Origin: Parapedobacter lycopersici | Lineage (GTDB): Bacteria > Bacteroidota > Bacteroidia > Sphingobacteriales > Sphingobacteriaceae | Direction: 5' to 3' | Assembly (NCBI RefSeq): GCF_024643285.1 | Contig: NZ_JAMSLW010000001.1 | Location: forward strand, 617,239 to 681,238 | Length of the DNA stretch: 64,000 nt | Shown: positions 1-64,000 of the stretch, in pieces | Layout of the letters: the number at the start of each line of letters is the position of its first letter | How positions within the stretch are numbered: position 1 is the first letter of the stretch | The notes under the pieces: generated by a model | The model's input: the letters and a program-made list of their open reading frames with translations, nothing else | What the model was told of the DNA's origin: nothing | Databases searched by the model: none | Position numbers and translations under genes: made by a program

Positions 1-846
1 TTCCGGTTCTTTTCCCCATTCAGGGTCTCCCAGCGGGGACGCACCTGCTTTCAACGCGGCTTCCTGGGGGTCGATACCATATTTCACAAATGCACCCTGC
101 AATCCGTACAGGGCGTAACGCGGCGATGGTTCTTTGACCAGCATGGAGCTTTTCAGGGTAACCTTAAGTTGGGGATAGTGCAGAATCAGTTCAAAATCAT
201 CCACGGCCTGTGCACCTGGTCGTTGCATGCGCAGGTCGGCATTAATGGCTTCCGGTATGCCGAATAACTGTAACGATTGGTCGATCAGGTGGGCGCCCAG
301 ATCATATAGGATACCTGACCCGGGCAGGTTCATTTCACGCCACGCGTTTTCCTTCAGCGTATTACGGAAACGGTCGTACCTGGCTTCGAAAGAGACCAGC
401 TCCCCCAGCCTACCGCCCGCTATTATTTTTTTGATGGTCAGGTAATCGCTGTTCCAGCGGGCATTGTGATACACGCTGAGTAAACGGTTATGCCTTCGGG
501 CCAATGCAATAAGCTCGTCCGCCTCGGCCGAGGTATTGGTAAATGGTTTTTCCACCACAACATGTTTACCGGCCGATAATGCTGCTTTGGCTAACGCGTA
601 GTGAACATCATTTGAAGTCGCGATCACAATTAGATCGATATCATCGGCATGGATAATCTCCTCCGCAGCCGTTACGCCGGTCGCATCCGGATATCGCGTT
701 GCCAATAGCTCCTGCTGGTCGGGTCTTCTGGCTGTTACCTTAAGCAACCGCAGTCCGTCAACCGCACTGATTGTCGGCGCATGGAAAACCTGGCCGGCCA
801 TGCCGAAGCCGATGAGGCCTACGTTTATTTTTCTTGCTGGCTGCAT
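1..846 (-). CDS. Gfo/Idh/MocA family oxidoreductase (3' part beyond the left edge)
   Basis: Reading from 846 leftwards gives an open frame with no stop down to base 1, so the C-terminus lies outside the window. The N-terminus is a Rossmann fold (INVGLIGFGMAGQVFHAP, about residues 8-25), followed by VIATSNDVHYALAKAAL and the signature GKHVVVEKPFTNTSAEAD around residue 95, whose EKP lysine is the usual catalytic/cofactor residue of this family. A later GSGILYDLGAHLIDQ stretch is also typical. Members are NAD(P)-dependent dehydrogenases acting on sugars, inositols or related polyols; the substrate cannot be told here. The ATG (844-846) overlaps the argS stop as TGATG, so the two genes are probably translationally coupled. 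Confidence 0.88.
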   Translation of the reverse strand, partial: MQPARKINVGLIGFGMAGQVFHAPTISAVDGLRLLKVTARRPDQQELLATRYPDATGVTAAEEIIHADDIDLIVIATSNDVHYALAKAALSAGKHVVVEKPFTNTSAEADELIALARRHNRLLSVYHNARWNSDYLTIKKIIAGGRLGELVSFEARYDRFRNTLKENAWREMNLPGSGILYDLGAHLIDQSLQLFGIPEAINADLRMQRPGAQAVDDFELILHYPQLKVTLKSSMLVKEPSPRYALYGLQGAFVKYGIDPQEAALKAGASPLGDPEWGKEPE

Positions 847-2630
847 CACATCCGTTCTGGTACTTCAATACCCAGTAATTTCATCCCGTCGGCAATGACA
901 CGGGCTGTGGCTGCCGAAAGGTTCATTCTAAAATCACGGACATTCCCATCCTCCGCCTTCAGTATGGATTCCTCGTGGTAGAATTTATTATATTGTTTCG
1001 CCACGTCGTAAATGTAATTGGCCAGCTGGGCCGGACTGAATTCCCTTGCAGCCGATTCAATTACGGCAGGATAATTACCCAGCAACTGAATCAGGTCCCG
1101 TTCAGCCGGCGCAAGTACCGTGAGGAGTTCAATAATTGACTGCGAACCATAGTCCCCTTTCGTCAATACCGATTTAATGCGTGCATGGGTGTATTGAATA
1201 AACGGGCCGGTGTGCCCCTGAAAATCAATGGATTCATTCGGATCAAAAAGCAGGCGCTTCTTCGGTTCAACCTTCAGCAGAAAATACTTAAGTGCTCCCA
1301 TGCCAATGATGTGGTACAGGTGGGCCTTTTCCGTTGCTGCAAGCCCCTCTGTCTTTCCGAGTTCTTCCGTACGTTTGCGGGCAGTATCCTCCATTTCATC
1401 CATCAGGTCATCCGCATCGACCACGGTACCTTCCCGTGATTTCATCTTTCCTGAAGGGAGGTCGACCATCCCATAGGACAGGTGGAACAGGCCGTCTGCC
1501 CATGATTTGCCCAGCTTTTTCAGTATCAGAAACAACACCTTGAAGTGGTAATCCTGTTCGTTGCCCACCACATAAATGGATTCATCTACACCAAAATCAT
1601 CATACTTCAGCTGTGCCGTCCCCAAATCCTGTGTGATATATACCGACGTTCCGTCGCCCCGGAGTACCAGCTTTTCATCCAGTCCATCGGCCGTCAGATC
1701 GATCCAGACCGATTGGTCTTCTTTTCTGTAAAACACGCCTTTATCAAGCCCTTCCTTAATCAGATCTTTACCTAACAGGTAGGTGTCGGATTCGTAATAA
1801 TATTGATCAAAGTCGACGCCCAGACGCTGATAAGTTTCCTCAAACCCCTGATATACCCATCCATTCATGGTTTTCCAGAGTGTAATCACTTCCGGGTCCC
1901 CAGCCTCCCAACGCCGAAGCAGCTCCTGCGCGTCCCGGATTAAGGGAGCATTCTTCTTAGCCTCCTCCTCACTTTGGCCCGCTGCTTTCAGTGCATCAAT
2001 CTCCTTTTTGTACGCCTGGTCAAAAAGCACATAGTACTTACCCACCAGGTGGTCGCCCTTCATACCGCTGCCTTCGGGCGTCTCCCCATTGCCCCAGCGC
2101 TGCCAGGCAAGCATAGATTTGCAAATGTGTATTCCGCGGTCATTGACCAGATTGGCTTTAGTTACTTCGTAACCAGATGCTTTCAGGATTTCCGCAACCG
2201 AATAGCCCAATAAGTTATTCCGGATGTGGCCCAAATGCAAGGGCTTGTTCGTGTTGGGTGAAGAATATTCCACCAGCAATTTCCGGCCATTGGAGGGGAG
2301 TCTTCCAAAACCTTCTGCCGAGATATGCGTTGTGAATAACGTAGCCCAATAGGTGTCAGACAGGCTGATATTGAGAAAGCCCTTAATGGTATTAAATGAA
2401 GTGATTTCGGGGAGGTGCTGCATCAGGTATTGACCAATCGCTTCGCCTGTTGCTTCCGGCGATTTCCGGGAAAAGCGGGTGATCGGGAAAATAACGGCGG
2501 TCAGCTGGCCCTCAAATTCTTTTCTCGTTTCCTGCAGGGTAATCTGGCCTTCGGGCAAATCACCGTCAAATAACGTTTTTACAGCCTGCTTAATATGGTG
2601 TATGAGTTGTTGTTGTATCGTTTGGGTCAT
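846..2630 (-). CDS. argS: Arginyl-tRNA synthetase
   Basis: A 594-residue cytosolic class I aminoacyl-tRNA synthetase that charges tRNA-Arg, of normal family length. The N-terminal additional domain (about 1-110) precedes the HIGH-type motif PLHLGHIRNN at about 130-139. The second class I signature appears as KMKSREGTVVDADDL near residue 400, the usual degenerate KMSKS form of ArgRS. The C-terminal DALR anticodon-binding domain (about 475-594) contains GHTGPFIQYTHARIKSV and ends GIEVPERM. It is transcribed away from the arginine decarboxylase gene and overlaps the following oxidoreductase by one base (TGATG). The pairing of an Arg-tRNA synthetase with an Arg-consuming enzyme across a divergent promoter may be coincidental. 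Confidence 0.97.
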   Translation of the reverse strand: MTQTIQQQLIHHIKQAVKTLFDGDLPEGQITLQETRKEFEGQLTAVIFPITRFSRKSPEATGEAIGQYLMQHLPEITSFNTIKGFLNISLSDTYWATLFTTHISAEGFGRLPSNGRKLLVEYSSPNTNKPLHLGHIRNNLLGYSVAEILKASGYEVTKANLVNDRGIHICKSMLAWQRWGNGETPEGSGMKGDHLVGKYYVLFDQAYKKEIDALKAAGQSEEEAKKNAPLIRDAQELLRRWEAGDPEVITLWKTMNGWVYQGFEETYQRLGVDFDQYYYESDTYLLGKDLIKEGLDKGVFYRKEDQSVWIDLTADGLDEKLVLRGDGTSVYITQDLGTAQLKYDDFGVDESIYVVGNEQDYHFKVLFLILKKLGKSWADGLFHLSYGMVDLPSGKMKSREGTVVDADDLMDEMEDTARKRTEELGKTEGLAATEKAHLYHIIGMGALKYFLLKVEPKKRLLFDPNESIDFQGHTGPFIQYTHARIKSVLTKGDYGSQSIIELLTVLAPAERDLIQLLGNYPAVIESAAREFSPAQLANYIYDVAKQYNKFYHEESILKAEDGNVRDFRMNLSAATARVIADGMKLLGIEVPERM

Positions 2631-2670
2631 GTAAACAGTAAAGCATTAATTTATTTCTATTGCAGGTATA

Positions 2671-2699
2671 TTGCGTTTCATATCGAAAGCATATCTTTG
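2671..2699 (+). promoter_or_regulatory. Bacteroidota-type promoter of the arginine decarboxylase gene
   Basis: TTG (2671-2673) and TATCTTTG (2692-2699) match the Bacteroidota -33 TTG / -7 TAnnTTTG consensus with an 18-base spacer. The predicted transcript starts only about 10 bases before ATG 2716. The TTG that could be read as an in-frame upstream start is therefore more likely the -33 element. Confidence 0.7.
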
Positions 2700-2715
2700 C
2701 CAAAAATATAAAAAA

Positions 2716-4107
2716 ATGCAGAGCTATCAGGAATTTCTTGACCTAAGCGTGGGCTTCCCGCAGGATGGATTCGAAATTATAGATGATGAATTATATTTTC
2801 ATGACCTGAATCTCATGGAGATGATCGAAACCTATGGGACACCCTTGCGGTTTACCTATCTGCCGATCATCAGCAAGAAGATCCAGCAGGCCAAAATTCT
2901 GTTTCAGACCGCAATCCTCAAACATAATTATAGGGGTTCCTATAAATATTGCTACTGCACGAAAAGTTCGCATTTCCGGCACGTGGTGGAAGAAGCGCTT
3001 AAAAACGACATCCACCTGGAAACGTCTTCCGCTTTTGATATGCCGATGATTGAAGCGATGGAGAAGAAGGGTACCGTTACCAAGGATATTACGGTGATCT
3101 GCAATGGGTTTAAGACCTACCAGTATAAGCAGTACATTATCGATATGCTGCACGACGGCTATAGAAATATCATTCCGGTACTCGACAATAAAGAGGAATT
3201 CAATCTTTATGACGATGAAGTGGAACTTGATGAACCCTGCAACCTGGGTATCCGCATTGCGGCAGAAGAACAACCCGACTCGCCTTTTTATACCTCGCGC
3301 CTGGGCATCCGACTGGAAGATATACTCGATTTTTATAACAGCAAGATAATCTCCAACCCGAACTTCAAGGTTAAGCTGCTGCACTTTTTTATTAATTCCG
3401 GCATTTCGGACACGCCCTATTACTGGACTGAACTGGAAAAATATGTAACGCTGTACTGCAAGTTCAAAAAGATCAATCCCGACCTGGATACCCTGGACAT
3501 TGGCGGCGGCATGCCATTCAAGGACTCGCTGGTACACGACTTCGACTACGAATACATGGTAAACGAAATCGTGAACCGCATCAAGCAGATCTGTGCCGTC
3601 CATGAAGTAATGGAACCCGATATCATTACCGAATTCGGCAAATATACCGTTGCCGAGGCATCGGGTATCCTGTATAAGGTGATTGGCCGGAAACAGCAGA
3701 ATGACCGCGAAAAATGGCTGATGCTGGACGGATCGTTTATTACCAACCTGCCTGATGTGTGGGCGCTCAATCAGAAGTACATCCTCCTTCCGGTAAATAA
3801 CTGGGACTCGGAATACGAACGCGTTAACCTTGGCGGAATTACCTGTGACGGACAGGATTACTACAGTCAGGAAGCTCACATCAATAGCGTATTCATGCCT
3901 AAAACACGAAAACTTCAGTATCTCGGTTTTTTCCATACGGGCGCGTACCAGGAAGTATTGAGTGGATACGGCGGCATACACCATTGCCTGTTACCGTCGC
4001 CAAAGCATGTGCTGGTACGCCGGAATCGCGATGAAACTTTTAATTTCGAAGTGTTTGGTGAGGAACAGAACAGCAAACAGGTACTCCGGCTGCTGGGATA
4101 CCAATAA
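2716..4107 (+). CDS. speA: PLP-dependent arginine decarboxylase (alanine-racemase-fold, short Bacteroidota form)
   Basis: Predicted to decarboxylate arginine to agmatine, the entry to polyamine synthesis. The protein is 463 residues from ATG 2716, shorter than the roughly 630-residue enterobacterial SpeA. The N-terminal TIM-barrel part carries the probable PLP lysine, K83, in YKYCYCTKSSH. The glycine-rich phosphate-binding loop DIGGGMPF follows near residue 263, and the C-terminal beta domain contains TCDGQDYYSQEAHI, the type of Cys-Asp site used across the dimer interface. An in-frame TTG 45 bases upstream was rejected as start because it coincides with the -33 promoter element. Ornithine or diaminopimelate decarboxylase are the alternatives; the length and N-terminal sequence fit arginine decarboxylase best. 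Confidence 0.85.
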   Translation: MQSYQEFLDLSVGFPQDGFEIIDDELYFHDLNLMEMIETYGTPLRFTYLPIISKKIQQAKILFQTAILKHNYRGSYKYCYCTKSSHFRHVVEEALKNDIHLETSSAFDMPMIEAMEKKGTVTKDITVICNGFKTYQYKQYIIDMLHDGYRNIIPVLDNKEEFNLYDDEVELDEPCNLGIRIAAEEQPDSPFYTSRLGIRLEDILDFYNSKIISNPNFKVKLLHFFINSGISDTPYYWTELEKYVTLYCKFKKINPDLDTLDIGGGMPFKDSLVHDFDYEYMVNEIVNRIKQICAVHEVMEPDIITEFGKYTVAEASGILYKVIGRKQQNDREKWLMLDGSFITNLPDVWALNQKYILLPVNNWDSEYERVNLGGITCDGQDYYSQEAHINSVFMPKTRKLQYLGFFHTGAYQEVLSGYGGIHHCLLPSPKHVLVRRNRDETFNFEVFGEEQNSKQVLRLLGYQ

Positions 4108-4126
4108 GCTGTAAATACGCCTTTCC

Positions 4127-4270
4127 TTAATTCCCGACCCGGAGTTGCTCGTAAAGGAGACCGAAATTCCCTTCGCCGTCCATCCCCTCCATCCGGATCG
4201 AATAGCTTCCCGGACGGTCAGCTGTGTAAAATGAAACGGTCGCTTTCCCGTTTTCGTCCGTGAACAGCTA
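4127..4270 (-). pseudogene. C-terminal remnant of a large surface protein (MG/carboxypeptidase-regulatory-like)
   Basis: On the minus strand an open stretch of about 45 codons ends at TAA (4127-4129) and is bounded upstream by an in-frame TAG near 4268, with no start codon or upstream continuation. It reads LFTDENGKATVSFYTADRPG, then SYSIRMEGMDGEGNFG, ending YEQLRVGN. A TDxNGKAxxxFYTxDxPGxYxIxxEG pattern is typical of the last beta-sandwich domain in large Bacteroidota macroglobulin/TonB-plug-type proteins. I infer that this is the tail of a deleted gene. The family assignment is from memory of the pattern. Confidence 0.5.
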
Positions 4271-4411
4271 AATCCTATTGCAGCATCCCGGGAAGTCTAG
4301 CTAATATACATAAAATCCCAGTTTCCCAGTTTATTTGAGCTACCACCATCAGGAAAATCGGAGCCCGGTCCCTGCTACCGCCCGGGCTATGTTTCTGAAA
4401 TAGCGAGGGAT

Positions 4412-4557
4412 CGGCTAGGGGTTGGCTTCGGACCTTGGTCGGAGCTTGACCGTACCTCAGTCGCACTTTGGTCGTACCTTGGTCGAGAAAATCCCGAAGC
4501 CGACTCGAAGAAGGACCGACCAAAGTGCGACTGAGGTCCGAAGCCAACCCCTAGCCG
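4412..4557. repeat. Compound inverted repeat (24-bp and 21-bp perfect arms)
   Basis: A perfect 24-bp inverted repeat joins 4412-4435 to 4534-4557. Nested inside, a second perfect inverted repeat joins 4454-4474 to 4517-4537, sharing four bases with the outer right arm. The loop and flanks contain further short direct copies of CCTTGGTCG and CCGAAGCC. Such a structure could fold into a long cruciform or RNA hairpin. It is much more GC-rich than the sequence just after it and carries no coding sequence. It may be a small dispersed non-autonomous element; other genomic copies would be needed to prove this. Confidence 0.75.
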
Positions 4558-4648
4558 GTCCGAAGCCATTCCGAAGACAGGAAACAATAAGTAAACCAAA
4601 ATACAGTTTAGTAAATAACTAATTATTTTAGTACTTTTACAGCATAAA

Positions 4649-6046
4649 ATGAGCAGCACCGCCATCAATACACTGGAATATGCCATCGTGGATATCGAAA
4701 CCACTGGCGGGTATGCAGCGGGAAGCGGAATCACCGAGGTTGCCATCCTCATTCACGATGGGCAAAACGTAGTGGAACGCTTTGAAACGCTGATTAATCC
4801 CCAATGTGCCATCCCATTATCCATCCAGGCACTTACGGGCATAAATAATGAGCTGGTAGCCAACGCACCGGCATTCAGCGACGTAGCCCGGCGGATCTTC
4901 GACCTGCTGAGTGGCCGGGTATTTGTTGCTCATCACGTTAATTTTGACTATTCGTTTATCAAGCACCACCTCCAGACAGCCGGCTACACTTATGTAGCCC
5001 CCAAACTCTGTACCGTGCGGATGAGTCGAAAAATACGGCCAGGCCTAGCCTCTTACAGCCTTGGCCGGTTATGTGATGTGCTGGAGATACCGATCACCCA
5101 CCGGCACCGTGCAGGCGGGGACGCAGAGGCCACCGCAATACTATTCACCAAGCTACTGGAATGGGATACCGGGGGTGCCATTCGGGAAATGCTCAAAAAA
5201 ACGTCAGGACATCAGCAGCTTCCCCCCAACCTGCCAAAGGAACAGGTAGACCAGCTACCCCACAGTACAGGCGTCTATTATTTCAGGGATAAAACCGGGA
5301 AGGTCATTTACGTTGGCAAAGCACTGGATATCCATAGCCGCGTAACCTCCCACTTTACCGGACATAACCCCAACCCACAACGGCAGCAATTCCTGCGACA
5401 CATCCATTCCGTCACCCATGAACCCTGCGGCACCGAGTTGATAGCGCTTTTGCTGGAAGCAACCGAAATTAAGCGACTTTGGCCAGCATACAACCGGGCG
5501 CTGAAGCGTTTTGAACCCAAATTTGCCATATACGTGTATGAAGACCAGCAGGGCTACCTGCGGATTGCCGTAGGAAAATACGGCAAAGGTCACCCCCCTG
5601 TCCAGGTGTTTTATCGCCAGATGGACGCTGTTAATTCGCTGCATGCGTTGATTAACGAGTTTGAACTCGACCGGCAATACTGTTCTTTCGGAGGTACAGC
5701 GAACCATCATGCTGTCAGGCCACACGTGGTGCCCCCCGAACAGCATAACGAGCGGCTCCGGTCGGCACTCCACGGGCTGCAACGTACCAATGCAAATTTC
5801 GCAGTGATTGACCAGGGACGAAACAGTAATGAAAAAAGCTGTATATGGGTTGAAAACGGCAATTTATATGGCATGGGATATTTTCCCGTTGGTCCGGACT
5901 CATTTCTCGACACCGAAACCGTCAAGGCTTCACTGACCCGTTATACCGGCACCCATTACATGATGCAGCTGATTAATTCCTACGCAGAAAAGCACCCCTT
6001 AAAAATCTGGAAAACAGATCATTTAACAGCATTTTCTTTTTTGTAA
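4649..6046 (+). CDS. DEDDh 3'-5' exonuclease fused to a GIY-YIG nuclease domain
   Basis: A 465-residue protein with two nuclease domains. The N-terminal part (about 8-175) is a DnaQ/epsilon-type exonuclease: Exo I is VDIETTGG (D15, E17), Exo II is VFVAHHVNFDYSFI, and Exo III is HRHRAGGDAEAT (about 150-161) with the DEDDh His and Asp. A GIY-YIG domain follows at about 205-285, beginning TGVYYFRDKTGKVIYVGKAL, and the C-terminal third resembles the UvrC/Cho-like regions of such fusions. It probably acts in DNA repair or processing. The same two-domain order is known from other bacteria, often annotated as Pol III epsilon-like. It is a single-gene unit followed 68 bases later by DinB. Confidence 0.87.
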   Translation: MSSTAINTLEYAIVDIETTGGYAAGSGITEVAILIHDGQNVVERFETLINPQCAIPLSIQALTGINNELVANAPAFSDVARRIFDLLSGRVFVAHHVNFDYSFIKHHLQTAGYTYVAPKLCTVRMSRKIRPGLASYSLGRLCDVLEIPITHRHRAGGDAEATAILFTKLLEWDTGGAIREMLKKTSGHQQLPPNLPKEQVDQLPHSTGVYYFRDKTGKVIYVGKALDIHSRVTSHFTGHNPNPQRQQFLRHIHSVTHEPCGTELIALLLEATEIKRLWPAYNRALKRFEPKFAIYVYEDQQGYLRIAVGKYGKGHPPVQVFYRQMDAVNSLHALINEFELDRQYCSFGGTANHHAVRPHVVPPEQHNERLRSALHGLQRTNANFAVIDQGRNSNEKSCIWVENGNLYGMGYFPVGPDSFLDTETVKASLTRYTGTHYMMQLINSYAEKHPLKIWKTDHLTAFSFL

Positions 6047-6114
6047 ACCGACACTGCCATAGGGTTGTCAGCGATACAGTGTTTCTTTGTTCTGTTCACC
6101 AAAAAATAACAAAA

Positions 6115-6621
6115 ATGACAGCACAGCACATCACAGCAGACACGGTTTTTACTCCCGCACAGGCATTGGACCATTGGCAGGGACACCGCAGCCTCACCCG
6201 TCGGGTCATTGAGGCATTTCCTGAAGACAAACTATTCTCCCATTCGATCGGCGGAATGCGCACGTTTGCCGAACTGGCTATGGAGCTGAACCGGATGGCG
6301 GCAACCGGTGCACACGGCATTGCTACTACCGAATGGAAGGAATTACCGGCGCTGGTAGGTACAGACGGACCGGATACTGCGCCAATCACAAAACAGGGGA
6401 TTCTGGAGTTATGGGATTGGAGTACCGCGTACATCAACACCGTTTGGACACGGCTGAGGCCCGGGCGCTTTCAGGAAACCGACATCGCCTTCGGCCAATG
6501 GGAGGGGCAGCTTTGGTGGCACTTGTGTTATTTTATCGATAACGAGGTCCATCACCGCGGTCAGGGATATGTTTACCTACGTGATTTGGGTATTGAGCCG
6601 CCACCATTTTGGGACCGTTAA
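6115..6621 (+). CDS. DinB family protein
   Basis: A 168-residue protein read from ATG 6115; an upstream in-frame GTG (6079) was rejected because ATG 6115 begins the usual DinB N-terminus. DinB/YfiT-like proteins are four-helix bundles with a three-His metal site. Candidate ligands are a His near residue 40 and the C-terminal EVHHRGQGYVYLRDLGI, which is the most conserved block of the family, followed by EPPPFWDR. Many relatives are thiol-S-transferases or DNA-damage-inducible proteins of unknown substrate. It stands alone between the exonuclease gene and fur. Confidence 0.85.
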   Translation: MTAQHITADTVFTPAQALDHWQGHRSLTRRVIEAFPEDKLFSHSIGGMRTFAELAMELNRMAATGAHGIATTEWKELPALVGTDGPDTAPITKQGILELWDWSTAYINTVWTRLRPGRFQETDIAFGQWEGQLWWHLCYFIDNEVHHRGQGYVYLRDLGIEPPPFWDR

Positions 6622-6692
6622 TGACGTGTGCTTACCATGCAGGTTGTGAGGTTTTCTCACGACGACAGCGGAACGATCCGGAATGCTGAAGC

Positions 6693-6734
6693 CGCTTGGA
6701 TATGCATGTGATCGCAAACTTGCATATCCAAGCG
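6693..6734. repeat. 14-bp perfect inverted repeat overlapping the fur promoter
   Basis: Bases 6693-6706 (CGCTTGGATATGCA) are the exact reverse complement of 6721-6734, separated by 14 bases. The right arm covers the -33 TTG of the fur promoter. No T-tract follows, so it is a poor terminator for the upstream dinB-like gene and a better candidate operator, possibly for autoregulation. Confidence 0.65.
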
Positions 6735-6750
6735 AGTTTATGTAAATTTG
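6720..6750 (+). promoter_or_regulatory. Promoter of the Fur-family gene
   Basis: TTG at 6720-6722 and TAAATTTG at 6743-6750, spacer 20 bases, fit the Bacteroidota -33/-7 consensus. The start codon follows at 6767. Confidence 0.65.
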
Positions 6751-6766
6751 TACATTAAACTTTCGG

Positions 6767-7267
6767 ATGATGACTCAAACGGAAAACTACCAGACGGTAA
6801 AGAAAATTTTCGAGGCGTACCTGGAAAATAAAGGCCTCCGGAAAACACCGGAACGCTACGCTATTCTCGAAGAAATTTATTCGCGTAATGACCATTTTGA
6901 TGTGGAATCGTTATACATCCACATGAAAAACAAAAAATACAGGGTGAGCCGCGCTACGGTATACAATACCCTGGAATTGCTCGTTTCGTGTGATTTGGTT
7001 ACCAAACACCAGTTTGGCAAAAACATGGCCCAATTTGAAAAATCATATGGATACAAGCAGCACGACCACATCATCTGCATCGAATGCGGAAAAGTTGTCG
7101 AATTCTGCGATCCCCGGATCCACCAGATTCAAAGCATGATGGGCGACCTCCTGAAATTCGACATTAAACACCATTCCCTAAATCTGTATGGCGTTTGCAG
7201 CGATTGCTCTGCAAAGAAAAACGCGGTTCCGGCGGCAGCGGATGACGTGCTGGCAACGGCGCACTGA
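6767..7267 (+). CDS. Fur-family metal-dependent transcriptional regulator
   Basis: A 166-residue regulator with an N-terminal winged helix (about 10-90, including [18 protein letters not shown]) and a C-terminal dimerisation domain. The two structural zinc pairs are visible as CIEC (C104, C107) and CSDC (C144, C147), and [17 protein letters not shown] carries metal-binding His residues. Fur, Zur and PerR subtypes cannot be separated by eye. The ATG 6767 is immediately followed by a second ATG, and either could be used. The C-terminal tail after residue 150 is low-complexity. An inverted repeat overlapping its own promoter suggests autoregulation. The neighbour is purA, an order common in Bacteroidota. 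Confidence 0.93.
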
Positions 7268-7373
7268 ACTGCCCTGGCAGACCACCTCCCGGTATACACA
7301 GGCACCAAGGATTGACAAATGACAGACAGGACACGCTTTTCGATTTAAACCTCGGAGAATATTAAAATTATGT

Positions 7374-7381
7374 TAGCTTTG
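7374..7381 (+). promoter_or_regulatory. -7 element of the purA promoter
   Basis: TAGCTTTG at 7374-7381 fits TAnnTTTG and lies 60 bases before the purA ATG. No convincing TTG was seen about 20 bases upstream, so only the -7 element is claimed. Confidence 0.5.
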
Positions 7382-7440
7382 CTCCGGGTTTGTACGGGTG
7401 CGGATTAGAATAGGATTTCAATCTTCAATACAAAAAAAAT

Positions 7441-8715
7441 ATGCAAGTTGATGTGCTTTTGGGCCTGCAATGGGGCGATGAAGGTAAAGGAAAAATCGTT
7501 GATGTACTTTGTCCGAAATACGATTTAATCGCTCGGTTCCAGGGCGGTCCAAATGCGGGACACACACTCGAATTTGATGGCCAGAAATATGTATTGAACA
7601 CCATTCCATCCGGAATATTCAATCCGGAAACGCTTAATCTCATTGGCAATGGCGTGGTTATCGACCCCATTATTCTTAAGCGGGAGCTGGACGCCCTTAA
7701 ACAAAATGGTTTCGATCCCGTAGCTGCGGGGAAACTGGTCATTGCAAGAAAAGCACATCTGATTCTGCCCACGCATCAGCTGCTGGATGCTGCCTCGGAA
7801 AGCAAAATGGGGGCTGGTAAGATTGGATCGACCCTGAAAGGGATTGGGCCGACCTACATGGATAAAACCGGCCGGAATGGCCTTCGTGTGGGTGATACTA
7901 CCCTGCCTGACTTCATGGACAGGTACCGGAAGCTGGTGGATAAACATAAATCAATCCTGGCACATTACGGTGAGATTCCCGATTTTACGGACCGGGAGAC
8001 CGCATTTTTTGAAGCCGTGGAATTCCTTAAGTCCATTCCGCACGTAGACAGCGAGCACCTCGTTAACCAATACCTCCGCGAAGGAAAACGGGTACTGGCT
8101 GAAGGGGCACAAGGCACGTTGCTCGACATTGATTTCGGATCTTATCCTTTTGTTACCTCATCGAATACCACGACTGCAGGAGCCTGTACCGGGCTGGGTA
8201 TTGCCCCCGCCAAGATCGGACAGGTAATCGGCATTTTCAAGGCCTACTGCACCCGTGTGGGCGGCGGTCCCTTCCCTACTGAACTGGAAAATGAAACCGG
8301 TGAAAAACTCCGTCAGCTAGGCCACGAATTCGGTGCTACAACCGGGCGTGCTCGGCGTACCGGCTGGATCGACCTGCCGGCACTGAAATATGCCATCATG
8401 CTCAATGGAGTCACCGAGCTGGTGATGACCAAGGCCGATGTATTGAGTGGTTTTGAGCAGATCTATGTCTGCACACATTATATCCAGAATGGCGAGAAAA
8501 TCGACTACATGCCTTACGATATCATCAGTCTGAAGCCGGAACCGGTATATGAACAGTTGACCGGGTGGAACGAAGACATATGCGGAATTACTGACGAGAA
8601 ACAGATTCCATCGACATTGCAGGCATACATCCGTTACCTTGAAGAGCACCTCGGCGTACCCATTAAATATCTTTCCGTAGGTCCCGACCGCAAGCAAACG
8701 CTTTTATTGAGTTAA
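7441..8715 (+). CDS. purA: Adenylosuccinate synthetase
   Basis: A 424-residue enzyme of normal length that joins IMP and aspartate using GTP, the first committed step to AMP. The N-terminal P-loop-like signature is WGDEGKGKIVD (about 11-21), followed by GGPNAGHT (36-43), GSTLKGIGPTYMDKTGR near 129, and the conserved EGAQGTLLDIDFGSYPFVTSS near 221. The GTP/IMP loop TTGRARRTGWID lies near 300 and the C-terminus ends LSVGPDRKQT. The pabB-like gene starts 7 bases after its stop, so the two are probably co-transcribed. Confidence 0.98.
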   Translation: MQVDVLLGLQWGDEGKGKIVDVLCPKYDLIARFQGGPNAGHTLEFDGQKYVLNTIPSGIFNPETLNLIGNGVVIDPIILKRELDALKQNGFDPVAAGKLVIARKAHLILPTHQLLDAASESKMGAGKIGSTLKGIGPTYMDKTGRNGLRVGDTTLPDFMDRYRKLVDKHKSILAHYGEIPDFTDRETAFFEAVEFLKSIPHVDSEHLVNQYLREGKRVLAEGAQGTLLDIDFGSYPFVTSSNTTTAGACTGLGIAPAKIGQVIGIFKAYCTRVGGGPFPTELENETGEKLRQLGHEFGATTGRARRTGWIDLPALKYAIMLNGVTELVMTKADVLSGFEQIYVCTHYIQNGEKIDYMPYDIISLKPEPVYEQLTGWNEDICGITDEKQIPSTLQAYIRYLEEHLGVPIKYLSVGPDRKQTLLLS

Positions 8716-8722
8716 TTGAACA

Positions 8723-10000
8723 ATGGTATCATCGGCATACCACCTGGACGACAGCGACACATTCATTCAAAAGGCGTTGCAATGGGCTTCCGGGTTCGAT
8801 TGTGCCTGTTATCTGGATTCCAATAATTACCGGGATCAGTACGGCAACCTTCACGTATTCCTCGCCGTAGGTGAGTCTGCGTCCTTTGTTTCTGACGGAG
8901 ACAATACCTTTGAAAAACTGCAGGAGTTCATTGACGCCCATCCACAAACCTGGATACCGGGATTCCTGGGGTACGATTTAAAGAATGAGATCGAAGGGCT
9001 GGAATCCCGGCACCCCAACCATACGGGATTTCCGGACGCTTATTTTTTTGTTCCAGCCACGGTATTGCTCATCGGGCGGTATAACGTGGAAATCAAGGGC
9101 AACGACCCACAGAACATCTATCAGGAAATTGTCCGGACCGAGGTAACCAATGCACCGGTGGAATTCCATGGGCATTTGCACTACCGCATGAACCGACAGG
9201 CGTATTTTGAGGCCTTTTCCCATATGCAGCGCCACATCCAGCAGGGCGATATTTACGAAGTGAACCTCTGTCAGGAATTTTATTCGGAACACACCGCCCT
9301 GCAGCCCCTGGAGGCGTACCGCAAGCTGAACGAATTATCACCGACACCGTTTTCCTGCTTTTTCAAATACGGTCAAAAATACATCCTGTCAGCATCACCG
9401 GAACGATTTCTTTCCAAAAATGGTCGCACGCTACTATCACAGCCCATTAAAGGCACGGCTCCGCGCGGAAAAAATGCAGAAGAAGACCAGCAATTAAAGG
9501 CCGACCTGCTGGCGAACCCCAAGGAAATCAGTGAAAATATCATGATTGTTGACCTGGTACGCAACGACCTTACCCGGAGTGCACAGCCCGGCACCGTAAA
9601 GGCATCGGAATTGCTGCAGGTTCATAGTTTTAAACAAGTACACCAACTCGTATCAACGGTCACCTGTCAGTTGCGCGACGGATTATCACCAACGACCGCT
9701 ATCCGGGACACATTTCCACCGGGATCAATGACCGGTGCTCCGAAAATCAGTGCCATGAAACTGATAGACCGTTACGAGCATAGCAGACGCGGCATCTATT
9801 CAGGCGCGATCGGCTACTTCAGTCCGATGGGTAATTTTGATTTCAGTGTGGTCATCCGTACCATGCTATATAATGCGGAAAATGGATACCTATCATTCCA
9901 TACCGGCGGAGCCATCACCGGGAATGCAGACCCGCACAGGGAATACAACGAATGTCTGCTGAAGGGAAAGGCGCTATTTGAAGTGCTTAAAAGTCATTAA
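8723..10000 (+). CDS. pabB: Aminodeoxychorismate synthase component I (chorismate-binding family)
   Basis: A 425-residue chorismate-utilising enzyme, predicted to make 4-amino-4-deoxychorismate for folate synthesis. The C-terminal chorismate-binding domain shows HIQQGDIYEVNLCQEF, the PIKGTAPRG motif near residue 242 (a Lys here marks PabB, whereas anthranilate synthase has Ala), SENIMIVDLVRNDLTR, PPGSMTGAPKI and the final FHTGGAITGNADP. An anthranilate synthase or isochorismate synthase role is less likely because of the PIKGT lysine. It is 7 bases downstream of purA. Its TAA overlaps the stop of the convergent membrane-protein gene (9997-9999). Confidence 0.88.
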   Translation: MVSSAYHLDDSDTFIQKALQWASGFDCACYLDSNNYRDQYGNLHVFLAVGESASFVSDGDNTFEKLQEFIDAHPQTWIPGFLGYDLKNEIEGLESRHPNHTGFPDAYFFVPATVLLIGRYNVEIKGNDPQNIYQEIVRTEVTNAPVEFHGHLHYRMNRQAYFEAFSHMQRHIQQGDIYEVNLCQEFYSEHTALQPLEAYRKLNELSPTPFSCFFKYGQKYILSASPERFLSKNGRTLLSQPIKGTAPRGKNAEEDQQLKADLLANPKEISENIMIVDLVRNDLTRSAQPGTVKASELLQVHSFKQVHQLVSTVTCQLRDGLSPTTAIRDTFPPGSMTGAPKISAMKLIDRYEHSRRGIYSGAIGYFSPMGNFDFSVVIRTMLYNAENGYLSFHTGGAITGNADPHREYNECLLKGKALFEVLKSH

Positions 10001-10377
10001 CCAGTTCCTTGCTGTGGGCGGTTGATAAACGATCGTGCGCGTATTCCCGCTAAACCGGAGAAACCACTTACAAGACCAATAATCAGTACCGCCAGGAAGG
10101 TCAATGGAATTATACCGGGTATTCCATCCGCTCCCAGTCCGGCCAGGAAGATTCCCGCCACGCGATTGCTCAGGTCGACTTCCGCAACTGCGTGCAAATA
10201 CAGTGCATATACCAGCCAGATACTGACACCGCCGGTTGCAGAAATCCAGTATGCGGCCACCGCGGTTTTCCCTTTCCACCAGCACAGGATAAAGCAGACC
10301 GGTGCAATAGCCCACCATGGGCCGATATAAGATGCTACCGCACCAATAACCAGTATCAACAGATATAATCCGATCAT
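9997..10377 (-). CDS. Small integral membrane protein of unknown function
   Basis: A 126-residue hydrophobic protein with about four transmembrane segments: IGLYLLILVIGAVASYIG, the stretch around WWAIAPVCFILCWW, ISIWLVYALYL-like residues, and LTFLAVLIIGLVSGFSG near the C-terminus. I do not recognise the family. The frame extends upstream to 10476, but ATG 10377 is preferred because it overlaps the stop of the penicillin-acylase-type gene as ATGA, suggesting translational coupling. This makes it a likely functional partner or passenger of that hydrolase. Its 3' end overlaps pabB tail to tail. Confidence 0.7.
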   Translation of the reverse strand: MIGLYLLILVIGAVASYIGPWWAIAPVCFILCWWKGKTAVAAYWISATGGVSIWLVYALYLHAVAEVDLSNRVAGIFLAGLGADGIPGIIPLTFLAVLIIGLVSGFSGLAGIRARSFINRPQQGTG

Positions 10378-12830
10378 CGTGGGTTGGGTTTCAGTGAAAT
10401 TTGATACATCATTCGTCCAGGTATCGATTGTAAATCTTTTATAAATAGCAGTGTATCCAGTTTTCCGCTTGCCCATCGATCAATCATATTATCGTAAAAA
10501 GGGCTCCCGGGATTGCCTGATTGGCCGCCCGGATATAATCCATATGCCGTGGGCCAATCACGATCCAGCTGGACCACCATCCGCCACGATGGACCGTGTG
10601 TAGCCGTTGTTGCATTGATTACTTCCCCGCCACCGCCGGTTTGGATACCGGTACGCCCAAATGACGTAAACGCGGGCACCAAATGCATAATCCTCGTATG
10701 TTTTACGTTTGCCCAAGCCCAGTCATTCGATGACAACGGGCCAAACTGTTCACGCAGCTTACAGAGTGCAGCCATAAAGCTTTGCGCAGCAATATCAGTC
10801 ATGGATTCAATACTCGAGGTGGTGTGGCTATTATCAAACCAACTGGCTGTCGGGTCATTTTCAATCAGCGAAAATGTACGATCAAGGCTGGGATATAGCA
10901 TCCGCCCATCCATTGGAAATTCGTCATCCCACATGGCCCGTCGTAATTCGGGAATCCAGTATTCAAAAATGGAAGCACCTATTTCCTTTGCATCGTTACG
11001 GTAGTTCCACTTGCTTAACACGGTAAATTCGGAGAGTTCACGTATACTGTCAATTGATGCTAAAACCGGGATCAACTTAGGTAAGATCCGCCGCGCATCC
11101 ACATTAAAATTATCGTTCTGCAACCGGCGTAGGCTATCTGCATTGGCTCCGTTCATGGCAGCCAGCCGTTCGTTAATACGGAGTGCGCGGCTGGAGTGGG
11201 CAAATTTCCAGTCGAGGTAATACGGGTAAGTTGTATCCGTGGGGAACTGGTTGGCCGAGCTCAGAAAGCCAGCGGATGGGTTTTTTACCGTCGGGTTCTG
11301 GCTGGCGGGGATCCATCCCTGCCAATCGTGACTGGCGAGTGTGCCGTCTAGCAAGTATTTCCCCTGCCCTTTCCATTTCAGTGGCAATCTGCCATTGGAT
11401 GTGATGGCGATATCGTTCCCGTTGCTCGAAAAGATAAAGTGCTGCGCCGGTGCCACAAAATAAGTCAGCGCCTGACGGTAGTCGTCATAGTCCTTTGCCC
11501 GGTTCAGGTAATGGAACGTCAACATGTCCGAACCATCGGTTTCATTTGTTATCCAGCGCATAGCATAACCTGCAGGGATATTACCTATTGACGCTTCGCT
11601 ACCCTGGTTCACTACCGGCCCATGATGGGTATACAGTACAGTATCCCGCACCATGGCACCGCCCTTTATGATGAACGTTTCCGTGTGGAAGACAACCGGC
11701 TTCCAAGAATCATCATGCCAGTATTCCCGACGCGTGCTATCGCGGAACCGTATGCGGTAAAAATCCATCACATCCGACCCTACGTTAGTAACCCCCCATG
11801 CAATGTCTTTCGTGAACCCGATAATGATGGCCGGTGTACCGGGCAATGCTACCCCATATACATTCACCCCCGGAGCCGACAGCTGCATCTGGTACCAGAT
11901 AGACGGCAGTGTCAGCTGCAGGTGCGGATCATTGGCCAGCAGCGGAAGGCCCGTGGCAGTCCGGCTGCCATGTACAGCCCAATTGTTGCTGCCAACCTCC
12001 GGCCGGGGAGTGGCTATTTCCATAGCCATGCGCTGGTCTCCGCCGGGGACTGTCCAGGTCGTGTCCGGTACCGAAGGAGTGGTCAGGGGAGTAAATGCCC
12101 AGGGTGTGCCTACTGGAATAACAGGCGATTCTACCCCCGGATAATCCGGAAACAGGTCGGCAATTACATTTGGGCCATACGTGGCAAGCACATTCGTCAA
12201 CCGGTCATCGTTACTGCCCCCGTTCAACGTATTCCGCATGTTCATCAGCATTAAGATTGTCTTTTCGGGCGACCAGTGTTCCGGGGCATAGTTTAACAGT
12301 TTGTATTCAATCGGTAACGACCGATAGCGTAACTGGTCGATGTAAGCATTGACCCCTGCTGCATAAGCTGTGGCTATTTTGCTGGACAAGGTGTCGGTTT
12401 TCAGTTTTTCGGCTATGGTTGCTGCAGATCGGGCCATTCCCATCCGCCTATTGTTGCGGTCAAACGCCAACGCGGCGTCGCCCACAATCTCCGTCAGGCG
12501 GCCAGCCGCTACCAGCGTATAGAATTCCATCTGCCATAGGCGGTCCCGCGCAACAACATACCCTTGGGCAAAATACAGGTCTTCGTCGTTCTGTGCAAAA
12601 ACGTGGGGTACGGCATTATCGTCGTACCAAATTGTCACAGCTTCCTTCAGTCCACCTACCGCCAGTTCCATTTTCCCCGACGGCACTGCTGTCTCCGCAT
12701 TTTGCAGGTAGCCCTGAAACGGACTCAGCAACTTACCCATCGGTGGAATCGTACCCCAGGCGTTGCCGAACAGGTAAATCAGTCCTACCGCAACAAACAG
12801 AGGCCAGAAACAGCGGATAACTTTCATCAT
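10374..12830 (-). CDS. Penicillin acylase family N-terminal-nucleophile hydrolase
   Basis: An 818-residue secreted or membrane-anchored amidase precursor. The N-terminus has one hydrophobic segment (about 5-25) serving as signal or anchor. The alpha-chain region includes YFAQGYVVARDRLWQMEFY and GRLTEIVG. The predicted autocatalytic cleavage site is GSNNWAV, with nucleophile Ser281. Downstream family blocks are LLANDPHLQL, WGVTNVGSDVMDFYR and the C-terminal GGQSGNPGSPFYDNMIDRWASG. Members cleave amides such as beta-lactam side chains, acyl-homoserine lactones or acylated peptides; the substrate here is unknown. It overlaps the following membrane-protein gene by four bases (ATGA). Confidence 0.93.
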   Translation of the reverse strand: MMKVIRCFWPLFVAVGLIYLFGNAWGTIPPMGKLLSPFQGYLQNAETAVPSGKMELAVGGLKEAVTIWYDDNAVPHVFAQNDEDLYFAQGYVVARDRLWQMEFYTLVAAGRLTEIVGDAALAFDRNNRRMGMARSAATIAEKLKTDTLSSKIATAYAAGVNAYIDQLRYRSLPIEYKLLNYAPEHWSPEKTILMLMNMRNTLNGGSNDDRLTNVLATYGPNVIADLFPDYPGVESPVIPVGTPWAFTPLTTPSVPDTTWTVPGGDQRMAMEIATPRPEVGSNNWAVHGSRTATGLPLLANDPHLQLTLPSIWYQMQLSAPGVNVYGVALPGTPAIIIGFTKDIAWGVTNVGSDVMDFYRIRFRDSTRREYWHDDSWKPVVFHTETFIIKGGAMVRDTVLYTHHGPVVNQGSEASIGNIPAGYAMRWITNETDGSDMLTFHYLNRAKDYDDYRQALTYFVAPAQHFIFSSNGNDIAITSNGRLPLKWKGQGKYLLDGTLASHDWQGWIPASQNPTVKNPSAGFLSSANQFPTDTTYPYYLDWKFAHSSRALRINERLAAMNGANADSLRRLQNDNFNVDARRILPKLIPVLASIDSIRELSEFTVLSKWNYRNDAKEIGASIFEYWIPELRRAMWDDEFPMDGRMLYPSLDRTFSLIENDPTASWFDNSHTTSSIESMTDIAAQSFMAALCKLREQFGPLSSNDWAWANVKHTRIMHLVPAFTSFGRTGIQTGGGGEVINATTATHGPSWRMVVQLDRDWPTAYGLYPGGQSGNPGSPFYDNMIDRWASGKLDTLLFIKDLQSIPGRMMYQISLKPNPR

Positions 12831-12897
12831 TTAGGTAATCGGGCACATGCCGTTTGATCCAAATTTAAACAAATGCGACAGATTAAGCAAATTGAAC

Positions 12898-13518
12898 CTA
12901 TCCGACTCCTGATGTGCCTATCTCGGTGATGACCATATCTGCTAAGTTATTCAGTTTACCCAGGACAGCCGCCGTCTGTGCCCTGGGGATTTCCAGCGTT
13001 ACAGTACAACGATTGTCGAAATCCTGTTCAATAAGTTCCAGTCCGCCTTCTTTTACAATACGCATGACCTGGTTAAGCTGCAGGTAATCAAATGCCAATA
13101 CAAAGCGGTCGTTGACGGTAAGTTCAGTGATGTTGGCTGCGGCCAGGGCTTCCTGTGCAGCCGTTTTATAGGCATTGATAAGGCCGGGTACACCGAGGAG
13201 CGTGCCGCCAAAATAGCGGACCACAACCAACATGATATTGGTTACGTCATGGGAAAGCAGGGTATTGAGTATGGGTCTTCCGGCTGTCCCCGTGGGTTCG
13301 CCATCGTCGTTCAGCCGGAATACCGAACGATCCGGAGTGAGCCGGTATGCCCAGCAGTGATGGCGGGCCTTGGGGTGGTTCAGTTTTAATGCCGAGAGCC
13401 TGTCTTTCGCCTCCTGGTCACTGCGAACGGGATAGGCATAAGCGATAAACTTACTTCCCTTATCCCTGAATTGTCCTTCCGTGGGCGCGTCGATTGTCCG
13501 GTAAGTTGTTGCACTCAT
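12898..13518 (-). CDS. YigZ/IMPACT family protein
   Basis: A 206-residue soluble protein of the UPF0029/IMPACT family. The N-terminal domain contains the typical GSKFIAYAYPV, HHCWAYRL and NDDGEPTGTAGRPIL blocks and VVRYFGGTLLGVPGLINAY (about 100-120); the C-terminal domain is a ferredoxin-like UPF0029 fold. The bacterial function is not established; YigZ has been linked to translation-associated roles. Its ATG overlaps the stop of the upstream EamA transporter gene by four bases, indicating one operon. Confidence 0.92.
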   Translation of the reverse strand: MSATTYRTIDAPTEGQFRDKGSKFIAYAYPVRSDQEAKDRLSALKLNHPKARHHCWAYRLTPDRSVFRLNDDGEPTGTAGRPILNTLLSHDVTNIMLVVVRYFGGTLLGVPGLINAYKTAAQEALAAANITELTVNDRFVLAFDYLQLNQVMRIVKEGGLELIEQDFDNRCTVTLEIPRAQTAAVLGKLNNLADMVITEIGTSGVG

Positions 13519-14393
13519 AGATATGCGATGACAAGCACGGCTACGATCGCCAAAGCCATTCCAATTTTATTTAATAATGATAATTTTTCGTTGAAAACAA
13601 AGACACCCACCAACGCGCCCAGGGCGATCACACCGATATTCATTGCAGAAAACACAATGGAAGGATTTTCCGGCAGTGCCCTGTGGGCCCGCATGTATAG
13701 CAGGATATTGCCGAAATTGAATATGCCCAGCAGCAGGCCCCAGAAAATAGCAGCAACGGAAAACCGACGCTTCCCCGCCGTGGTGTGGTAAACCAGGTAG
13801 CCCAGCGAAACCAGGGTAGCCAGTGCAAATACCAACAGCATGGATGTCGTGTAGGGAATTTCACGATGCTGGGCTACCTGTTTAAAAAAAACATCAATGA
13901 TCCCCATACCGAAAAAGACCACCAATGGGTACACCCAGGTCTTAACGGTATCCCCCCTTGGCCCGCCCCTGCGGCTTCCCTTGTGCCAGCCAATGCAGCA
14001 GGCGATGGCAACGAATCCAAGTCCGATGCCTGCCAGCTTCCCCCTGTCGACGGTTTCCCCAAACAGCCAAAACGCCGCCAATAATGCAATGGACAACGAC
14101 AGTCGTTGCGCAATTTCCGTACGCACAATCCCTGTATAATGAATAGATACCGCGATGGCCAGAAAAATTCCAGGCAACAGCAACGCCAGTGCCAGGTACA
14201 GGGACCACGGCAGTGCATCCGGCCGAAGATTGGTAAAGACCGGATCAAGTAAGAGCCAGGTAAGGCCAGTGGCTACCGGATAATTCCACACAATAAGCTG
14301 TCGCGAATCCACCGAATAGCGGCGGGCCAGCTTAAGGATAACCGAAACGGCGACACTGCACAGTGCGCTGAAAAGCACATACACCATAGGCAT
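13515..14393 (-). CDS. EamA/DMT-superfamily transporter
   Basis: A 292-residue integral membrane protein with about ten hydrophobic segments in two repeats, the architecture of drug/metabolite transporters. The first repeat includes YVLFSALCSVAVSVILKLA and the last helices IGVIALGALVGVFVFNEKLS and IGMALAIVAVLVIAYL. The F(N)EKLS before the final helix matches the EamA repeat. The exported substrate is unknown. It is translated just ahead of the YigZ gene with a four-base overlap and is divergent from valS. Confidence 0.87.
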   Translation of the reverse strand: MPMVYVLFSALCSVAVSVILKLARRYSVDSRQLIVWNYPVATGLTWLLLDPVFTNLRPDALPWSLYLALALLLPGIFLAIAVSIHYTGIVRTEIAQRLSLSIALLAAFWLFGETVDRGKLAGIGLGFVAIACCIGWHKGSRRGGPRGDTVKTWVYPLVVFFGMGIIDVFFKQVAQHREIPYTTSMLLVFALATLVSLGYLVYHTTAGKRRFSVAAIFWGLLLGIFNFGNILLYMRAHRALPENPSIVFSAMNIGVIALGALVGVFVFNEKLSLLNKIGMALAIVAVLVIAYL

Positions 14394-14458
14394 TGGATAA
14401 GCGTGTCGACAAAAGTACGTAATATACAGATGAAGCCGTTAATCTCCGCTAAATTCGC

Positions 14459-14466
14459 TAATTTTG
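14459..14466 (+). promoter_or_regulatory. -7 element of the valS promoter
   Basis: TAATTTTG at 14459-14466 fits TAnnTTTG, 19 bases before the valS ATG. A clear -33 TTG is not seen. Confidence 0.5.
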
Positions 14467-14485
14467 CGTCCAAAATCGCGAATAC

Positions 14486-17122
14486 ATGAGCATAGCAAAA
14501 ACATATAATCCCAAAGAAGCCGAAGACAAATGGTATAGCTATTGGATGGGTAATGGTTTTTTCCGATCGGTCCCCGACGAACGCGAACCATACACCATTG
14601 TTATGCCTCCACCCAATGTCACCGGTGTGCTGCACATGGGACATATGCTCAACAATACGATTCAGGATGTTCTGATCCGCCGTGCGCGCATGCAGGGCAA
14701 GAATGCCTGCTGGGTGCCGGGTACGGATCACGCATCCATCGCCACGGAAGCCAAGGTTGTGGCAATGCTCCGCGAACGGGGCATCAACAAGAAGGACCTG
14801 ACCCGTGAAGCGTTCCTGGAATATGCATGGGAATGGAAGGAAAAATATGGCGGTATCATCCTGAAGCAGCTGGAAAAACTGGGAGCCTCATGCGACTGGG
14901 ACCGAACGAAATTTACGATGGATCCTGCACTTAGCGATGCCGTTATCGATACCTTTATCCGCTTGTACCGTGCAGGCTACATTTACCGCGGGGTGCGCAT
15001 GGTTAACTGGGATCCCCAGGGCCGGACCGCACTGTCGGACGAAGAGGTTATCCGTCGGGAAGTTAATCAGCAGCTCTATTATATCCGCTATACAGTTCAG
15101 GACGCAGCCGGTGGACCGGCTTCATTGACCATCGCAACGACACGTCCCGAAACGATTATGGCCGATACTGCTGTATGTATTAACCCTGATGATGCGCGTT
15201 ACCGTCATTTAAAAGGAAAGAAAGTCTTCGTACCACTGATTAACCGCGAAATTCCGGTAATCGAAGACACTTACGTGGATACCACTTTCGGAACCGGCTG
15301 CCTTAAAGTGACACCGGCGCACGACCTGAACGATTACGAACTCGGGCAGCGCCACAACCTAGAGGTTATTGACATCCTGAATGACGACGGCACACTGAAC
15401 GAGCGCGCAGAAATCTTAATTGGTCTCGATCGTTTTGCTGCACGCCGGGAAATCGTAAAGCTCCTCGATGAAGCCGGTCACCTGGAAAAAACAGAGCCCT
15501 ACACTTCGCAGGTCGGGTTTTCGGAACGCACAGATGCTGCTATTGAACCACGGCTATCCATGCAATGGTTCTGCCGGATGCAGGAGCTGGCCAAACCGGC
15601 GCTGGACTACGTCATTAAGGGTGACGTCAAGCTTATACCGGATAAATTCATTAATACCTACCGCCATTGGATGGAGAACATCAAAGACTGGACCATCAGC
15701 CGGCAGTTGTGGTGGGGACAGCGTATCCCCGCCTGGTATAATGACCAGAATCAATGGGTAGTAGCCAGAACGGAAGAAGAAGCCAGGGCCTTGTTTATTG
15801 CGGAAGGAAAATCAACGGACAGCATCCGACAGGAAGATGATGTATTGGACACCTGGTTTTCCTCCGGTTTATGGCCGATGTCGGTATTTGACGGGATCGC
15901 CCATCCGGATAATGCCGATATCCGTTACTACTACCCAACCAACGACCTGGTAACCGCCCCCGAAATTCTCTTTTTCTGGGTTGCCCGTATGATCATCTTC
16001 GGACATGAATATACCGGCAAGCCCCCGTTCCGCAACGTATACCTCACCGGCATTGTCCGCGACAAACTGGGCCGAAAAATGTCCAAGTCGCTGGGAAATT
16101 CACCGGATCCGATCCAACTGATGGAACAATACGGCACCGACGGTGTACGGGTGGGCATGCTGCTGTCCTCTCCTGCAGGCAACGACCTGATGTTTGACGA
16201 ATCTTATTGTGAGCAGGGGCGTAATTTTGCCAACAAAATCTGGAATGCATTCCGTTTAGTAAAGGGCTGGGAAGTTGCGGATATCCCCGAGACTGCGGCT
16301 CAGCAGGAGGCCGGTCGCTGGTTTGCCAACCGATTTAATCAGGCATTAGCGGAGATTGAGGATCACTTTTCCAACTACCGGATATCGGACGCGCTGATGA
16401 CTTCCTATAAACTCATTTGGGACGACTTCTGTTCGTGGTACCTTGAATTAGTAAAACCAGCATATCAACAACCTATCGCCAAAGATACATATGAGACTAC
16501 CAAGAATCATTTTGAACAGCTATTAAAGCTTATTCATCCGTTTATGCCATTTATCAGCGAAGAGCTTTGGCACGATGAACTGTTTGGAAAACGCGACAAA
16601 CTCGACTGCTGTATTGTGGCCACATATCCACTGGGGGGGCTATTTGACGAAAACAACCTCAGTGAGTTTAATTTAGTACAACAGACTATATCCGAAATAA
16701 GAAACCTTCGGAATACTAAGCAAATATCGCCAAAAACGGCGTTGCCCCTGGTCATCCACACACACTCCGGAATGGATTACGGTCGCTACGCTGCTTGCAT
16801 CGAAAAGCTGGCCAACACAGCGACCATTACCTTTTCTGACGGGAAAGCCACCGGAGCCACCAGTTTTCTGATCGGTCAGGATGAGTTTTATGTAGACATT
16901 GCCCAAAATATTGATACTGAAGCCGAAAAACAACGACTCATCAAAGAAATTGAATACCTCAATGGCTTCCTGAAATCCGTAAATGCCAAGCTGTCTAATG
17001 AGCGTTTTGTGCAAAATGCCAAAGCGGAAATTGTGGCAAATGAACAGCAAAAGAGAGTCGACGCGGAAGCCAAGATTGGGTTATTGCAGGACAGCCTCAA
17101 CAGGCTGTTGGCAGTGGATTAA
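14486..17122 (+). CDS. valS: Valyl-tRNA synthetase
   Basis: An 878-residue class I synthetase of normal length that charges tRNA-Val. The HIGH-type motif is PPPNVTGVLHMGH with HMGH at 50-53, the editing domain (about 195-345) contains TIATTRPETIMADTAV and FGTGCLKVTPAHDLND, and KMSKS is exact at 531-535. The anticodon-binding domain follows (about 610-760), and a C-terminal coiled coil (about 815-878, EKQRLIKEIEYLNGFLKSV) is the tRNA arm typical of ValRS. It is a single transcription unit. Confidence 0.98.
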   Translation: MSIAKTYNPKEAEDKWYSYWMGNGFFRSVPDEREPYTIVMPPPNVTGVLHMGHMLNNTIQDVLIRRARMQGKNACWVPGTDHASIATEAKVVAMLRERGINKKDLTREAFLEYAWEWKEKYGGIILKQLEKLGASCDWDRTKFTMDPALSDAVIDTFIRLYRAGYIYRGVRMVNWDPQGRTALSDEEVIRREVNQQLYYIRYTVQDAAGGPASLTIATTRPETIMADTAVCINPDDARYRHLKGKKVFVPLINREIPVIEDTYVDTTFGTGCLKVTPAHDLNDYELGQRHNLEVIDILNDDGTLNERAEILIGLDRFAARREIVKLLDEAGHLEKTEPYTSQVGFSERTDAAIEPRLSMQWFCRMQELAKPALDYVIKGDVKLIPDKFINTYRHWMENIKDWTISRQLWWGQRIPAWYNDQNQWVVARTEEEARALFIAEGKSTDSIRQEDDVLDTWFSSGLWPMSVFDGIAHPDNADIRYYYPTNDLVTAPEILFFWVARMIIFGHEYTGKPPFRNVYLTGIVRDKLGRKMSKSLGNSPDPIQLMEQYGTDGVRVGMLLSSPAGNDLMFDESYCEQGRNFANKIWNAFRLVKGWEVADIPETAAQQEAGRWFANRFNQALAEIEDHFSNYRISDALMTSYKLIWDDFCSWYLELVKPAYQQPIAKDTYETTKNHFEQLLKLIHPFMPFISEELWHDELFGKRDKLDCCIVATYPLGGLFDENNLSEFNLVQQTISEIRNLRNTKQISPKTALPLVIHTHSGMDYGRYAACIEKLANTATITFSDGKATGATSFLIGQDEFYVDIAQNIDTEAEKQRLIKEIEYLNGFLKSVNAKLSNERFVQNAKAEIVANEQQKRVDAEAKIGLLQDSLNRLLAVD

Positions 17123-17160
17123 AAAAATATCATTTTTATCACAACTCTTACCAAATAGAA

Positions 17161-17191
17161 TTGCATATAAAAACATTTTTCTATAAGTTTG
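17161..17191 (+). promoter_or_regulatory. Promoter of the single-domain response regulator
   Basis: TTG (17161-17163) and TAAGTTTG (17184-17191) with a 20-base spacer match the Bacteroidota consensus. The gene starts at ATG 17238, leaving a leader of about 40 bases. Confidence 0.6.
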
Positions 17192-17237
17192 GCATTATAA
17201 TGGCTGGTTAAATATACCGTTGCTAATATATTGTGTT

Positions 17238-17702
17238 ATGAGTCTACCCAAAATCAGAATTTTGTTTGTTGATGACGAGGAGCATAACCTAATCTCTTTC
17301 AAGGCCTCGTTCAGAACCAAATACGCCATTGAAACAGCCTTAAGCGGACAAGATGCTATCGAGATGCTAAAAGAAAAGCAATTTGACATCATCATTACGG
17401 ACCAGCGAATGCCAAAAATGACCGGGGTTGAGTTTTTGGAGCAAATTATCCCGATATACCCGGAACCGATTCGGATTCTGCTAACCGGCTATACGGATAT
17501 GGCAGCGGTAATCGACGCGATCAACAAAGGCAAGATCTTCCATTACCTGAACAAGCCCTGGAACGAAACTGAATTAGACGATACCATCCAAAAAGCTTAT
17601 CTCGCCTATCTGGAAAAAAAGAGAATGCAGGAAGAGAATGAACAGTTGTCTGTTACGAATGAACAGCTTGAATTCTTATTGCGGCAAAAGCTATTATCGT
17701 AA
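17238..17702 (+). CDS. Single-domain response regulator with C-terminal coiled coil
   Basis: A 154-residue receiver protein without a DNA-binding output domain. The acidic pocket is VDDEE (D12, D13), the phosphoacceptor is D55 in IITDQRMPK, and the conserved Lys is K106 in YLNKPW. After about residue 125 a charged heptad-like tail (KKRMQEENEQLSVTNEQLEF) suggests dimerisation or docking. The same sequence type recurs in the receiver of the hybrid protein at 57138-58226. An in-frame TTG at 17220 was rejected in favour of ATG 17238. The gene converges on the 7TMR-DISM kinase gene with only 25 bases between stops, so it may be the kinase's phosphoacceptor. Confidence 0.9.
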   Translation: MSLPKIRILFVDDEEHNLISFKASFRTKYAIETALSGQDAIEMLKEKQFDIIITDQRMPKMTGVEFLEQIIPIYPEPIRILLTGYTDMAAVIDAINKGKIFHYLNKPWNETELDDTIQKAYLAYLEKKRMQEENEQLSVTNEQLEFLLRQKLLS

Positions 17703-17727
17703 AATAAACGACGGTCTTCAGGCACAA

Positions 17728-19935
17728 TTACACTTCATCTTCTACGCTATTTGTGTCAGCATCTCTTAATACTGATGGCTGTGTAATTGGTAAGGTTATA
17801 ATAAATTCGCACCCTCCTACATTCTCATCACTGACAAAGTTAATATCACCGTTGTGTTTAATGATTGTCTGTGAAACTATGGCAAGCCCCAGCCCGGTAC
17901 CTTCCCCTACATCCTTCGTAGTAAAAAATGGATCGAAAATCTTCGTTTTCAGGTCTTCTTTGATTCCAACACCGTTGTCCGTTACCTTGATGAGCACATG
18001 CTGGTCATCGCAAGAGGTGCTCACCAGTATCCTACCACCCGGAGCCCCCTGAAATTTCTCATCCACGGCATGAATCGCGTTCGTAAGGAGATTCAGGAAA
18101 ACCTGGTTCAGCTTGCTCGGAAAACATTCGATATACGGTATGTCACCGAAATCACGTATTACTTCTATCTTTTCCTTATACAGACTGTTAATGATGACCA
18201 GCGTCGATTCCAGCCCTAAATTAACGTCCGCAAATTTCAGATCATCTTCATCCACCCTTGAAAATACCCGTAGACTCTTCACAATCTCCGCAGTGCGCAT
18301 GGCACCCTCCTCAATTCCCTTCAATAGCAGGTTGATCTCATCCCGAAGATAATCATAGTCAATCTCCTCTTTGTATTCGGCTATGGAAATCGCCTTCTGT
18401 TCGGGTGTTTGATCGCTTAACCCGACCCCTTCTATTGTTTCCATTGCTTCAATGATCTGATCTACATCCCTGCTCAACGGCTTCACACTTGCAGTTACAA
18501 AGTTAATGGGATTGTTAATCTCATGCGCGATACCGGCCGTCAGCATACCCAGCGAGGCCAGCTTTTCAGACTCTACCAATTGTGTCTGCGTCTGCTTAAG
18601 ATCAGTCATCGCCTCCTCCAGGCTCTGATTTGCCAATAATAAATCTGCTGTCCGCTTGTTTACTTCTGTTTCCAATAACACGTTTTGTTCGCGGATGATC
18701 TGCGCATTCTTTTGAAAGACACGCAATGCCTGGGCCTGTGATTTTTCCTTGGCACGCCGATAAAAATTGATCCGGTCGGCTAGGGCAAAGGACAACAGTG
18801 AAATCTCCACTATTGACCCTATTTCCAGTATATGCGAAGTGAAATTATTATAGGGAAGCACGTTAAAGTTACGGAGTACAAATAAGATGACACTCAGGAA
18901 AAACAACGAGAAAGCAATAAAAATAAACTTTGCCGGGCGGTGTCCACTTCTACGGATCTGATTGATCACATACAACACATATATGATACCGATGGATGCC
19001 ATCGTCTGAAGAAACATTGCACCGAAATGAATATTAACCAGGCCAATAACCAAACCAACAAGATACAGAATGATGACAATATCAATCCCACGGTCCAGTT
19101 TGGGCGCATTCCTTTTGGTCTTTAAGAACGTCCGGATAAACGCAATGGTGGAAAGTCCGGATAATACCGGTATAATCACGGAGCTATACCTTGCCATCCA
19201 TGGACTCCCTGGCCACAAATACATAAACGCATATCCCTGGAACATCGCCTGGGTTAAACCGACAAATAAGATATATATGATGTAGAAGGTATAACCTCCC
19301 CCTTTTGTTGATATACTTAGGAATAGGTTATATATCATCATAATCAGAATCGCACCGGCGTACAAACCGAAAAGCAAGCTTTTGGTTGAGTTCTTTTTGT
19401 TGATCAGGGCTTCGGTTCCTAAAAAGAGAGGCAACTGTATCTGGTCGTTAGACGAAACAAGCATATAAAACGTCTGGGCTGTGTTTGTCTTGACATCAAT
19501 TGGAAAAATATAGTCCGGTGCGTCTACATACCGCTCCCAGAATGGCCTATACTGTCCCAATGTGTCCGCCCGGATTGTTCCGTCAGCCATTTCGGTATAT
19601 ATGGAAACTCGATCGATTGCGGGCTCACTTAACATCAAATACAGTTTCTGTATATCGGTCTGATTGTTAATGGTAAATTTCAGCCAGATATTCGAACGGC
19701 TAAACCCAAAATTGATCATACCCTGTTTTTCATTGCGGCTAAAGGGCATGTGCTTTACAGCCGCGAAGTCCAGGGCCCTATTTGTGTCCTCATAAATGTA
19801 TATACTTTCGCTGAGGGTCACTAATTGTTCGCTATTCAAATATGAAATTACCTGCTGATCTTCCGCAGCGACAAGTTTCAATACGCTGAAACAAATAACC
19901 AACAATACAGCCCATATTCTAGTAGGGAAATACAT
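17728..19935 (-). CDS. 7TMR-DISM sensor histidine kinase
   Basis: About 735 residues. The order is signal peptide (about 1-25), an extracellular 7TMR-DISMED2-type beta domain (about 30-165, with PAIDRVSIYTEMADG and FYMLVSSNDQIQLPL), a seven-helix membrane region (about 185-390), a coiled coil (about 395-450), a HisKA-like helix with phospho-His in LTAGIAHEINNPINF (about residue 471), and an HATPase domain with N-box LNLLTNAIHAVDEK, DNGVGI and FDPFFTTKDVGEGTG. GTG 19941 is also possible, but ATG 19935 is preferred. It is the last gene of the ThiF-GNAT-kinase operon and follows the GNAT stop directly. DISMED2 domains are thought to bind small carbohydrate-like or other ligands. Confidence 0.92.
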   Translation of the reverse strand: MYFPTRIWAVLLVICFSVLKLVAAEDQQVISYLNSEQLVTLSESIYIYEDTNRALDFAAVKHMPFSRNEKQGMINFGFSRSNIWLKFTINNQTDIQKLYLMLSEPAIDRVSIYTEMADGTIRADTLGQYRPFWERYVDAPDYIFPIDVKTNTAQTFYMLVSSNDQIQLPLFLGTEALINKKNSTKSLLFGLYAGAILIMMIYNLFLSISTKGGGYTFYIIYILFVGLTQAMFQGYAFMYLWPGSPWMARYSSVIIPVLSGLSTIAFIRTFLKTKRNAPKLDRGIDIVIILYLVGLVIGLVNIHFGAMFLQTMASIGIIYVLYVINQIRRSGHRPAKFIFIAFSLFFLSVILFVLRNFNVLPYNNFTSHILEIGSIVEISLLSFALADRINFYRRAKEKSQAQALRVFQKNAQIIREQNVLLETEVNKRTADLLLANQSLEEAMTDLKQTQTQLVESEKLASLGMLTAGIAHEINNPINFVTASVKPLSRDVDQIIEAMETIEGVGLSDQTPEQKAISIAEYKEEIDYDYLRDEINLLLKGIEEGAMRTAEIVKSLRVFSRVDEDDLKFADVNLGLESTLVIINSLYKEKIEVIRDFGDIPYIECFPSKLNQVFLNLLTNAIHAVDEKFQGAPGGRILVSTSCDDQHVLIKVTDNGVGIKEDLKTKIFDPFFTTKDVGEGTGLGLAIVSQTIIKHNGDINFVSDENVGGCEFIITLPITQPSVLRDADTNSVEDEV

Positions 19936-19941
19936 AGTCAC

Positions 19942-20643
19942 TTATAAATTAAATTTAGGCACCTTCAAATCGTATCTTACCGGGAACTCTCCTTTCGGGC
20001 CTCTCTCCAAAGTTTCCTGTTGTGGGTTATTTCTTAATGATAGTATTTTTTCACGCTCTGTATCGGTCGCCCGGCTAAGGTCATGGATATCGTGCATCCG
20101 CATCACAGTAGCAATAAGGTCATCCTTAGGATAATAAAACAGTCCGTTGTTGCCCAGTGATTTTTCGACCTCACATCCCAAACGTAATCCCATTTTCACC
20201 GTAATCGGTGCACACAACACCAACAGGCTGGCTACCGGCAACTGGGTTGTGATGGCTACCCCCACCCTGGCCAGGATGTAGCTGCCAATTCCCATGCCAG
20301 CGATTTCTCTTGAATTCCAAAGCCCGCATATTTCACACGTCCCTCCCCGCAACTCATCCGAACGGATCAAATCGTATATCTGTTCGTCGTAACGGCCAAT
20401 GGCCGTTTCAATAGGCAGTGTTAAACTGCTACGCGCAAGCTGTACCCTGGCCCCACCGTAAACCATGCCTGTTTCCGGATTTTCGACAAGGATAACTACG
20501 GTATTCGGGTCGTCTACCCAATCTTGCCTATTTGATGTGATTTGACTGATCCCAAAAATCTCCAACAATTTTCGGTGCCCGACAATAAACTTTTCGCAAG
20601 CTTCAGGATCCTCGGGCGCTATAAAAGTTCGGATTAGAACCAT
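19942..20643 (-). CDS. GNAT-like acyltransferase, autoinducer-synthase-like topology
   Basis: A 233-residue protein that I place in the GNAT fold on limited grounds. It shows VVILVENPETGMVYGGARVQ (a beta-strand pair as in acetyltransferases and LuxI-type synthases), then CEICGLWNSREIAGMGIG, where the E-x-x-x-x-W-N/S-R pattern and following glycine loop resemble the E/R core and acyl-CoA pyrophosphate loop. The C-terminal third (RMHDIHDLSR onward) has no parallel that I recognise. There is no signal peptide. It sits between the E1-like gene (5-base gap) and the histidine kinase (no gap), so the three products probably act in one pathway. Substrate unknown; N-acyl-amino-acid or signal synthesis is only a hypothesis. 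Confidence 0.6.
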   Translation of the reverse strand: MVLIRTFIAPEDPEACEKFIVGHRKLLEIFGISQITSNRQDWVDDPNTVVILVENPETGMVYGGARVQLARSSLTLPIETAIGRYDEQIYDLIRSDELRGGTCEICGLWNSREIAGMGIGSYILARVGVAITTQLPVASLLVLCAPITVKMGLRLGCEVEKSLGNNGLFYYPKDDLIATVMRMHDIHDLSRATDTEREKILSLRNNPQQETLERGPKGEFPVRYDLKVPKFNL

Positions 20644-20648
20644 CTTCC

Positions 20649-21752
20649 TTAGTTAGCTTTTTCCTCTTGTATCAAATCTTCAAAATCGACAAAATATCGA
20701 CCGGAGATTGAAAATTTTCCTAACAGAGACCTGCGGGTGACATCTGTTACCATTGCTCCTCCAAGCATGACAGCCGACGCCAGCTGCGGCCAGCCGGTAA
20801 TCGTCCTGTTCATTTCCTGAAGTGATAACTTCATCGCCTCGGAAACATTTTCCATGCCAATAATTTCAACCAGGTATTGGATTTTTTGCTGTATGGTTAA
20901 ATCTTTTAGCGTTTTTTCCAGTTCAGCGAACGACTGTCCTTCAATAGCCGATAGCCGGCCATGAAATATAGGCCGGTCCCTTTCTAAATCGAACCGTTCA
21001 ATATCCAACATTCCTTTATCGTTTGTATCCATGATCACGGGAATGCCAAACTCGCGGGCTTTAAGCCGGCTCAGGATCTTTACATCAATACCATCACATT
21101 CCTCCACCAACATATCAAGTGCACCGTTTCCGGTAAGAAAATCATCAATATTCTGAAAATTTATTCCTTCCGAATAACAACTCACCTGTATATAGGGATC
21201 CATTTCGGCGATTTGGCGTGCCGTAATAATGGTTTTATTCTCGCCCAGGTGATGTACTCCGGCACGGATCCTGTTCATATTGCTCAGTTCCAATGTATCA
21301 AAATCGCCCAGGCGTAATTCCCCGCAAATACGCTCCATTGCCATTGTTACTGCAACACTTTGTCCTACAGAGAGTCCGATCACGCCAATTTTCTTTTTGC
21401 GCAACGCCTGAACTTCTTCAAATGAAATTTTATATACGTTCCTGTTTGTCCGGACTTCAATAAATTCTTCTTCATCCAGCAAATGAACAATCTTATTCAG
21501 CCAGGGATAATAGGCCCAAACTCCATAATCTTCCAGGCTGGTGTCCGGCTGAACATGGGCCATGATCAACAGGTGTCTTTTGTCGTCGGTTATTTTTTCT
21601 GTCGGATTCCTTACCTTTATAAGTTCGCCAAGCTGTGCATAAATAGTGTCGACGCTTTCGATATGGGGTTTTTCGAGTAACAGCTGATCCATTGCTTCCG
21701 CATCTTGTCCATTACGTCTTCTAAATAACAACGGCCGATATGTTGTGTTCAT
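20649..21752 (-). CDS. ThiF/MoeB/HesA-family E1-like adenylyltransferase
   Basis: A 367-residue protein with the E1-like Rossmann core: KKKIGVIGLSVGQSVAVTMA (about 112-131) for nucleotide binding, DFDTLELSNMNRIRAG (about 152-167; the Asp and the N-x-x-R are typical ATP/adenylate contacts), then VEECDGIDVK and PVIMDTNDKG. Such enzymes adenylate a C-terminal carboxylate (ThiS/MoaD/ubiquitin-like or a peptide). The CxxC zinc pairs of MoeB/ThiF are absent, and the roughly 100-residue N-terminal extension and C-terminal part (WPQLASAVMLGGAMVTDVTR) are unlike them. It reminds me of the Rv1355c/MoeY subgroup, from memory only. It starts the operon and is divergent from the PKS-NRPS gene. Confidence 0.78.
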   Translation of the reverse strand: MNTTYRPLLFRRRNGQDAEAMDQLLLEKPHIESVDTIYAQLGELIKVRNPTEKITDDKRHLLIMAHVQPDTSLEDYGVWAYYPWLNKIVHLLDEEEFIEVRTNRNVYKISFEEVQALRKKKIGVIGLSVGQSVAVTMAMERICGELRLGDFDTLELSNMNRIRAGVHHLGENKTIITARQIAEMDPYIQVSCYSEGINFQNIDDFLTGNGALDMLVEECDGIDVKILSRLKAREFGIPVIMDTNDKGMLDIERFDLERDRPIFHGRLSAIEGQSFAELEKTLKDLTIQQKIQYLVEIIGMENVSEAMKLSLQEMNRTITGWPQLASAVMLGGAMVTDVTRRSLLGKFSISGRYFVDFEDLIQEEKAN

Positions 21753-22306
21753 AATACTACTTAATCGATATAAGTTATTATACTTTACTGCCTAATCGAA
21801 ATAGGCTACATGCTTATCGAATACATTAAAATGAATATGCATCGTTCCCTATACTGAATCAACGAACCGAAAGAAAACTGACTAACAGTCACTTACGAAA
21901 CTGAAACGTATAAGCAGGTTTATCCAAATAAGACACTGATGTTAATTTAATCTTTCGTTACAAAAATAATAAGACTGTTCGTAATTCTTATTCCAACTCA
22001 TACTTTTATCTTTTTTTTATATACAAAAGATTTTTTCAGGTATTTTTGCTTAAAATTAGCTAGAAAAACGTTAACGGGCTCCAAACACTTCATTCAAGTT
22101 CAAGCGTATTACCCGTGTTCAGATTCGGCCTTTCCTTTTGCCAATATCATTGGTCAATCGACGGCAACTTACGAAATAATTTGTGCTATATATCGAAAAA
22201 CTGAATAAAATGATTTTTATCAAAGGTTAACATATTATTTTGTATGTTCGCACATGGTATCTTAAATTTGACTTATTCCTAAACAACCAGTCTTCACATT
22301 ATACGC
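21753..22306. other. Divergent intergenic regulatory region
   Basis: A 554-base A+T-rich region between the E1-like operon and the PKS-NRPS gene with no credible gene. It contains the synthetase promoter (22240-22270). Close to the E1-like start lie three copies of a (T/A)ATCGA(A/T) element: TAATCGATA at 21762-21770, TAATCGAAA at 21793-21801 and TTATCGAAT at 21814-21822. These could be regulator sites. CAAAAATA at 21961-21968 is a possible minus-strand -7 element for the E1-like operon, but no properly spaced -33 was found. Confidence 0.5.
22240..22270 (+). promoter_or_regulatory. Promoter of the hybrid PKS-NRPS gene
   Basis: TTG (22240-22242) and TAAATTTG (22263-22270) with a 20-base spacer fit the Bacteroidota -33/-7 pattern. 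ATG 22307 follows about 30 bases after the expected transcription start. Confidence 0.65.
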
Positions 22307-25300
22307 ATGAATCAGCAAGGTCATTATCTGCACCAGCTTTTCGCGGCTTCTGTCGCCGAACATCAATTAGGTACCGCGATAATTTACCGGGACACTTCGA
22401 TTACCTATGCTGAACTTGATATTCGGTCAACTCAGTTAGCCAACAAAATCATTGTCAACTATCCGGATGACCCTTTCATAGGTATTAGTACAACCCGGGG
22501 TATTTCAACAATCATCGCCGTTTTGGCCATTCTTAAGTCAGGAAAGGCCTATATCCCTTTGGATAAAGATTATCCGGAACAGCGATTGACGCAGATTATC
22601 ACGGATTCACGACTTACGTGTTGTATCGCAATCGATAATGAACGGTCATTTTTCAATCAGTTGGCTATAGCGGTGTTGTCGCCTGATGCAGAAGAAGAAA
22701 GTCATCAGCTGGCCGCATCAAATCAATTCGGCAATGCCTATGTATTATATACATCCGGTTCAACCGGGGCTCCGAAGGGTGTGTTGATGGGGCATGGGGC
22801 CCTGGTTAATTTACTGCAATGGCAAAGCCAGCATTCCACTGCCGGCAAGGAAAGTGTCACTCTTCAGTTTTCTCCGCTGACTTTCGATGTTTCTTTTCAG
22901 GAAATTTTCGCCACCCTTACCACTGGTGGCACCCTGGCGCTGATAGATGATGATACTCGGCTTAATTCAGTTGATCTTTTAACGTTTATTGACGACTACC
23001 GCGTCAATCGCATATTTCTGCCGTTTGTTGCTTTGCAGTTATTGGCAGATACTGCATACCATCATCGCATTTATCCGCAGTCCCTTCGGGAAATTATTAC
23101 AGCAGGTGAACAATTAAAAATCACGGCGCAGCTGGTCAAATTCTTTTCAGCATTGCCGTCGGCCACATTGTACAATCAATATGGGCCAACGGAATGCCAT
23201 GTGGTTTCTGCCCTGGAGCTGACCGGGAGTCCGCAGGACTGGCCCGAGCTGCCATCTATTGGAACCCCGATCGATCAGGTATATTTCGTTATACTGGACG
23301 ACGCACTTCAGCCGGTTCAACCTGGGACGATAGGTGAATTATATATTGGCGGTGCATGCCTTGCTGAAGGCTATTTACATCAGGAGGTACTCACCGCTGA
23401 GAAGTTTATCAACTGGGAACACCAGGGAAATGCAGATCGGATTTATAAGACGGGCGACCTAGTATGCGAACTACCAGACGGCAATTTTGAGTTTCTGGGT
23501 AGAAAAGACCACCAGGTAAAAGTCCGGGGATATCGCATTGAGTTGGGTGAGATCGAAGTCCAATTAAACCGCCTCCCCCAAATCCAGGATGCCGTTGTCC
23601 AGGCTTTCGGCCAGGATACGTCCGAAAAGAAACTGGTCGCATTCCTCATTCCTGCCTCAAAGGACCGGGGACTGGAAGAAATTAAGCAGCAGTTAAAAGC
23701 ACAGATGCCGGCGTATATGATGCCGAGTGCATTCATCTGGGTCGACGCTTTTCCCAAGACTGCCAGTGGCAAGGTAGACCGCAAGGCACTTACATTGCCG
23801 ATACTTAAACGGCCTGATGGCAACGTGCCCTATAAAAATCCGTCCAGTCCGCTGGAAAAACAACTGGCCGCACTATGGGCCGAGTTACTGTATCTCGACC
23901 GTGTTGGGATACATGATAATTTCTTTGATCTGGGTGGGAATTCCTTACTGGCGCAAAAGACGGTCAACCAGCTTCAGCACGATTCAGGACATAAACTTCC
24001 GATTACGAAGCTGTATCAGCACCCGACCATTGCTGCCATTGCCGCCTATTTTGAAGATAAAGATGGTACCGCCCAATCCGTTAAGCGCAAAAGCAGAACG
24101 GTCCGTCAAAATAAAATCACGCCAATTGCCGTTGTCGGCATGGAAGCGGTTTTGCCCGGAGCAGCTAACATCGAAGAATTCTTACAGCTATTGCGTGCAG
24201 GTGGAGAGGGGATCACATTTTTCAAACCCGACGAGCTGGACCCACAGGTAACGGACGCCCTAAAAAAGGATCCCGATTATGTTGCAGCCCGGGGCGTGGT
24301 CAATGATATCGAATTATTTGACTGTGCATTTTTCGGCATATCCCCCACCACCGCCGAGGTGATGGATCCCCAGCAACGTGTTTTTTTAGAATTGTCCTAT
24401 AACCTGCTTGAAAAAACGGGCAACTTATCAGCAAAGAAGGAGCAGGACATCGGTGTATTTGCCGGATGCGGAACCAATCACTATTTTTTAAACAACGTAC
24501 TCTCCCACCCGGACAAGATTGACTTACTGGGAAAACTACCTGTCAGTTATGTAAATGAAAAGGATTACATCAGTAGCCGTACTGCATACCACTTGGACCT
24601 GAAAGGTCCGGCCGTAAGTGTATTATCTGCATGTTCGACTTCTGCCCTTGCGGTTGCCCAGGCAGTTGAGAGTTTGCAATATGGCCATTGTGAACTGGCC
24701 ATTGCCGGAGGCGCTTCCATTCATGTTCCTACGAAAAGTGGCCATATTTACCAAGAAGGTGCGATGTTCAGTAAAGATGGGCATTGCCGGCCGTTCGATG
24801 CAGATGCTACGGGAACCGTTTTTAGTGATGGTGCAGGTGCTATATTATTAAAGCCACTGGACAATGCGCTTGCTGACGGGGATACGATTTATGCTGTTAT
24901 CAAAGGCATTGGGATCAACAATGACGGCAATCGGAAAAGCAGTTTCACTGCACCGAGTTCGGAAGGGCAACGCGCAGCCATCGAAATGGCCATTGCCAAT
25001 GCCAACCTAAAACCAGCAGCTATCTCTTATGTAGAAACACACGGTACGGCTACGCCGATTGGCGATCCAATCGAAATTGAAGGCCTTTCGCTTGCTTTCG
25101 GTGAAACTCCGGAAAAGCAACACTGTGCTATTGGCTCGGTCAAGAGCAATATTGGGCATTTAACGCACGCTGCAGGGATTGCTGGGATTATAAAAACCTG
25201 TCTCTCGCTCTACCATAAACAGCTGTTTCCCACGCTACATTACAGGCGTCCCAACCCGGCTATTAATTTTACCGATAGCCCGTTTTATGTGAACACCACA

Positions 25301-28300
25301 CTCCGCGACTGGGAGCAAGAGCAACGGATTGCAGGTGTTAGCTCCTTCGGTGTAGGGGGTACGAACTTGCATCTAATCCTTGGAGAAGCTCCTGCTACTC
25401 CGGCAAACACCGCTTCGGAACAGCCAGTTGAATTCCGGCGAACAGAACAACTGATTTGCTGGTCGGCAAAATCGGAGGCCAGCATACAGCGTTACGCTGA
25501 CCTGCTTACTTCCTTTCTACGGGAGCAACCGGGAATCGAATTAGCAGATATTGCTTATACATTGCTGAAGACCCGTCAGGATTACAATTACCGAGCAGTT
25601 TTAACCGCAGCCTCCGTTGACGCTTTACTGGAAAAGCTGACGCATCCGTCATTACTTCAGGAAGCTTCAAAGAAACTGGAGCAGTACCTGGATGCGGTAG
25701 TTTTTATGTTTCCCGGCCAGGGTGCCCAATTTGTGCATATGGGCTGGGAGTTATATCGGGAAGAGCCTCATTTCAAAGCGGCTATCGACCGGTGCATCGG
25801 TTTACTTGACCCCACATTTGGAAAAGAACTTTACGCTGTTATTTATCCTGAAGCGGCGGATGAAGAAGCGGCCGAAAAATTGAAAAACACCTATTTTACG
25901 CAGCCTGCTATTTTTATCGTTTCCTATGCGCTTGCCCAGACATGGACCGCCTGGGGCCTCCGCCCCCAAGCCTATATCGGTCATAGTATAGGCGAGTTTC
26001 TGGCAGCTCACCTAGCCGGCGTCTTTTCACTCGAAGATGCGTTAAAACTGGTTACGGCCCGGGCTGCAATGATCCAGAAATTGCCAGCCGGTAGCATGCT
26101 GTCAGTCCGCATGTCCGAATCTGAGCTAAGAACAATACTTCCCAAAGAACTTTCCATTGCCGCAGCAAATGCCCCGATGCTTACCGTTGTTTCGGGAGAA
26201 AAAAATGCCGTAACGGCATTCTCAGCACTATTAACCGAACAAGGAACCGCAAACCGTCTGCTGCATACCAGTCACGCTTTCCATTCATCCATGATGCTTC
26301 CAGCAGTGGCGGCATTTGAGAAAATAGTATCAGAAGTTGCGCTTCATGTTCCAAAAACACCCATTGTTTCTACGGTAACCGGCGAATGGTTAACTGATGA
26401 GGAGGCCACATCAGCCCACTACTGGAGCAATCACATGGTTGCCACTGTGAAATTCGCTGCCGCGGTTGATTTTGCACACCAACAGCTGAATCCGTTGTTT
26501 TTGGAGGTTGGCCCCGGAAACGTAGGCTGTACGCTTGTACAGCAGCAGCTTAAGGCATCACCGGCGATACCGTCGCTGCCTATGCCCATGGCATCAGGCA
26601 AGCAGACTACGATACACCAGGCTGCCGGCAAACTTTGGCAGCTGGGTATTTCCCTCGACTGGTCTGCCTATTTTAACAGGACAGACCGCAGCTTTTTAGT
26701 TCAGTTGCCTACCTATGCTTATAACAAAAAGCGATATTGGCTGACGCCAGCAGTACGGGATCATCAGGCAATGAGTACGGCACCTGCCGCCAATCCACAG
26801 CATAATGAGACACAATCAGTTATCATGAGAAAAGAAATAATTATACAGGAAATCCGGACATTATTGGAAGGGGCCTCGGGGATAGAAATGGGACAGGCTG
26901 GCAACCAGGACAGCTTTTTTGAACTGGGCTTCGATTCCCTACTGCTTACGCAGATTGCTAGTAACTTAAAAAGCAAATTCAACGTACCGATTACATTCAG
27001 GCAACTGAATGAGGACCTGTACAGTCTGGACACGCTGGCACAATACCTGGATGAACAGCTGCCTGCCGAGGCCTATCGCCAGGAAACGGCCACAGCGCCG
27101 GTATCATTACCTGCAACTGCATATGAATCATCCCATACGCTGGCAGCAGCCCCGGCATTTCGGACGGACGCAACCATAGCGCCGCCGCCGAATGGCTCCA
27201 ACATCGCGTTGAACCTTGTTGCGCAGCAACTCAATTTACTCGCGCAGCAAATACAGCTCATGCAGGGGCAGCAGGCCGTACCCGTTATCGCCAGTGCCAG
27301 TGCATCCCCCGCTACCGGCACAACCGCAGTGGCATCACCACCAGCCGTAAACGGCAATGCTACCTCCGATCTGACAGCGGATGAAGTAGCAGCCTTCAAA
27401 AAGCCGTTTGGAGCGACTGCCAAAATTGACAAACACGTCACTGAGTTAAGTGAAAAACAGCTTCAGTTCCTGCAGGACTTCGTTTCAAGGTACAACGAAA
27501 AAACGAAGGCCAGTAAAGATTATTGCCAGCAGCACCGCTCCTACATGGCAGACCCAAGGATTGTGTCCGGATTTAAGCCCTATACGAAGGAGATGATTTA
27601 TTCGCTTGTCGTGAACCGATCAGATGGAAGCAGTCTGTGGGACATCGATGGCAACCAATATGTCGACGCGCTCAATGGGTTTGGCTCCAACTTTTTGGGC
27701 TATCAGGCGCCTGTCCTGAAAGAGGCTTTACTCAGCCAAATTGAAAAAGGCTACGAAATAGGACCGCAACATGAACTGGCCGGAGAGGTATGCAATCTCA
27801 TCTGCTCCTTTACCGGATTTGACCGGGCCGGCCTGTGCAATACTGGCTCAGAAGCCGTACTGGGCGCCATCCGTATCGCCCGTACCGTTACCGGCAAGAA
27901 ACTGATTGTTGCATTCAACGGTTCCTATCATGGTATCAATGATGAAGTGCTTGTCCGGGGAACCAAAAAACTTAAGTCGTTTCCCGCTGCGGCCGGTATT
28001 ATGCCCGAAGCTGTTCACAATATTCTAGTATTGGACTACGGCACCGATGAAGCGCTAAGCATCATCCGGGAACGGGCTGCGGATATTGCCGCGGTGCTCG
28101 TTGAACCCGTACAAAGCAGACGACCCGAATTCCAGCCGATTGACTTTCTTAAAAAATTACGTCAGCTGACCAATGATAATGGCTTATTATTGATTTTTGA
28201 CGAAGTAATCACCGGTTTCCGCATGCATCCCGGTGGTGCACAGGCACTATTCGGGGTTAAGGCAGATTTAGCGACTTATGGAAAAGTGATTGGTGGTGGA

Positions 28301-28954
28301 TTATCCATTGGTGCTATTGCCGGAAAAAGCACCTATATGGATGCGCTGGATGGCGGTTTCTGGCAATATGGGGATGCGTCGGTTCCAGAGGTTGGGGTGA
28401 CCTACTTCGCTGGAACTTTTGTCCGGCATCCATTGGCACTGGCCACTGCCTGGGCCACGCTGAATTATTTAAAAACACAGGGACCCGCATTGCAGGAGAG
28501 CCTAAATGCGAAAACACAGCACATGGTAGAGACCATGAATACATACTGTATCCAGTTAGGTATACCGGTTTATATTGCCCAATTCGGATCATTATGGAAA
28601 ATTAAATTCAAAGAGGAATACCCCTACTATGAATTAATATTTGCCTGGATGCGTTTCAAAGGTGTACATATATGGGATGGGTTCCCCTGTTTCCTGACTA
28701 CCTCCCATAGCGACAACGATATTGCATTTATTCTTCGGGTCTTCAGGGAAAGCCTGGAGGAGTTGGTGGCTGCCGGCTTCATTCCGGTTACCGGCAATGT
28801 GCAGCACAACGAACTTACGCTGCCGTTCAGCAATCCACCTGTTTTGGGTGCAAAACTAGGGAAAGACAGTCTTGGGAACCCGGCATGGTTTGTCGAGGAT
28901 TCAGCAAATCCGGGAAATTACCTGATGGTCAATTCAAAAGAGGCAGATTCATAG
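22307..28954 (+). CDS. Hybrid NRPS-PKS: A-PCP-KS-AT-ACP-aminotransferase
   Basis: A 2215-residue assembly-line protein without an initial condensation domain, so a loading module. Adenylation domain about 10-500 (LYTSGSTGAPKG near 146; GRKDHQVKVRGYRIELGEIE near 398; GKVDRKAL near 486); selectivity residues read D-V-Q-F-I-A-Q-V-V plus the Lys, close to proline codes. PCP Ser546 (FFDLGGNS). Ketosynthase about 606-1030 with Cys776, His912, His951. Acyltransferase about 1130-1440 with GHSIGE Ser1227 and HAFH 1323-1326, which indicates malonyl-CoA. ACP Ser1544. After an Ala/Pro/Gln linker (about 1590-1700), a class III aminotransferase (about 1730-2145) with DEVITGFR (1965 on) and PLP Lys1993. No KR, DH, ER, MT or TE. 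The tail (GNPAWFVEDSANPGNYL) resembles the linker that normally leads into a C domain. Confidence 0.95.
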   Translation: MNQQGHYLHQLFAASVAEHQLGTAIIYRDTSITYAELDIRSTQLANKIIVNYPDDPFIGISTTRGISTIIAVLAILKSGKAYIPLDKDYPEQRLTQIITDSRLTCCIAIDNERSFFNQLAIAVLSPDAEEESHQLAASNQFGNAYVLYTSGSTGAPKGVLMGHGALVNLLQWQSQHSTAGKESVTLQFSPLTFDVSFQEIFATLTTGGTLALIDDDTRLNSVDLLTFIDDYRVNRIFLPFVALQLLADTAYHHRIYPQSLREIITAGEQLKITAQLVKFFSALPSATLYNQYGPTECHVVSALELTGSPQDWPELPSIGTPIDQVYFVILDDALQPVQPGTIGELYIGGACLAEGYLHQEVLTAEKFINWEHQGNADRIYKTGDLVCELPDGNFEFLGRKDHQVKVRGYRIELGEIEVQLNRLPQIQDAVVQAFGQDTSEKKLVAFLIPASKDRGLEEIKQQLKAQMPAYMMPSAFIWVDAFPKTASGKVDRKALTLPILKRPDGNVPYKNPSSPLEKQLAALWAELLYLDRVGIHDNFFDLGGNSLLAQKTVNQLQHDSGHKLPITKLYQHPTIAAIAAYFEDKDGTAQSVKRKSRTVRQNKITPIAVVGMEAVLPGAANIEEFLQLLRAGGEGITFFKPDELDPQVTDALKKDPDYVAARGVVNDIELFDCAFFGISPTTAEVMDPQQRVFLELSYNLLEKTGNLSAKKEQDIGVFAGCGTNHYFLNNVLSHPDKIDLLGKLPVSYVNEKDYISSRTAYHLDLKGPAVSVLSACSTSALAVAQAVESLQYGHCELAIAGGASIHVPTKSGHIYQEGAMFSKDGHCRPFDADATGTVFSDGAGAILLKPLDNALADGDTIYAVIKGIGINNDGNRKSSFTAPSSEGQRAAIEMAIANANLKPAAISYVETHGTATPIGDPIEIEGLSLAFGETPEKQHCAIGSVKSNIGHLTHAAGIAGIIKTCLSLYHKQLFPTLHYRRPNPAINFTDSPFYVNTTLRDWEQEQRIAGVSSFGVGGTNLHLILGEAPATPANTASEQPVEFRRTEQLICWSAKSEASIQRYADLLTSFLREQPGIELADIAYTLLKTRQDYNYRAVLTAASVDALLEKLTHPSLLQEASKKLEQYLDAVVFMFPGQGAQFVHMGWELYREEPHFKAAIDRCIGLLDPTFGKELYAVIYPEAADEEAAEKLKNTYFTQPAIFIVSYALAQTWTAWGLRPQAYIGHSIGEFLAAHLAGVFSLEDALKLVTARAAMIQKLPAGSMLSVRMSESELRTILPKELSIAAANAPMLTVVSGEKNAVTAFSALLTEQGTANRLLHTSHAFHSSMMLPAVAAFEKIVSEVALHVPKTPIVSTVTGEWLTDEEATSAHYWSNHMVATVKFAAAVDFAHQQLNPLFLEVGPGNVGCTLVQQQLKASPAIPSLPMPMASGKQTTIHQAAGKLWQLGISLDWSAYFNRTDRSFLVQLPTYAYNKKRYWLTPAVRDHQAMSTAPAANPQHNETQSVIMRKEIIIQEIRTLLEGASGIEMGQAGNQDSFFELGFDSLLLTQIASNLKSKFNVPITFRQLNEDLYSLDTLAQYLDEQLPAEAYRQETATAPVSLPATAYESSHTLAAAPAFRTDATIAPPPNGSNIALNLVAQQLNLLAQQIQLMQGQQAVPVIASASASPATGTTAVASPPAVNGNATSDLTADEVAAFKKPFGATAKIDKHVTELSEKQLQFLQDFVSRYNEKTKASKDYCQQHRSYMADPRIVSGFKPYTKEMIYSLVVNRSDGSSLWDIDGNQYVDALNGFGSNFLGYQAPVLKEALLSQIEKGYEIGPQHELAGEVCNLICSFTGFDRAGLCNTGSEAVLGAIRIARTVTGKKLIVAFNGSYHGINDEVLVRGTKKLKSFPAAAGIMPEAVHNILVLDYGTDEALSIIRERAADIAAVLVEPVQSRRPEFQPIDFLKKLRQLTNDNGLLLIFDEVITGFRMHPGGAQALFGVKADLATYGKVIGGGLSIGAIAGKSTYMDALDGGFWQYGDASVPEVGVTYFAGTFVRHPLALATAWATLNYLKTQGPALQESLNAKTQHMVETMNTYCIQLGIPVYIAQFGSLWKIKFKEEYPYYELIFAWMRFKGVHIWDGFPCFLTTSHSDNDIAFILRVFRESLEELVAAGFIPVTGNVQHNELTLPFSNPPVLGAKLGKDSLGNPAWFVEDSANPGNYLMVNSKEADS

Positions 28955-29131
28955 AATCGTCTCATTACCCTAAATGTGCTATCTTTATTGTCCATTTTCG
29001 GACCAGGCAGCCGCAGGTAATGCCAGCCGCGGAATTACCGGGGAACCGGTCCGCTCCGGCTGACGCACCGGGGGTCTGGCTGAGCGGTAACGAAGCTGTT
29101 TATGTATACCGAAACTGAAATTTAACAGGAC
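28955..29131. other. Short gap between synthetase and PPTase genes
   Basis: 177 bases with no gene and no terminator-like hairpin with a T-tract. A TATCTTTA near 28980 is one base off the -7 consensus. Read-through from the synthetase gene into the PPTase gene is plausible. Confidence 0.4.
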
Positions 29132-29911
29132 ATGTCAATTGGAGGTGCCACAGACTGCGATATGATCACCAATCATTCGATCATCACCCCGCAGTGGGCA
29201 GTCATTCCATTAGAAGAAGCCGATCGTATACCGCATCCGGCGGTGTTGTGTACAACGATTCGTGTCGAGAGTGATGTTGTCCAGGACCTTTTTCAGGCGC
29301 TCCTTCCGGATGAACAGCAGCGCGCGTTGCGCTTCCGGCAAACCGAGGACCGTTTACGGTTTATTATCGGGAGGGCGCTATTACGTAAACTGCTGAACAG
29401 TTATACACACCAGAGACTGGAAAATATACCTTTCCAGCATGACGCTTATGGTAAACCCGCGCTGGCCCCACATTTTAATGCCCCTCAGTTTAACCTCGCA
29501 CATGCGGGTGACTATGTGGTCATTGGATTGGATGCACATCCTATAGGTATTGATATCGAGTATCTCAATCCTCATTTTGATTTTAACACCTTGCTACCCG
29601 CGAACTTTTCAGCCGAAGAAATCCGACATATACAGGACGCTTCATCGCCATACAGCAATTTTTATCTACTATGGACACGGAAAGAAGCTTTTTTAAAGCA
29701 TATTGGCTACGGTCTAACCCAATCGCCTATACATGTACCTGCGTTGCAGGGCACCCATCCGCTCCAGCATCGTTTCGGTACAGACGACAGGACGAAACAC
29801 CATTACCATTCCCATAGCTGCTATTTAACCGACTCAAATCACCTCCTAAGTATTTGCCTGAACAATTCGGATGGTCACTCCCCTGCTTTTTATGAAATAC
29901 AGTTACCGTAA
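29132..29911 (+). CDS. 4'-phosphopantetheinyl transferase (Sfp type)
   Basis: A 259-residue enzyme predicted to activate carrier proteins by moving phosphopantetheine from CoA to the PCP/ACP serine. Family blocks: RFIIGRALLRKLL (about 73-86), the Mg2+-binding PIGIDIEYLNP (about 136-146) and YLLWTRKEAFLKHIGYGL (about 177-194), the WxxKEAxxK signature. The length suits the Sfp/Gsp group that serves secondary-metabolite synthetases rather than AcpS. ATG 29162 is an alternative start. It lies directly behind the hybrid synthetase on the same strand, so it is most likely its dedicated activator. The last nine bases overlap the convergent GT2 gene. Confidence 0.92.
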   Translation: MSIGGATDCDMITNHSIITPQWAVIPLEEADRIPHPAVLCTTIRVESDVVQDLFQALLPDEQQRALRFRQTEDRLRFIIGRALLRKLLNSYTHQRLENIPFQHDAYGKPALAPHFNAPQFNLAHAGDYVVIGLDAHPIGIDIEYLNPHFDFNTLLPANFSAEEIRHIQDASSPYSNFYLLWTRKEAFLKHIGYGLTQSPIHVPALQGTHPLQHRFGTDDRTKHHYHSHSCYLTDSNHLLSICLNNSDGHSPAFYEIQLP

Positions 29912-31084
29912 TTCCGTTTTCCGTTTTGATTTTTCCCAGGCTGCGGCCTGGTTTCCCCTCAAGTAACGGAATATTCCGGCAATAACAGCGTAGTTCATCA
30001 GGCAAAAGTAATACGGTATAAAAAACAGCTTAATGCGCAGCTGGCGGCCTTCCAGCAGCCAACCGATAACCGCCATCCCGTAAAAAAGAAGCTGCATTGC
30101 AAACAAGGTAACATATACCGTTCCTGTACCTTCCGCAACCATAACTCCGTTCAGTATAAAAATCAACGGCAGTAAGAAAGGTACGATAGTCCACCGCAAT
30201 ACCCGATGGCTAATATATTGAAACGTCAGCAACGGATAGAAAAAAGGATTAGCGGCTTTAGGTAGCCGCAATATGGATTGTAGCCCCCCTGCTGCTATTC
30301 TAATCTTTCTTTTTAACTCTTCCGATGTGTTTTCCGATGCAGTTTCCATCGCATAGGCTGCCGGCTCGTAAGCGATGATGAATCCCTTTTCAGCGATACG
30401 CATCGCGATCATGTGATCATCGATAATGGTGTCCGTTTCCACAGGCGGGTAAAGCGCCGTACGGATACTGAACAATTCGCCGGCTGCACCCACATTAGAA
30501 TAAAAGGCATAGTCAAGCTTCTTTAATTTGGATTCATATTTCCAGTAGAACCCTTCCCCTGCTGCGCTCGCATCGGCAGTTCGATCGACTTTAATTCGCT
30601 TTTCACCGGCGACAGCACCGACCTTCGGATTTTGATAATGCTTGACCAACTGCTTGACTGCTTCCGGATTCAGGAAGGTATTTCCATCCGTAAAAATCGT
30701 GATCTCGCCCTGTACATGCGTCATCGCACGTTTAATGGCAGCCATTTTTCCCCGGCGTTCAGGCTGATGCAGCAATGTAATACTTGAATAACCGCCTACA
30801 ATGGCCGGTGTGTCGTCATCGGAACCATCCGTTATAAAAATAAGTTGTAACCGTTCTTCCGGGTAGTCCAGGTCAAGCGTGTTCTCTATTTTAGCACCAA
30901 TAATGTCAGCCTCGTTGTAAGCGGCCACGAGTAAGGTCACCGTAGGATATACAGATGACGCATCATTTATAGGGTAGGAAGATACCAAAGCACGTTTTAG
31001 CTTAACAAGCAGATATAAGACGACGCCATAACCGACAAAGGCGTAACACACAATACCGATGGCCAGCCAGAAGAGAATCGCCAT
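29903..31084 (-). CDS. Membrane GT2 glycosyltransferase
   Basis: A 393-residue enzyme with an N-terminal transmembrane helix (FWLAIGIVCYAFVGYGVVLYLL), a GT-A domain (about 45-285) and three or four C-terminal helices (about 290-380). Motifs: VAAYNEADII, FITDGSDDDT, FTDGNTFLNPEAV (DxD-like), EGFYWKYESKLKK and DDHMIAMRIAEKGF, with RKIRIAAGGLQSI in the place of the QxxRW region. This layout is like membrane GT2 enzymes that build or extend exopolysaccharide. It forms a one-base TAATG overlap with the upstream GT2 gene, so the two are coupled, and it overlaps the PPTase gene tail to tail by nine bases. Confidence 0.9.
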   Translation of the reverse strand: MAILFWLAIGIVCYAFVGYGVVLYLLVKLKRALVSSYPINDASSVYPTVTLLVAAYNEADIIGAKIENTLDLDYPEERLQLIFITDGSDDDTPAIVGGYSSITLLHQPERRGKMAAIKRAMTHVQGEITIFTDGNTFLNPEAVKQLVKHYQNPKVGAVAGEKRIKVDRTADASAAGEGFYWKYESKLKKLDYAFYSNVGAAGELFSIRTALYPPVETDTIIDDHMIAMRIAEKGFIIAYEPAAYAMETASENTSEELKRKIRIAAGGLQSILRLPKAANPFFYPLLTFQYISHRVLRWTIVPFLLPLIFILNGVMVAEGTGTVYVTLFAMQLLFYGMAVIGWLLEGRQLRIKLFFIPYYFCLMNYAVIAGIFRYLRGNQAAAWEKSKRKTELR

Positions 31085-31995
31085 TATCGAATTAATTTAA
31101 ATCCCAAATCGTAACTATCCGTTGCGTGTGTCATATTCCACCAAACTCCCTTATAATGCCACTTGATCAAATCGAATCGTCTTTTTGCTATATATACTAA
31201 GGCCTGCTTTGTTGAAGCAATAAGTAAAAAGAAGAGCGAAAAACACCCTATTGCCAGCCAACCGGCATTTTTACGAATAAATAGCATTCTATTCCGTGCC
31301 ATAAAATAAGTCTTTATCGGGGTCTCCTTGCCCACGCTTACTGACTCTTTGTGGTATACATGGGCAGCACCGCAAAACCAGCATTTTAAGCCGGCGCGTC
31401 TGAATTTTTCACCCCAGTCCAACTCCTCATAATAAAGAAAATACCGCTCATCCATCAGGCCCACACAGTCCAGGTCTCTTCTTCTGCACATCATTGCCGC
31501 TCCGTGACAATATGCCGTTTCTTCACAGACACGATCATATTGTCCCTGATTTATCTCTTTACTTCCCCCAGCACTGTTTCTCCCGGTAAAATAATTTATC
31601 TTACCGTAGCCTGCATACTGAATCAGGTCCTTATCCTCATGATACAAAAGCAGCGGCGATACCAGGCCGGCTTCAGGATGATCATCCAATTCCTTTTTTA
31701 ACCGCACGATCAGGTCCTCGGTGATCTCGGTGTCATTGTTTAAAAACAATAAATAATCACCCTTCGCATGGGTAATTCCTAGGTTATTCCCTCCAGCGAA
31801 GCCAAGATTACGCTCGGATCGGACATAGACGACATCAGGCATAACTTCCCTGAAATCAACACCATAATCCACTTCACTCCCGTTATCGACAATGACAACT
31901 TCTATTGCTTCATCCGGTCGGTTTTCCTGTATTGACCTTAACAGGTCGATAGTCACGTCCCGTTGTTTAAAATTAACAGTGATGATGGAAATCAA
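31084..31995 (-). CDS. GT2 glycosyltransferase, rhamnosyltransferase-like
   Basis: A 303-residue enzyme of the WbbL-like GT2 group. Motifs: MISIITVNFKQRDVTIDLL at the N-terminus, VVIVDNGS, RNLGFAGGNNLGITHAKGD, the DxD-like FLNNDTEI (about 87-94), and YFLYYEELDWGEKFRRAGLKCWF near 190, which is the conserved acceptor-side block. The C-terminus has one hydrophobic segment (AIGCFSLFFLLIASTKQAL). Donor sugar unknown, commonly dTDP-rhamnose for this shape. It is the first gene of a two-gene unit with the membrane GT2 gene. Confidence 0.92.
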   Translation of the reverse strand: MISIITVNFKQRDVTIDLLRSIQENRPDEAIEVVIVDNGSEVDYGVDFREVMPDVVYVRSERNLGFAGGNNLGITHAKGDYLLFLNNDTEITEDLIVRLKKELDDHPEAGLVSPLLLYHEDKDLIQYAGYGKINYFTGRNSAGGSKEINQGQYDRVCEETAYCHGAAMMCRRRDLDCVGLMDERYFLYYEELDWGEKFRRAGLKCWFCGAAHVYHKESVSVGKETPIKTYFMARNRMLFIRKNAGWLAIGCFSLFFLLIASTKQALVYIAKRRFDLIKWHYKGVWWNMTHATDSYDLGFKLIR

Positions 31996-32094
31996 AGTTT
32001 TTGAGCTGATTGTTGTTGTAACTTATGATACTGTATTCTTCCTCCTGCACCCGAAAAATCGTAACGGCGTTGACTGCAAGTTTTCTCCAAATGA

Positions 32095-33810
32095 TCAGCT
32101 GGCTGCCTCCACAAAAATGGGAGTTTCTGTTACCTGAACGTTTATTTTCCCTGCCTGTGTTGAAACTGGCTTTTCGGTCATTTGATTACCTTTAGGATTC
32201 AAATACCGAATTACCGCCTTTTCCGCACCTTTAAGATCCAGTTCATATCCCGCCGTTCTTCCCCGTTCATCCGGCACGTATAATACATATATACTTTTCC
32301 CATCGAGCTCGTACCGATCTACCATGGGGTCATGGTTTAATGTTTCCTGATACCGATAATTTCCCATGAGTCGCCCGAACTGATATAAATAGAAAGCTGC
32401 CGGGCGCCGCTGGTTATAATCCACCAAGCCGGATTTACTGAAAGGCGAATTGGAATTCACACCCGGCCCATCTGTATCAAACAGCTGGAAAAAGAAAACC
32501 CGCTGCACCCCGTGTCTGGCCAGCAGCAACGACGTGCGCAGCAACCAGTCTGCCTGTGTCATAATAGCAGGTTTATCGCCTATTGGAATTGCGCGTTGTA
32601 TACTCTTGGGCCCCAGGTCATAACCACTTTCCGTCATCCACACGGGCATATTTCCAATACTTGCAGCATACTCCGTCCAAGTATCGGCTATTTTCGCCAT
32701 TGGCGTAGTTTCCGGTGCCCTGCCCCGTTGCGTGTTTTTCGTTTCCTCCGTATACCAGGTCATGTTGTCATTGGAGTACATGTGGAAATTAAGTATATCG
32801 AAACATAGGTCGACGCTGCCATCAGCCTTTAAGCCTCGATTTTCCCTGCACCATTCCACCATGTCTTTGACAAACTGAATGTCAGCCCGCGCCAATCCCC
32901 CCATGACTACTTTTATATTGGGGTCTGCGTTCTTTATTCCCACATTCTTACCGAGACGGCCCTGGTGCCCATCGTAAAATGCAGATAAATTCGCAGCATA
33001 GGCACGACCGTTCTGTTCTGCCTGCGGTCCTTTCCACCATTTATCCGGTTCGTTATTGCACTCCACATATTTTACCAGATTTAAGCCGATCTTAACACGA
33101 TTAACCGGATCATTATTCCAGCGGGGTTTATTATTAACGGAAACAAGTGAAGAGTCAACGTTCTTATTGCTACCGTATCGGGCTGCAAACTGAAAAGCAA
33201 AACGACCCATCGCAATGTATGACTTAGGATCCTCGCGATTAGCTCCATATGGTGCAGGAGCATTCTCATTATCCCGCTGATTTTGTGGATAGGTTTGATA
33301 TAACCATTCAGGAGCATTCTTAACGCAGACTAACATGTCGATGCCCTGAGATTTCGCCCACTCATAAACCAAATCATAATTCCAGCTGCCCCGTGCAGCT
33401 GGATTAAACGTATAGCTACCTTCAACGAGCTCCATATTCTCCCAATCGAGGAAATGCCTGACCGATTTAAACGATTTGATTAATGGGATATGTGGCTCGT
33501 AAATTTTTTCAATTTCATTTAGGTCATTTGGATTCTGTAAAAAATCCCATTCAAACGCATTTATTCCGATTAAATCATTTACCTTTACTGGGATGTACGT
33601 ACGCGTGCTGACCGCTGTTTCGAGCAGATTTTCACCTGAATCTACATGGTGTTCAACCGTGTCCGCGATTGCGGAGCCAACAATATCAGATTCAATATCG
33701 GTGGTGTCTGTGGTTTGGTTTTGCGATTGATCACTTGCACACGCATATACAAGCAATGATAAAGCGAGATACAAGCCATATCTCATTGGGTTCAGTTTTT
33801 TTCTCTTCAT
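32095..33810 (-). CDS. Lipoprotein glycoside hydrolase (clan GH-A, GH39-like), paralogue 1
   Basis: A 571-residue surface or periplasmic lipoprotein from ATG 33810: KLNPMRYGLYLALSLLVYAC gives a signal peptide ending in a lipobox Cys, whereas the longer frame upstream starts in non-coding sequence. The mature part is a TIM-barrel glycosidase with acid/base E254 in YVECNNEPDKWW and nucleophile E394 in VWMTESGYD, the spacing of clan GH-A retaining enzymes; xylosidase, glucanase or exopolysaccharide-specific activity are possible. IGINAFEW near the start and PNIKVVMGGLA are shared with the divergent neighbour at 34004, so the two are paralogues. It is probably involved in trimming or degrading the locally produced polysaccharide. 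Confidence 0.82.
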   Translation of the reverse strand: MKRKKLNPMRYGLYLALSLLVYACASDQSQNQTTDTTDIESDIVGSAIADTVEHHVDSGENLLETAVSTRTYIPVKVNDLIGINAFEWDFLQNPNDLNEIEKIYEPHIPLIKSFKSVRHFLDWENMELVEGSYTFNPAARGSWNYDLVYEWAKSQGIDMLVCVKNAPEWLYQTYPQNQRDNENAPAPYGANREDPKSYIAMGRFAFQFAARYGSNKNVDSSLVSVNNKPRWNNDPVNRVKIGLNLVKYVECNNEPDKWWKGPQAEQNGRAYAANLSAFYDGHQGRLGKNVGIKNADPNIKVVMGGLARADIQFVKDMVEWCRENRGLKADGSVDLCFDILNFHMYSNDNMTWYTEETKNTQRGRAPETTPMAKIADTWTEYAASIGNMPVWMTESGYDLGPKSIQRAIPIGDKPAIMTQADWLLRTSLLLARHGVQRVFFFQLFDTDGPGVNSNSPFSKSGLVDYNQRRPAAFYLYQFGRLMGNYRYQETLNHDPMVDRYELDGKSIYVLYVPDERGRTAGYELDLKGAEKAVIRYLNPKGNQMTEKPVSTQAGKINVQVTETPIFVEAAS

Positions 33811-33879
33811 TTTCAGGATGACGTAAAATGCTGGCTTCAAAATAAATAAAGGGCAACACCATACAATATATGTATTGCG

Positions 33880-33887
33880 CAAAAGTA
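33880..33887 (-). promoter_or_regulatory. -7 element of the paralogue 1 glycosidase gene
   Basis: On the minus strand 33887-33880 reads TACTTTTG, matching TAnnTTTG, 70 bases before ATG 33810. No clear -33 TTG was seen. Confidence 0.45.
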
Positions 33888-34003
33888 CATAATAATCTAT
33901 ATTTATTTGGCGTTTTGTTAGAATATAATATATAAACGAATGACAGAAGGTGGTCCCTTTTAAAACCATAAATAAAAATCTATACTTAACCTAATTTCAT
34001 CTC

Positions 34004-35602
34004 ATGAAACCCCGAAAACATTTCAACCTTGCCTCGTATAATTTCCCGCTGTTACTGTCTTGCTTCCTAATTATTTTTTTAGCTAGCTGTAATAAAAAAC
34101 GTGAAAATTTTATTGAAGGTGACAGCTCTCCAGAAACTTCTGATAGGACCTCCATAACCATGGATGGGTTCATCGGCGCAAATGCATTCGTTGATGATCC
34201 CGTGGAAAGAATGGAAGCGCTTGGATTCATCAGGGAGTATCATTTATGGCAATGGGACGAAGGAAATGGTGATCCTTCCTATAATGGCTATCCCGACAAC
34301 GAGATGCAGTGGTCTCCGAATCTGGTCGGCTGGGATTTTGACCAGTTTTACCGGACAATCCATGATCATAAGCTCGACATTGTCCCATGCCTGCACGGGG
34401 CCGCCCCCTGGCTACAAAACCAGCAGAACCGTTTCCCTACGAACGACAAACCAACCGATCAAGCTTCAGCCAACACCAAAGATCCCCGTTCATATCTTGC
34501 CAGATCACATTATCTCTATCAGTTTGCCGCACGGTATGGCTCGCAACAGGTTGATCCCTCCGTCTTAACGCTGCATTCCGGTCAACCGGCACTTTCGGGT
34601 CTAAACCTGGTCCGTTACCTGGAAGACTGGAATGAGCAGGATCGCAATTGGGAGGGTCCTAACGCACAGTTTTCGCCCGAAGAATACGCAGCGATGCTAA
34701 GTGCCGACTACGATGGACATGGTCAACAATTAGGGAGTGGAGGAAAAGGTACTTTTGGGGTAAAAAATGCAGACCCCAATATGAAAGTAGTCATGGGCGG
34801 ACTAGCCAGCGTTGATGTTAATTATATAGAAAAAATGCGAGCCTGGTTTCATGATAACCGTGCCGATCAGAAATTTGCAGCTGACGTGATCAACGTACAC
34901 ATCTATGCCTGGAAAAACGGCTACAATCATCAGGGAGGAGGTCCGGCACTCAGTCCTGAAGAAGCCCAATTTAAGGAAAAATTACAGGCGCTGACGGATT
35001 ATCGAGACAAACATTTGGAAAGTCTGGAGGTATGGGTGTCCGAGTTCGGATGGGACACGCACGAGGGATCCGTACTGAGCCCGCCGATTATCGGACAGTT
35101 CGACCGTCAGGAAGTACAGGCACAGTGGCTGCTCAGGGCTTATTTAGCCTTCGCTGCTGCCGGAGTTGACCGTGCTCAGATGTATATGCTAAGGGACGTT
35201 GACCCAAATAATCCGCAGTGGTTTTCAACTTCGGGATTAGTTACCCAGAAAGGGGAATGGACACCAAAGAAATCGTGGTATTACGTATATACCATGAAAA
35301 ATACATTAACCAATATGCAGTTTGCGGGGGAGGTTAAAGCAAATGATGATAATATTTTGATTTACAAGTTTAAAGACACATCATCTGATCGTGGGGTTTA
35401 TGCAATATGGGCAAAAACGAGCCGGGGCTATACAGCTACTAATTATGTTTTACCGATAAAGGGCGCCAAAACTGCACAAGCCATTGAACCAACACCCAAC
35501 AGTACCGATGGGAAACACACCACGTTAGCTGTTGCAAATGAAACGGTACAGATTAACGTCTCGGAAAAGCCGTTATTTATAAGTGTTGATTTTATTGAAT
35601 AG
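34004..35602 (+). CDS. Lipoprotein glycoside hydrolase (clan GH-A-like), paralogue 2
   Basis: A 532-residue lipoprotein with signal FPLLLSCFLIIFLASC (lipobox Cys about residue 28) and a TIM-barrel glycosidase domain. Shared features with the divergent paralogue are FIGANAF near residue 55, QFAARYGS, GVKNADPNMKVVMGGLAS, and a C-terminal beta domain ending VSEKPLFISV. The acid/base is E211 in EDWNEQDRNW, where the usual Pro after Asn-Glu is replaced by Gln; the nucleophile is E347 in VWVSEFGWD. Both catalytic acids are thus present, so the protein should be active. Its position beside the second synthetase gene and the exopolysaccharide locus suggests a role with the locally made glycan. Confidence 0.8.
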   Translation: MKPRKHFNLASYNFPLLLSCFLIIFLASCNKKRENFIEGDSSPETSDRTSITMDGFIGANAFVDDPVERMEALGFIREYHLWQWDEGNGDPSYNGYPDNEMQWSPNLVGWDFDQFYRTIHDHKLDIVPCLHGAAPWLQNQQNRFPTNDKPTDQASANTKDPRSYLARSHYLYQFAARYGSQQVDPSVLTLHSGQPALSGLNLVRYLEDWNEQDRNWEGPNAQFSPEEYAAMLSADYDGHGQQLGSGGKGTFGVKNADPNMKVVMGGLASVDVNYIEKMRAWFHDNRADQKFAADVINVHIYAWKNGYNHQGGGPALSPEEAQFKEKLQALTDYRDKHLESLEVWVSEFGWDTHEGSVLSPPIIGQFDRQEVQAQWLLRAYLAFAAAGVDRAQMYMLRDVDPNNPQWFSTSGLVTQKGEWTPKKSWYYVYTMKNTLTNMQFAGEVKANDDNILIYKFKDTSSDRGVYAIWAKTSRGYTATNYVLPIKGAKTAQAIEPTPNSTDGKHTTLAVANETVQINVSEKPLFISVDFIE

Positions 35603-35794
35603 CCGTTACCAATTTACGGGGAAATGTGATGTTTACGAGTCTGAAGACTACGCCTTCGCGATAAGGATCTTCTTTATTTTGGAGTGTTGGAGATACTATT
35701 TTGAGCAACTAAAAATCAGTTCTTCTATTTTCACCGTTGAATATCCGGGTTATCCAAAAAAAATGAGGGTTATCACTGTCGGCAGCAAAGCTCC

Positions 35795-35827
35795 TTGTCA
35801 TAAATTTCAAAGAAATGTTTACATTTG
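35795..35827 (+). promoter_or_regulatory. Candidate promoter upstream of the NRPS gene
   Basis: TTG (35795-35797) and TACATTTG (35820-35827), spacer 22 bases, slightly long for the Bacteroidota consensus. Transcripts would start near 35835 and carry a leader of about 180 bases. Confidence 0.5.
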
Positions 35828-35851
35828 CCGTGGAGCAATTATACGCCCATT

Positions 35852-35917
35852 ATGGAAACCTTAACCTCTCAAATTGAACCCATTGATGAAACCAGACTTG
35901 ATTGCGTTGAAAAATAG
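35852..35917 (+). CDS. Possible 21-residue leader peptide
   Basis: ATG 35852 opens a 21-codon frame reading METLTSQIEPIDETRLDC and ending VEK before TAG. It lies about 18 bases after the predicted transcription start, so it would be the first frame on the NRPS transcript. It is acidic and hydrophilic with one Cys. It may be a regulatory leader or a chance frame; nothing in its sequence decides. Confidence 0.2.
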   Translation: METLTSQIEPIDETRLDCVEK

Positions 35918-36017
35918 ATCAGCAGCTCGTGAAAATAAATTGGATAAATAAAAAAGCAATGTTTAAAGCGTTAGAAACAGGGATTATTTGCAAATAAAAA
36001 AACAGACTTCATAAACC

Positions 36018-39000
36018 ATGATTGATCATTTACTAAGTCCAGTAGATTTTGATCCTTTTGCAGGCCCTACAATAGAAAAAGTAGTTCCCCTTACTGAATC
36101 ACAGCAGGAAATCTGGTTGTCTTGTGTGCTCGGTGGAACGGATGCTAACCTTGCTTACAATGAGTCGATTTCATTGGATTTCAATGGAAGTTTGCAGTCT
36201 GATAAGTTTGAGGAATCATTAGCAAAGCTGTTGGTTCGACATGAGTCATTACGGACGTCTTTCAGCGCGGACGGCCGTAATATGATCATTTACACCGCTG
36301 TTCCTTTAAAATTCACATTAATAGACTTAAGTGCTCTACCGGCACAAGGCCAAGCGGTGACCATCGGAGATTTTCATCAAAAAGATGCGGAGACTCCATT
36401 TAATCTCAGCGAGGCCCCGCTCATACAGTTTACGCTGTTTAAAAAAAGCAACACGCAATACCTTTTCACGATCAAGGCGCATCATATTATTTGTGATGGG
36501 TGGTCTTTAGGCGCAATATTGGAGGATCTGAGCAAAATCTATAATGCGAACTTCAACAATACACCGCTTCCAAAAATGCCGCTGGCATACGGCGATTATG
36601 TGTCACATTTATTGGCATTTACAAAAACTGAAGAATATGCCCATACAGAACGCTATTGGCTAGACAAATACAAAAATATTCCACAACTCGCGTTACCCTT
36701 GGATTTTCCGCGTCCAAAAAAACGAACCTTTAAGAGTAAACGGGATGATTATCGCTTAGATAAAGAATTTGTTGGCAAAATCAAGGAGCTGGGTGCTAAA
36801 GTGGGCAGTAGCTTTGTGACGACACTATTGACTGCATATGAAGTGTTCATCCATCGACTTACGGGCCAGGATGATATCGTCATCGGACTTCCTGCCGCCG
36901 GACAGTCAGCTACCGGGCATTTTAGCTTAGTGGGTCATTGCGTCAATTTACTTCCCATTAAAAGTGAGATGAACAGCCAGGCATCGTTCCTGGAACATTT
37001 AAAGCGCCGTAAATCAGAAATCCTGGATGATTTAGACCATCAACAGGTAACGTTCGGAACACTAATTAAAAAACTGAACATCAAGCGTGACCCATCCCAG
37101 GTTCCATTAGTGTCGCTCGTCTTTAATATTGACATGGGTATGGATACTGGTGTCTCCTTTTACGGAGTTACACATCGCCTGATCTCGAATCCCAGAAAGT
37201 GTGAAACATTTGATATTTTCTTGAATGTATCGGGTGCTGAAGATGCCTTAACGCTTGAATGGTCCTATAACACGCAATTGTTTACACCGGAAACAATTGC
37301 CTCGATGATGAAGCGGTTTACGGGCCTTTTAAATACAATCATTGCCCAGCCGACCATCAGGCTAGCAGACATCAAAATCAATGAGAATATTGAGCAGGCC
37401 AAAGCCACTCAGGAAACGGTCTATCCCTATCCAAAGGACAAACCATTCACAGCATACATTACAGAAATTGCGGCCGAGATGCCGGATAAAACGGCCATTT
37501 CGTTCAATGGAAAAGCAATTAGTTACCATGAGCTGGAAACACGGTCCAGCCAATTGGCAAATTACTTAATTGCCAAAGACATTACCGTTGGAGACATCAT
37601 CGGTGTAGCCATGGACCGATCCATTGATATGGTGATCGCTTTACTTGGTGTGATCAAGTCGGGCGCCGCCTACATTCCATTAGACCCCAATTATCCTGTC
37701 AATCGTATTGAATTCATGTTGCAGGATTCGTCGGCTAAGCTTTTGCTGACCGAATCTAAATACAGCCGGCTGTTTAGCAGCCAGGCGAAAGAATTGCTTT
37801 ACGATGAGCTGATAGCAGGTCTTAACGCTTATACAGCCGAAACACCACAGCCGGCTCTTCAGGGCAGCGATTTGGTTTATGTATTATATACTTCGGGATC
37901 CACAGGAAAGCCAAAAGGCGTACAGATTGAACACCATAATTTGGCGAATTTGCTGCTGAGCATGCAACGTGAGCCCGGAGTGACTGCTGCTGATAAGCTG
38001 TTGGCGCTGACCACAATTTCGTTTGACATCGCTGGCCTGGAGCTCTATCTTCCATTGATATCTGGTGCGACCATGATATTAGCTGACGCTGATATGCGCC
38101 TTGACAGTTATCGGATACTCAATATTGTCAAGTCCGAAGCGGTAACGATATTACAAGCTACACCGGCAACCTGGCGCATGATGCTGGAATCGGGTTGGAG
38201 TCAGCGGTTAGGCATCAAATGTATTTGCGGCGGCGAGGCATTTCCGCCTGATTTGGCCGAGAAGTTATTGGATCTCTGCGATGAAGTATGGAATGGGTAT
38301 GGACCCACAGAAACGACCATATATTCCATCATTAAACGGATAAGACCAAACGAACTCCCCATTACGATAGGTAAACCCATAGCCAATACCCAAGCCTATA
38401 TACTAGATGAAACCTTGTCGCCGCTCGGAATGGGTCAGGAAGGGGAAATCTGCATCGGCGGCGCCGGAGTTGCACGGGGCTACCTGAATCGTCCCGAGCT
38501 CAATGCCGATCGTTTTCTGCCTGATCCGTTTGCCGCTACGCCGGGCACTAGGTTTTACCGTACGGGTGACTTGGGCAAAGTCTTACCCAATGGTGAGATA
38601 CAATGCCTAGGCCGCATAGACACACAGGTAAAAATCAGGGGATTCCGAATCGAATTGGGCGAGATAGAGTATCACTTAAATAAGCAGAAAGGGATCAAGG
38701 AATCGATCGTAATTGCCCGGGAAGACAGACCGGGTGACCAACGGCTTGTTGCTTATTTGTTACCAATAGACGATGGAAAACAAAAATCAATTCCCCAAAG
38801 CGGAACACCTGCTGACAAGGAATCGATCAGGCGATGGAAACAGGAACTTGCGTCCGCCCTACCCTCCTATATGGTTCCGAATGATTGGGTGCTGCTTTCA
38901 GAATTCCCATTGACACCAAACAAGAAAGTCGACCGGAAAGCGCTTCCCAAGCCACCTTCAGCTATTACTTTTGCAGCGGATACAGCAAACGGATCCGCGT

Positions 39001-40043
39001 TGACAGCAAATGAACAAAAGGTATTGGACATTTGGGCCTCCATTTTCAAGACAACAGATATACAGAAGGACGATGATTTTTTTGAGCTGGGAGGGCATTC
39101 CCTGCTTGCGTTGGATGTAATGTTAAAAATTGAAAAGGAAACGGGGGTTAAATTGCCGCTAGCGAGCCTGTTTGAGCATCCGACCATCGAGCGGCTCGCT
39201 ATATTATTAGACAATGAAAAGACGATCAAGTGGGACTGTCTCGTACCGATTAAGCCCGATGGCAAAAAGAATCCGCTTTACATTGTACATGGAGCAGGCT
39301 TAAATGTGCTGCTATTCAACACACTGACTGCACACCTGGATAAAGAACAACCCATATATGGCCTACAAGCGAGGGGTCTTAATGGTGAGGAGGAGCCATT
39401 TACCTCTATTCCGGAAATGGCCGCACATTACATTTCCGAAATACTTTCCCAAAATCCGACTGGGCCATATGCACTTTCCGGATTCTCTCTCGGAGGGTTA
39501 ATTGCCTATGAGATGGCAAAACAATTACTCGAAATGGGGAAAGAAGTACGCATGTTGGCCATGTTTGACACGTTTTCATACGAAACCGATAAATTTCTTC
39601 CGTGGTATATTAAATATCCCAAACGTTTCGGTACATTTAGCATGAAGGTGTTGCATTCGTTTTATCTTCTAGCAAAAGATCCGAAGGATACCGTAGCTTA
39701 CAAATACACGAGCATTAAACGTAGAGTCATTCGATTATATTGGAAGATTACAGGCAAATCGGATGATGTTATTGGCTTTTTTGGGTATTTGAATAAAGTT
39801 GACAAAATTAACAACGAGGCCGTATACAATTATGTACTTGAACCAATTGATTTAGATATCCATGTATTCAGGGCGACAATCCATCGCTTCTATGCCAAGG
39901 ACTTTAAGTACCTGGGCTGGAAAAAATTTGCGAAAAAAGGAGTAAAAATATATAACATTCCAGGTGAGCACAACTTGATCTTTGCGCCACCAAATGATAA
40001 GGATTTCGGCCGGATTCTACAGAAAGTATTAGATGAAAATTAG
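36018..40043 (+). CDS. NRPS module with termination: C-A-PCP-TE
   Basis: A 1341-residue single-module synthetase. Condensation domain about 20-450 with the catalytic HHIICDG (His155, His156, Asp160, Gly161). Adenylation domain about 480-985 with VLYTSGSTGKPKG (near 620), GYGPTETT, GRIDTQVKIRGFRIELGEIE (near 865) and NKKVDRKAL (near 967); selectivity residues read D-I-L-Q-I-G-G-I-Y plus the Lys, nearest by eye to small-residue (glycine-like) codes, low certainty. PCP Ser1028 (FFELGGHS). Thioesterase about 1080-1341 with GFSLGG (Ser1157) and His1318. Its C domain can accept the beta-aminoacyl chain from the upstream PKS-NRPS, whose tail ends where such a C domain would normally follow. Confidence 0.94.
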   Translation: MIDHLLSPVDFDPFAGPTIEKVVPLTESQQEIWLSCVLGGTDANLAYNESISLDFNGSLQSDKFEESLAKLLVRHESLRTSFSADGRNMIIYTAVPLKFTLIDLSALPAQGQAVTIGDFHQKDAETPFNLSEAPLIQFTLFKKSNTQYLFTIKAHHIICDGWSLGAILEDLSKIYNANFNNTPLPKMPLAYGDYVSHLLAFTKTEEYAHTERYWLDKYKNIPQLALPLDFPRPKKRTFKSKRDDYRLDKEFVGKIKELGAKVGSSFVTTLLTAYEVFIHRLTGQDDIVIGLPAAGQSATGHFSLVGHCVNLLPIKSEMNSQASFLEHLKRRKSEILDDLDHQQVTFGTLIKKLNIKRDPSQVPLVSLVFNIDMGMDTGVSFYGVTHRLISNPRKCETFDIFLNVSGAEDALTLEWSYNTQLFTPETIASMMKRFTGLLNTIIAQPTIRLADIKINENIEQAKATQETVYPYPKDKPFTAYITEIAAEMPDKTAISFNGKAISYHELETRSSQLANYLIAKDITVGDIIGVAMDRSIDMVIALLGVIKSGAAYIPLDPNYPVNRIEFMLQDSSAKLLLTESKYSRLFSSQAKELLYDELIAGLNAYTAETPQPALQGSDLVYVLYTSGSTGKPKGVQIEHHNLANLLLSMQREPGVTAADKLLALTTISFDIAGLELYLPLISGATMILADADMRLDSYRILNIVKSEAVTILQATPATWRMMLESGWSQRLGIKCICGGEAFPPDLAEKLLDLCDEVWNGYGPTETTIYSIIKRIRPNELPITIGKPIANTQAYILDETLSPLGMGQEGEICIGGAGVARGYLNRPELNADRFLPDPFAATPGTRFYRTGDLGKVLPNGEIQCLGRIDTQVKIRGFRIELGEIEYHLNKQKGIKESIVIAREDRPGDQRLVAYLLPIDDGKQKSIPQSGTPADKESIRRWKQELASALPSYMVPNDWVLLSEFPLTPNKKVDRKALPKPPSAITFAADTANGSALTANEQKVLDIWASIFKTTDIQKDDDFFELGGHSLLALDVMLKIEKETGVKLPLASLFEHPTIERLAILLDNEKTIKWDCLVPIKPDGKKNPLYIVHGAGLNVLLFNTLTAHLDKEQPIYGLQARGLNGEEEPFTSIPEMAAHYISEILSQNPTGPYALSGFSLGGLIAYEMAKQLLEMGKEVRMLAMFDTFSYETDKFLPWYIKYPKRFGTFSMKVLHSFYLLAKDPKDTVAYKYTSIKRRVIRLYWKITGKSDDVIGFFGYLNKVDKINNEAVYNYVLEPIDLDIHVFRATIHRFYAKDFKYLGWKKFAKKGVKIYNIPGEHNLIFAPPNDKDFGRILQKVLDEN

Positions 40044-40179
40044 GAGCTGGACCCGCTTAACGTTTACTTATCAATCCACAGCAATTTAAAACCGGTTCTC
40101 TGTCATATCGCTTATGATGAATTGACATTGGCTATCTGCGTATCTGCATGCTTGCAATATACAACCTGATTTGTAATAT

Positions 40180-41532
40180 ATGAGTCTAACCAAAAATATC
40201 AGAGACAATTACTGGATCCGTTCCGGTTTGCTGAATCTCATCCAAAACACTTCAAACGTTCTATTTGGGTTTGGATCCTTTTATCTGTTACTCAGAGTAT
40301 TGGATAAAAATGACTACGGAACGTGGATTCTGTTTTTATCTTCCATTGCCGTATTTGCCATTGCTCGTAACGGACTATTGCAGAATGCGACCATTAAGTT
40401 CATTTCGGGAACATCGTCCGAGAACGAAAAAAAACAGGTCATTGCTACCACATTCTCTATGAATATGATCATGACCATTGTATCTATTGCGTTGATGTGT
40501 GCGGTGGCCCCCCTGCTAAGCAATATTTGGAATACGCCCAAGCTAACCCATATGCTTTGGTTTTTTAGCATATCCTTTGTTTTTTCAAGCTTACAAATGC
40601 ATTTTAATAGTGTTGAGCAGGCTTTTTTGAATTTCAAAGGAACATTCCTAACGCAGTTCCTGTATCAATCGTTGTTTTTCACCTATGTTTTAGTATCCTA
40701 TATTTTTGATTTAGAGGTTACGCTAATGCGAATGATTTATGCCAACTTGGTTGTTAACATCATCGCCACAATCCCCTCTTTTGTTTACATCCGAAAACGT
40801 GTCTCGTTTCGCATATTTGTGGACATGTCATGGGCTAAGCGAGTATTCCACTATGGAAAATATTCAATGGGGACATCCATCAATGCGATATTATCCGATT
40901 CCATTGATCAAATGATGCTGGGCGCCATGTTATCTCCTGCTGCAACCGGTATTTTTAACATTGCGGTACGAATCAGTAATCTCGCCAATGTGCCTACAAA
41001 TGCGATGGCAACCATCGTTTTCCCTCAGGGTGCCAAACGTCTGGAAGAAGAGGGATTGCCTGCATTGAAGTATCTGTATGAAAAATCAGTAGGGACGATA
41101 TTAGCAGTTCTTATTCCGGCATTGCTCTGCATCCTCTTATTTGCCGACACCCTTATCCATTACATTGCCGGTGGCAGATACGACGAGTCGCTTCCGTTAT
41201 TGAAAATCACCCTTTTCTATAGCATGTTTGTGCCGTTCAGCAGGCAGCTAGGCACTATTTTAGATTCAATGGGCAAAACCAAGCTTAATTTTCTTTTGGT
41301 ATTGACTTCTGGCGTAATCAATATTGGTCTTAATTATGTATTCATTACCCGTTGGGGTATTATGGGAGCCGCTTTTGCTACTTTGTTAACGTATATAATT
41401 TTCTTTCTCATATCACAATACACACTCCGTAATTTGCTAAATGTAAGCTTATTGAATGTATGGAAATACACGCTTGAATTCTACCCAGAGATGTTTAAAA
41501 AAATTATGGGGAAAAAAAATAACACAGCCTAA
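40180..41532 (+). CDS. Polysaccharide flippase (Wzx / MATE-like oligosaccharide flippase superfamily)
   Basis: A 450-residue integral membrane protein with about twelve helices, for example IQNTSNVLFGFGSFYLLL and TWILFLSSIAVFAIARNGLL, plus the typical YGKYSMGTSINAILSDSIDQMMLG and GIMGAAFATLLTYIIFFLI blocks. Wzx proteins flip undecaprenyl-linked repeat units across the inner membrane. It follows the NRPS gene on the same strand after 136 bases, with no terminator-like structure between, so co-expression is possible. Export of a lipid-linked peptide product cannot be excluded, but polysaccharide is the default. Confidence 0.88.
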   Translation: MSLTKNIRDNYWIRSGLLNLIQNTSNVLFGFGSFYLLLRVLDKNDYGTWILFLSSIAVFAIARNGLLQNATIKFISGTSSENEKKQVIATTFSMNMIMTIVSIALMCAVAPLLSNIWNTPKLTHMLWFFSISFVFSSLQMHFNSVEQAFLNFKGTFLTQFLYQSLFFTYVLVSYIFDLEVTLMRMIYANLVVNIIATIPSFVYIRKRVSFRIFVDMSWAKRVFHYGKYSMGTSINAILSDSIDQMMLGAMLSPAATGIFNIAVRISNLANVPTNAMATIVFPQGAKRLEEEGLPALKYLYEKSVGTILAVLIPALLCILLFADTLIHYIAGGRYDESLPLLKITLFYSMFVPFSRQLGTILDSMGKTKLNFLLVLTSGVINIGLNYVFITRWGIMGAAFATLLTYIIFFLISQYTLRNLLNVSLLNVWKYTLEFYPEMFKKIMGKKNNTA

Positions 41533-41636
41533 GGGATTTCAAGCAATTATTTGGCCTAAATTTTGATTGGTTTCTTCCATCACAAATTGAAAGATAGTTC
41601 CGGTATTGTATAAGAAAAAAGGTTAATTAAATCCTT

Positions 41637-43055
41637 ATGAAAGGAGTATTCTCCGTAGGCAGGGGCCGGTATGTCGGTTTCGTGTTGGTTATTATAACAA
41701 TTTTATTGTCTTGTAAAAAAACGTCTTCATTATCGCCAGATACTGATATACCAGACACAACTATCACGGGAACCCCTCCAAAAGAAGATCCTACTCCTAC
41801 TGATCCAGTTGGATCAGATCCCAGTATACTTTATTTTGAAGCAAGCGGTAACCGTCAGTTGGTTATCGATGGAAGCAAGTTCAAATACGATTGTGAGACT
41901 TCGATCAGGATCAAAGCGGGGAATTATTCGTCAATTACCATTCGAAACATCAATGCCGGTGCGGGATGCCCGATCTCCATCTCAAACGACGGTGGAAATG
42001 TCGTATTAGCCGGTACCCGATCAGCACTTACCCTGGCTAACTTAGATGGTGTAGTTATTACAGGTGATATCAAAGGCGGAGATAATAAGGGATTTATTTT
42101 CAAGGACAACGATTATCGTGCGATCATCCTACAAGATGCAATCAGTAATCTCACATTGAGTAATATGTCATTCTCAAATGTGAAAGATTATGTCATTTTC
42201 TATGATAACAGACTGAATTATACAGGCCAGCAAGGCTCCTACAGCGACAACCTTAAAATTCAAAAGATGGACTGCGTTGGCACTGGACAGTTTATTCAAT
42301 TCAATGGTGGAATAAACGGCGGTTCATTAGTAGGCGTTTACAAGAATCTTGAAATATCCTATATCAATTATCGGGACTCCCCCAGAGGAGGAAACATTTT
42401 TTATATTAACAACGCCCTTGATTACGATATTCATCACAATGTCATTGATAACGTCAACACGGACAACAATAACCACAATGGTATTTTTCATGTAATCGGT
42501 AATGGAAAATTCCACAATAATTTTGTCAGCAATCATCAGGGGAATAGCATTCGTGCCTGGGCCGTATCAATTGGTAATACACCCAAGGATATTCTCATTT
42601 ATAACAACATTGTAGTTAACTCGAGAAAATATTCTGCTTTTGAAGTCCAGGCATTTTCCAATATGATGGTCGGTGGCCAAACAACCTATGCGAATGTTAA
42701 AGTGTTCAATAACACCTGTGGTAACCTTAATTTATCCAGAGATGCGTTTCCCGCAGCCGTGGTTGACATCTATGGCTTACTTGGCGGGCAATGTGAGGTA
42801 TTTAATAATTTAGGTTATAATTTTCCGGTGAGAAGTCCAAAAAGCGACATTTGGCATCCACTTGGAAACACAAAGATTATCGGCTCTGATAATTTGTATT
42901 TCAACTCGTTAGATCAGGCAGGTCTCGTAGCCGAATCATTCAAACTGAACAATGGTTCACCAGCGAAAGGGAGCGGTATGGCAACACTCGTTGACAATGA
43001 CTTTTATGGTATTCACCGTGATGGAAACTCACCTTCAATCGGGGCCGTAGAATAA
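41637..43055 (+). CDS. Lipoprotein with right-handed parallel beta-helix
   Basis: A 472-residue lipoprotein: FVLVIITILLSC is the signal with lipobox Cys at about residue 26, followed by a Thr/Pro/Asp-rich linker (SPDTDIPDTTITGTPPKEDP). From about residue 130 the sequence has repeated short turns rich in Asn and Asp (NLTLSNMSFSNVKDYVIFYD, YDIHHNVIDNVNT, KFHNNFVSNHQGNSI, DILIYNNIVVNS, VKVFNNTCGN), the pattern of pectate-lyase-like beta-helices. Such proteins bind, epimerise or cleave polysaccharide. No canonical catalytic set can be assigned by eye. It is followed by a strong bidirectional terminator. Confidence 0.85.
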   Translation: MKGVFSVGRGRYVGFVLVIITILLSCKKTSSLSPDTDIPDTTITGTPPKEDPTPTDPVGSDPSILYFEASGNRQLVIDGSKFKYDCETSIRIKAGNYSSITIRNINAGAGCPISISNDGGNVVLAGTRSALTLANLDGVVITGDIKGGDNKGFIFKDNDYRAIILQDAISNLTLSNMSFSNVKDYVIFYDNRLNYTGQQGSYSDNLKIQKMDCVGTGQFIQFNGGINGGSLVGVYKNLEISYINYRDSPRGGNIFYINNALDYDIHHNVIDNVNTDNNNHNGIFHVIGNGKFHNNFVSNHQGNSIRAWAVSIGNTPKDILIYNNIVVNSRKYSAFEVQAFSNMMVGGQTTYANVKVFNNTCGNLNLSRDAFPAAVVDIYGLLGGQCEVFNNLGYNFPVRSPKSDIWHPLGNTKIIGSDNLYFNSLDQAGLVAESFKLNNGSPAKGSGMATLVDNDFYGIHRDGNSPSIGAVE

Positions 43056-43075
43056 GGTATATTGTTGTAAGTTAT

Positions 43076-43104
43076 AAAAAAGGGAATTACAGATTCCCTT
43101 TTTT
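43076..43104. terminator. Bidirectional Rho-independent terminator
   Basis: A perfect 12-bp stem, AAAAAAGGGAAT (43076-43087) and its complement (43093-43104), with a five-base loop TACAG. It has a T-run on each strand, serving the beta-helix gene on plus and the GMC gene on minus, whose TAA (43087-43089) lies within it. Confidence 0.88.
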
Positions 43105-44778
43105 CATTTCAGACGCAGCGTAATGACATGCCCTTGCAGTCAATGCCATATAAGTCAATGATGGATTTTGAGAACCCGAAGATGTCATGCAGCTACCATC
43201 GGTCACGAAAATATTTTTGACGGAATGGATTTGATTGAATCTATTCAATACTGAAGTTTCCGGATCAGCTCCCATTCGTGCGGTTCCCATTTCATGTATG
43301 GTAGACCCGCCGGGTTTATTGTAGTTGAATGGATATACATCTTCAAAGCCTGCTTTCTCCAACATTTCGGCTGTTGTTTCTTCGATATCGCCCATCATGA
43401 CACGCTCATTTTCACCGTAACTGAACGAAATACGCACCAAAGGCATTCCCCATTTATCGCGCTCTGTTACATCAAGTGTTACGCGATTTTTAGGATACGG
43501 CAGACATTCACCCCAACCAGCCATCCATATCGTCCACGGTCCGGGCTTCGTTAACTGGTCCTTGAATGACTTTCCAAAACCATTGAGAAAATTCGATCGG
43601 TCCCCCCACTCCTGCCGTTCACCATGTCCCTGAATACCATAGCCGCGCAGGAACCCCATTCCCTCATTCTGTTCCAAATTCCGAAAACGGGGGATAATAA
43701 AACCACTTGGCCTTCTTCCTTTATAATACTTATCCAGCATTTTATCTCCGAATACTCCATAGGCGCCGGCATACGAATGATGATCCATCAGATTGCGCCC
43801 GAGCTCACCACTATCATTTCCCAAGCCGTCCGGAAACCGACCGGATTTAGAGTTTAAAAGAATAGCCGCCGTTGCAATTGTGGAGGCATTCAGAAAAATA
43901 ATACGAGCATAATACTCGGTCACTTCCATGCTCACCGCATCCATTACCCGAACGCCCGTGGCTTTCGATCCCGCATCATCGTACAGGATTTCCATCACAA
44001 TGGCATGTGGATGCAATGTGAGATTACCTGTTGCCGCGGCAGCCGGCAGCGTTGCGCTGTTACTGCTGAAGTACCCGCCGTAAGGGCATCCTCTTGAACA
44101 CAGATTTCTATTCAGGCAAAGCCCTCGGCCATCAACAGGTTTGGTTAAATTTGCCACACGGGCAATGGTCAGTACTCTACGGGCATCATCTTTTTTGATA
44201 TACGCTTTCAGATGCTGCTCAATACAATTCAACTCCATTGGTGGTTGGAAAATACCATCTGGTAATTGTGCAAGCCCTTCTGATTGACCACTTACTCCGA
44301 CAAAAGCCTCCACATAATCATACCAAGGTGCCAGGTCCCGGTATCGTATCGGCCAATCCACACCAATGCCCTCTTTGCCATTTGCGGCGAAATCCAAGTC
44401 ACTCCATCGATAGCATTGCCTTCCCCAGGTCAGCGACCGCCCCCCTACCTGATATCCTCTTATCCAGTTAAACGGCGTTTCCTGGATATAGGGATGCTCC
44501 TGATCACGCACAAAGAAATGTTTATCTCCGGCATCGTAACTGGTGCTTTGTACAGGGTTATTGCGCTGATCGTCAATGGTATTTTCCAGGCCATACTTGA
44601 AGTCCCATGGATTCATTAAGGCTGTTGTGTAATCGGCTATATGCTTTACATCCCTTCCGCGTTCCAGCACCAACGTTTTCAACCCCATTTCGCAAAGTTC
44701 CTTTGCGGCCCAGCCTCCACTAATTCCAGATCCGACGACGATCGCATCGTAAGTTGTCGGGGCGGATTTTATATTCAT
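43087..44778 (-). CDS. GMC-family FAD-dependent oxidoreductase
   Basis: A 563-residue flavoprotein. FAD-binding Rossmann motif: DAIVVGSGISGGWAAKELC (about 10-28). Other family parts are GGRSLTWGRQCYRW, CSRGCPYGGYF and the C-terminal catalytic region, GGSTIHEMGTARMG (His) and SGSQNPSLTYMALTAR (Asn). The shape is that of sugar or alcohol dehydrogenases which pair with a small gluconate-2-dehydrogenase-type subunit, and such a subunit is encoded just upstream. There is no obvious signal peptide, although the partner has a membrane helix. The location in an exopolysaccharide locus hints at oxidation of a sugar in the glycan or its precursor. Confidence 0.9.
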   Translation of the reverse strand: MNIKSAPTTYDAIVVGSGISGGWAAKELCEMGLKTLVLERGRDVKHIADYTTALMNPWDFKYGLENTIDDQRNNPVQSTSYDAGDKHFFVRDQEHPYIQETPFNWIRGYQVGGRSLTWGRQCYRWSDLDFAANGKEGIGVDWPIRYRDLAPWYDYVEAFVGVSGQSEGLAQLPDGIFQPPMELNCIEQHLKAYIKKDDARRVLTIARVANLTKPVDGRGLCLNRNLCSRGCPYGGYFSSNSATLPAAAATGNLTLHPHAIVMEILYDDAGSKATGVRVMDAVSMEVTEYYARIIFLNASTIATAAILLNSKSGRFPDGLGNDSGELGRNLMDHHSYAGAYGVFGDKMLDKYYKGRRPSGFIIPRFRNLEQNEGMGFLRGYGIQGHGERQEWGDRSNFLNGFGKSFKDQLTKPGPWTIWMAGWGECLPYPKNRVTLDVTERDKWGMPLVRISFSYGENERVMMGDIEETTAEMLEKAGFEDVYPFNYNKPGGSTIHEMGTARMGADPETSVLNRFNQIHSVKNIFVTDGSCMTSSGSQNPSLTYMALTARACHYAASEMKKGNL

Positions 44779-44809
44779 TCGTAATACTATATCTTATGAA
44801 GTCAGCATA

Positions 44810-45388
44810 TCATTTCGTAGCCCATGAGCGTTGTCCCTGTATCAAATTCACACAGGGCAAATAGTGTACAGGGACAGCATCATACACCAAGCATTGTGTT
44901 GCTCCAAGTTCTGACGTGCAAAAACCCTCGACCGTAAACGTTTTTAATAAATCAATAAATGAGCGGCCAAACAACTTCCTTTTAACCCAGGAAGGCAAGC
45001 TCTCTTTACGCCATTCCCGGTCTTCCAGCGTCTTCAATATTGCTTCCCGCTGTTGCGTGGTGCAGGATTGGAATGATCGGTCAAATTTACGCTTACTCAA
45101 CATCTCGATATTTTCGAGCCCCAATGCAAACACATTACGTTCTTGATTGGACAAAAAGAATTTCACTTTGTTGATGATAAAATCCGCTACCCCGGCCTGC
45201 TTGGCGCCCGGTGTATCTGTTTGGGGAATAATGGTTTCAGCAAGTTCTTCAATCAGTATTCTTTGGCTTTCCAAATCTTCGTCAGAAACCCGCCACAAAT
45301 ACATTTTCAGCCATTTATAAAAATAAAAGAACGAGATAAATACTCCTATTATAAAGAGGATGCTGAGAATTGCCTGTTTTCTGTTCAA
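44810..45388 (-). CDS. Gluconate 2-dehydrogenase subunit 3-like protein
   Basis: A 192-residue protein with one N-terminal membrane helix (AILSILFIIGVFISFFYFYKW, about 5-25) and a soluble domain with ESQRILIEELAETIIPQTDTPGA, then VADFI and the C-terminal GATQCLVYDAVPVHYLPCV. The ETIIPxTDTPGAKxAGV pattern is a hallmark of the gluconate 2-dehydrogenase small subunit family, which partners GMC oxidoreductases. Only 31 bases separate it from the GMC gene. It probably anchors or matures the flavoprotein. Confidence 0.87.
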   Translation of the reverse strand: MNRKQAILSILFIIGVFISFFYFYKWLKMYLWRVSDEDLESQRILIEELAETIIPQTDTPGAKQAGVADFIINKVKFFLSNQERNVFALGLENIEMLSKRKFDRSFQSCTTQQREAILKTLEDREWRKESLPSWVKRKLFGRSFIDLLKTFTVEGFCTSELGATQCLVYDAVPVHYLPCVNLIQGQRSWATK

Positions 45389-45429
45389 ACGTACATGGAT
45401 TTATAATTCAACATCTGGTCTTTTACGTC

Positions 45430-45456
45430 TATATTTGTAGCATAAACACTACAAAT
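45430..45456 (+). promoter_or_regulatory. TATATTTG -7-like element within an 8-bp inverted repeat
   Basis: TATATTTG (45430-45437) fits TAnnTTTG. ATTTGTAG (45433-45440) and CTACAAAT (45449-45456) form a perfect inverted repeat with an eight-base loop. No -33 TTG is visible. It lies upstream of both the gluconate-dehydrogenase-like gene and the gene remnant, so it could be an operator acting on either side. Confidence 0.35.
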
Positions 45457-45540
45457 CATGGCTCTTCGCGCAGTATAATTGGGACATGTTGGTTCAGCAA
45501 TCGAAAAAAGTTACTTTCGCATATATATTTCACGACAATA

Positions 45541-45851
45541 ATGGTCATGAAACAGTTGATATTTAAGCACTACTTTACGCCTTTACTGCATTTTTCTTTA
45601 GCTATGATACAGCTCGGTTGTGTCAAATGCAAAAGACGAAAATGACCTTTGACCTTCAAGATACAACTATCGGATCGAAACCATTAGGTGAAGCCAAATT
45701 TAAGCAATTCTTGGGAATCAATGGGCCTGAATATTTTTTTAATTAATGATACGACAGGATACGGAAAGGAACGGAAATTGGGGTTAGGGTGCAGGTGTAT
45801 TTGGATCAACAAGACAACGAGAAACAAACGGGGATCGGCGCTTATATGTAA
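45541..45851 (+). pseudogene. Decayed small lipoprotein-like gene
   Basis: ATG 45541 opens a 34-codon frame with a signal-like start and a lipobox-like IQLGC, stopping at 45645. In the +2 frame, protein-like sequence continues from 45627 (MTFDLQDTTIGSKPLGEAKF onward) to TAA-TGA at 45744-45749, then, still in that frame, YDRIRKGTEIGVRVQVYLDQ and QDNEKQTGIGAYM to TAA 45849-45851. I infer one gene of about 100 codons broken by a frameshift and stop codons. The family is not recognised. These could also be chance frames. Confidence 0.35.
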
Positions 45852-46025
45852 GCTCAGTTTGACACGGCTTTTTCAACTTTAGAATTAGGTAAAAACAGTC
45901 ACTCATTGTGACCGAAATACTTATTTTCGCAGAACGATATTATAGGCAGTGTGACCATTCGGTCGCAATGAGAGCCATTAACTCTAGCATGCCATTTGTA
46001 GTAGTAATTATCCAGGCAAAGATAT

Positions 46026-46925
46026 ATGGAAAAGGTGGAAAAACTTACCACAGTTCGCGTTGCACATGTCATATTAGCGCACACAAACCCCGAGCAAGTT
46101 GGCAGGTTGGTTCAGGCACTTGCGCATCCAAGTGCAGATGTCTATATCCACGTGGATAAAAAAGCCCGGATCGAAATTTTTCAGTCGGCAGTCCAACGGG
46201 CTCCAAATTGTCATTTTATCAGACAACGAGTAGACGTTAAATGGGGCGGATATAGTATGGTACAGGCAACCTTGGCTAGCCTTTCAGAAGTAAAGAACAC
46301 CAATCGTCCATATCACTTCATCAATTTGCTAAGCGGGGCAGATTATCCGCTACGGCCGATGCATCAGTTTCATACATTTCTTCTGCAAAATATCGGCAGG
46401 TCATTTTTCGAATATGAGACGGAGGGCTCTCCCTGGTGGGAAGAAGCCAAATTCAGGTTTCAGCGGTACCATTTTCCCGATATTGCGATTCCGGGGAGCT
46501 ACACCTCACAAAAATTAATCAATTTTTTAATACCTAAACGCAAGAAACCAAAAGGCATGGAAGTCGCTGGCCGGTCACAGTGGTTCACGCTTTCAGTCGA
46601 ACACTTGGACGAAGTGCTGGCTTACGTAAAAAAGACTTCCGATATCACGCGTTTTTTCCGGTATACCTGGGGATCGGATGAGTTTTTTTTCCAAACGATC
46701 CTATTGAATTCCAAGCATCGGACACGGGTTATCAATGATAACCTACGTTATATCGATTGGCAAGAACGTCGGCCAAGCCCAAAAACATTGACAGCCGCGG
46801 ATTTTACTATCATTCAATCGTCAGGAAAATTCTTTGCCAGGAAATTTGACACGACGGCATCAGCAACGTTGCTAGACTTAATTGACGAAAACCTGCTGGG
46901 GGCTTTCAATTCTGAAAAGAGCTGA
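46026..46925 (+). CDS. GT14-like branching glycosyltransferase (core-2/I-branching enzyme family)
   Basis: A 299-residue glycosyltransferase resembling beta-1,6-N-acetylglucosaminyltransferases. Features are VAHVILAHTNPEQVGRLVQAL near the N-terminus, DVYIHVDKKA (about 38-47), the family block RPYHFINLLSGADYPLRPM (about 98-116), then GRSQWFTLSVEHLDEVL and TWGSDEFFFQTILLNS near 215-230, whose DE pair is typical. In bacterial loci these enzymes usually add a side-branch sugar. No membrane segment or signal is seen. It stands alone on the plus strand before the next GT2 gene. Confidence 0.88.
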   Translation: MEKVEKLTTVRVAHVILAHTNPEQVGRLVQALAHPSADVYIHVDKKARIEIFQSAVQRAPNCHFIRQRVDVKWGGYSMVQATLASLSEVKNTNRPYHFINLLSGADYPLRPMHQFHTFLLQNIGRSFFEYETEGSPWWEEAKFRFQRYHFPDIAIPGSYTSQKLINFLIPKRKKPKGMEVAGRSQWFTLSVEHLDEVLAYVKKTSDITRFFRYTWGSDEFFFQTILLNSKHRTRVINDNLRYIDWQERRPSPKTLTAADFTIIQSSGKFFARKFDTTASATLLDLIDENLLGAFNSEKS

Positions 46926-47164
46926 TCACAATAGCCAGTAACGATAAGGCTGGGAACGATTAAACACCTATACCAAGCAAATTACGCTGTCGATAAAAAC
47001 AACGTTCAGATTTACCGAATAAATAAACTTATTTACTATCAACTAGTTACAACAAAAGTTGTTGGCTTTCATAAAAACAATAGCAAACAAGATAAAATGG
47101 ACCTATTTTTGTCCGTAAAAAAAGGCCCGAAAAGTCTGTTTTACAATTGTCCCACGAAAAATAA
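46926..47164. other. Gap upstream of the GT2 gene with promoter element
   Basis: 239 A+T-rich bases. TATTTTTG at 47104-47111 fits the -7 consensus, 54 bases before the GT2 ATG. Nothing else was recognised. Confidence 0.4.
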
Positions 47165-48034
47165 ATGAGAACATCGGTATTTAATGCTCCTCGATGGATC
47201 GAGCAGTATGAATTTCCTTTCACTAATTATGAGACAATCCCAACTCATTTATTTCAAGAGGTTAATCAAAAATTAATCAAAAAGTGCCAATCGGCAGCAC
47301 CACTCGTTAGTGTGGTTATTGCCGCCTGGAATGAAGAAGCAAATTTGTTAAAGACAATTGCTAGCCTCGCAGACATGGATACACAGATTCCCTTTGAAAT
47401 TATTGTTGTCAACAATAATTCAACGGATCGTACACAAGATGTATTGGACCGTCTTGCCCTCAAAAGTCTATTTCAGCCCATCCAGGGTTGTGGCGCGGCG
47501 AGACAGATGGGATTGGAAGCAGCGGCTGGGGAATACATCCTGCTGGCGGATGCGGATTGCATTTATCCCAATAATTGGCTATCGGAAATGGTTGGACTGT
47601 TAAAACAGCCGGGGGTGGTTTGTGTTTATGGGCGTTATTCGTTCATACCTGAGAAAAGCTACCCAAGGTGGCAGCTCTTCCTGTTTGAAAAACTCAAGGA
47701 CAGCATCGCAAATTTGCGGCACTATAAGCACCCGTATTTAAACACATTAGGCATGAGCATGGGTTTTATTAAATCTTATGCGTTACAAGTAGGATTCGTC
47801 CTGCGTAACATACGCGGAGAAGATGGCCGTATGTGCTTCGACCTAATGAAATTCGGAAAGGTAAAGCAACTTAAGCGGAATAGTACACGTGTCTGGACAA
47901 AGCCGCGCACACTTCAAAAGGACGGAACGCTGCTGAATGCATTTGGCCTTCGCGTACGAAAGGAATTCAAGCGTTTTACTTCATTATTTAAAGAACCTAG
48001 ACTGCACGACACAAAGACGTCAGAGAATGATTAG
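47165..48034 (+). CDS. GT2 family glycosyltransferase
   Basis: A 289-residue GT-A fold enzyme. Motifs: PLVSVVIAAWNEEANLLKTI (about 42-61), FEIIVVNNNSTDRTQDVL, GAARQMGLEAAAGEYILLAD with the DADCIYP metal site (about 133-139), and GEDGRMCFDLMKFGKV in the acceptor region. It has no transmembrane segment, unlike the processive GT2 encoded on the other strand after it. Donor and acceptor are unknown. The gene ends shortly before a terminator-like hairpin. Confidence 0.9.
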   Translation: MRTSVFNAPRWIEQYEFPFTNYETIPTHLFQEVNQKLIKKCQSAAPLVSVVIAAWNEEANLLKTIASLADMDTQIPFEIIVVNNNSTDRTQDVLDRLALKSLFQPIQGCGAARQMGLEAAAGEYILLADADCIYPNNWLSEMVGLLKQPGVVCVYGRYSFIPEKSYPRWQLFLFEKLKDSIANLRHYKHPYLNTLGMSMGFIKSYALQVGFVLRNIRGEDGRMCFDLMKFGKVKQLKRNSTRVWTKPRTLQKDGTLLNAFGLRVRKEFKRFTSLFKEPRLHDTKTSEND

Positions 48035-48079
48035 TGAAAGGCATCTAGCTCCTTTAAATTGAATCTCTTTAATCCCATC

Positions 48080-48110
48080 GTCCGGTAAAGTCACCGGGAC
48101 AACGTTTTTT
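48080..48110 (+). terminator. Candidate Rho-independent terminator after the GT2 gene
   Basis: GTCCGGT (48080-48086) pairs with ACCGGGAC (48093-48100) with one bulge, followed within five bases by six T residues (48105-48110). Confidence 0.45.
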
Positions 48111-48131
48111 GATATTTTGCTTCTCCTTAAT

Positions 48132-49325
48132 TCACTGCCGATCGGTCTTCTGAGATGCATGTTTTGTCGCTACCGAGATTTTATTGGCCCGTTTTGCGTA
48201 AAACAGGGATTTTACCTGAAAAAAAATAAACTTCGGAATACCGGTCAACGCGGCATAAATTCTTTTATCGGTTTCAGAATGATAAAGAGCCAAAAGGAAG
48301 CTGATTACAAAAATCAGCAATGCCAGCAACCAAATGCCTGCCAATAAAAATGCACCGAACAAAACATGAATTAACAGACACAAAAAACTGAGCAATAAAA
48401 AAATAAACAACGGTGGTCTTACCAGCGTCAGCCCAAATAAAAATTGATTGCGGTTTCCGTGCTTAACTGCCTTGTACAAAAGAACGAATCCAAAATAAAA
48501 ATATTTAAACCAAGTGTTTATCCAGCGGGCACGCTGCTTAACAAGCTGCTCGGACCGAGCCGTCTTCTCATCATAGACCACCGCTTTGGCAGCATAGGCA
48601 ATACGTTTATTATCATTCACAATTTCAAACTGCAGCACCTTGTCAAAACCTGCCCCTTTTTGCTGATAGTTGCCAAGCAGCCGTTTGTATAAATCAACAT
48701 TAAACGCCATACCGGAACCGGCCAAGGTTGCCGACGAACCCAGATTAAACAAAATCCTGGCGTCGTAGAAATGATAGTAAATATCCCGGGCGGCGTCCAA
48801 ACATGCATATGTCGTGTTGAGATTTTTTGCCTTTCTCGGCCCCTGAACCGCTTCAAAGCCCTGATTGAAATATACGTTCAACTCGTTCAGGTAATCGGGA
48901 ACTACTTCGTTATCACTGTCGATGATGGTTAGGTTATCATGCGGGCGGATAAAATTTTCAATCGCATAAAAATGTGATTTTACATTACTGGCCAGCACAG
49001 TCGGTGGTCGCAATATGACAATCCTTTCATCGTTAAAATGCAAATCAGAGACATCGCAATTGTCAGCGACAACATAAATGATATACCGGTTGTAATTTAA
49101 ACGCAGCAACGAATTAACCACTGCTGGGAGCAGTGCCGTTTCTTCATATGCAGTGACGATAACCGCATAGTCAAATACTTTATCCTGTTGTGGGTGTGTA
49201 ATCGGATAATGCGGACGCCTTTTCCCCGTCACCCGATCCGCTAGATAAAAGATCATCGGCATGAGCAGATTCACACCAATAATTCCCTGGACAATCAATG
49301 CGATCGTATTGGCTAGAAACAACAT
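48132..49325 (-). CDS. Processive-type membrane GT2 glycosyltransferase
   Basis: A 397-residue membrane enzyme: N-terminal helix (MLFLANTIALIVQGIIGVNL), cytosolic GT2 domain (about 50-280) and two or three C-terminal helices (about 285-360). Motifs: VIVTAYEETALLPAVVNSLL, YVVADNCD, IIDSDNEVVPDYLNEL (DxD), AGSGMAFNVDLYKRLL, and KQRARWINTWFK, a QxxRW-type site of processive synthases. It may synthesise a backbone rather than add a single sugar. It lies five bases behind the GT4-like gene in the long minus-strand exopolysaccharide operon and is the last gene of that run. Confidence 0.9.
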   Translation of the reverse strand: MLFLANTIALIVQGIIGVNLLMPMIFYLADRVTGKRRPHYPITHPQQDKVFDYAVIVTAYEETALLPAVVNSLLRLNYNRYIIYVVADNCDVSDLHFNDERIVILRPPTVLASNVKSHFYAIENFIRPHDNLTIIDSDNEVVPDYLNELNVYFNQGFEAVQGPRKAKNLNTTYACLDAARDIYYHFYDARILFNLGSSATLAGSGMAFNVDLYKRLLGNYQQKGAGFDKVLQFEIVNDNKRIAYAAKAVVYDEKTARSEQLVKQRARWINTWFKYFYFGFVLLYKAVKHGNRNQFLFGLTLVRPPLFIFLLLSFLCLLIHVLFGAFLLAGIWLLALLIFVISFLLALYHSETDKRIYAALTGIPKFIFFQVKSLFYAKRANKISVATKHASQKTDRQ

Positions 49326-49330
49326 AGTAC

Positions 49331-50545
49331 CTAATTGTTTTGATGTTGGCAGAGGTACTCGTCGATGACTGTGTACATCTTGTTTACCGAATTTTCCCAG
49401 GTATGCGACGCTGCAAATAATTTCCGGGCCGTTACAACGCTTTCATCCTTATCTTCAGCTAGCGCGGCTTCAACCTGGTTAACGAAATCTTCTTTATCAT
49501 TAGCCAGGTACACGAAGTCTTTAAACAGGTTCATCGCTTCAGTCCGGATGGCGACAACAGGCTTACTCATGGCCAGGTATTCATCAATTTTACGGGGATA
49601 ATTGCCTATTGTAAGTTCATTAATCAGCTGTGGATTAATACAGACGTCAAAGTGCTGGATATACTGCCACAATTGCTCAGGAGGCTTACTCCCCGTAAAA
49701 ACCACATTTGGTATCCCATGGAGTTCACTATTCATAAATTGCGTGTCTTCCGGTCCAACCAAAACAATATTCCATTCCGGTTTACTTTCGGCAAGGTGTT
49801 TAATGAGTTCAATGTCCAACCGGATGCTCTGCAGTGCCCCTAGGTATCCAACGATGGGCTTTTGATTATCCAACTTCTCAAAATCTGCCGGCCGTTCCTG
49901 TGGATTGGTGGCGGTATCGGGAATACTGCATCCCTGGCCGACATCATAAGCGTTGGGATTATATTGTTTGCAATAATCTCTTAAGTAAGATGAGTTGGCA
50001 AAACAAAGATCGTTCTTTGCTATGATCTGCGGTTCCAGTTTTATGCCGTGTTTCCGCCAATACGGAGTGGCCAATATATAATCACGGGAGTAATAGATAT
50101 TCAGCTTGGAATCAAGGTAATCAGACAAGTAAAAGCACTTGATGATTTCGTTATCGTTAAATAAAATAAAATCATTGAAGCCCAGCTCGGTTAATGCATC
50201 CGTTATCGATTTTGCAAACTTTCTATTATTACGTGCATTAAAGTAATCAAACAGCCAAAATGGTTTCAGCCAATTAACGGATTCAACCAGGCAGCTGGGA
50301 TAAAGATTCCATAAATTTTCCTTTATTTTAACGATAGCATTCGTTTTACTGGCGACAACCTCTTTTCTTTTTTTTACAGCATCCTCTTCCTGATGACGTA
50401 TTGCCGTAATCCGATCCAACGGGGAGTTGACGTAAAGTACCTTGTTATTTTTACTCATTTCCAAGGCAATATCCTTACAATTGCTTCCTATTGTGGTATC
50501 CCAGGGCTGTTGGCCAACGATGACAACATTCTCATTTATCAGCAT
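49331..50545 (-). CDS. Glycosyltransferase, GT-B fold (GT4/TuaH-like)
   Basis: A 404-residue cytosolic enzyme with two Rossmann-like halves. The N-terminal part begins VVIVGQQPWDTTIGSNCKDI; the C-terminal part shows KPIVGYLGALQSIRLDIELI (about 230-250), WNIVLVGPEDTQF, NVVFTGSKPPEQLWQYIQHF and INELTIGNYPRKIDEYLAMS, where the E of DEYLAM aligns with the family nucleotide-sugar-binding glutamate. It resembles teichuronic-acid-type glycosyltransferases. A short gap of about 40 bases to the candidate microprotein upstream and five bases to the next GT2 gene place it inside one operon. Confidence 0.87.
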   Translation of the reverse strand: MLINENVVIVGQQPWDTTIGSNCKDIALEMSKNNKVLYVNSPLDRITAIRHQEEDAVKKRKEVVASKTNAIVKIKENLWNLYPSCLVESVNWLKPFWLFDYFNARNNRKFAKSITDALTELGFNDFILFNDNEIIKCFYLSDYLDSKLNIYYSRDYILATPYWRKHGIKLEPQIIAKNDLCFANSSYLRDYCKQYNPNAYDVGQGCSIPDTATNPQERPADFEKLDNQKPIVGYLGALQSIRLDIELIKHLAESKPEWNIVLVGPEDTQFMNSELHGIPNVVFTGSKPPEQLWQYIQHFDVCINPQLINELTIGNYPRKIDEYLAMSKPVVAIRTEAMNLFKDFVYLANDKEDFVNQVEAALAEDKDESVVTARKLFAASHTWENSVNKMYTVIDEYLCQHQNN

Positions 50546-50584
50546 ATCTTCGTTCTAAAATGGCATCGACAAATATCCGGACCG

Positions 50585-50662
50585 TTATTTCGCCCGGAAC
50601 CCCCGATAGAAACCGTAGATTAAAAAAATCAAACCCGGGACAACAAAAATCTCAAATGGCAT
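50585..50662 (-). CDS. Candidate 25-residue membrane microprotein
   Basis: On the minus strand ATG at 50662 opens a 25-codon frame ending TAA (50585-50587). It reads MPFEIFVVPGLIFLIYGFYR and then five basic or polar residues (ends FRAK): one hydrophobic helix with a positive cytosolic end. The start lies inside the last codons of the polymerase gene in another frame (overlap 11 bases), an arrangement favouring translational coupling. I know no family for it. Its size allows a chance frame, but the membrane-helix-plus-basic-tail design and position between polymerase and glycosyltransferase genes argue for a real protein. Confidence 0.5.
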   Translation of the reverse strand: MPFEIFVVPGLIFLIYGFYRGFRAK

Positions 50663-52019
50663 AAGCTGTTTCTTTCTGTTGATCAACCTCATCCTGCTGT
50701 CGGCTCTGACGGTCGAAACGAGGACTTAAATATACAAAGGCCATTGACATATATACTAATATCGAAGAGGGTATCCTGTTGATCACTTCATTCCCATAAC
50801 TTGCAACAAAAACGCCGAATGCACCGGCTACTAATGCAATGACTTTAATTCGCAATATCGGATCCCGTATCTGCCATGCAATCCCACCGCATTTGCCCAG
50901 TAGGTACATCATCATACAGAACCATAACACAAATCCCACAATTCCGTACATTGCCCACACTTTAACCCAGTAACTATCGGGCTCAATGGTAGACAAAAAC
51001 TTATCACTGTTATATTCATGTCCCCATGCCCCGATGACCCCAAGCCCTCCCCCAAAAGGTTTGTCTTTCAGGTAATCACCTAAAATTCGTTGATTATAAA
51101 ACCGAACATTCAGTGATGCATCTTTCGGATCTAAGGCCGTACGAAGCCGATATATCTGATAGTTCCCGCTCCCGATATTGGTAAACTTCAAAAAGCCAAT
51201 CGCCGCAATAAGCAAAAAACCGCCAAGTACCAGTATCTTAAAATTCTTGAATAAAAATACAGCTACTGCCGCCCCGGCGATTAGTACAAACAACGCACCC
51301 CTTGTTCCGGAAATAAGCATTCCAACGCACAATAAGATGCAACAAACAGCCAAAAGCGCCCTGACCCACCATTTGAACGGTCCGAACACCAATAATCCTG
51401 CTATCAGGGCGATATGTGCCTGGGAAGCACCATACTGTCCGGCATCTGTGAAAAAAGAAAAAACCCGCAATTTTCCCCAGATCAAGTGGGTGGTTGCCAT
51501 TTCCTCAACAAATAAACGTTCTCCCGATGTCAGCCCCAATTTAAGCTGCCGGAGGCCGTTAATTGCTCCCAATACAGAAATAGCAATGGTTAAGATCAAA
51601 AATGTGTTAAGTGATTTTTTGCTATTACATACCAGCAAAGTGAGCGGAATAATCAAAAGAGGGTGTAGAGCCGCGCTCCGCAACTCCTGTACCCAACCGA
51701 TAATACTTGCATCCGCGGGATTAAATACCTCCAATACGGAAACCAGAAACCAAAGAACGGTTAGTATAACTAAATCATTGTTCAGGGTATTCCATTGGTA
51801 TTTCCGATTGTTGAAAAATACAGCAACCCAGGTACAGAGCAACAGCGCTTCCAAGCCAAGGCCAAGTGGTACACCTGTCAGTTCCCGGGTGAATGCCGGC
51901 ATCACAAAACAGAAAATCAGCGTTGCGTAGACACCAATAATAGGTTTCTGAAAAAGACGAGCAAAAAAAACACTCGCGAAACTGAATAAAATTATGGCAA
52001 GCGGCACTAATATCCCCAT
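50652..52019 (-). CDS. O-antigen ligase/polymerase family protein (Wzy-like)
   Basis: A 455-residue membrane protein with about ten to twelve helices and one large periplasmic loop (about 295-355: KFTNIGSGNYQIYRLRTALD, then the conserved GGGLGVIGAWGHEY). VLLFCVGMLISGTRGALF-like residues in the middle are the signature of the Wzy_C domain. It most likely polymerises lipid-linked repeat units in the periplasm. The neighbouring co-polymerase gene (52126) supports a Wzx/Wzy pathway with the flippase at 40180. It overlaps the candidate microprotein frame at its 3' end. Confidence 0.88.
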   Translation of the reverse strand: MGILVPLAIILFSFASVFFARLFQKPIIGVYATLIFCFVMPAFTRELTGVPLGLGLEALLLCTWVAVFFNNRKYQWNTLNNDLVILTVLWFLVSVLEVFNPADASIIGWVQELRSAALHPLLIIPLTLLVCNSKKSLNTFLILTIAISVLGAINGLRQLKLGLTSGERLFVEEMATTHLIWGKLRVFSFFTDAGQYGASQAHIALIAGLLVFGPFKWWVRALLAVCCILLCVGMLISGTRGALFVLIAGAAVAVFLFKNFKILVLGGFLLIAAIGFLKFTNIGSGNYQIYRLRTALDPKDASLNVRFYNQRILGDYLKDKPFGGGLGVIGAWGHEYNSDKFLSTIEPDSYWVKVWAMYGIVGFVLWFCMMMYLLGKCGGIAWQIRDPILRIKVIALVAGAFGVFVASYGNEVINRIPSSILVYMSMAFVYLSPRFDRQSRQQDEVDQQKETAYAI

Positions 52020-52125
52020 AATAACAAAAGCAATCTTGAAGAGAAGTTATCTTCGGGTCCTAATCACAGCCCTTAAAAATATATGGATACATACTAAAAT
52101 GCAGCAGTTGTTCGCTATCGCGTGT

Positions 52126-54258
52126 TTAAACCGGAACCTTATTCAAAACCCAACCCAAAAATCCGCTTTGCTTTTGGATAATATCCAGCGCGCCTTTATC
52201 CGCATCCGTAATCGATCTGTCCGCTTCGAAAACAGCAATGGAACATTCGGTAAACATCAACCACTCTTTTGCCTGATTGATATCCTTTAGGTTGTTAATG
52301 TCGATGATAATCATGTCAAATTTATCCTTTAAATAATTAAATCCGGCAATCAGGCTATTTGAATTATTCAACTCCATTAAGGAATTGTTTTTTGGATTCC
52401 GGTTTAATACCGTAATCAAATCCTCAACCTTAATTTCCTTCTTAACCAAAAAGGATTCAAAGTTCTGGTCAGCTTGAGTCTCTTTATTAGAGATTACATT
52501 TAGCAGATCCGATGCATCATCTTTAATTAACAGTACGGTTTTCCCGGTCATTGCAAATGCGTAAGCCAGGCTTCCGGCAATAAACGTTTTTCCATCTCCC
52601 TGATTCAGGCTGGTAACACCAAGCGTTTTAAAATGCTGGCTGGTCATTTTCCTGTCGATCTCAAAACGGATCGACCTTAGCAGGTCCTTATAAACCGAGT
52701 AATTGACGATGGTGTTGTCATCCTGCCAAATGTCCCTCAAATCCTTATTTTCCTCGGTGATCAGGTTCAGGGAACCGATCACCTCCTGTTTTGTCGCCTG
52801 TGCCAGTGCAGCCGCATCTTTTATCCGTTTATCTGTCATGAACATAATTGTTAAAAAAGACAGACAAAGCGATAAACCAGCAAAGCCAGATAAGCCTACG
52901 TAGACGATTTTTTTCGAGGGCTCCGGTGCGCCCGGCATACCTACCTCAGTAATACGCAAACGCACCCGGGTGCTGTTATCAACGTTGGCTTGGTTATAAC
53001 GATTCAGGGCCTCCAGGTATTCCCGCGTAGCTACCTCGGCATCCCGTTCCAGATTTTGTACACCTGCATCGGTTGGCACCATCACATTATAGCGGCTTCT
53101 CAATGTATTCAATTCGGCATCAATGGATGCCATACCGCTTTTCGCCAGCGCCAAATCCGTTTCCAGCTTGGCCTTCTGATCCGTTAGGTTCTGCCTGAGC
53201 AGTGTCGGATTAACCAGATAATTATCCGAGTTGCTGTTCACCATTGCGGCCTTTATACGGGTTAACGAGTCAACCGTACGCTTATCAGCTTCACGAAAAT
53301 TATTATCGATATAACGTTGATTGGCAACTTTGAGTTGATTATCGATATTGATGAGATCCACATTATCCGAAACCGTATTTCCGCGCCGGCTTTCACCGTC
53401 CGCCAACCGCCTGTTAATATCGGATAATGCACCCTGAAGCGACTGGACCTGATTGATAGTCTGCGCGCGCTTACCCTCAATCTGGGCAATCTGCTGATAA
53501 ATCACATCCGACTGGGTACCCAGGTTAAGTACGCCGCTGGAAACCTTGTAATTCCGGAGCTCGTTATTTTTTTGGTCCATAACAAGCTGCTTTTCCCGCA
53601 TTACCGAATCCAGCAGTTCCAATGACCTATTTTGGTTAGCCAGCGTCATACCTGAATAATACGTAATAAAGTCCGTGGTTAGCGTATTTACCACAAAAGA
53701 CGAAAGTTGCGGATTCGTCGAAAGGTATGACACATTAATAAAATCACTCTCACCTGATCGTTCAATAGTCAATTTCTTAAGCACCCCCTCCTCGTCATAT
53801 CCCATAGAATAAACGATATCGTATAAGGGCACCGTACCGTTATCAAGGACGGTAACCGGTTCCTTCCTTACCAGTTTTTCCCCAAATGCCTGCATCGCCT
53901 GCGCAAGTTGATCCGGAGTTAATTCCTTCACCACATCAGACCATGGCGTAAAACTCGTTTGCGCATTTTCTAAGTCGTGCAAGATTAGCTTATTGGTGAT
54001 CATGCTGACCACCCTTCTACTCCGCATCATTTCGATGATATTGCCGAATTGCGAACTGACCCCAAAATAATCCAGGTGATTTTCGCCGGAAGTTTGTTGT
54101 GATTGATCGGTAAGACCCGTAGAGATCTGTGCTAATGAACTATATTCCGGCGGCAGATCCATAACCATCAATACCGTTGCCAGCATTGACAGTGCAGTCA
54201 CAATAACAACAATCCATTTACGTTTGAGAATATACTTTATGAGTGCCTGAACGTCCAT
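52126..54258 (-). CDS. Polysaccharide co-polymerase with BY-kinase-like ATPase domain
   Basis: A 710-residue Wzc-like protein. Wzz domain at both ends of a periplasmic section: first helix WIVVIVTALSMLATVLMVM (about 15-33), long coiled-coil region (about 190-420), second helix VGLSGFAGLSLCLSFLTIMF (about 452-472). The cytosolic domain has Walker A SLNQGDGKTFIAG (near 560), a modified Walker A' VLLIKDDASD and Walker B FDMIIIDINNL. It stops soon after residue 700 with no Tyr-rich tail, so classical C-terminal autophosphorylation is unlikely. It probably sets chain length. It lies 22 bases behind the TolC-like gene. Confidence 0.88.
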   Translation of the reverse strand: MDVQALIKYILKRKWIVVIVTALSMLATVLMVMDLPPEYSSLAQISTGLTDQSQQTSGENHLDYFGVSSQFGNIIEMMRSRRVVSMITNKLILHDLENAQTSFTPWSDVVKELTPDQLAQAMQAFGEKLVRKEPVTVLDNGTVPLYDIVYSMGYDEEGVLKKLTIERSGESDFINVSYLSTNPQLSSFVVNTLTTDFITYYSGMTLANQNRSLELLDSVMREKQLVMDQKNNELRNYKVSSGVLNLGTQSDVIYQQIAQIEGKRAQTINQVQSLQGALSDINRRLADGESRRGNTVSDNVDLINIDNQLKVANQRYIDNNFREADKRTVDSLTRIKAAMVNSNSDNYLVNPTLLRQNLTDQKAKLETDLALAKSGMASIDAELNTLRSRYNVMVPTDAGVQNLERDAEVATREYLEALNRYNQANVDNSTRVRLRITEVGMPGAPEPSKKIVYVGLSGFAGLSLCLSFLTIMFMTDKRIKDAAALAQATKQEVIGSLNLITEENKDLRDIWQDDNTIVNYSVYKDLLRSIRFEIDRKMTSQHFKTLGVTSLNQGDGKTFIAGSLAYAFAMTGKTVLLIKDDASDLLNVISNKETQADQNFESFLVKKEIKVEDLITVLNRNPKNNSLMELNNSNSLIAGFNYLKDKFDMIIIDINNLKDINQAKEWLMFTECSIAVFEADRSITDADKGALDIIQKQSGFLGWVLNKVPV

Positions 54259-54280
54259 TTTCGATCAATAATCAATAAAT

Positions 54281-54967
54281 CTATTGTGCATTAGCCGATT
54301 CCAGCGATGTACCGATAATTTCTTCCAGCGCATCCTTCGCCTTCAACAGGGTTGATTCTGCCATCAGGTTCTCGGACTCCGCCTCGGTAAGCAGCCGGAC
54401 AGCCATGCTATAGCTTTCGTGTGTAATTTCCGCGTTTTCAAATTTATGACGTAATTCTTGACCGATACTGATGGCATTCTGTACACCTGTCGTCTTGATT
54501 CGCAGGTCCTTCAACGCCAGCAGATAATCATAATACCTCCGTTTCACCTCATTGGCCAAAAGCAAGTCGTACTCATTGTTCTGTTCTACCGCTACTTTAT
54601 ATTCAGCTTTTGCCTGTTTAACGCGATAAGGTGTCTGTAATATGCTTCCTAAATTGACATTCACGCCAAATTGAAATCCATTGAATACATACGGATTATT
54701 TACATCAATTGTGCTTTTATCATCCGGTCTGTAAAAGTAAGAAGCATTAAACGGCTCAAGGTAAGCCATTGTGGCGGCAGGCACCCCGGCCTTTGCCCCT
54801 TCTTCCTGGGCTTCGAACACCTTTTTCCGCGGGAAGTTTTCCTTCGCCAGCTCAATATACTTCTGTAATTGATTATAATTTACATCCGGTATGATGGATT
54901 CCTGAGCACGCATGCTAATGGCTGCAAAGAACACCACACAAAAAATAACAATAATTTTTCTATTCAT
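54281..54967 (-). CDS. Half-length TolC-like periplasmic/outer-membrane protein
   Basis: A 228-residue protein with signal peptide (IIVIFCVVFFAAISMRAQ, cleavage after about residue 21). The mature part resembles one repeat of a TolC-family channel: LQKYIELAKENFPRKKVFEAQ at the start, a beta-hairpin region with FNGFQFGVNVNLGSILQTPY, then long helices RVKQAKAEYKVAVEQNNEY and LTEAESENLMAESTLLKAKD. Typical TolC proteins are about twice as long with two such repeats. It lies between the initiating transferase and the co-polymerase, where a Wza-type exporter gene might be expected. It could be an export component or periplasmic adaptor. Confidence 0.75.
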   Translation of the reverse strand: MNRKIIVIFCVVFFAAISMRAQESIIPDVNYNQLQKYIELAKENFPRKKVFEAQEEGAKAGVPAATMAYLEPFNASYFYRPDDKSTIDVNNPYVFNGFQFGVNVNLGSILQTPYRVKQAKAEYKVAVEQNNEYDLLLANEVKRRYYDYLLALKDLRIKTTGVQNAISIGQELRHKFENAEITHESYSMAVRLLTEAESENLMAESTLLKAKDALEEIIGTSLESANAQ

Positions 54968-55000
54968 AATAGTCTATCTAATTTATTTACAATTTATTAA

Positions 55001-56101
55001 TCAAACCGCTTCCTTTTGTAACAGCGCAGGCACTGTTTTCAGGATTATCTTCATGTCAATGAAAAATGAACTATTCTTTGCGTAAAAATTATCGAGTTCC
55101 TTCCGCTCTTCATCGGACATCTCGCTTTTACCCCGTTTGCTTACCTGCCAAAGGCCGGTAATCCCCGCAGGGCCCAAAAATCGCATAGCCCATAAATTTG
55201 ACGTCAGCAATTCCGCTTCATACAATGGCAAAGGCCGGTTCCCAACGATAGACATGTCGCCTTTCAGCACGTTGAATAACTGGGGCAGTTCGTCTATACT
55301 GGTATTACGGATGAAGTTACCCACCTTCGTAATGCGGGGATCATTTTTAATCTTAATGAATGCCAGCGGTTCTTTCTGTTTAAGATCACCCGCAGCATAC
55401 TGGTTTGCGGTTGCTGACAGCTCCTTCAACTTGGTATCGGCATCCACAACCATCGACCGGAATTTGTAAAAATCAAAGATCCGGTAGCCTGTACCCGCCC
55501 GTTTGCTTTTATATATAACAGGTCCGCGCGATCCCAGCTTGATTAGCAAAGCAATAACAATAAACAATGGGCTCAGCAGCAGGATTGCGATCGTGGCAAA
55601 AAAAATGTCAAACAATCGCTTACCCAATGGTATACGGTATTCTTTAACCGTATTGGAAATCAGTTTTTTAACATCTGGCTTGATCAGTTTGAACTTGATA
55701 AGAAACTTAAGCCGCTCCGATATCTCGTTGATATCAAAAGGATAAATGTAAAAATCATTCACTTTTTCCTTTAATGCCCGGGATTTCAATCCGGAATTAT
55801 GTACTTCGGCCAATAGAATCACAATCGCACCCGAAGTCAACGGGTTGGCACGGATTTCCTGAACCAGGTGAAAAATTTCTTTATCATCATCAACCTCCAT
55901 GATAATCACTTCCGGACTGGTAATAATTGAACAGTTACCCAAATGTTCTTTCAGTTCCTGGATTGATGACAGGTGGTCAACGTCGAAATCACTCAACAGT
56001 CCATAAAACTCATTATAAAATGATCGTCCGCTATAGGCCAGGTTCGGAATAAATGCACGTCTATTCGCAACCTCTACATTAAAGTTGTTCATGTGAAACA
56101 T
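55001..56101 (-). CDS. Initiating sugar transferase fused to an N-terminal pseudo-receiver
   Basis: A 366-residue protein. The C-terminal part (about 165-366) is a WcaJ/UndPP-sugar transferase: YRIPLGKRLFDIFFATIAIL with a membrane helix, YKSKRAGTGYRIFDFYKFRS, IRNTSIDELPQLFNVLKGDM and SIVGNRPLPLYEAELLT. It starts repeat-unit synthesis on undecaprenyl phosphate. The first about 145 residues look like a receiver fold but lack key residues: no N-terminal Asp pair, IIMEVDDDKE at the phosphoacceptor strand, and FYIYPFDINE where receivers have K-P-F. The start may be ATG 56092. It overlaps the upstream receiver gene, consistent with coupled translation. Confidence 0.88.
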   Translation of the reverse strand: MFHMNNFNVEVANRRAFIPNLAYSGRSFYNEFYGLLSDFDVDHLSSIQELKEHLGNCSIITSPEVIIMEVDDDKEIFHLVQEIRANPLTSGAIVILLAEVHNSGLKSRALKEKVNDFYIYPFDINEISERLKFLIKFKLIKPDVKKLISNTVKEYRIPLGKRLFDIFFATIAILLLSPLFIVIALLIKLGSRGPVIYKSKRAGTGYRIFDFYKFRSMVVDADTKLKELSATANQYAAGDLKQKEPLAFIKIKNDPRITKVGNFIRNTSIDELPQLFNVLKGDMSIVGNRPLPLYEAELLTSNLWAMRFLGPAGITGLWQVSKRGKSEMSDEERKELDNFYAKNSSFFIDMKIILKTVPALLQKEAV

Positions 56102-56465
56102 CGTTCAATACGTCATTAACAACCTTTTTCAACTTAATGGGATCAAACGGTTTTTTAATAAACCGCTCAATTACATAAGGTGTACGCTTATACAATGAAT
56201 CTGAATCTTCCGTTACCGATAGAATAATAACAGGGATGTCCCGGAAAAGCCCGCTAACCTTGATTGATTTTAAAAATTCAGGGCCATTAAAATACGGCAT
56301 TTCGACATCCAGGATAATTAAGTCAGGGTGATTAGCTTCTTCCAGCCACAGCATCGCATCATATCCATTCCCCTTCAGCACAACATCATACTCCTTAGAA
56401 AAGATAAGCTTTAAAAGTTGGAGGATAGCCGGTTCATCATCTACCACGAGTATCTGTTTCTTCAT
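56079..56465 (-). CDS. Single-domain response regulator
   Basis: A 128-residue receiver with VVDDEPAIL (D9, D10), phosphoacceptor D53 in LIILDVEMPYF and K105 in IKKPFDPIKL. It has no output domain. It overlaps the start of the sugar transferase gene, whose N-terminal pseudo-receiver has a similar fold. A regulatory contact between the two is plausible but not shown. Confidence 0.92.
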   Translation of the reverse strand: MKKQILVVDDEPAILQLLKLIFSKEYDVVLKGNGYDAMLWLEEANHPDLIILDVEMPYFNGPEFLKSIKVSGLFRDIPVIILSVTEDSDSLYKRTPYVIERFIKKPFDPIKLKKVVNDVLNDVSHEQL

Positions 56466-56675
56466 ATAGATTCTTTAGTTGATTATTCTTGCTGAATTTT
56501 AATGATCGTGTGCCCCGCCTAAAAACGGAACAAATTTCGTCAATCTAATTTAGATACTTCATACGGAACAACAATTGAATAGCAATTGTTTGTATTCCCC
56601 AACAAATTGAAACAGTTCGTTACGCTCACAGCCCCTAAGAACAACTCCCCGTCTGTTCAGCAACCGTTCCGATGC

Positions 56676-57071
56676 TTATATTGTTTCCAAAAGCGCCCGA
56701 TCCAATTTGTCAATGGTAATCGGCTTTTCAATCACCGTAGCAACCACTTCGTAATCAGCCAGCCTTTTCAATGTAAAGGGGCTGTTTGACAACGATAAGA
56801 CAAATATCTTGAAGCGCTGCTGACGCTCAGCGGGCAATAATAGGAAATTATCTAAAAAGTCAAAGCCATCCATCACAGGCATCATAATATCCAGTGTAAT
56901 AACAGTTAATAATGGAAGCTGGTCAATCGGTGTATTTTTTATATATTCCAAAGCCCCTATCACGTCGTTAAATACAATTACGTCCGAGCCCCTCCCACTA
57001 AAACCGATAACTTTCTTAACGATCAGGCAGTCTAAAGCACTGTCGTCAATTACAAGAAACGGTAATGCCAT
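56676..57071 (-). CDS. Single-domain response regulator
   Basis: A 131-residue receiver: FLVIDDSALDCLIVKKVIGF (D9, D10), phosphoacceptor D61 in VITLDIMMPVMDGF, and conserved Lys in TVIEKPITIDKL near the C-terminus. It has no output domain. It is encoded 66 bases behind the receiver-histidine kinase hybrid and 210 bases before the next receiver gene, forming a phosphorelay-like group. Confidence 0.9.
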   Translation of the reverse strand: MALPFLVIDDSALDCLIVKKVIGFSGRGSDVIVFNDVIGALEYIKNTPIDQLPLLTVITLDIMMPVMDGFDFLDNFLLLPAERQQRFKIFVLSLSNSPFTLKRLADYEVVATVIEKPITIDKLDRALLETI

Positions 57072-57137
57072 ACGTTTTTACAAATTAAACATGTAAAGGT
57101 AATTCTAATTTGATGAATGTTAACTTTTTTTATTAAC

Positions 57138-58226
57138 TTATTTTGTTGGAAGAAAGACCGTAAATGTTGAGCCGACCAGATGTGTCGATTCAACGGTAAT
57201 GTCACCCCCCAATTTACTTAACAGGCTCTTTACATTGTATAAGCCCAGACCGCTTCCCGGCTCCTGTAAAGAAGCCCTGAAAAAGAGATTGAATATATCC
57301 TTTAAGTAGTGTTCCTGTATTCCGATTCCGTTGTCTTTGACCACAAAAATTGCCGTGCCTTTTTGCACCGACATATTGACATTCACCATTCGTTCCGCCG
57401 CATCTGCCCGTTGGTATTTAAAGGCATTTGAAATCAAATTGGTCAGAATAAGCTTGATTGCCGTTTCGTCATTTCTGAATGATCCTGTTTCGTCGATATC
57501 CACGGTAAATCGTATATTTTTTGAACTTACCGTGGCATCATACATATCGATCAGTTCCTGGCGTAAGGTTCCGAAATCAACATCTACGATCAAAAATTCC
57601 CCCCGTCGGACACTGTAATAATCGTGTACGTTCTGGATATAGCGATCCAGCCGTTCCGCCGAATGGCCGATAATCGTCAAAATGGCATCAATCTCTGCCT
57701 CGTCATCAATATCCTTGGCCAGCTGCGTAGCCGACATAATGCCAGCCAGCGGCCCCCTGATATCGTGACTGACGCTATGGGCAAACTTATCCAGTTCAAC
57801 ATACGCTTTCTCCAACTCCTTATTCTTTTCTGCCAATAGCCAGGAAGCCAAATAGAATTGGTTGGCCTCTGCGATGATCCGGAGTAGCGTATCGGTTTTC
57901 CATGGCTTTTTCATATACCGGAAAACATTGCCCCGGTTTATCGCATCTTCCACAACACTCAGCTTGCTGGCGTAGCCCGTCACTAAAATCCGCACCGCCT
58001 GCGGGTATATCTCCCGCAAAAGCTCAAAAAAAGCGATTCCGGAAGTCTCCGGCATATGCTGGTCAGAGAATACAATCCGGATATCGTCGTGTTTCTCAAG
58101 AATCTCACGTGCGTGTGCTACACTCTTCGCCAGGTATACTTTATACAATTTACGTAAACTGGCCTTAAAACCGATTAAGTTATTAAGATCGTCATCAACA
58201 TAAAGTATTTTGACATCATCTACCAT
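57138..58226 (-). CDS. Receiver-histidine kinase hybrid
   Basis: A 362-residue cytosolic protein: N-terminal receiver (VDDDLNNLIGFKASL, phosphoacceptor D55 in IVFSDQHMPE, K107 in MKKPW), a short coiled coil, a HisKA domain with H154 in FAHSVSHDIRGPLAG, and an HATPase with LILTNLISNAFKYQR, VKDNGIGI and GSGLGLYNVKSLLSK. The receiver resembles that at 17238-17702 (same FKASxR after the DD pocket). With the receivers at 56079 and 56676 it could regulate exopolysaccharide synthesis. Confidence 0.92.
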   Translation of the reverse strand: MVDDVKILYVDDDLNNLIGFKASLRKLYKVYLAKSVAHAREILEKHDDIRIVFSDQHMPETSGIAFFELLREIYPQAVRILVTGYASKLSVVEDAINRGNVFRYMKKPWKTDTLLRIIAEANQFYLASWLLAEKNKELEKAYVELDKFAHSVSHDIRGPLAGIMSATQLAKDIDDEAEIDAILTIIGHSAERLDRYIQNVHDYYSVRRGEFLIVDVDFGTLRQELIDMYDATVSSKNIRFTVDIDETGSFRNDETAIKLILTNLISNAFKYQRADAAERMVNVNMSVQKGTAIFVVKDNGIGIQEHYLKDIFNLFFRASLQEPGSGLGLYNVKSLLSKLGGDITVESTHLVGSTFTVFLPTK

Positions 58227-58602
58227 AATTCAATGAAAATAGAAATCATAATATTGGCACCCCATAAATGAACCTTTTCATATGGATAGTATCTGTGTGT
58301 CAAAAATCCGACTTATACTGAACAAATATGTCTCATAACACAACCAATAAGTCCATCCCAGCAAATTGATATATCAAAAACAGCAGAATTTTATAAATTG
58401 CTGTTTACGCTGCCTGATTAAAATCACCTACCCTCCCATTCACTTAATTATTGCAATATGCATCCCTGCGGCGTAGTCGACCTACACCGGGTCGCGTCGA
58501 ACGGAAGCGTTCCATGAGCGAAGAGCGCTGCGCCTAGGGCAATCACTAAATAAAGAACACCGATCGCTATTAAAAAAGTCTGGTGTGGCGATGGAAAGCC
58601 GG
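58227..58602. other. Gap between AraC-type and hybrid kinase genes
   Basis: 376 bases without a supported gene. Contains a terminator-like hairpin on the minus strand (58376-58406). A GC-rich block (about 58470-58540) with short palindromes contrasts with A+T-rich surroundings, its nature unclear. Confidence 0.4.
58376..58406 (-). terminator. Candidate terminator downstream of the AraC regulators
   Basis: AAACAGCA (58378-58385) pairs with TGCTGTTT (58399-58406) over a 13-base loop. On the minus strand the stem is followed by a short T-run. It lies about 200 bases past the end of the regulator gene. Confidence 0.4.
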
Positions 58603-59724
58603 TCATTCTGTATGACCTTTCCGATATGCAGAAGGATTAATGCCGGTAAGTTGCTTAAAATGGCGGTTAAACGAAACCTTGGAATTGAACCCACATTCAT
58701 ACGCCAACGCTTCAATATTAAGCTTTTCTTCAGATTCATTAATCAAAGCTACTGCGTAATTGATTCTTAATTCCCCTATCATGGTTGCAAATCCCTTCCC
58801 GAACCGCAGACTGAACACCTGGGATAGGTGATGCTTGGGTATACCCGTCATCGCCGAGAGTTTCCCCAAATTGAACTGCGGGTCGAGAAATAACTGTTCT
58901 TCAATCATGATTGCGCGGACCCGCTCCTCATAAACAGCAAGCCTGTCCGGCGTTACTGCAGATTTCTTGTAAATGGCTGCTTCAGGTTTCTCTTCAGGCG
59001 ACTCCACGCTTTCCAAATGGACAGTACCTGGATTTGCCCGGGTATACGGATCAACATATTTAATCACAACCAGTTTATGCCAAAACAATAAAGTCACATA
59101 AGCCAACATGATCCCGCATGTCATCAGTTCGGGGAAACCAGGCGCATCGAATCCAATATTCGGAAGCGCACGACCCAGAGCCAGAAATAAAAGACTCAGT
59201 AACACCAGCAGCGACACGGAGACGTTCAGCAACTGGGCAATTGAGGGTCCGCGCGCGTGCCGTGGTGACGACCAGATCATTAAGCTATATCCAATAAAAG
59301 AAATGATAATCAGCCGAAACAACCACGTCCGATATGATTCAAATACAGCACTGTCTTCCGGCACATTTGCCGCAATTAAACCCACATAAGCAATGGTAAA
59401 TAAGACAAAGGGGGAGCAGTGCAAAAAAACGTAAAGCGGTTTCAGGCTTCGACTGAGAATGGCCGACTTAAAGCAGAAAAAAAGCAGTACCGGATACAAG
59501 AGGCCATAAGGTGCGGCCCAACTAAGTCCCTGCCAATCAGGAAAGAATGTTCGACATATCAATACATGGAATGCATGTATAACGAGCAGCCAGACATTCA
59601 GGGTCAGCATTTTTTCGTAAGCCGGGAAGAATGCCTTTGCGCGCAAACAGCTCAACGTAAGCGAACCGATCAAAATAACGGACACTAACAGCCAAGAAGT
59701 GAATAGGTTGATCAAGTCCAGCAT
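58603..59724 (-). CDS. Membrane-anchored AraC-family regulator (second of pair)
   Basis: 373 residues from ATG 59724, 13 bases after the stop of its paralogue; the longer frame upstream runs back into that gene and was rejected. About seven hydrophobic segments (1-220) precede a linker and a C-terminal AraC HTH (about 275-373): GIPKHHLSQVFSLRFGKGFA, INYAVALINESEEKLNIEAL, YECGFNSKVSFNRHFKQLTG and INPSAYRKG. This architecture is common in Bacteroidota and suggests sensing in or through the membrane. Tandem paralogy with the preceding gene indicates duplication. Targets unknown. Confidence 0.88.
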   Translation of the reverse strand: MLDLINLFTSWLLVSVILIGSLTLSCLRAKAFFPAYEKMLTLNVWLLVIHAFHVLICRTFFPDWQGLSWAAPYGLLYPVLLFFCFKSAILSRSLKPLYVFLHCSPFVLFTIAYVGLIAANVPEDSAVFESYRTWLFRLIIISFIGYSLMIWSSPRHARGPSIAQLLNVSVSLLVLLSLLFLALGRALPNIGFDAPGFPELMTCGIMLAYVTLLFWHKLVVIKYVDPYTRANPGTVHLESVESPEEKPEAAIYKKSAVTPDRLAVYEERVRAIMIEEQLFLDPQFNLGKLSAMTGIPKHHLSQVFSLRFGKGFATMIGELRINYAVALINESEEKLNIEALAYECGFNSKVSFNRHFKQLTGINPSAYRKGHTE

Positions 59725-59737
59725 ACTGAGGTTACAT

Positions 59738-60796
59738 TTAGTTATTTCCCCGTTGTCTTTGGTATTCAGATGGCATGCACCCTTTATAGTCCTTGAAGTA
59801 GCGGTAAAAAGAGGTTTTGCATCCAAAACCCGATGTATAGGCAATCCACTCTATTGTATACCGTTTTCCTTTATCGCTTTCCATCAATTTAGCGGCGTGA
59901 TCAATCCGGTATTCCGAAAGAAGTTGATAAAAACTCTTACCCATTTCCTCATTTAATAGCTTGCTGCACACGTACTTCGGTATCCCGACCTCATCTGCTA
60001 CCATATCCAGTGATAAATCCGGTTTCAGAAACAGCTGTTCCTTCCGGATGTATTCGCAGATCCGCTCCGCTTCCAGCCTTTTCTCTCCCGGAGCATGGAC
60101 GGTTTGTTGTAAGTCGACACAGGTTTCAATCATAGGCCCGATCAATTCATGAAAATCCTGTTTCAGCACCCGCTTCACAAACAGGTAATGCGCAATCACG
60201 GCTAACCCAAAACAAAGTATACCATAAGCAACAAGCCGTTCCCACTGCCAATCAAGTCCAGTTAACTGGTTTACTGCAAAAACCGCAAGCGGAAAAACAG
60301 CGCCCAGGCATAGGAATATCAACATATCCAATAATCGGTCACTGAGCTTATAAAACTCAAACTGTTGGTTTATTCGCCGGATCAACAGGTCTATCGCATA
60401 ACGCAAAAGCGACAATGGCATCAGGAATAAGTACGTGGTATAGTAATACCTGTTAAGTATGTCGGAAGCCTCATTAAAGAAAAGTTCTGCCACGCACAGT
60501 ACGATATAGAATAGCGAAAAAAAGTAAAAAGGAAAAAAATGCACCTGATTAATCACCCGTTGCGCCGTATCTTTTTCAGTCTGGCTAAAATAAGCAGCCA
60601 TAACCAGCGGCCCGTACAACAGGCCAACCGGAACCCCGATATTTAACACAATGCAAATGCCATGGAACACTACGGCATACAACAGCATGAAAACGACCCG
60701 GTTAAAAGTCGTAATTGCCCGCCTTTCAACCCAGAGCATGCTCAGTATGAAAAATTGACAGACTAACGCAATCCAAGAATTTGATAGGATACCCAT
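59738..60796 (-). CDS. Membrane-anchored AraC-family regulator (first of pair)
   Basis: A 352-residue protein with about seven hydrophobic segments (1-210, e.g. NSWIALVCQFFILSMLWV and FFPFYFFSLFYIVLCVAELF) and a C-terminal HTH (about 255-350): GIPKYVCSKLLNEEMGKSFY, YRIDHAAKLMESDKGKRYTI, YTSGFGCKTSFYRYFKDYKG and CMPSEYQRQ. It shares its layout and HTH positions with the next gene. The gene is divergent from the lipoprotein gene at 61116, across a 319-base gap that contains a possible small peptide frame. Confidence 0.88.
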   Translation of the reverse strand: MGILSNSWIALVCQFFILSMLWVERRAITTFNRVVFMLLYAVVFHGICIVLNIGVPVGLLYGPLVMAAYFSQTEKDTAQRVINQVHFFPFYFFSLFYIVLCVAELFFNEASDILNRYYYTTYLFLMPLSLLRYAIDLLIRRINQQFEFYKLSDRLLDMLIFLCLGAVFPLAVFAVNQLTGLDWQWERLVAYGILCFGLAVIAHYLFVKRVLKQDFHELIGPMIETCVDLQQTVHAPGEKRLEAERICEYIRKEQLFLKPDLSLDMVADEVGIPKYVCSKLLNEEMGKSFYQLLSEYRIDHAAKLMESDKGKRYTIEWIAYTSGFGCKTSFYRYFKDYKGCMPSEYQRQRGNN

Positions 60797-61115
60797 GACT
60801 TAGAAATTCTAACCTATGTTACCGTATTTTATTGCAAATTATTGGGATATATACTACAAAAGTATACATACTTTGAATTGAAAGCAAATTAAAAAAATGA
60901 ACAAAATGACTCCGCTCAGTTTAAAAATTATTTTTATTTTCCTGATTCCCCTCTATTTAGACCGAATGGGCAGTGTATTTCCATTCTGTGAGACCTTATA
61001 ATTTTACCACCTAGGCCCAGAATAGAAAAAAACTTAAACTGATTCGATAATTCTGGAAGCCAATGATGATTCATCGATTTTTCGTAGTTTCGCTACGGTC
61101 ATTAAGCTGATTATC
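60797..61115. other. Divergent intergenic region with possible small peptide
   Basis: 319 A+T-rich bases. The only coding candidate is a 34-codon plus-strand frame at 60897-61001. Close to the lipoprotein gene, TAGTTTCG (61087-61094) is one base from the -7 consensus and may be its promoter. Confidence 0.45.
60897..61001 (+). CDS. Possible 34-residue hydrophobic peptide
   Basis: ATG 60897 opens a 34-codon frame reading MNKMTPLSLKIIFIFLIPLY and continuing to ETL before TAA (60999-61001). It has a basic start and a hydrophobic stretch like a short signal or membrane peptide. Placement next to two membrane-bound AraC regulators is suggestive only. A+T-rich sequence easily yields hydrophobic frames, so confidence is low. 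Confidence 0.22.
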   Translation: MNKMTPLSLKIIFIFLIPLYLDRMGSVFPFCETL

Positions 61116-61754
61116 ATGAAAACGATTTTGTTATCACTCGCATTTATTACGTTATTTACCGCCTGCCAGCAGAAGCGGCAACAGGATCAGGAAGAAACAG
61201 CCGTTGATCCCAATGCAATTACCTGTGAAAATATAGGACCAGTCAAATTAAGTTACACCTATGCTGATCTTGAAACGCAGATCGGCCGCAAAAACCTGGA
61301 ACATGACACACTAACCGTAGATGGAAAATCGGTGCAGGTGACACGTGTTTTCCCCAACGATACCAAGGAAATCAAGGTTTACTGGGCCGAAAGCCAGCCA
61401 CCTTATGCCACCATCACCAAACTGGTGATCAGCAATAGTTTCGGGCCATACCAAACAGCTGAAGGGTTGCATGTCGGGTCTACATTGGAGGATCTGCGGA
61501 AGCTGAATAATTTTATGCCGGTGTCGATGACCAATTTTTACAACAGTCTCGATGGTTTTGCCACCATTACCGGATTTAATGGCGGTGACCTGGAATTGAA
61601 CTACCCCTGCCTTGGCGGACGGCTGGACATCGTGAAACAACGTGGGGTGGATGTGCGGATGCTCGACGAAATACAGAATAACGAAACCCTGCTTTCTTCC
61701 CATAAGCTGTTCAATTCGCTGGACGTAGCAGTTGTAGAGTTAAGCATCCAGTAA
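61116..61754 (+). CDS. Lipoprotein of unknown function
   Basis: A 212-residue lipoprotein: signal MKTILLSLAFITLFTAC with lipobox Cys17, then a charged QQKRQQDQEE linker. The mature domain includes LSYTYADLETQIGRKNLEHD, VFPNDTKEIKVYWAES, GPYQTAEGLHVGSTLEDLRK and FNGGDLELNYPCLGG. The layout of a beta-rich repeat with LxxGxTLxxLxKLN suggests a small-domain fold seen in other Bacteroidota lipoproteins, but no named family is recognised. The neighbouring barrel-like gene is convergent. Confidence 0.75.
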   Translation: MKTILLSLAFITLFTACQQKRQQDQEETAVDPNAITCENIGPVKLSYTYADLETQIGRKNLEHDTLTVDGKSVQVTRVFPNDTKEIKVYWAESQPPYATITKLVISNSFGPYQTAEGLHVGSTLEDLRKLNNFMPVSMTNFYNSLDGFATITGFNGGDLELNYPCLGGRLDIVKQRGVDVRMLDEIQNNETLLSSHKLFNSLDVAVVELSIQ

Positions 61755-61776
61755 CTTTCGCTATGTGGCAGTGGGG

Positions 61777-62442
61777 TTATTTTGCCCCATCTATCCCGAT
61801 TACCTGGGCGACCTTATCTTTAAGCACGGTGATATCGGTCTTGAGTCCGCCAAACAGCGAGAGTACATGGACTTGCCGATCCTGCATTCGCCTGAAGGGA
61901 TGTAACCATCCAGCCTCCAGAAACACAAAGAACCCACCCAGCTTATAATCTGCCCCTACTCCGCCCCGCAGGCTCGGCGTTACGTAGAAAACGGTATTGA
62001 TCTTTACGGTAGCCGGTTCCGATACAACCTCGGCCCGGGGTTCGGACATCAGACCGATTCCAGGTCCGGCGTATGCATAGAGATTCAGTTTTTCCACCTG
62101 TTTCCGAATACCGCCGGCAAGGTTCAGGATATAAATATTTCCCCGGCCCTTTTCCAGCGAATAAGGATAAGCCGGATCATTTTCCTGCTGATTGTATTCG
62201 AACGTAAGAAAATCAACCGTGGGGTAAACAAAGTAATGCCGGTTGGCAAGCGAAATATCCAGTCCCAGACTATTAGAGAATTTCGGACGCAGCACATCGG
62301 AAGTTTCGCCCAGTGAAAACCCCCAGCCCAGTCCACTCACCGCGTATATTTTACGGTGATGCAGGGTATCGGTATCGGTTTGGGCAACAGCATACCGTGT
62401 TACACCTAACAACCATAAAAGAAGCAGTCCGTTTTTCCACAT
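61777..62442 (-). CDS. Outer-membrane beta-barrel-like protein
   Basis: A 221-residue protein with a signal peptide (MWKNGLLLLWLLGVTRYAVA, probable cleavage after AQ) and alternating hydrophobic/polar strands with aromatic ends: YAVSGLGWGFSLGET, SLGLDISLANRHYFVYPTVD, NIYILNLAGGIRKQVEKL, NLYAYAGPGIGLMS, SLRGGVGADYKLGGFFVFLE and AGWLHPF. This is the pattern of small OmpA/OmpW-like barrels. Substrate or role unknown. It ends 22 bases from the convergent lipoprotein gene. Confidence 0.75.
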   Translation of the reverse strand: MWKNGLLLLWLLGVTRYAVAQTDTDTLHHRKIYAVSGLGWGFSLGETSDVLRPKFSNSLGLDISLANRHYFVYPTVDFLTFEYNQQENDPAYPYSLEKGRGNIYILNLAGGIRKQVEKLNLYAYAGPGIGLMSEPRAEVVSEPATVKINTVFYVTPSLRGGVGADYKLGGFFVFLEAGWLHPFRRMQDRQVHVLSLFGGLKTDITVLKDKVAQVIGIDGAK

Positions 62443-62524
62443 AAAGGTTTACTCATGAAGAATTATAGTAACGCAATAGATCGCATTAAAAACAGTCAGG
62501 GGATCAAAATGTTTGTTCCAGCAA

Positions 62525-64000
62525 TTAATCATTACCTTTCAATAGCCGCAATTGGTACAAGTCATTACGCCGGTCTTTCATATTTTTCACCGTACCGTAC
62601 TCGTGCAGCTCGCGCAGCAGATACAGGTCCACATCCGCCAGCAATACCATTTCGGTATTGGGTGTGGCTTCCGCTTTGATAGCATCGTTGGGGAATGCAA
62701 AATCCGAAGGTGTAAACACCGCCGACTGGGCATACTGGATATCCATGTTATTAACTTTCGGCAGATTGCCCACTGCACCCGCGATCGCTACATAACATTC
62801 GTTCTCAATGGCGCGTGCCTGTGCACAATGGCGCACCCTTATATAGCCGTTAGGCGTATCCGTAAGGAAGGGGACAATCAGCAGCTGCATACCCTGGTCG
62901 GCCAGTATCCGGCTCAGTTCGGGGAATTCCACATCATAACAGATCAGGAGTCCCACCTTGCCGCAATCGGTATCAAAAACCTGTACCGAATTACCACCGT
63001 TCATGCCGTAATACTTTACCTCGTTGGGGGTAATGTGTATTTTCCGGTATTCATCCGTTTTACCGTTGCGATGACATAGGTAGGACACATTGAACAGCTT
63101 ATTATCATCATCAACCAGCGGCATGGTACCGGCAACGATGTTTACATTATAACTGACGGCCAGCTGCTGTACCTTTTCCTTGATCTCTTCCGTATAACCG
63201 GCCAGTTTGCGCATGGCTTCGGTCTCAGGCAGGTCGTTATAGGCACTCATCAGCGGTGTGTTGAAGAACTCAGGGAATACGGCAAAATCAGCTCCATAGC
63301 CACTGACCGCATCCACAAAAAATTCCACCTGGTCATAAAATGCATCGATCGAACCAAACAGTCGCATCTGCCACTGCACAAGCCCCAGCCGGATCGTACG
63401 CTGCGCGGGAGAAATAGACCTTGACGCCGGCTCGTAATAAATATTGTTCCACTCAAGCAGGGTGGCAAACTCCCGTGATTCCGTATCGCCGGGAAGGTAG
63501 TTTTTAAGTATCTTCTTTACGTGGAAATCATTGGCCAGCTGAAACCGCAGCGTAGGGTCGTATATCTCGTTGCTCTTTACTTTTTCGATATATTGCCTGG
63601 GCGATAGCTCATGGGCATATTCGTGGTAGTTGGGGATCCTTCCGCCGGCGATAATGCCCCGCAGGTTCATCTGTTCGCAAAGCTCTTTACGTGCATCGTA
63701 CAACCGCCGTCCAAGACGCAGCTGCCGGAAATCCGGATGCACAAAAACCTCAATGCCGTATAATACATCGCCTTCTGCGTCATGCCGGGTAAATTTCCCG
63801 TAATCGATAATTTCGTAATAAGACTCGTTACTGTCCGTTTTGGTAGCATCCACAATGATCGACAGTGCACAGGCCACCACCCTGCCATCTACCTCGACAC
63901 AAAGCTGTCCTTCCGGAAACAGGTCAATCAGGTCCGTAATATTCTTTCTGGACCAGATTCCCACCGGCGAACCTTCATAGGCCTCTTTCATCGAGGCTTT
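62525..64000 (-). CDS. GNAT acetyltransferase-carbon-nitrogen hydrolase fusion (5' end beyond right edge)
   Basis: The frame stays open to the right edge, so the N-terminus lies outside the window; an internal Met at 63991 would give 488 residues. The first part (about 1-180) is a GNAT domain with VDGRVVACALSIIVD, YGIEVFVHPDFRQLRLGRRL and YDARKELCE. The second part (about 200-475) is a nitrilase-superfamily amidohydrolase with the Glu-Lys-Cys triad in FAVFPEFFNTP, YRKIHITPNE and VGLLICYDVEFPE. Such fusions are widespread in bacteria; natural substrates are unclear. Single gene with an 82-base gap to the barrel-like gene. Confidence 0.92.
   Translation of the reverse strand, partial: KASMKEAYEGSPVGIWSRKNITDLIDLFPEGQLCVEVDGRVVACALSIIVDATKTDSNESYYEIIDYGKFTRHDAEGDVLYGIEVFVHPDFRQLRLGRRLYDARKELCEQMNLRGIIAGGRIPNYHEYAHELSPRQYIEKVKSNEIYDPTLRFQLANDFHVKKILKNYLPGDTESREFATLLEWNNIYYEPASRSISPAQRTIRLGLVQWQMRLFGSIDAFYDQVEFFVDAVSGYGADFAVFPEFFNTPLMSAYNDLPETEAMRKLAGYTEEIKEKVQQLAVSYNVNIVAGTMPLVDDDNKLFNVSYLCHRNGKTDEYRKIHITPNEVKYYGMNGGNSVQVFDTDCGKVGLLICYDVEFPELSRILADQGMQLLIVPFLTDTPNGYIRVRHCAQARAIENECYVAIAGAVGNLPKVNNMDIQYAQSAVFTPSDFAFPNDAIKAEATPNTEMVLLADVDLYLLRELHEYGTVKNMKDRRNDLYQLRLLKGND

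Follow-up and report, generated by a model that had tools for sequence, protein, structure and literature searches.

A conserved Bacteroidota gene module with interchangeable tailoring enzymes and co-segregating kinase sensor halves, a candidate small-molecule signalling system

Why should an adenylating enzyme of the ThiF type be encoded together with an acyltransferase-like protein and a membrane sensor kinase? This arrangement is found in a 64,000-nucleotide stretch of Parapedobacter lycopersici DNA (the window, meaning the whole stretch analysed), and an earlier note on this DNA had proposed that an adenylation and acyl-transfer pair makes a small signal that the kinase senses. Here we describe the genes and their conservation, the enzymes that take the place of ThiF in related loci, and the readings that these data allow.

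Layout and conservation of the module

The three genes lie on the minus strand in the order ThiF-type cyclase (20649-21752; PF00899, E 6e-16), FeeM/LuxI-like GNAT, a predicted N-acyl amino acid synthase (19942-20643; open reading frame and AlphaFold model), and 7TMR-DISM sensor histidine kinase (17728-19941). Five bases separate the ThiF stop from the GNAT start and none the GNAT stop from the kinase start, a GTG with an in-frame ATG 6 bases downstream; a convergent single-domain receiver gene with a C-terminal helix (17238-17702, plus strand; PF00072, E 1e-21) ends 25 bases from the kinase stop. These coordinates agree exactly with the tight operon and converging receiver that had been described earlier. 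The kinase displays DISMED2 (E 2e-27), 7TMR-DISM_7TM (E 1e-45), HisKA and HATPase_c domains (PF07696, PF07695, PF00512 and PF02518), thus combining the extracellular domain, the seven-transmembrane region and the kinase core of a 7TMR-DISM histidine kinase, and it is the only PF07695 protein of the whole genome.

The convergent receiver had been regarded as lone, a description that did not hold, as it is part of a larger relay. The window also contains, 36 kb off, a receiver-HisKA-HATPase hybrid (RRHK; 57138-58226, minus strand) and a small divergent receiver (rec2; 56676-57071, minus strand; PF00072, E 5e-9). The window RRHK shares 57% identity (455 bits) with the RRHK adjoining ThiF in locus L051, the next best protein of the genome reaching 107 bits; rec2 orthologues come after RRHK in 54 of 80 named loci; and RRHK, rec2, ThiF, GNAT and kinase are contiguous in L051, L078, L079 and L231. 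RRHK and the small receiver therefore belong to a conserved Bacteroidota module, from which they are displaced here by an insertion of NRPS/PKS and exopolysaccharide genes (22307-56101, no single strand assigned). The inserted genes themselves were rejected as conserved partners, most being absent near other copies of the module, with scattered matches only. An additional receiver between rec2 and the exopolysaccharide genes (56079-56465, minus strand; PF00072, E 3e-21) is a candidate member only. A DNA-binding domain was found in none of the receivers.

Gene-neighbourhood conservation, which the earlier note had put forward as a check, was nearly invariable: GNAT is adjacent in 39 of 39 relatives and the kinase in 38, far above chance, with a receiver orthologue at the locus in 35. 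Further, of 80 loci picked by the GNAT profile alone, 78 have the kinase next to the GNAT, a figure from which nine loci chosen via the kinase (L172-L177 and L179-L181) were left out. As these 80 loci were taken in hit-list order, leaving out genomes obtained earlier via ThiF, the proportions of enzymes among them should not be read as population frequencies. Copies without the kinase were L095, L154, L139, L254 and the Streptomyces locus L270. A search of the open-access literature found no description of the module.

The predicted acyltransferase and the ThiF protein

The middle protein of the operon matched no Pfam or NCBIfam family, and a PDB sequence search returned no match. Its AlphaFold (AF2) model (pLDDT 93.2, pTM 0.90) is that of a GNAT of the FeeM/LuxI type: the best Foldseek match was FeeM (2g0b, E 1e-8), followed by the AHL synthases BjaI, RpaI and TofI, and the comparison with FeeM gave a VIA Z of 16.4 over 172 residues. 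The model thus bears out the suggested resemblance to autoinducer synthases, and with it the GNAT fold on which that suggestion depended. Among 33 relatives, one matches the FeeM family PF21926 (E 6.5e-4) and seven match PF00583, the window protein matching neither; no autoinducer synthase Pfam match was found in these relatives, and the likeness to LuxI lies in the fold only. The GNAT profile did not match the neighbour of the actinobacterial ThiF in L271 or the GNAT of L270, and its match to a putative Rhodococcus TrzA homologue (L269) is suggestive only. The cyclase is abutted by a protein modelled with the FeeM fold, a predicted amino acid N-acyltransferase.

The ThiF protein (residues 2-363) matches positions 9-342 of the 722-position NCBIfam profile NF005901 with 448 bits, short of the curated 476 bits since the protein has nothing that corresponds to the second half of the model. 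By sequence, it is equivalent to the N-terminal, cyclase half of Rv1355c/TrzS proteins and lacks their flavin-oxidase half. GLSVG, DxDxxExxNxNR, K173 and C219-D220 are invariant among 28 relatives. The earlier observation that the zinc-binding CxxC pairs of MoeB, ThiF and E1 proteins are lacking was correct, the protein containing three cysteines (143, 192 and 219) and no CxxC motif; this is no anomaly for the Rv1355c/TrzS cyclases. In half of the Bacteroidota copies ThiF is fused to a flavin-dependent oxidase (ThiF-FDO), and actinobacterial Rv1355c proteins align with these fusions over their full length (E ~1e-160). An FDO was found neither in the window protein nor elsewhere in the genome, whose two nitroreductases are short and unrelated to it; in the 20 lone-ThiF genomes searched the oxidase was absent from all, with positive controls, which rules out that it is encoded elsewhere in them. 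Lone ThiF proteins form a large stable clade, and the window system, its FDO being absent, is a cyclase-only variant rather than a full oxazolone pathway.

Tailoring enzymes and kinase sensor halves

Nine genomes that have the kinase but lack ThiF ruled out an obligatory tie between the two and pointed to the other tailoring enzymes. In each of 209 loci, a single one of five enzymes, and never two, occupies the tailoring position: ThiF, ThiF-FDO, a SAM methyltransferase, an ICMT-type methyltransferase or, at one locus, an FAD oxidase. The adenylating ThiF is therefore one of at least five alternatives, and these are exchanged among loci.

The sensor half of the kinase (approximately residues 1-395; 18757-19941, minus strand) co-segregates almost perfectly with the tailoring enzyme, whereas the kinase core, the GNAT and the receivers do not. 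On trees of the same 138 loci, the enzyme label changes 3 times for the 7TM region and 3 for the sensor, the minimum possible being 3, as compared with 16 for the kinase core, 13 for the GNAT, 16 for the RR, 17 for the RRHK and about 20 for shuffled labels. In the 7TM tree, methyltransferase loci group together in one clade (support 99.9), and a single such clade is rejected for the kinase core (p-AU 3e-176) and the GNAT (p-AU 1e-60). For instance, L208 (ThiF) and L214 (methyltransferase) are 91% identical in the GNAT and 80% in the kinase core, and 26% in the sensor.

This co-segregation is partly confounded by physical linkage, since the tailoring gene often adjoins the 5' end of the kinase gene and the two could be carried together. 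Linkage could even be the whole explanation, with homologous recombination, acting where GNAT and kinase core are conserved, moving enzyme and sensor without functional matching. The mosaic break in the kinase, near residues 360-400, does coincide with the border of conserved sequence; in the 69 loci with the GNAT between enzyme and kinase, label changes number 4 for the 7TM region, 5 for the GNAT and 8 for the kinase, a small advantage for the 7TM tree, with sensor and GNAT tracking ThiF type to a similar degree; and distance correlations, used as a linkage control, do not separate 7TM region and GNAT. We nonetheless hold this explanation to be improbable, as it accounts neither for the divergence of the sensors (24-28% identity, against 80% in kinase cores) nor for the single cross-genus clade of methyltransferase-type sensors, and the sensor shows fewer changes with respect to tailoring chemistry (3) than to gene order (8).

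A proposed signalling role and its alternatives

These findings lead us to regard the module as probably dedicated to small-molecule signalling, making a small capped fatty-acyl amino acid that its 7TMR-DISM kinase reads. By analogy with TrzAS, TyzACB and OxzAB, the signal is most likely an N-acyl amino acid with its carboxylate capped as an azlactone or methyl ester. TrzA and TrzS carry out N-acylation of Trp, then cyclisation and desaturation (PMC12856293), and TyzACB performs equivalent chemistry on Tyr (PMC10404671). The GNAT would use acyl-CoA or acyl-ACP to acylate an L-amino acid, and ThiF would adenylate the carboxylate, followed by ring closure to an N-acyl oxazolone (azlactone), which would be a saturated ring because the genome has no oxidase. 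When TyzA was combined with TyzB but not with the oxidase, cyclised product could not be detected in vivo (PMC12856293), which makes the lone-ThiF product uncertain. In sister modules, the azlactone would additionally be desaturated by ThiF-FDO, or the carboxylate would instead be capped as a methyl ester by a SAM or ICMT methyltransferase. The capped, neutral, lipophilic product would exit the cell or partition into membranes and be read by the sensor half, with phosphate relayed from the kinase to the receiver, RRHK and small receiver; a swap of tailoring enzyme and sensor half would then yield a new signal type while the GNAT, kinase core and relay are retained. The earlier proposal is thus supported on two counts, as the enzyme pair matches characterised chemistry (PMC12856293, PMC10404671) and the sensor half co-segregates with the tailoring enzyme; binding of the product by the kinase is what we infer. 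Ligand binding, phosphotransfer and cell-cell signalling are proposed roles.

Other readings of the genes were weighed against this signalling role. The kinase may respond to a stimulus from outside, for example stress or damage to the envelope, and control synthesis of an N-acyl oxazolone or ester with a function as an antibiotic, a surfactant or a membrane lipid. According to a statement cited in PMC12856293, sub-inhibitory antibiotics induce oxazolone production in proteobacteria; N-acyl tyrosines are antimicrobial (PMC7293339, PMC12856293), and other 7TMR-DISM kinases sense environmental molecules, as SagS does glucose-6-phosphate (PMC8544897). Yet a sensor of outside cues should not change with tailoring chemistry, and here it is the sensor half, and not the kinase core, that follows the enzyme almost perfectly, leaving this reading unlikely, though less so than linkage alone. 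That ThiF acts as a ubiquitin-like E1 or sulfur-transfer enzyme modifying a protein is very improbable: the general ThiF/E1 fold and the adenylation residues would suit such a role, but the family assignment, the missing zinc pairs and the oxidase fusions argue against it, as do the methyltransferases that take the ThiF position and act after the same GNAT.

Signalling through a capped product therefore remains our preferred reading and, with somewhat less confidence, we favour a new Bacteroidota family of cell-cell signalling in which a FeeM/LuxI-like synthase is combined with interchangeable caps that set the signal type, and the matching 7TMR-DISM sensor half is exchanged with them, so that a single conserved relay would serve pherotypes that differ in their chemistry. 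As in quorum sensing, a gene for synthesis is genetically coupled to a sensor kinase, and we infer that these genes make a signal; as in pherotype cassettes, the sensor half co-varies with the putative signal-making gene, subject to the linkage described above. In agr of Staphylococcus, a hypervariable region is found. The comQXP genes are highly polymorphic and define pherotypes (PMC4408185). Like ComQXPA of Bacillus and agr, the module is a mosaic locus whose modifying gene and sensor half are highly variable and co-inherited, the kinase core and regulator being conserved; unlike them, it has no peptide, the proposed signal being a capped N-acyl amino acid, it employs another kinase family, and the swap involves non-homologous chemistry, beyond specificity alone.

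The GNAT fold and the proposed masking of the carboxylate of an acylated amino acid recall LuxI-type AHL synthases and FeeM, although by sequence the window GNAT matches neither family significantly, the partner is a membrane kinase instead of LuxR, and the proposed mask is an azlactone or methyl ester and not a lactone. NAMEs, described as AHL analogues whose genes were not known in that study, are the product type predicted for the methyltransferase variants, and were not linked to a kinase (PMC11580390).

If the signalling reading is true, a widespread bacterial group gains a quorum-sensing-like system with a named synthase, capping enzymes and receptor, 7TMR-DISM kinases gain a natural ligand class, and whole capping chemistries exchanged with matching sensor halves would represent a striking form of signal evolution; its confirmation would add a new family of chemical communication in soil and water Bacteroidota. 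What natural N-acyl oxazolones do physiologically is described in the literature as an unsettled question (PMC12856293). In well over a hundred sequenced bacteria from soil and water, their likely synthesis is coupled to a single dedicated kinase, so that a role in signalling can be tested directly. The module resembles TrzAS, TyzACB and OxzAB in that an N-acyltransferase adjoins a ThiF cyclase of the same family, fused to FDO in half of the Bacteroidota copies; it differs in that the window genome has no oxidase, the operon has a dedicated 7TMR-DISM kinase and relay, and methyltransferases can take the place of the cyclase. For the known pathways, no kinase partner is described. Signalling genes do lie nearby there as well, with c-di-GMP genes beside trzAS in Mtb (PMC12856293) and a GGDEF gene on a Rhodococcus plasmid.

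Gene composition and conservation of the module

The ThiF-like gene (20649-21752, reverse strand), the GNAT-like acyltransferase gene (19942-20643, reverse strand) and the 7TMR-DISM kinase gene (17728-19941, reverse strand) converge on a single-receiver gene (RR, 17238-17702, forward strand); an ORF check placed the four genes and their spacing exactly as in the earlier note, a domain search returned the same domain assignments, and the ThiF protein was found to lack the CxxC pair, as stated there. The GNAT protein had no match of its own in Pfam or NCBIfam. Its AlphaFold2 model, obtained from an alignment of 33 relatives, was confident (pLDDT 93.2, pTM 0.90) and matched FeeM best (VIA Z 16.4, 172 residues, 2.7 A), followed by the AHL synthases BjaI, RpaI, TofI, EsaI and LasI among general GNATs, so the suspected likeness to autoinducer synthases holds at the level of the fold.

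Co-occurrence of ThiF, GNAT and kinase, proposed as a check, was near constant: among strong ThiF homologue loci in related genomes, GNAT adjoins ThiF in 39/39 and the kinase is present in 38 (the exception being a contig end), with a receiver-HisKA-HATPase hybrid (RRHK) in 36 and RR in 35. The same gene set was found in 80 named loci that come almost entirely from other Bacteroidota (Sphingobacteriaceae, Chitinophagaceae, Cytophagales, Cryomorphaceae); 54 of these loci carry a small divergent receiver (rec2), mostly following RRHK. RRHK and rec2 lie at 57138-58226 and 56676-57071 in the window, and the Olivibacter module is contiguous (RRHK-rec2-ThiF-GNAT-kinase and RR). None of the module's receivers contains a DNA-binding domain. 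The kinase is missing next to some copies of ThiF or GNAT (loci L095, L139, L154 and L254, and the ThiF-GNAT pair of L270 on a Streptomyces plasmid), so the chemistry either arose before its coupling to signalling or persists after that coupling is lost. Two RR-type single receivers occur in tandem in L066, L141, L150, L243-L247, L265, L266 and L268. Split genes were observed for the ThiF fused to a flavin-dependent oxidase (ThiF-FDO) in L043 and for the kinase in L107 and L217, possibly reflecting frameshifts, decay or sequencing errors.

The predicted ThiF cyclase and the tailoring position

The window ThiF protein scored 448 bits against NCBIfam NF005901 (Rv1355c/TrzS family), covering the first half of the model. 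TrzS, together with the acyltransferase TrzA, produces N-acyl tryptazolones (PMC12856293), and TyzACB and OxzAB perform the same chemistry on Tyr or Phe (PMC12856293, PMC10404671). Cyclisation by TrzS requires Asp217, the likely counterpart of which, judged by inferred equivalence, is Asp220, invariant in the window ThiF family within an ECD motif. The FDO half is absent from the window protein, and no FDO homologue was found elsewhere in its genome or in 19 other lone-ThiF genomes, while five fused genomes used as controls matched at E below 1e-138. Across a tree built from 109 ThiF domains, the label switches between lone and fused only 4 times (shuffled mean 36.7). The window protein falls in a large clade of lone ThiF that also includes Olivibacter, Pedobacter cryoconitis, Niabella and Chitinophaga; the FDO-less ThiF is thus a stable variant of long standing rather than a truncated gene. 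By analogy, the product of the lone ThiF would be expected to be the saturated azlactone, a TrzS intermediate detected under oxygen limitation; this compound was not seen in cells with TyzA and TyzB alone (PMC12856293).

When the kinase sensor region was used as query in 100 relatives, genomes with the kinase and no ThiF were found to carry the same module, in which the place of ThiF is taken by a SAM-dependent methyltransferase of ~254 aa (n=8) or a FAD-linked oxidase (n=1). The GNAT profile alone matches in 151/301 genomes of the family (21/25 genera) and in 13/395 genomes sampled over the phylum. Searching with it yielded 80 further loci, 78 with the kinase, where the tailoring position holds ThiF-FDO (45), ThiF (19), methyltransferase (14) or a 213-aa ICMT-type carboxyl methyltransferase (2; PF04140 E 1e-19, and 98 bits to NF040696, under its cut-off); these loci were picked by list order and leave out genomes already obtained through ThiF, so the proportions are not population frequencies. 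Over all loci collected, exactly one of the five enzymes is present in 209 and two in none. Four of these enzymes are suited to capping the free carboxylate of N-acyl amino acids, as an azlactone ring or a methyl ester; we infer that the methyltransferases methylate this carboxylate. ICMT is a carboxyl methyltransferase by name, while the family of the soluble methyltransferase carries no substrate assignment. Such capping, which corresponds chemically to the lactone of AHLs, would yield a neutral, lipophilic molecule.

Co-segregation of the sensor half with the enzyme

Separate trees were built for the kinase parts and the other proteins of 138 loci with all genes, and changes of enzyme label (cyclase, methyltransferase, ICMT, FAD oxidase; minimum 3) were counted. 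The 7TM region and the whole sensor required 3 changes and the extracellular part 4, against 16 for the kinase core, 13 for GNAT, 16 for RR and 17 for RRHK (shuffled, ~20). With lone and fused ThiF as separate labels, the counts were 9 (7TM), 11 (whole sensor) and 15 (extracellular part) against 33, 26, 32 and 33, respectively. The nearest neighbour of a methyltransferase locus was likewise a methyltransferase locus in 19/19 cases for the sensor, 11/19 for the kinase core, 14/19 for GNAT and 8-9/19 for the receivers. In a 41-row test, methyltransferase rows formed one 7TM clade (support 99.9), and monophyly of these rows was rejected for both the kinase core (p-AU 3e-176) and GNAT (1e-60). For instance, L208 (ThiF) and L214 (methyltransferase) share 91% identity in GNAT, 80% in the kinase core, 83% in RR and 80% in RRHK, against 26% in the sensor, with an identity break near kinase residues 360-400 that similar pairs also show.

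In agr, a signal-modifying gene and a sensor half are likewise exchanged on a conserved kinase core. The pherotypes of comQXP, a polymorphic locus (PMC4408185), display the same pattern of exchange. Linkage could contribute to the co-segregation, since enzyme and sensor are often adjacent. In loci that have GNAT between ThiF and kinase, the advantage of the sensor over other genes in tracking ThiF type is slight, and 7TM and GNAT are not told apart by correlations of pairwise distances. The sensor nonetheless tracks chemistry (3 changes) more closely than it tracks gene order (8). Taken together, we consider that the module is probably a dedicated system of signal synthase, capping enzyme and sensor; the main rival, in which the kinase responds to a cue from outside and governs production of a bioactive lipid, appears unlikely. 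The enzyme families are already known and partly characterised; for the dedicated-kinase coupling, the exchangeable tailoring position and the sensor mosaic, no description was found in the open-access literature searched.

Flanking genes and copies outside Bacteroidota

In the window, rec2 is separated from ThiF by NRPS/PKS and exopolysaccharide (EPS) genes (22307-56101), including an NRPS-PKS-aminotransferase hybrid (2215 aa), a phosphopantetheinyl transferase and a C-A-T-TE NRPS (22307-40043); this insertion is probably incidental, because its genes are mostly absent near other module copies. Within 48132-58226, RRHK, rec2 and one more receiver are followed immediately, and in the same direction, by the EPS genes (sugar transferase, OEP, Wzz, Wzy, glycosyltransferases), which are a possible local output of the relay. 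Two AraC-type HTH proteins are encoded upstream of RRHK (58603-60796), with no homologues near other module copies.

Rv1355c-type genes were also observed outside Bacteroidota. Brevibacillus invocatus (L139, 7944-9083) has a lone ThiF (51% identity) without GNAT or kinase beside gyrase/topoisomerase genes, likely through horizontal transfer. On a plasmid of Streptomyces sp. NBC_01471 (L270, 7923-9721), a lone ThiF (43% identity) overlaps a GNAT gene by 4 bases, with no 7TM kinase and a sensor/response-regulator pair ~5 kb downstream. On a Rhodococcus qingshengii plasmid (L269, 2825-7073), an Rv1355c-family gene has as neighbours a GGDEF gene and a GNAT-like gene without annotation, another case of a signalling gene beside oxazolone genes.

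Follow-up and report, generated by a model that had tools for sequence, protein, structure and literature searches.

A two-protein NRPS-PKS system in Parapedobacter lycopersici, predicted to make a short beta,gamma-diamino peptide, lies in a polysaccharide gene neighbourhood

The window analysed here, a stretch of 64,000 nucleotides from Parapedobacter lycopersici, encodes two synthetases, a hybrid NRPS-PKS (protein 1) and an NRPS (protein 2), which recur as neighbours in many genomes and probably follow an aminoacyl-primed chemistry yielding a beta,gamma-diamino acyl unit with one amino acid attached, an estimate that leaves aside the identity of the second residue. What is new here is the polysaccharide context of this synthetase pair, and a role together with exopolysaccharide is plausible. 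A sequence-only reading had proposed both proteins; their presence is confirmed, with open frames at the claimed ends (22307-28954 and 36018-40043, plus strand), and Pfam matches and motif reading agree with it on the domain order and core residues of each. The features of the window are as follows.

22307..28954, plus strand: protein 1, hybrid NRPS-PKS A-PCP-KS-AT-ACP-AMT, 2215 aa (Pfam, motifs, alignment)
22346..23773, plus strand: A1 adenylation domain, predicted Pro-like, code DVQFIAQVV(K) read by alignment (Pfam residues 14-489)
23861..24049, plus strand: PCP, Ser546 (Pfam residues 519-581, motif)
24122..25597, plus strand: KS with C-terminal extension, Cys776/His912/His951 (Pfam, motifs)
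25700..26557, plus strand: AT, Ser1227, motif HAFH, which we take to be malonyl-type (Pfam, motif)
26830..27050 (limits approximate), plus strand: ACP, Ser1544 (second PP-binding stretch in Pfam, motif)
27596..28672, plus strand: AMT, class III aminotransferase, Lys1993 (Pfam; PDB match MycA AMT 6kfu)
29132..29911, plus strand: 4'-phosphopantetheinyl transferase (PPTase; Pfam AASDHPPT_N and ACPS)
29903..31084, minus strand: GT2 glycosyltransferase, recurrent neighbour, cluster in 19 loci
31084..31995, minus strand: GT2 glycosyltransferase, recurrent neighbour, cluster in 24 loci
32095..33969, minus strand: paralogue of 34004..35602 (32% identity)
34004..35602, plus strand: PslG/GH39-like protein (AlphaFold model, pLDDT 65, pTM 0.72; Foldseek)
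36018..40043, plus strand: protein 2, NRPS C-A-PCP-TE, 1341 aa (Pfam, motifs)
36075..37400, plus strand: condensation domain, HHIICDG from residue 155 (Pfam residues 20-461, motif)
37464..38927, plus strand: A2 adenylation domain, code DILQIGGIY(K), tentatively Gly-like with two odd positions (Pfam, code)
39015..39203, plus strand: PCP2, Ser1028 (Pfam, motif)
39273..40040, plus strand: thioesterase, GFSLGG Ser1157 and GEHNLI His1318 (Pfam, motifs)
40180..41532, plus strand: Wzx-type flippase (Pfam)
48132..56101, minus strand: polysaccharide machinery, comprising GT2, GT4, Wzy_C, Wzz/kinase, OEP and initiating sugar transferase (Pfam)

In a 16-row alignment of protein 1, whose relatives are 48-57% identical to the window row, the KS Cys/His/His, the serine of the AT and those of the two carrier domains are unchanged in 16/16 rows, and within the AMT the PLP lysine K1993, T1846-V1851 and D1965/E1966 are invariant. 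Searched against the PDB, the AMT matched the MycA aminotransferase best (6kfu/6kfm, E 1.2e-124); an assignment as semialdehyde aminomutase, the runner-up at E 6e-50, was dropped in view of the stronger match to the MycA beta-aminotransferase. By analogy, the domain would aminate a beta-ketothioester on the ACP. As in MycA-type systems, this class III AMT is fused behind KS-AT-ACP, while at the start, in place of a fatty acyl ligase, stands an amino-acid-type A domain bearing the Asp235 equivalent. No KR, DH, ER or MT match was obtained in either synthetase with Pfam at E<=0.001, and protein 1 shows no match to the ketoreductase of statine-type modules. In protein 2, the nearest PDB entry to the thioesterase is the NRPS TE 7crn (E 2e-22).

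The sequence-only reading also regarded A1 as an alpha-amino-acid domain, which is borne out by the Asp235 equivalent. The window code DVQFIAQVV presumably departs from that for Pro by a single residue (Q for H), and a proline-like substrate is predicted. Codes in the relatives include DVQFIAHVV, DFWNIGMVH, DLTKIGHIG, DVWHLSLID and DAFWIGGTF, which we take to be those for Pro, Thr, Asp, Ser and Val, respectively. Among the matches listed, repeated swaps have affected the starter A domain while KS-AT-ACP-AMT was kept. This comparison used 93 of the 98 protein-1 sequences after five duplicates were removed, with 90 rows in the A1 count and three lacking a code (an earlier run had n=76, with 17 sequences lost to a motif filter and five duplicates removed); trees were built with FastTree and rooted for drawing only. 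If A1 instead loaded something other than an alpha-amino acid, no vicinal diamine would result. Its specificity is predicted only; this idea is nonetheless highly improbable, given that Asp, at position 235, opens 89/89 A1 codes read inside protein-1 ORFs among the matches listed and that D194 of A1 is invariant across the 16 alignment rows. For A2, the code DILQIGGIY is, by our uncertain assignment, nearest to that for Gly, making glycine a weak call. It departs from DILQ[LI]G.[IV]W, the usual Gly-like pattern, to which only 35/76 first downstream A domains among the matches listed conform, DILQ opening the code in 41/76; the idea of a predominantly Gly-like A2 among the relatives was accordingly dropped.

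A route to the product can be proposed from these domains. A1 would load an amino acid, proline by its code, onto the PCP, whereupon the KS would join it to malonyl-ACP, giving a beta-keto-gamma-amino acyl-ACP. Because a KR is lacking, the ketone would be left for the in-line MycA-type AMT, whose action would yield 3-amino-3-(pyrrolidin-2-yl)propanoyl-ACP. Next, the C domain of protein 2 would link this diamino acyl unit to the amino acid loaded by A2 (glycine being the nearest, weakly supported choice), and the TE would release the chain; with glycine, the linear product would be C9H17N3O3, calculated [M+H]+ 216.134, and the cyclised one would have a calculated [M+H]+ of 198.124. The substrates, the AMT chemistry on a beta-keto-gamma-amino intermediate, the stereochemistry and the mode of release are what we infer. 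The sequence-only prediction of a beta,gamma-diamino unit plus one amino acid therefore stands at that level, since the domains, the Asp235-bearing A1, the malonyl-type AT, the absence of a KR match, the MycA-like AMT and the co-conservation of the two proteins all support it. Five-membered ring closure is chemically easy, and the gamma-amine might attack the thioester to give a gamma-lactam, or for proline a bicycle of the 1-aminopyrrolizidinone type, in place of an extended peptide. Such an outcome is unlikely, as most of the cases examined have a condensing partner synthetase downstream, which sometimes carries a methyltransferase domain or one more module.

Full-length relatives of protein 1 occur in 19/100 genomes searched (the window genome counted; G068 matched in two pieces), so the architecture is found far beyond chance, and at least 80 relatives across five phyla were kept from a wider scan. 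A view of the pair as an isolated oddity, which the sequence-only reading had implied, is ruled out by these many relatives and by the tabulation of this layout in 2013 for Pedobacter heparinus (PMC3870968). The sequence-only reading had named a lack of co-conservation as grounds for refutation; the two synthetases are co-conserved, with the second synthetase adjoining protein 1 in 17/19 genomes and starting within 300 bp in 71/98 cases among the matches listed, five of the 98 being the same gene under two ids. In 27 ORFs among the matches listed the nearest 300 bp hold no partner, and for eight of these the stretch in view has no downstream partner at all on that strand. In the window itself the two genes stand 7 kb apart with minus-strand genes inside the gap, and the span 22307-40043 is not one contiguous unit, being interrupted by the PPTase, two GT2 and two paralogous genes. 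Given the close spacing elsewhere, the gap looks like a local rearrangement, and its reading as the ancestral state was dropped. That the system is decaying, or that its two proteins no longer cooperate now that their genes lie apart, is very unlikely; the gap would fit such a course, as would the absence of an adjacent partner in genome G082, whereas both frames are open, all core motifs sought are present and the PPTase gene still adjoins that of protein 1. The PPTase cluster occurs in 50 compared loci, some counted under two ids.

The exopolysaccharide context noted in the sequence-only reading is confirmed for the window and seen again in relatives. The gene for protein 2 sits between the PslG-like gene and the flippase gene, the latter 136 bp 3' of its stop codon. 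Since a PDB search by sequence with 34070-35599 returned nothing at E<=0.01, the 34004-35602 protein was folded and searched by fold, and PslG was the top Foldseek match of the model (E 2.8e-12), suggesting a PslG-like protein. A promoter and terminator scan gave no more than in shuffles.

Core polysaccharide genes, detected with HMM seeds that are the window's own genes, lie beside 44/80 loci among the matches listed, compared with 1/20 random stretches and 5/34 other NRPS/PKS loci, these controls being from Bacteroidota only and <=20 kb long, some cut by contig ends, against a median of 29.6 kb for the family loci. The difference from the other NRPS/PKS loci (p 6.5e-5) is significant at locus level only with a control set enlarged by 20 loci after a non-significant first result, namely 44/80 (among the matches listed) versus 4/14 for the first 14 controls (p 0.086); by protein, those 14 showed no difference (98/895 among the matches listed versus 12/118, p 0.88). 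At least two core genes were found at 27/80 loci among the matches listed versus 2/34 controls (p 0.0018). These figures omit four post hoc classes, chosen after the neighbours had been seen, from a first tagging with 13 seeds in ten classes, which had marked 49/80 loci among the matches listed. Among the matches listed, 13/78 protein-1 genes belong to a closely spaced same-strand run that includes a core gene, versus 9/303 random genes, gene-level counts using 78 because the ORF caller missed protein 1 in L096 and L129; at high-GC loci spurious ORFs are likely. Ten of the 13 control hits come from two Mucilaginibacter-like loci. At these two control loci, an A-PCP-TE gene was observed within a run of Wzz, Wzy, Wzx and GT genes.

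These neighbours bear on the fate of the peptide. One possible fate, put forward tentatively and at somewhat below even chances, is that it enters the adjoining polysaccharide pathway, either as a substituent or as a partner that is exported. It is equally conceivable, again short of even chances, that a free small peptide is secreted (a metal-binding peptide, for example, or a protease inhibitor of aminostatine type) and that the polysaccharide neighbours are incidental. A releasing TE fits a free peptide, as do the 36/80 loci among the matches listed without a core polysaccharide gene in view, and the wider 13-class tagging found none at 10/17 Flavobacteriaceae loci and both Corallococcus loci (among the matches listed) or at Mucilaginibacter L061, L065, L072 and L082; the excess of core genes over other NRPS/PKS loci and the same-strand runs argue against it. 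A broader proposal, also short of even chances, is that a five-phyla NRPS-PKS family makes short beta,gamma-diamino peptides whose first residue can be swapped and which are bound to exopolysaccharides or leave the cell together with them. This would amount to a peptide-decorated or polycationic matrix polymer with its assembly line within the polysaccharide pathway.

If the proposed chemistry holds, a large environmental bacterial group would make vicinal-diamino peptides through an aminoacyl-primed MycA module, of which the literature searched contains no characterised representative. The repeated starter A exchange on a kept KS-AT-ACP-AMT shows a natural route to varying the first residue. 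Should the link to polysaccharide prove true, assembly-line chemistry would feed a biofilm or capsule polymer, and positively charged matrix sugars would become genetically testable.

A close match to a characterised cluster with known product, a point raised by the sequence-only reading, was not found for either architecture in the literature searched (MIBiG lying outside its scope). The A-CP-KS-AT-CP-PLP architecture itself is already published without a product: Table 2 of PMC3870968 lists Pedobacter heparinus C6XWU5 as A-CP-KS-AT-CP-PLP1, an in silico entry with the antiSMASH product Nrp-Mal-Gly-Pk and no compound given there, which shares the domain layout of protein 1. NRPS-PKS hybrids in Pedobacter, Flavobacteriaceae and Bacteroidetes are covered by PMC12181424, PMC10734526 and PMC9248904, in whose main texts the word aminotransferase does not occur; PMC12181424 also reports a branch of Pedobacter that is open to genetic manipulation.

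Like Wzx/Wzy exopolysaccharide loci, the window holds an initiating transferase, Wzz/kinase, Wzy, Wzx, GTs and a PslG-like protein; it additionally holds the NRPS-PKS pair, and no description of such a pair in these loci was found in the literature searched. In statine and tetramate NRPS-PKS modules, an aminoacyl-PCP is extended once with malonyl-ACP, after which the ketone is reduced by a KR or cyclised; protein 1 would share the single malonyl extension but has an AMT and no KR match. The mycosubtilin (MycA) and iturin systems likewise place a class III aminotransferase after a PKS module, the MycA AMT being the best solved match; MycA starts from a fatty acid and its AMT belongs to a fatty acyl pathway, whereas in protein 1 the A-PCP would load an amino acid. 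The MycA AMT sits at the PKS/NRPS module interface inside one protein (PMC3870968), whereas here the C domain sits on a separate protein.

The two synthetases proposed by the sequence-only reading are real: both frames are open, and the domains and catalytic motifs can be read in the window, making this a sound observation. Based on Pfam matches and motifs, protein 1 has the order A-PCP-KS-AT-ACP-AMT (AMT, class III aminotransferase) and protein 2 the order C-A-PCP-TE, with no Pfam match to a reducing or methylating domain in either. By sequence match, the AMT resembles that of mycosubtilin synthetase MycA, which is reported to aminate an ACP-bound beta-ketothioester using glutamine as donor (PMC3870968). 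A PPTase gene lies 177 bp downstream of protein 1, and the carrier domains would be armed by this adjoining enzyme. As a prediction, the assembly chemistry is well supported, less so for the second residue of the product. The genes are arranged as follows:

22307-28954 (+), protein 1
29132-29911 (+), PPTase
32095-33969 (-), divergent paralogue of the next gene, no Pfam match
34004-35602 (+), divergent paralogue of the preceding gene, no Pfam match
36018-40043 (+), protein 2

The predicted fold of the paralogue just before protein 2, modelled with moderate confidence, is PslG/GH39-like and nearest to PslG of Pseudomonas aeruginosa (Foldseek E 2.8e-12); PslG is a hydrolase of the Psl polysaccharide. 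A Wzx-type flippase gene lies 136 bp downstream of protein 2, and export, polymerisation and transferase genes occupy 48132-56101. On the minus strand, 17728-21752, 5' of protein 1, encodes a 7TMR-DISM histidine kinase, a protein of 233 aa, and one with a ThiF domain that is similar, below the model cut-off, to the Rv1355c family in its N-terminal half. Also on this strand, paired genes for a GMC oxidoreductase and a gluconate 2-dehydrogenase subunit 3 (43087-45388) adjoin the polysaccharide genes; the cluster of each recurs in neighbourhoods of four other genomes.

Full-length protein-1 relatives were detected in 19 of 100 genomes searched (window's own counted; the G068 match is in two pieces): 17/61 of the same family versus 2/39 others of the class, and 7/9 of the genus, window included. 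Of 395 Bacteroidota genomes drawn evenly, at least 13 had a single near-full-length match. Among the matches listed by a scan of genome contigs, 80 of 546 confirmed loci were kept (57 Bacteroidota, 12 Pseudomonadota, 6 Cyanobacteriota, 3 Bdellovibrionota and 2 Myxococcota).

A C-domain synthetase directly follows protein 1 in 17 of the 19 genomes, the exceptions being the window and G082. Across 98 protein-1-like ORFs (78 from the 80-locus set and 20 from the genomes searched, with 5 duplicates), a same-strand synthetase begins within 300 bp in 71. Among the remaining 27, seven are no more than 1.4 kb from where their contig stops (one, L127, has C-A-PCP fused to the AMT), ten have a partner 0.3-2.5 kb away, sometimes with one gene intervening, two are the window and the first of the G008 tandem copies, and eight lack a same-strand downstream partner. 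This G008 tandem pair (contig C89, 37237-50490), with Thr-like and Ser-like codes, is flanked by NRPS genes. Since in G026, the sister of the window on the protein-1 tree, protein 1 is followed by protein 2 and then by PPTase and GT2, the displaced protein 2 looks like a local rearrangement. Genes between the synthetases include:

L071 16655-17548, L121 16589-17500 and L126 16621-17529, cupin-cluster gene (Flavobacterium, Winogradskyella loci)
L097 16906-18045 and L102 17582-18724, membrane acyltransferase (Acyl_transf_3) between AMT protein and next synthetase (Calothrix/Nostoc)

The former, called cupin/JmjC-type from Pfam of the cluster's L068 member, is a possible tailoring hydroxylase.

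Codes of the starter adenylation domain (A1), grouped by us into 13 classes over 90 rows including the window, are most often Pro-like (43/90), then Val-like (14/90); the amino acid names here and below rest on specificity codes from the literature. Because the KS-AT-ACP-AMT tree requires 24 class changes and the A1 tree 13 (minimum 12 for 13 states), it seems that starter domains were exchanged while the extension module stayed. The first downstream A domain has a code starting DILQ in 41/76 loci and matches a Gly-like pattern in 35/76, a pattern which the window's protein-2 domain fits incompletely.

HMMs seeded with genes of the window covered six classical kinds of polysaccharide gene (GT2, GT4, Wzx, Wzy, Wzz, initiating transferase). 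Tagged proteins make up 98/895 in the 80 family loci (median 29.6 kb), versus 2/298 in 20 random stretches and 13/271 around 34 other NRPS/PKS loci (Bacteroidota only, at most 20 kb, 20 added after the first result); a core gene occurs in 44/80, 1/20 and 5/34, respectively. Within runs (same-strand genes, gaps up to 200 bp), 13/78 protein-1 genes have a core gene, versus 9/303 random genes. The clearest run, in Algoriphagus L106, reads in one direction protein 1, protein 2, PPTase, a 271-aa gene, Wzz/kinase, Wzx, GT11, another gene and one with a weak Wzy_C match below the Pfam cut-off; in Rhodanobacter L112 a GT2 gene continues the run. Same-strand GT2, flippase and other polysaccharide genes adjoin the pair in Mucilaginibacter flavus L057 and Dyella L118, which narrowly fail the run rule. 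As the polysaccharide label needs at least 15 changes on the tree versus a mean of 30 (minimum 24) in 200 shuffles, the link follows clades and is not universal. Separately, two Mucilaginibacter-like genomes (L161 9788-18516, L162 3064-11609) carry a short NRPS gene among a Wzz, Wzy, Wzx and GT run; Pfam reads the L161 copy as A-PCP-TE. Adjoining the NRPS gene is one for a protein of ~1870 aa, alpha-2-macroglobulin-like in L161.

The architecture is not new, being already tabulated in 2013 in PMC3870968; to it the present analysis adds the breadth of the family, starter swapping and the polysaccharide setting.
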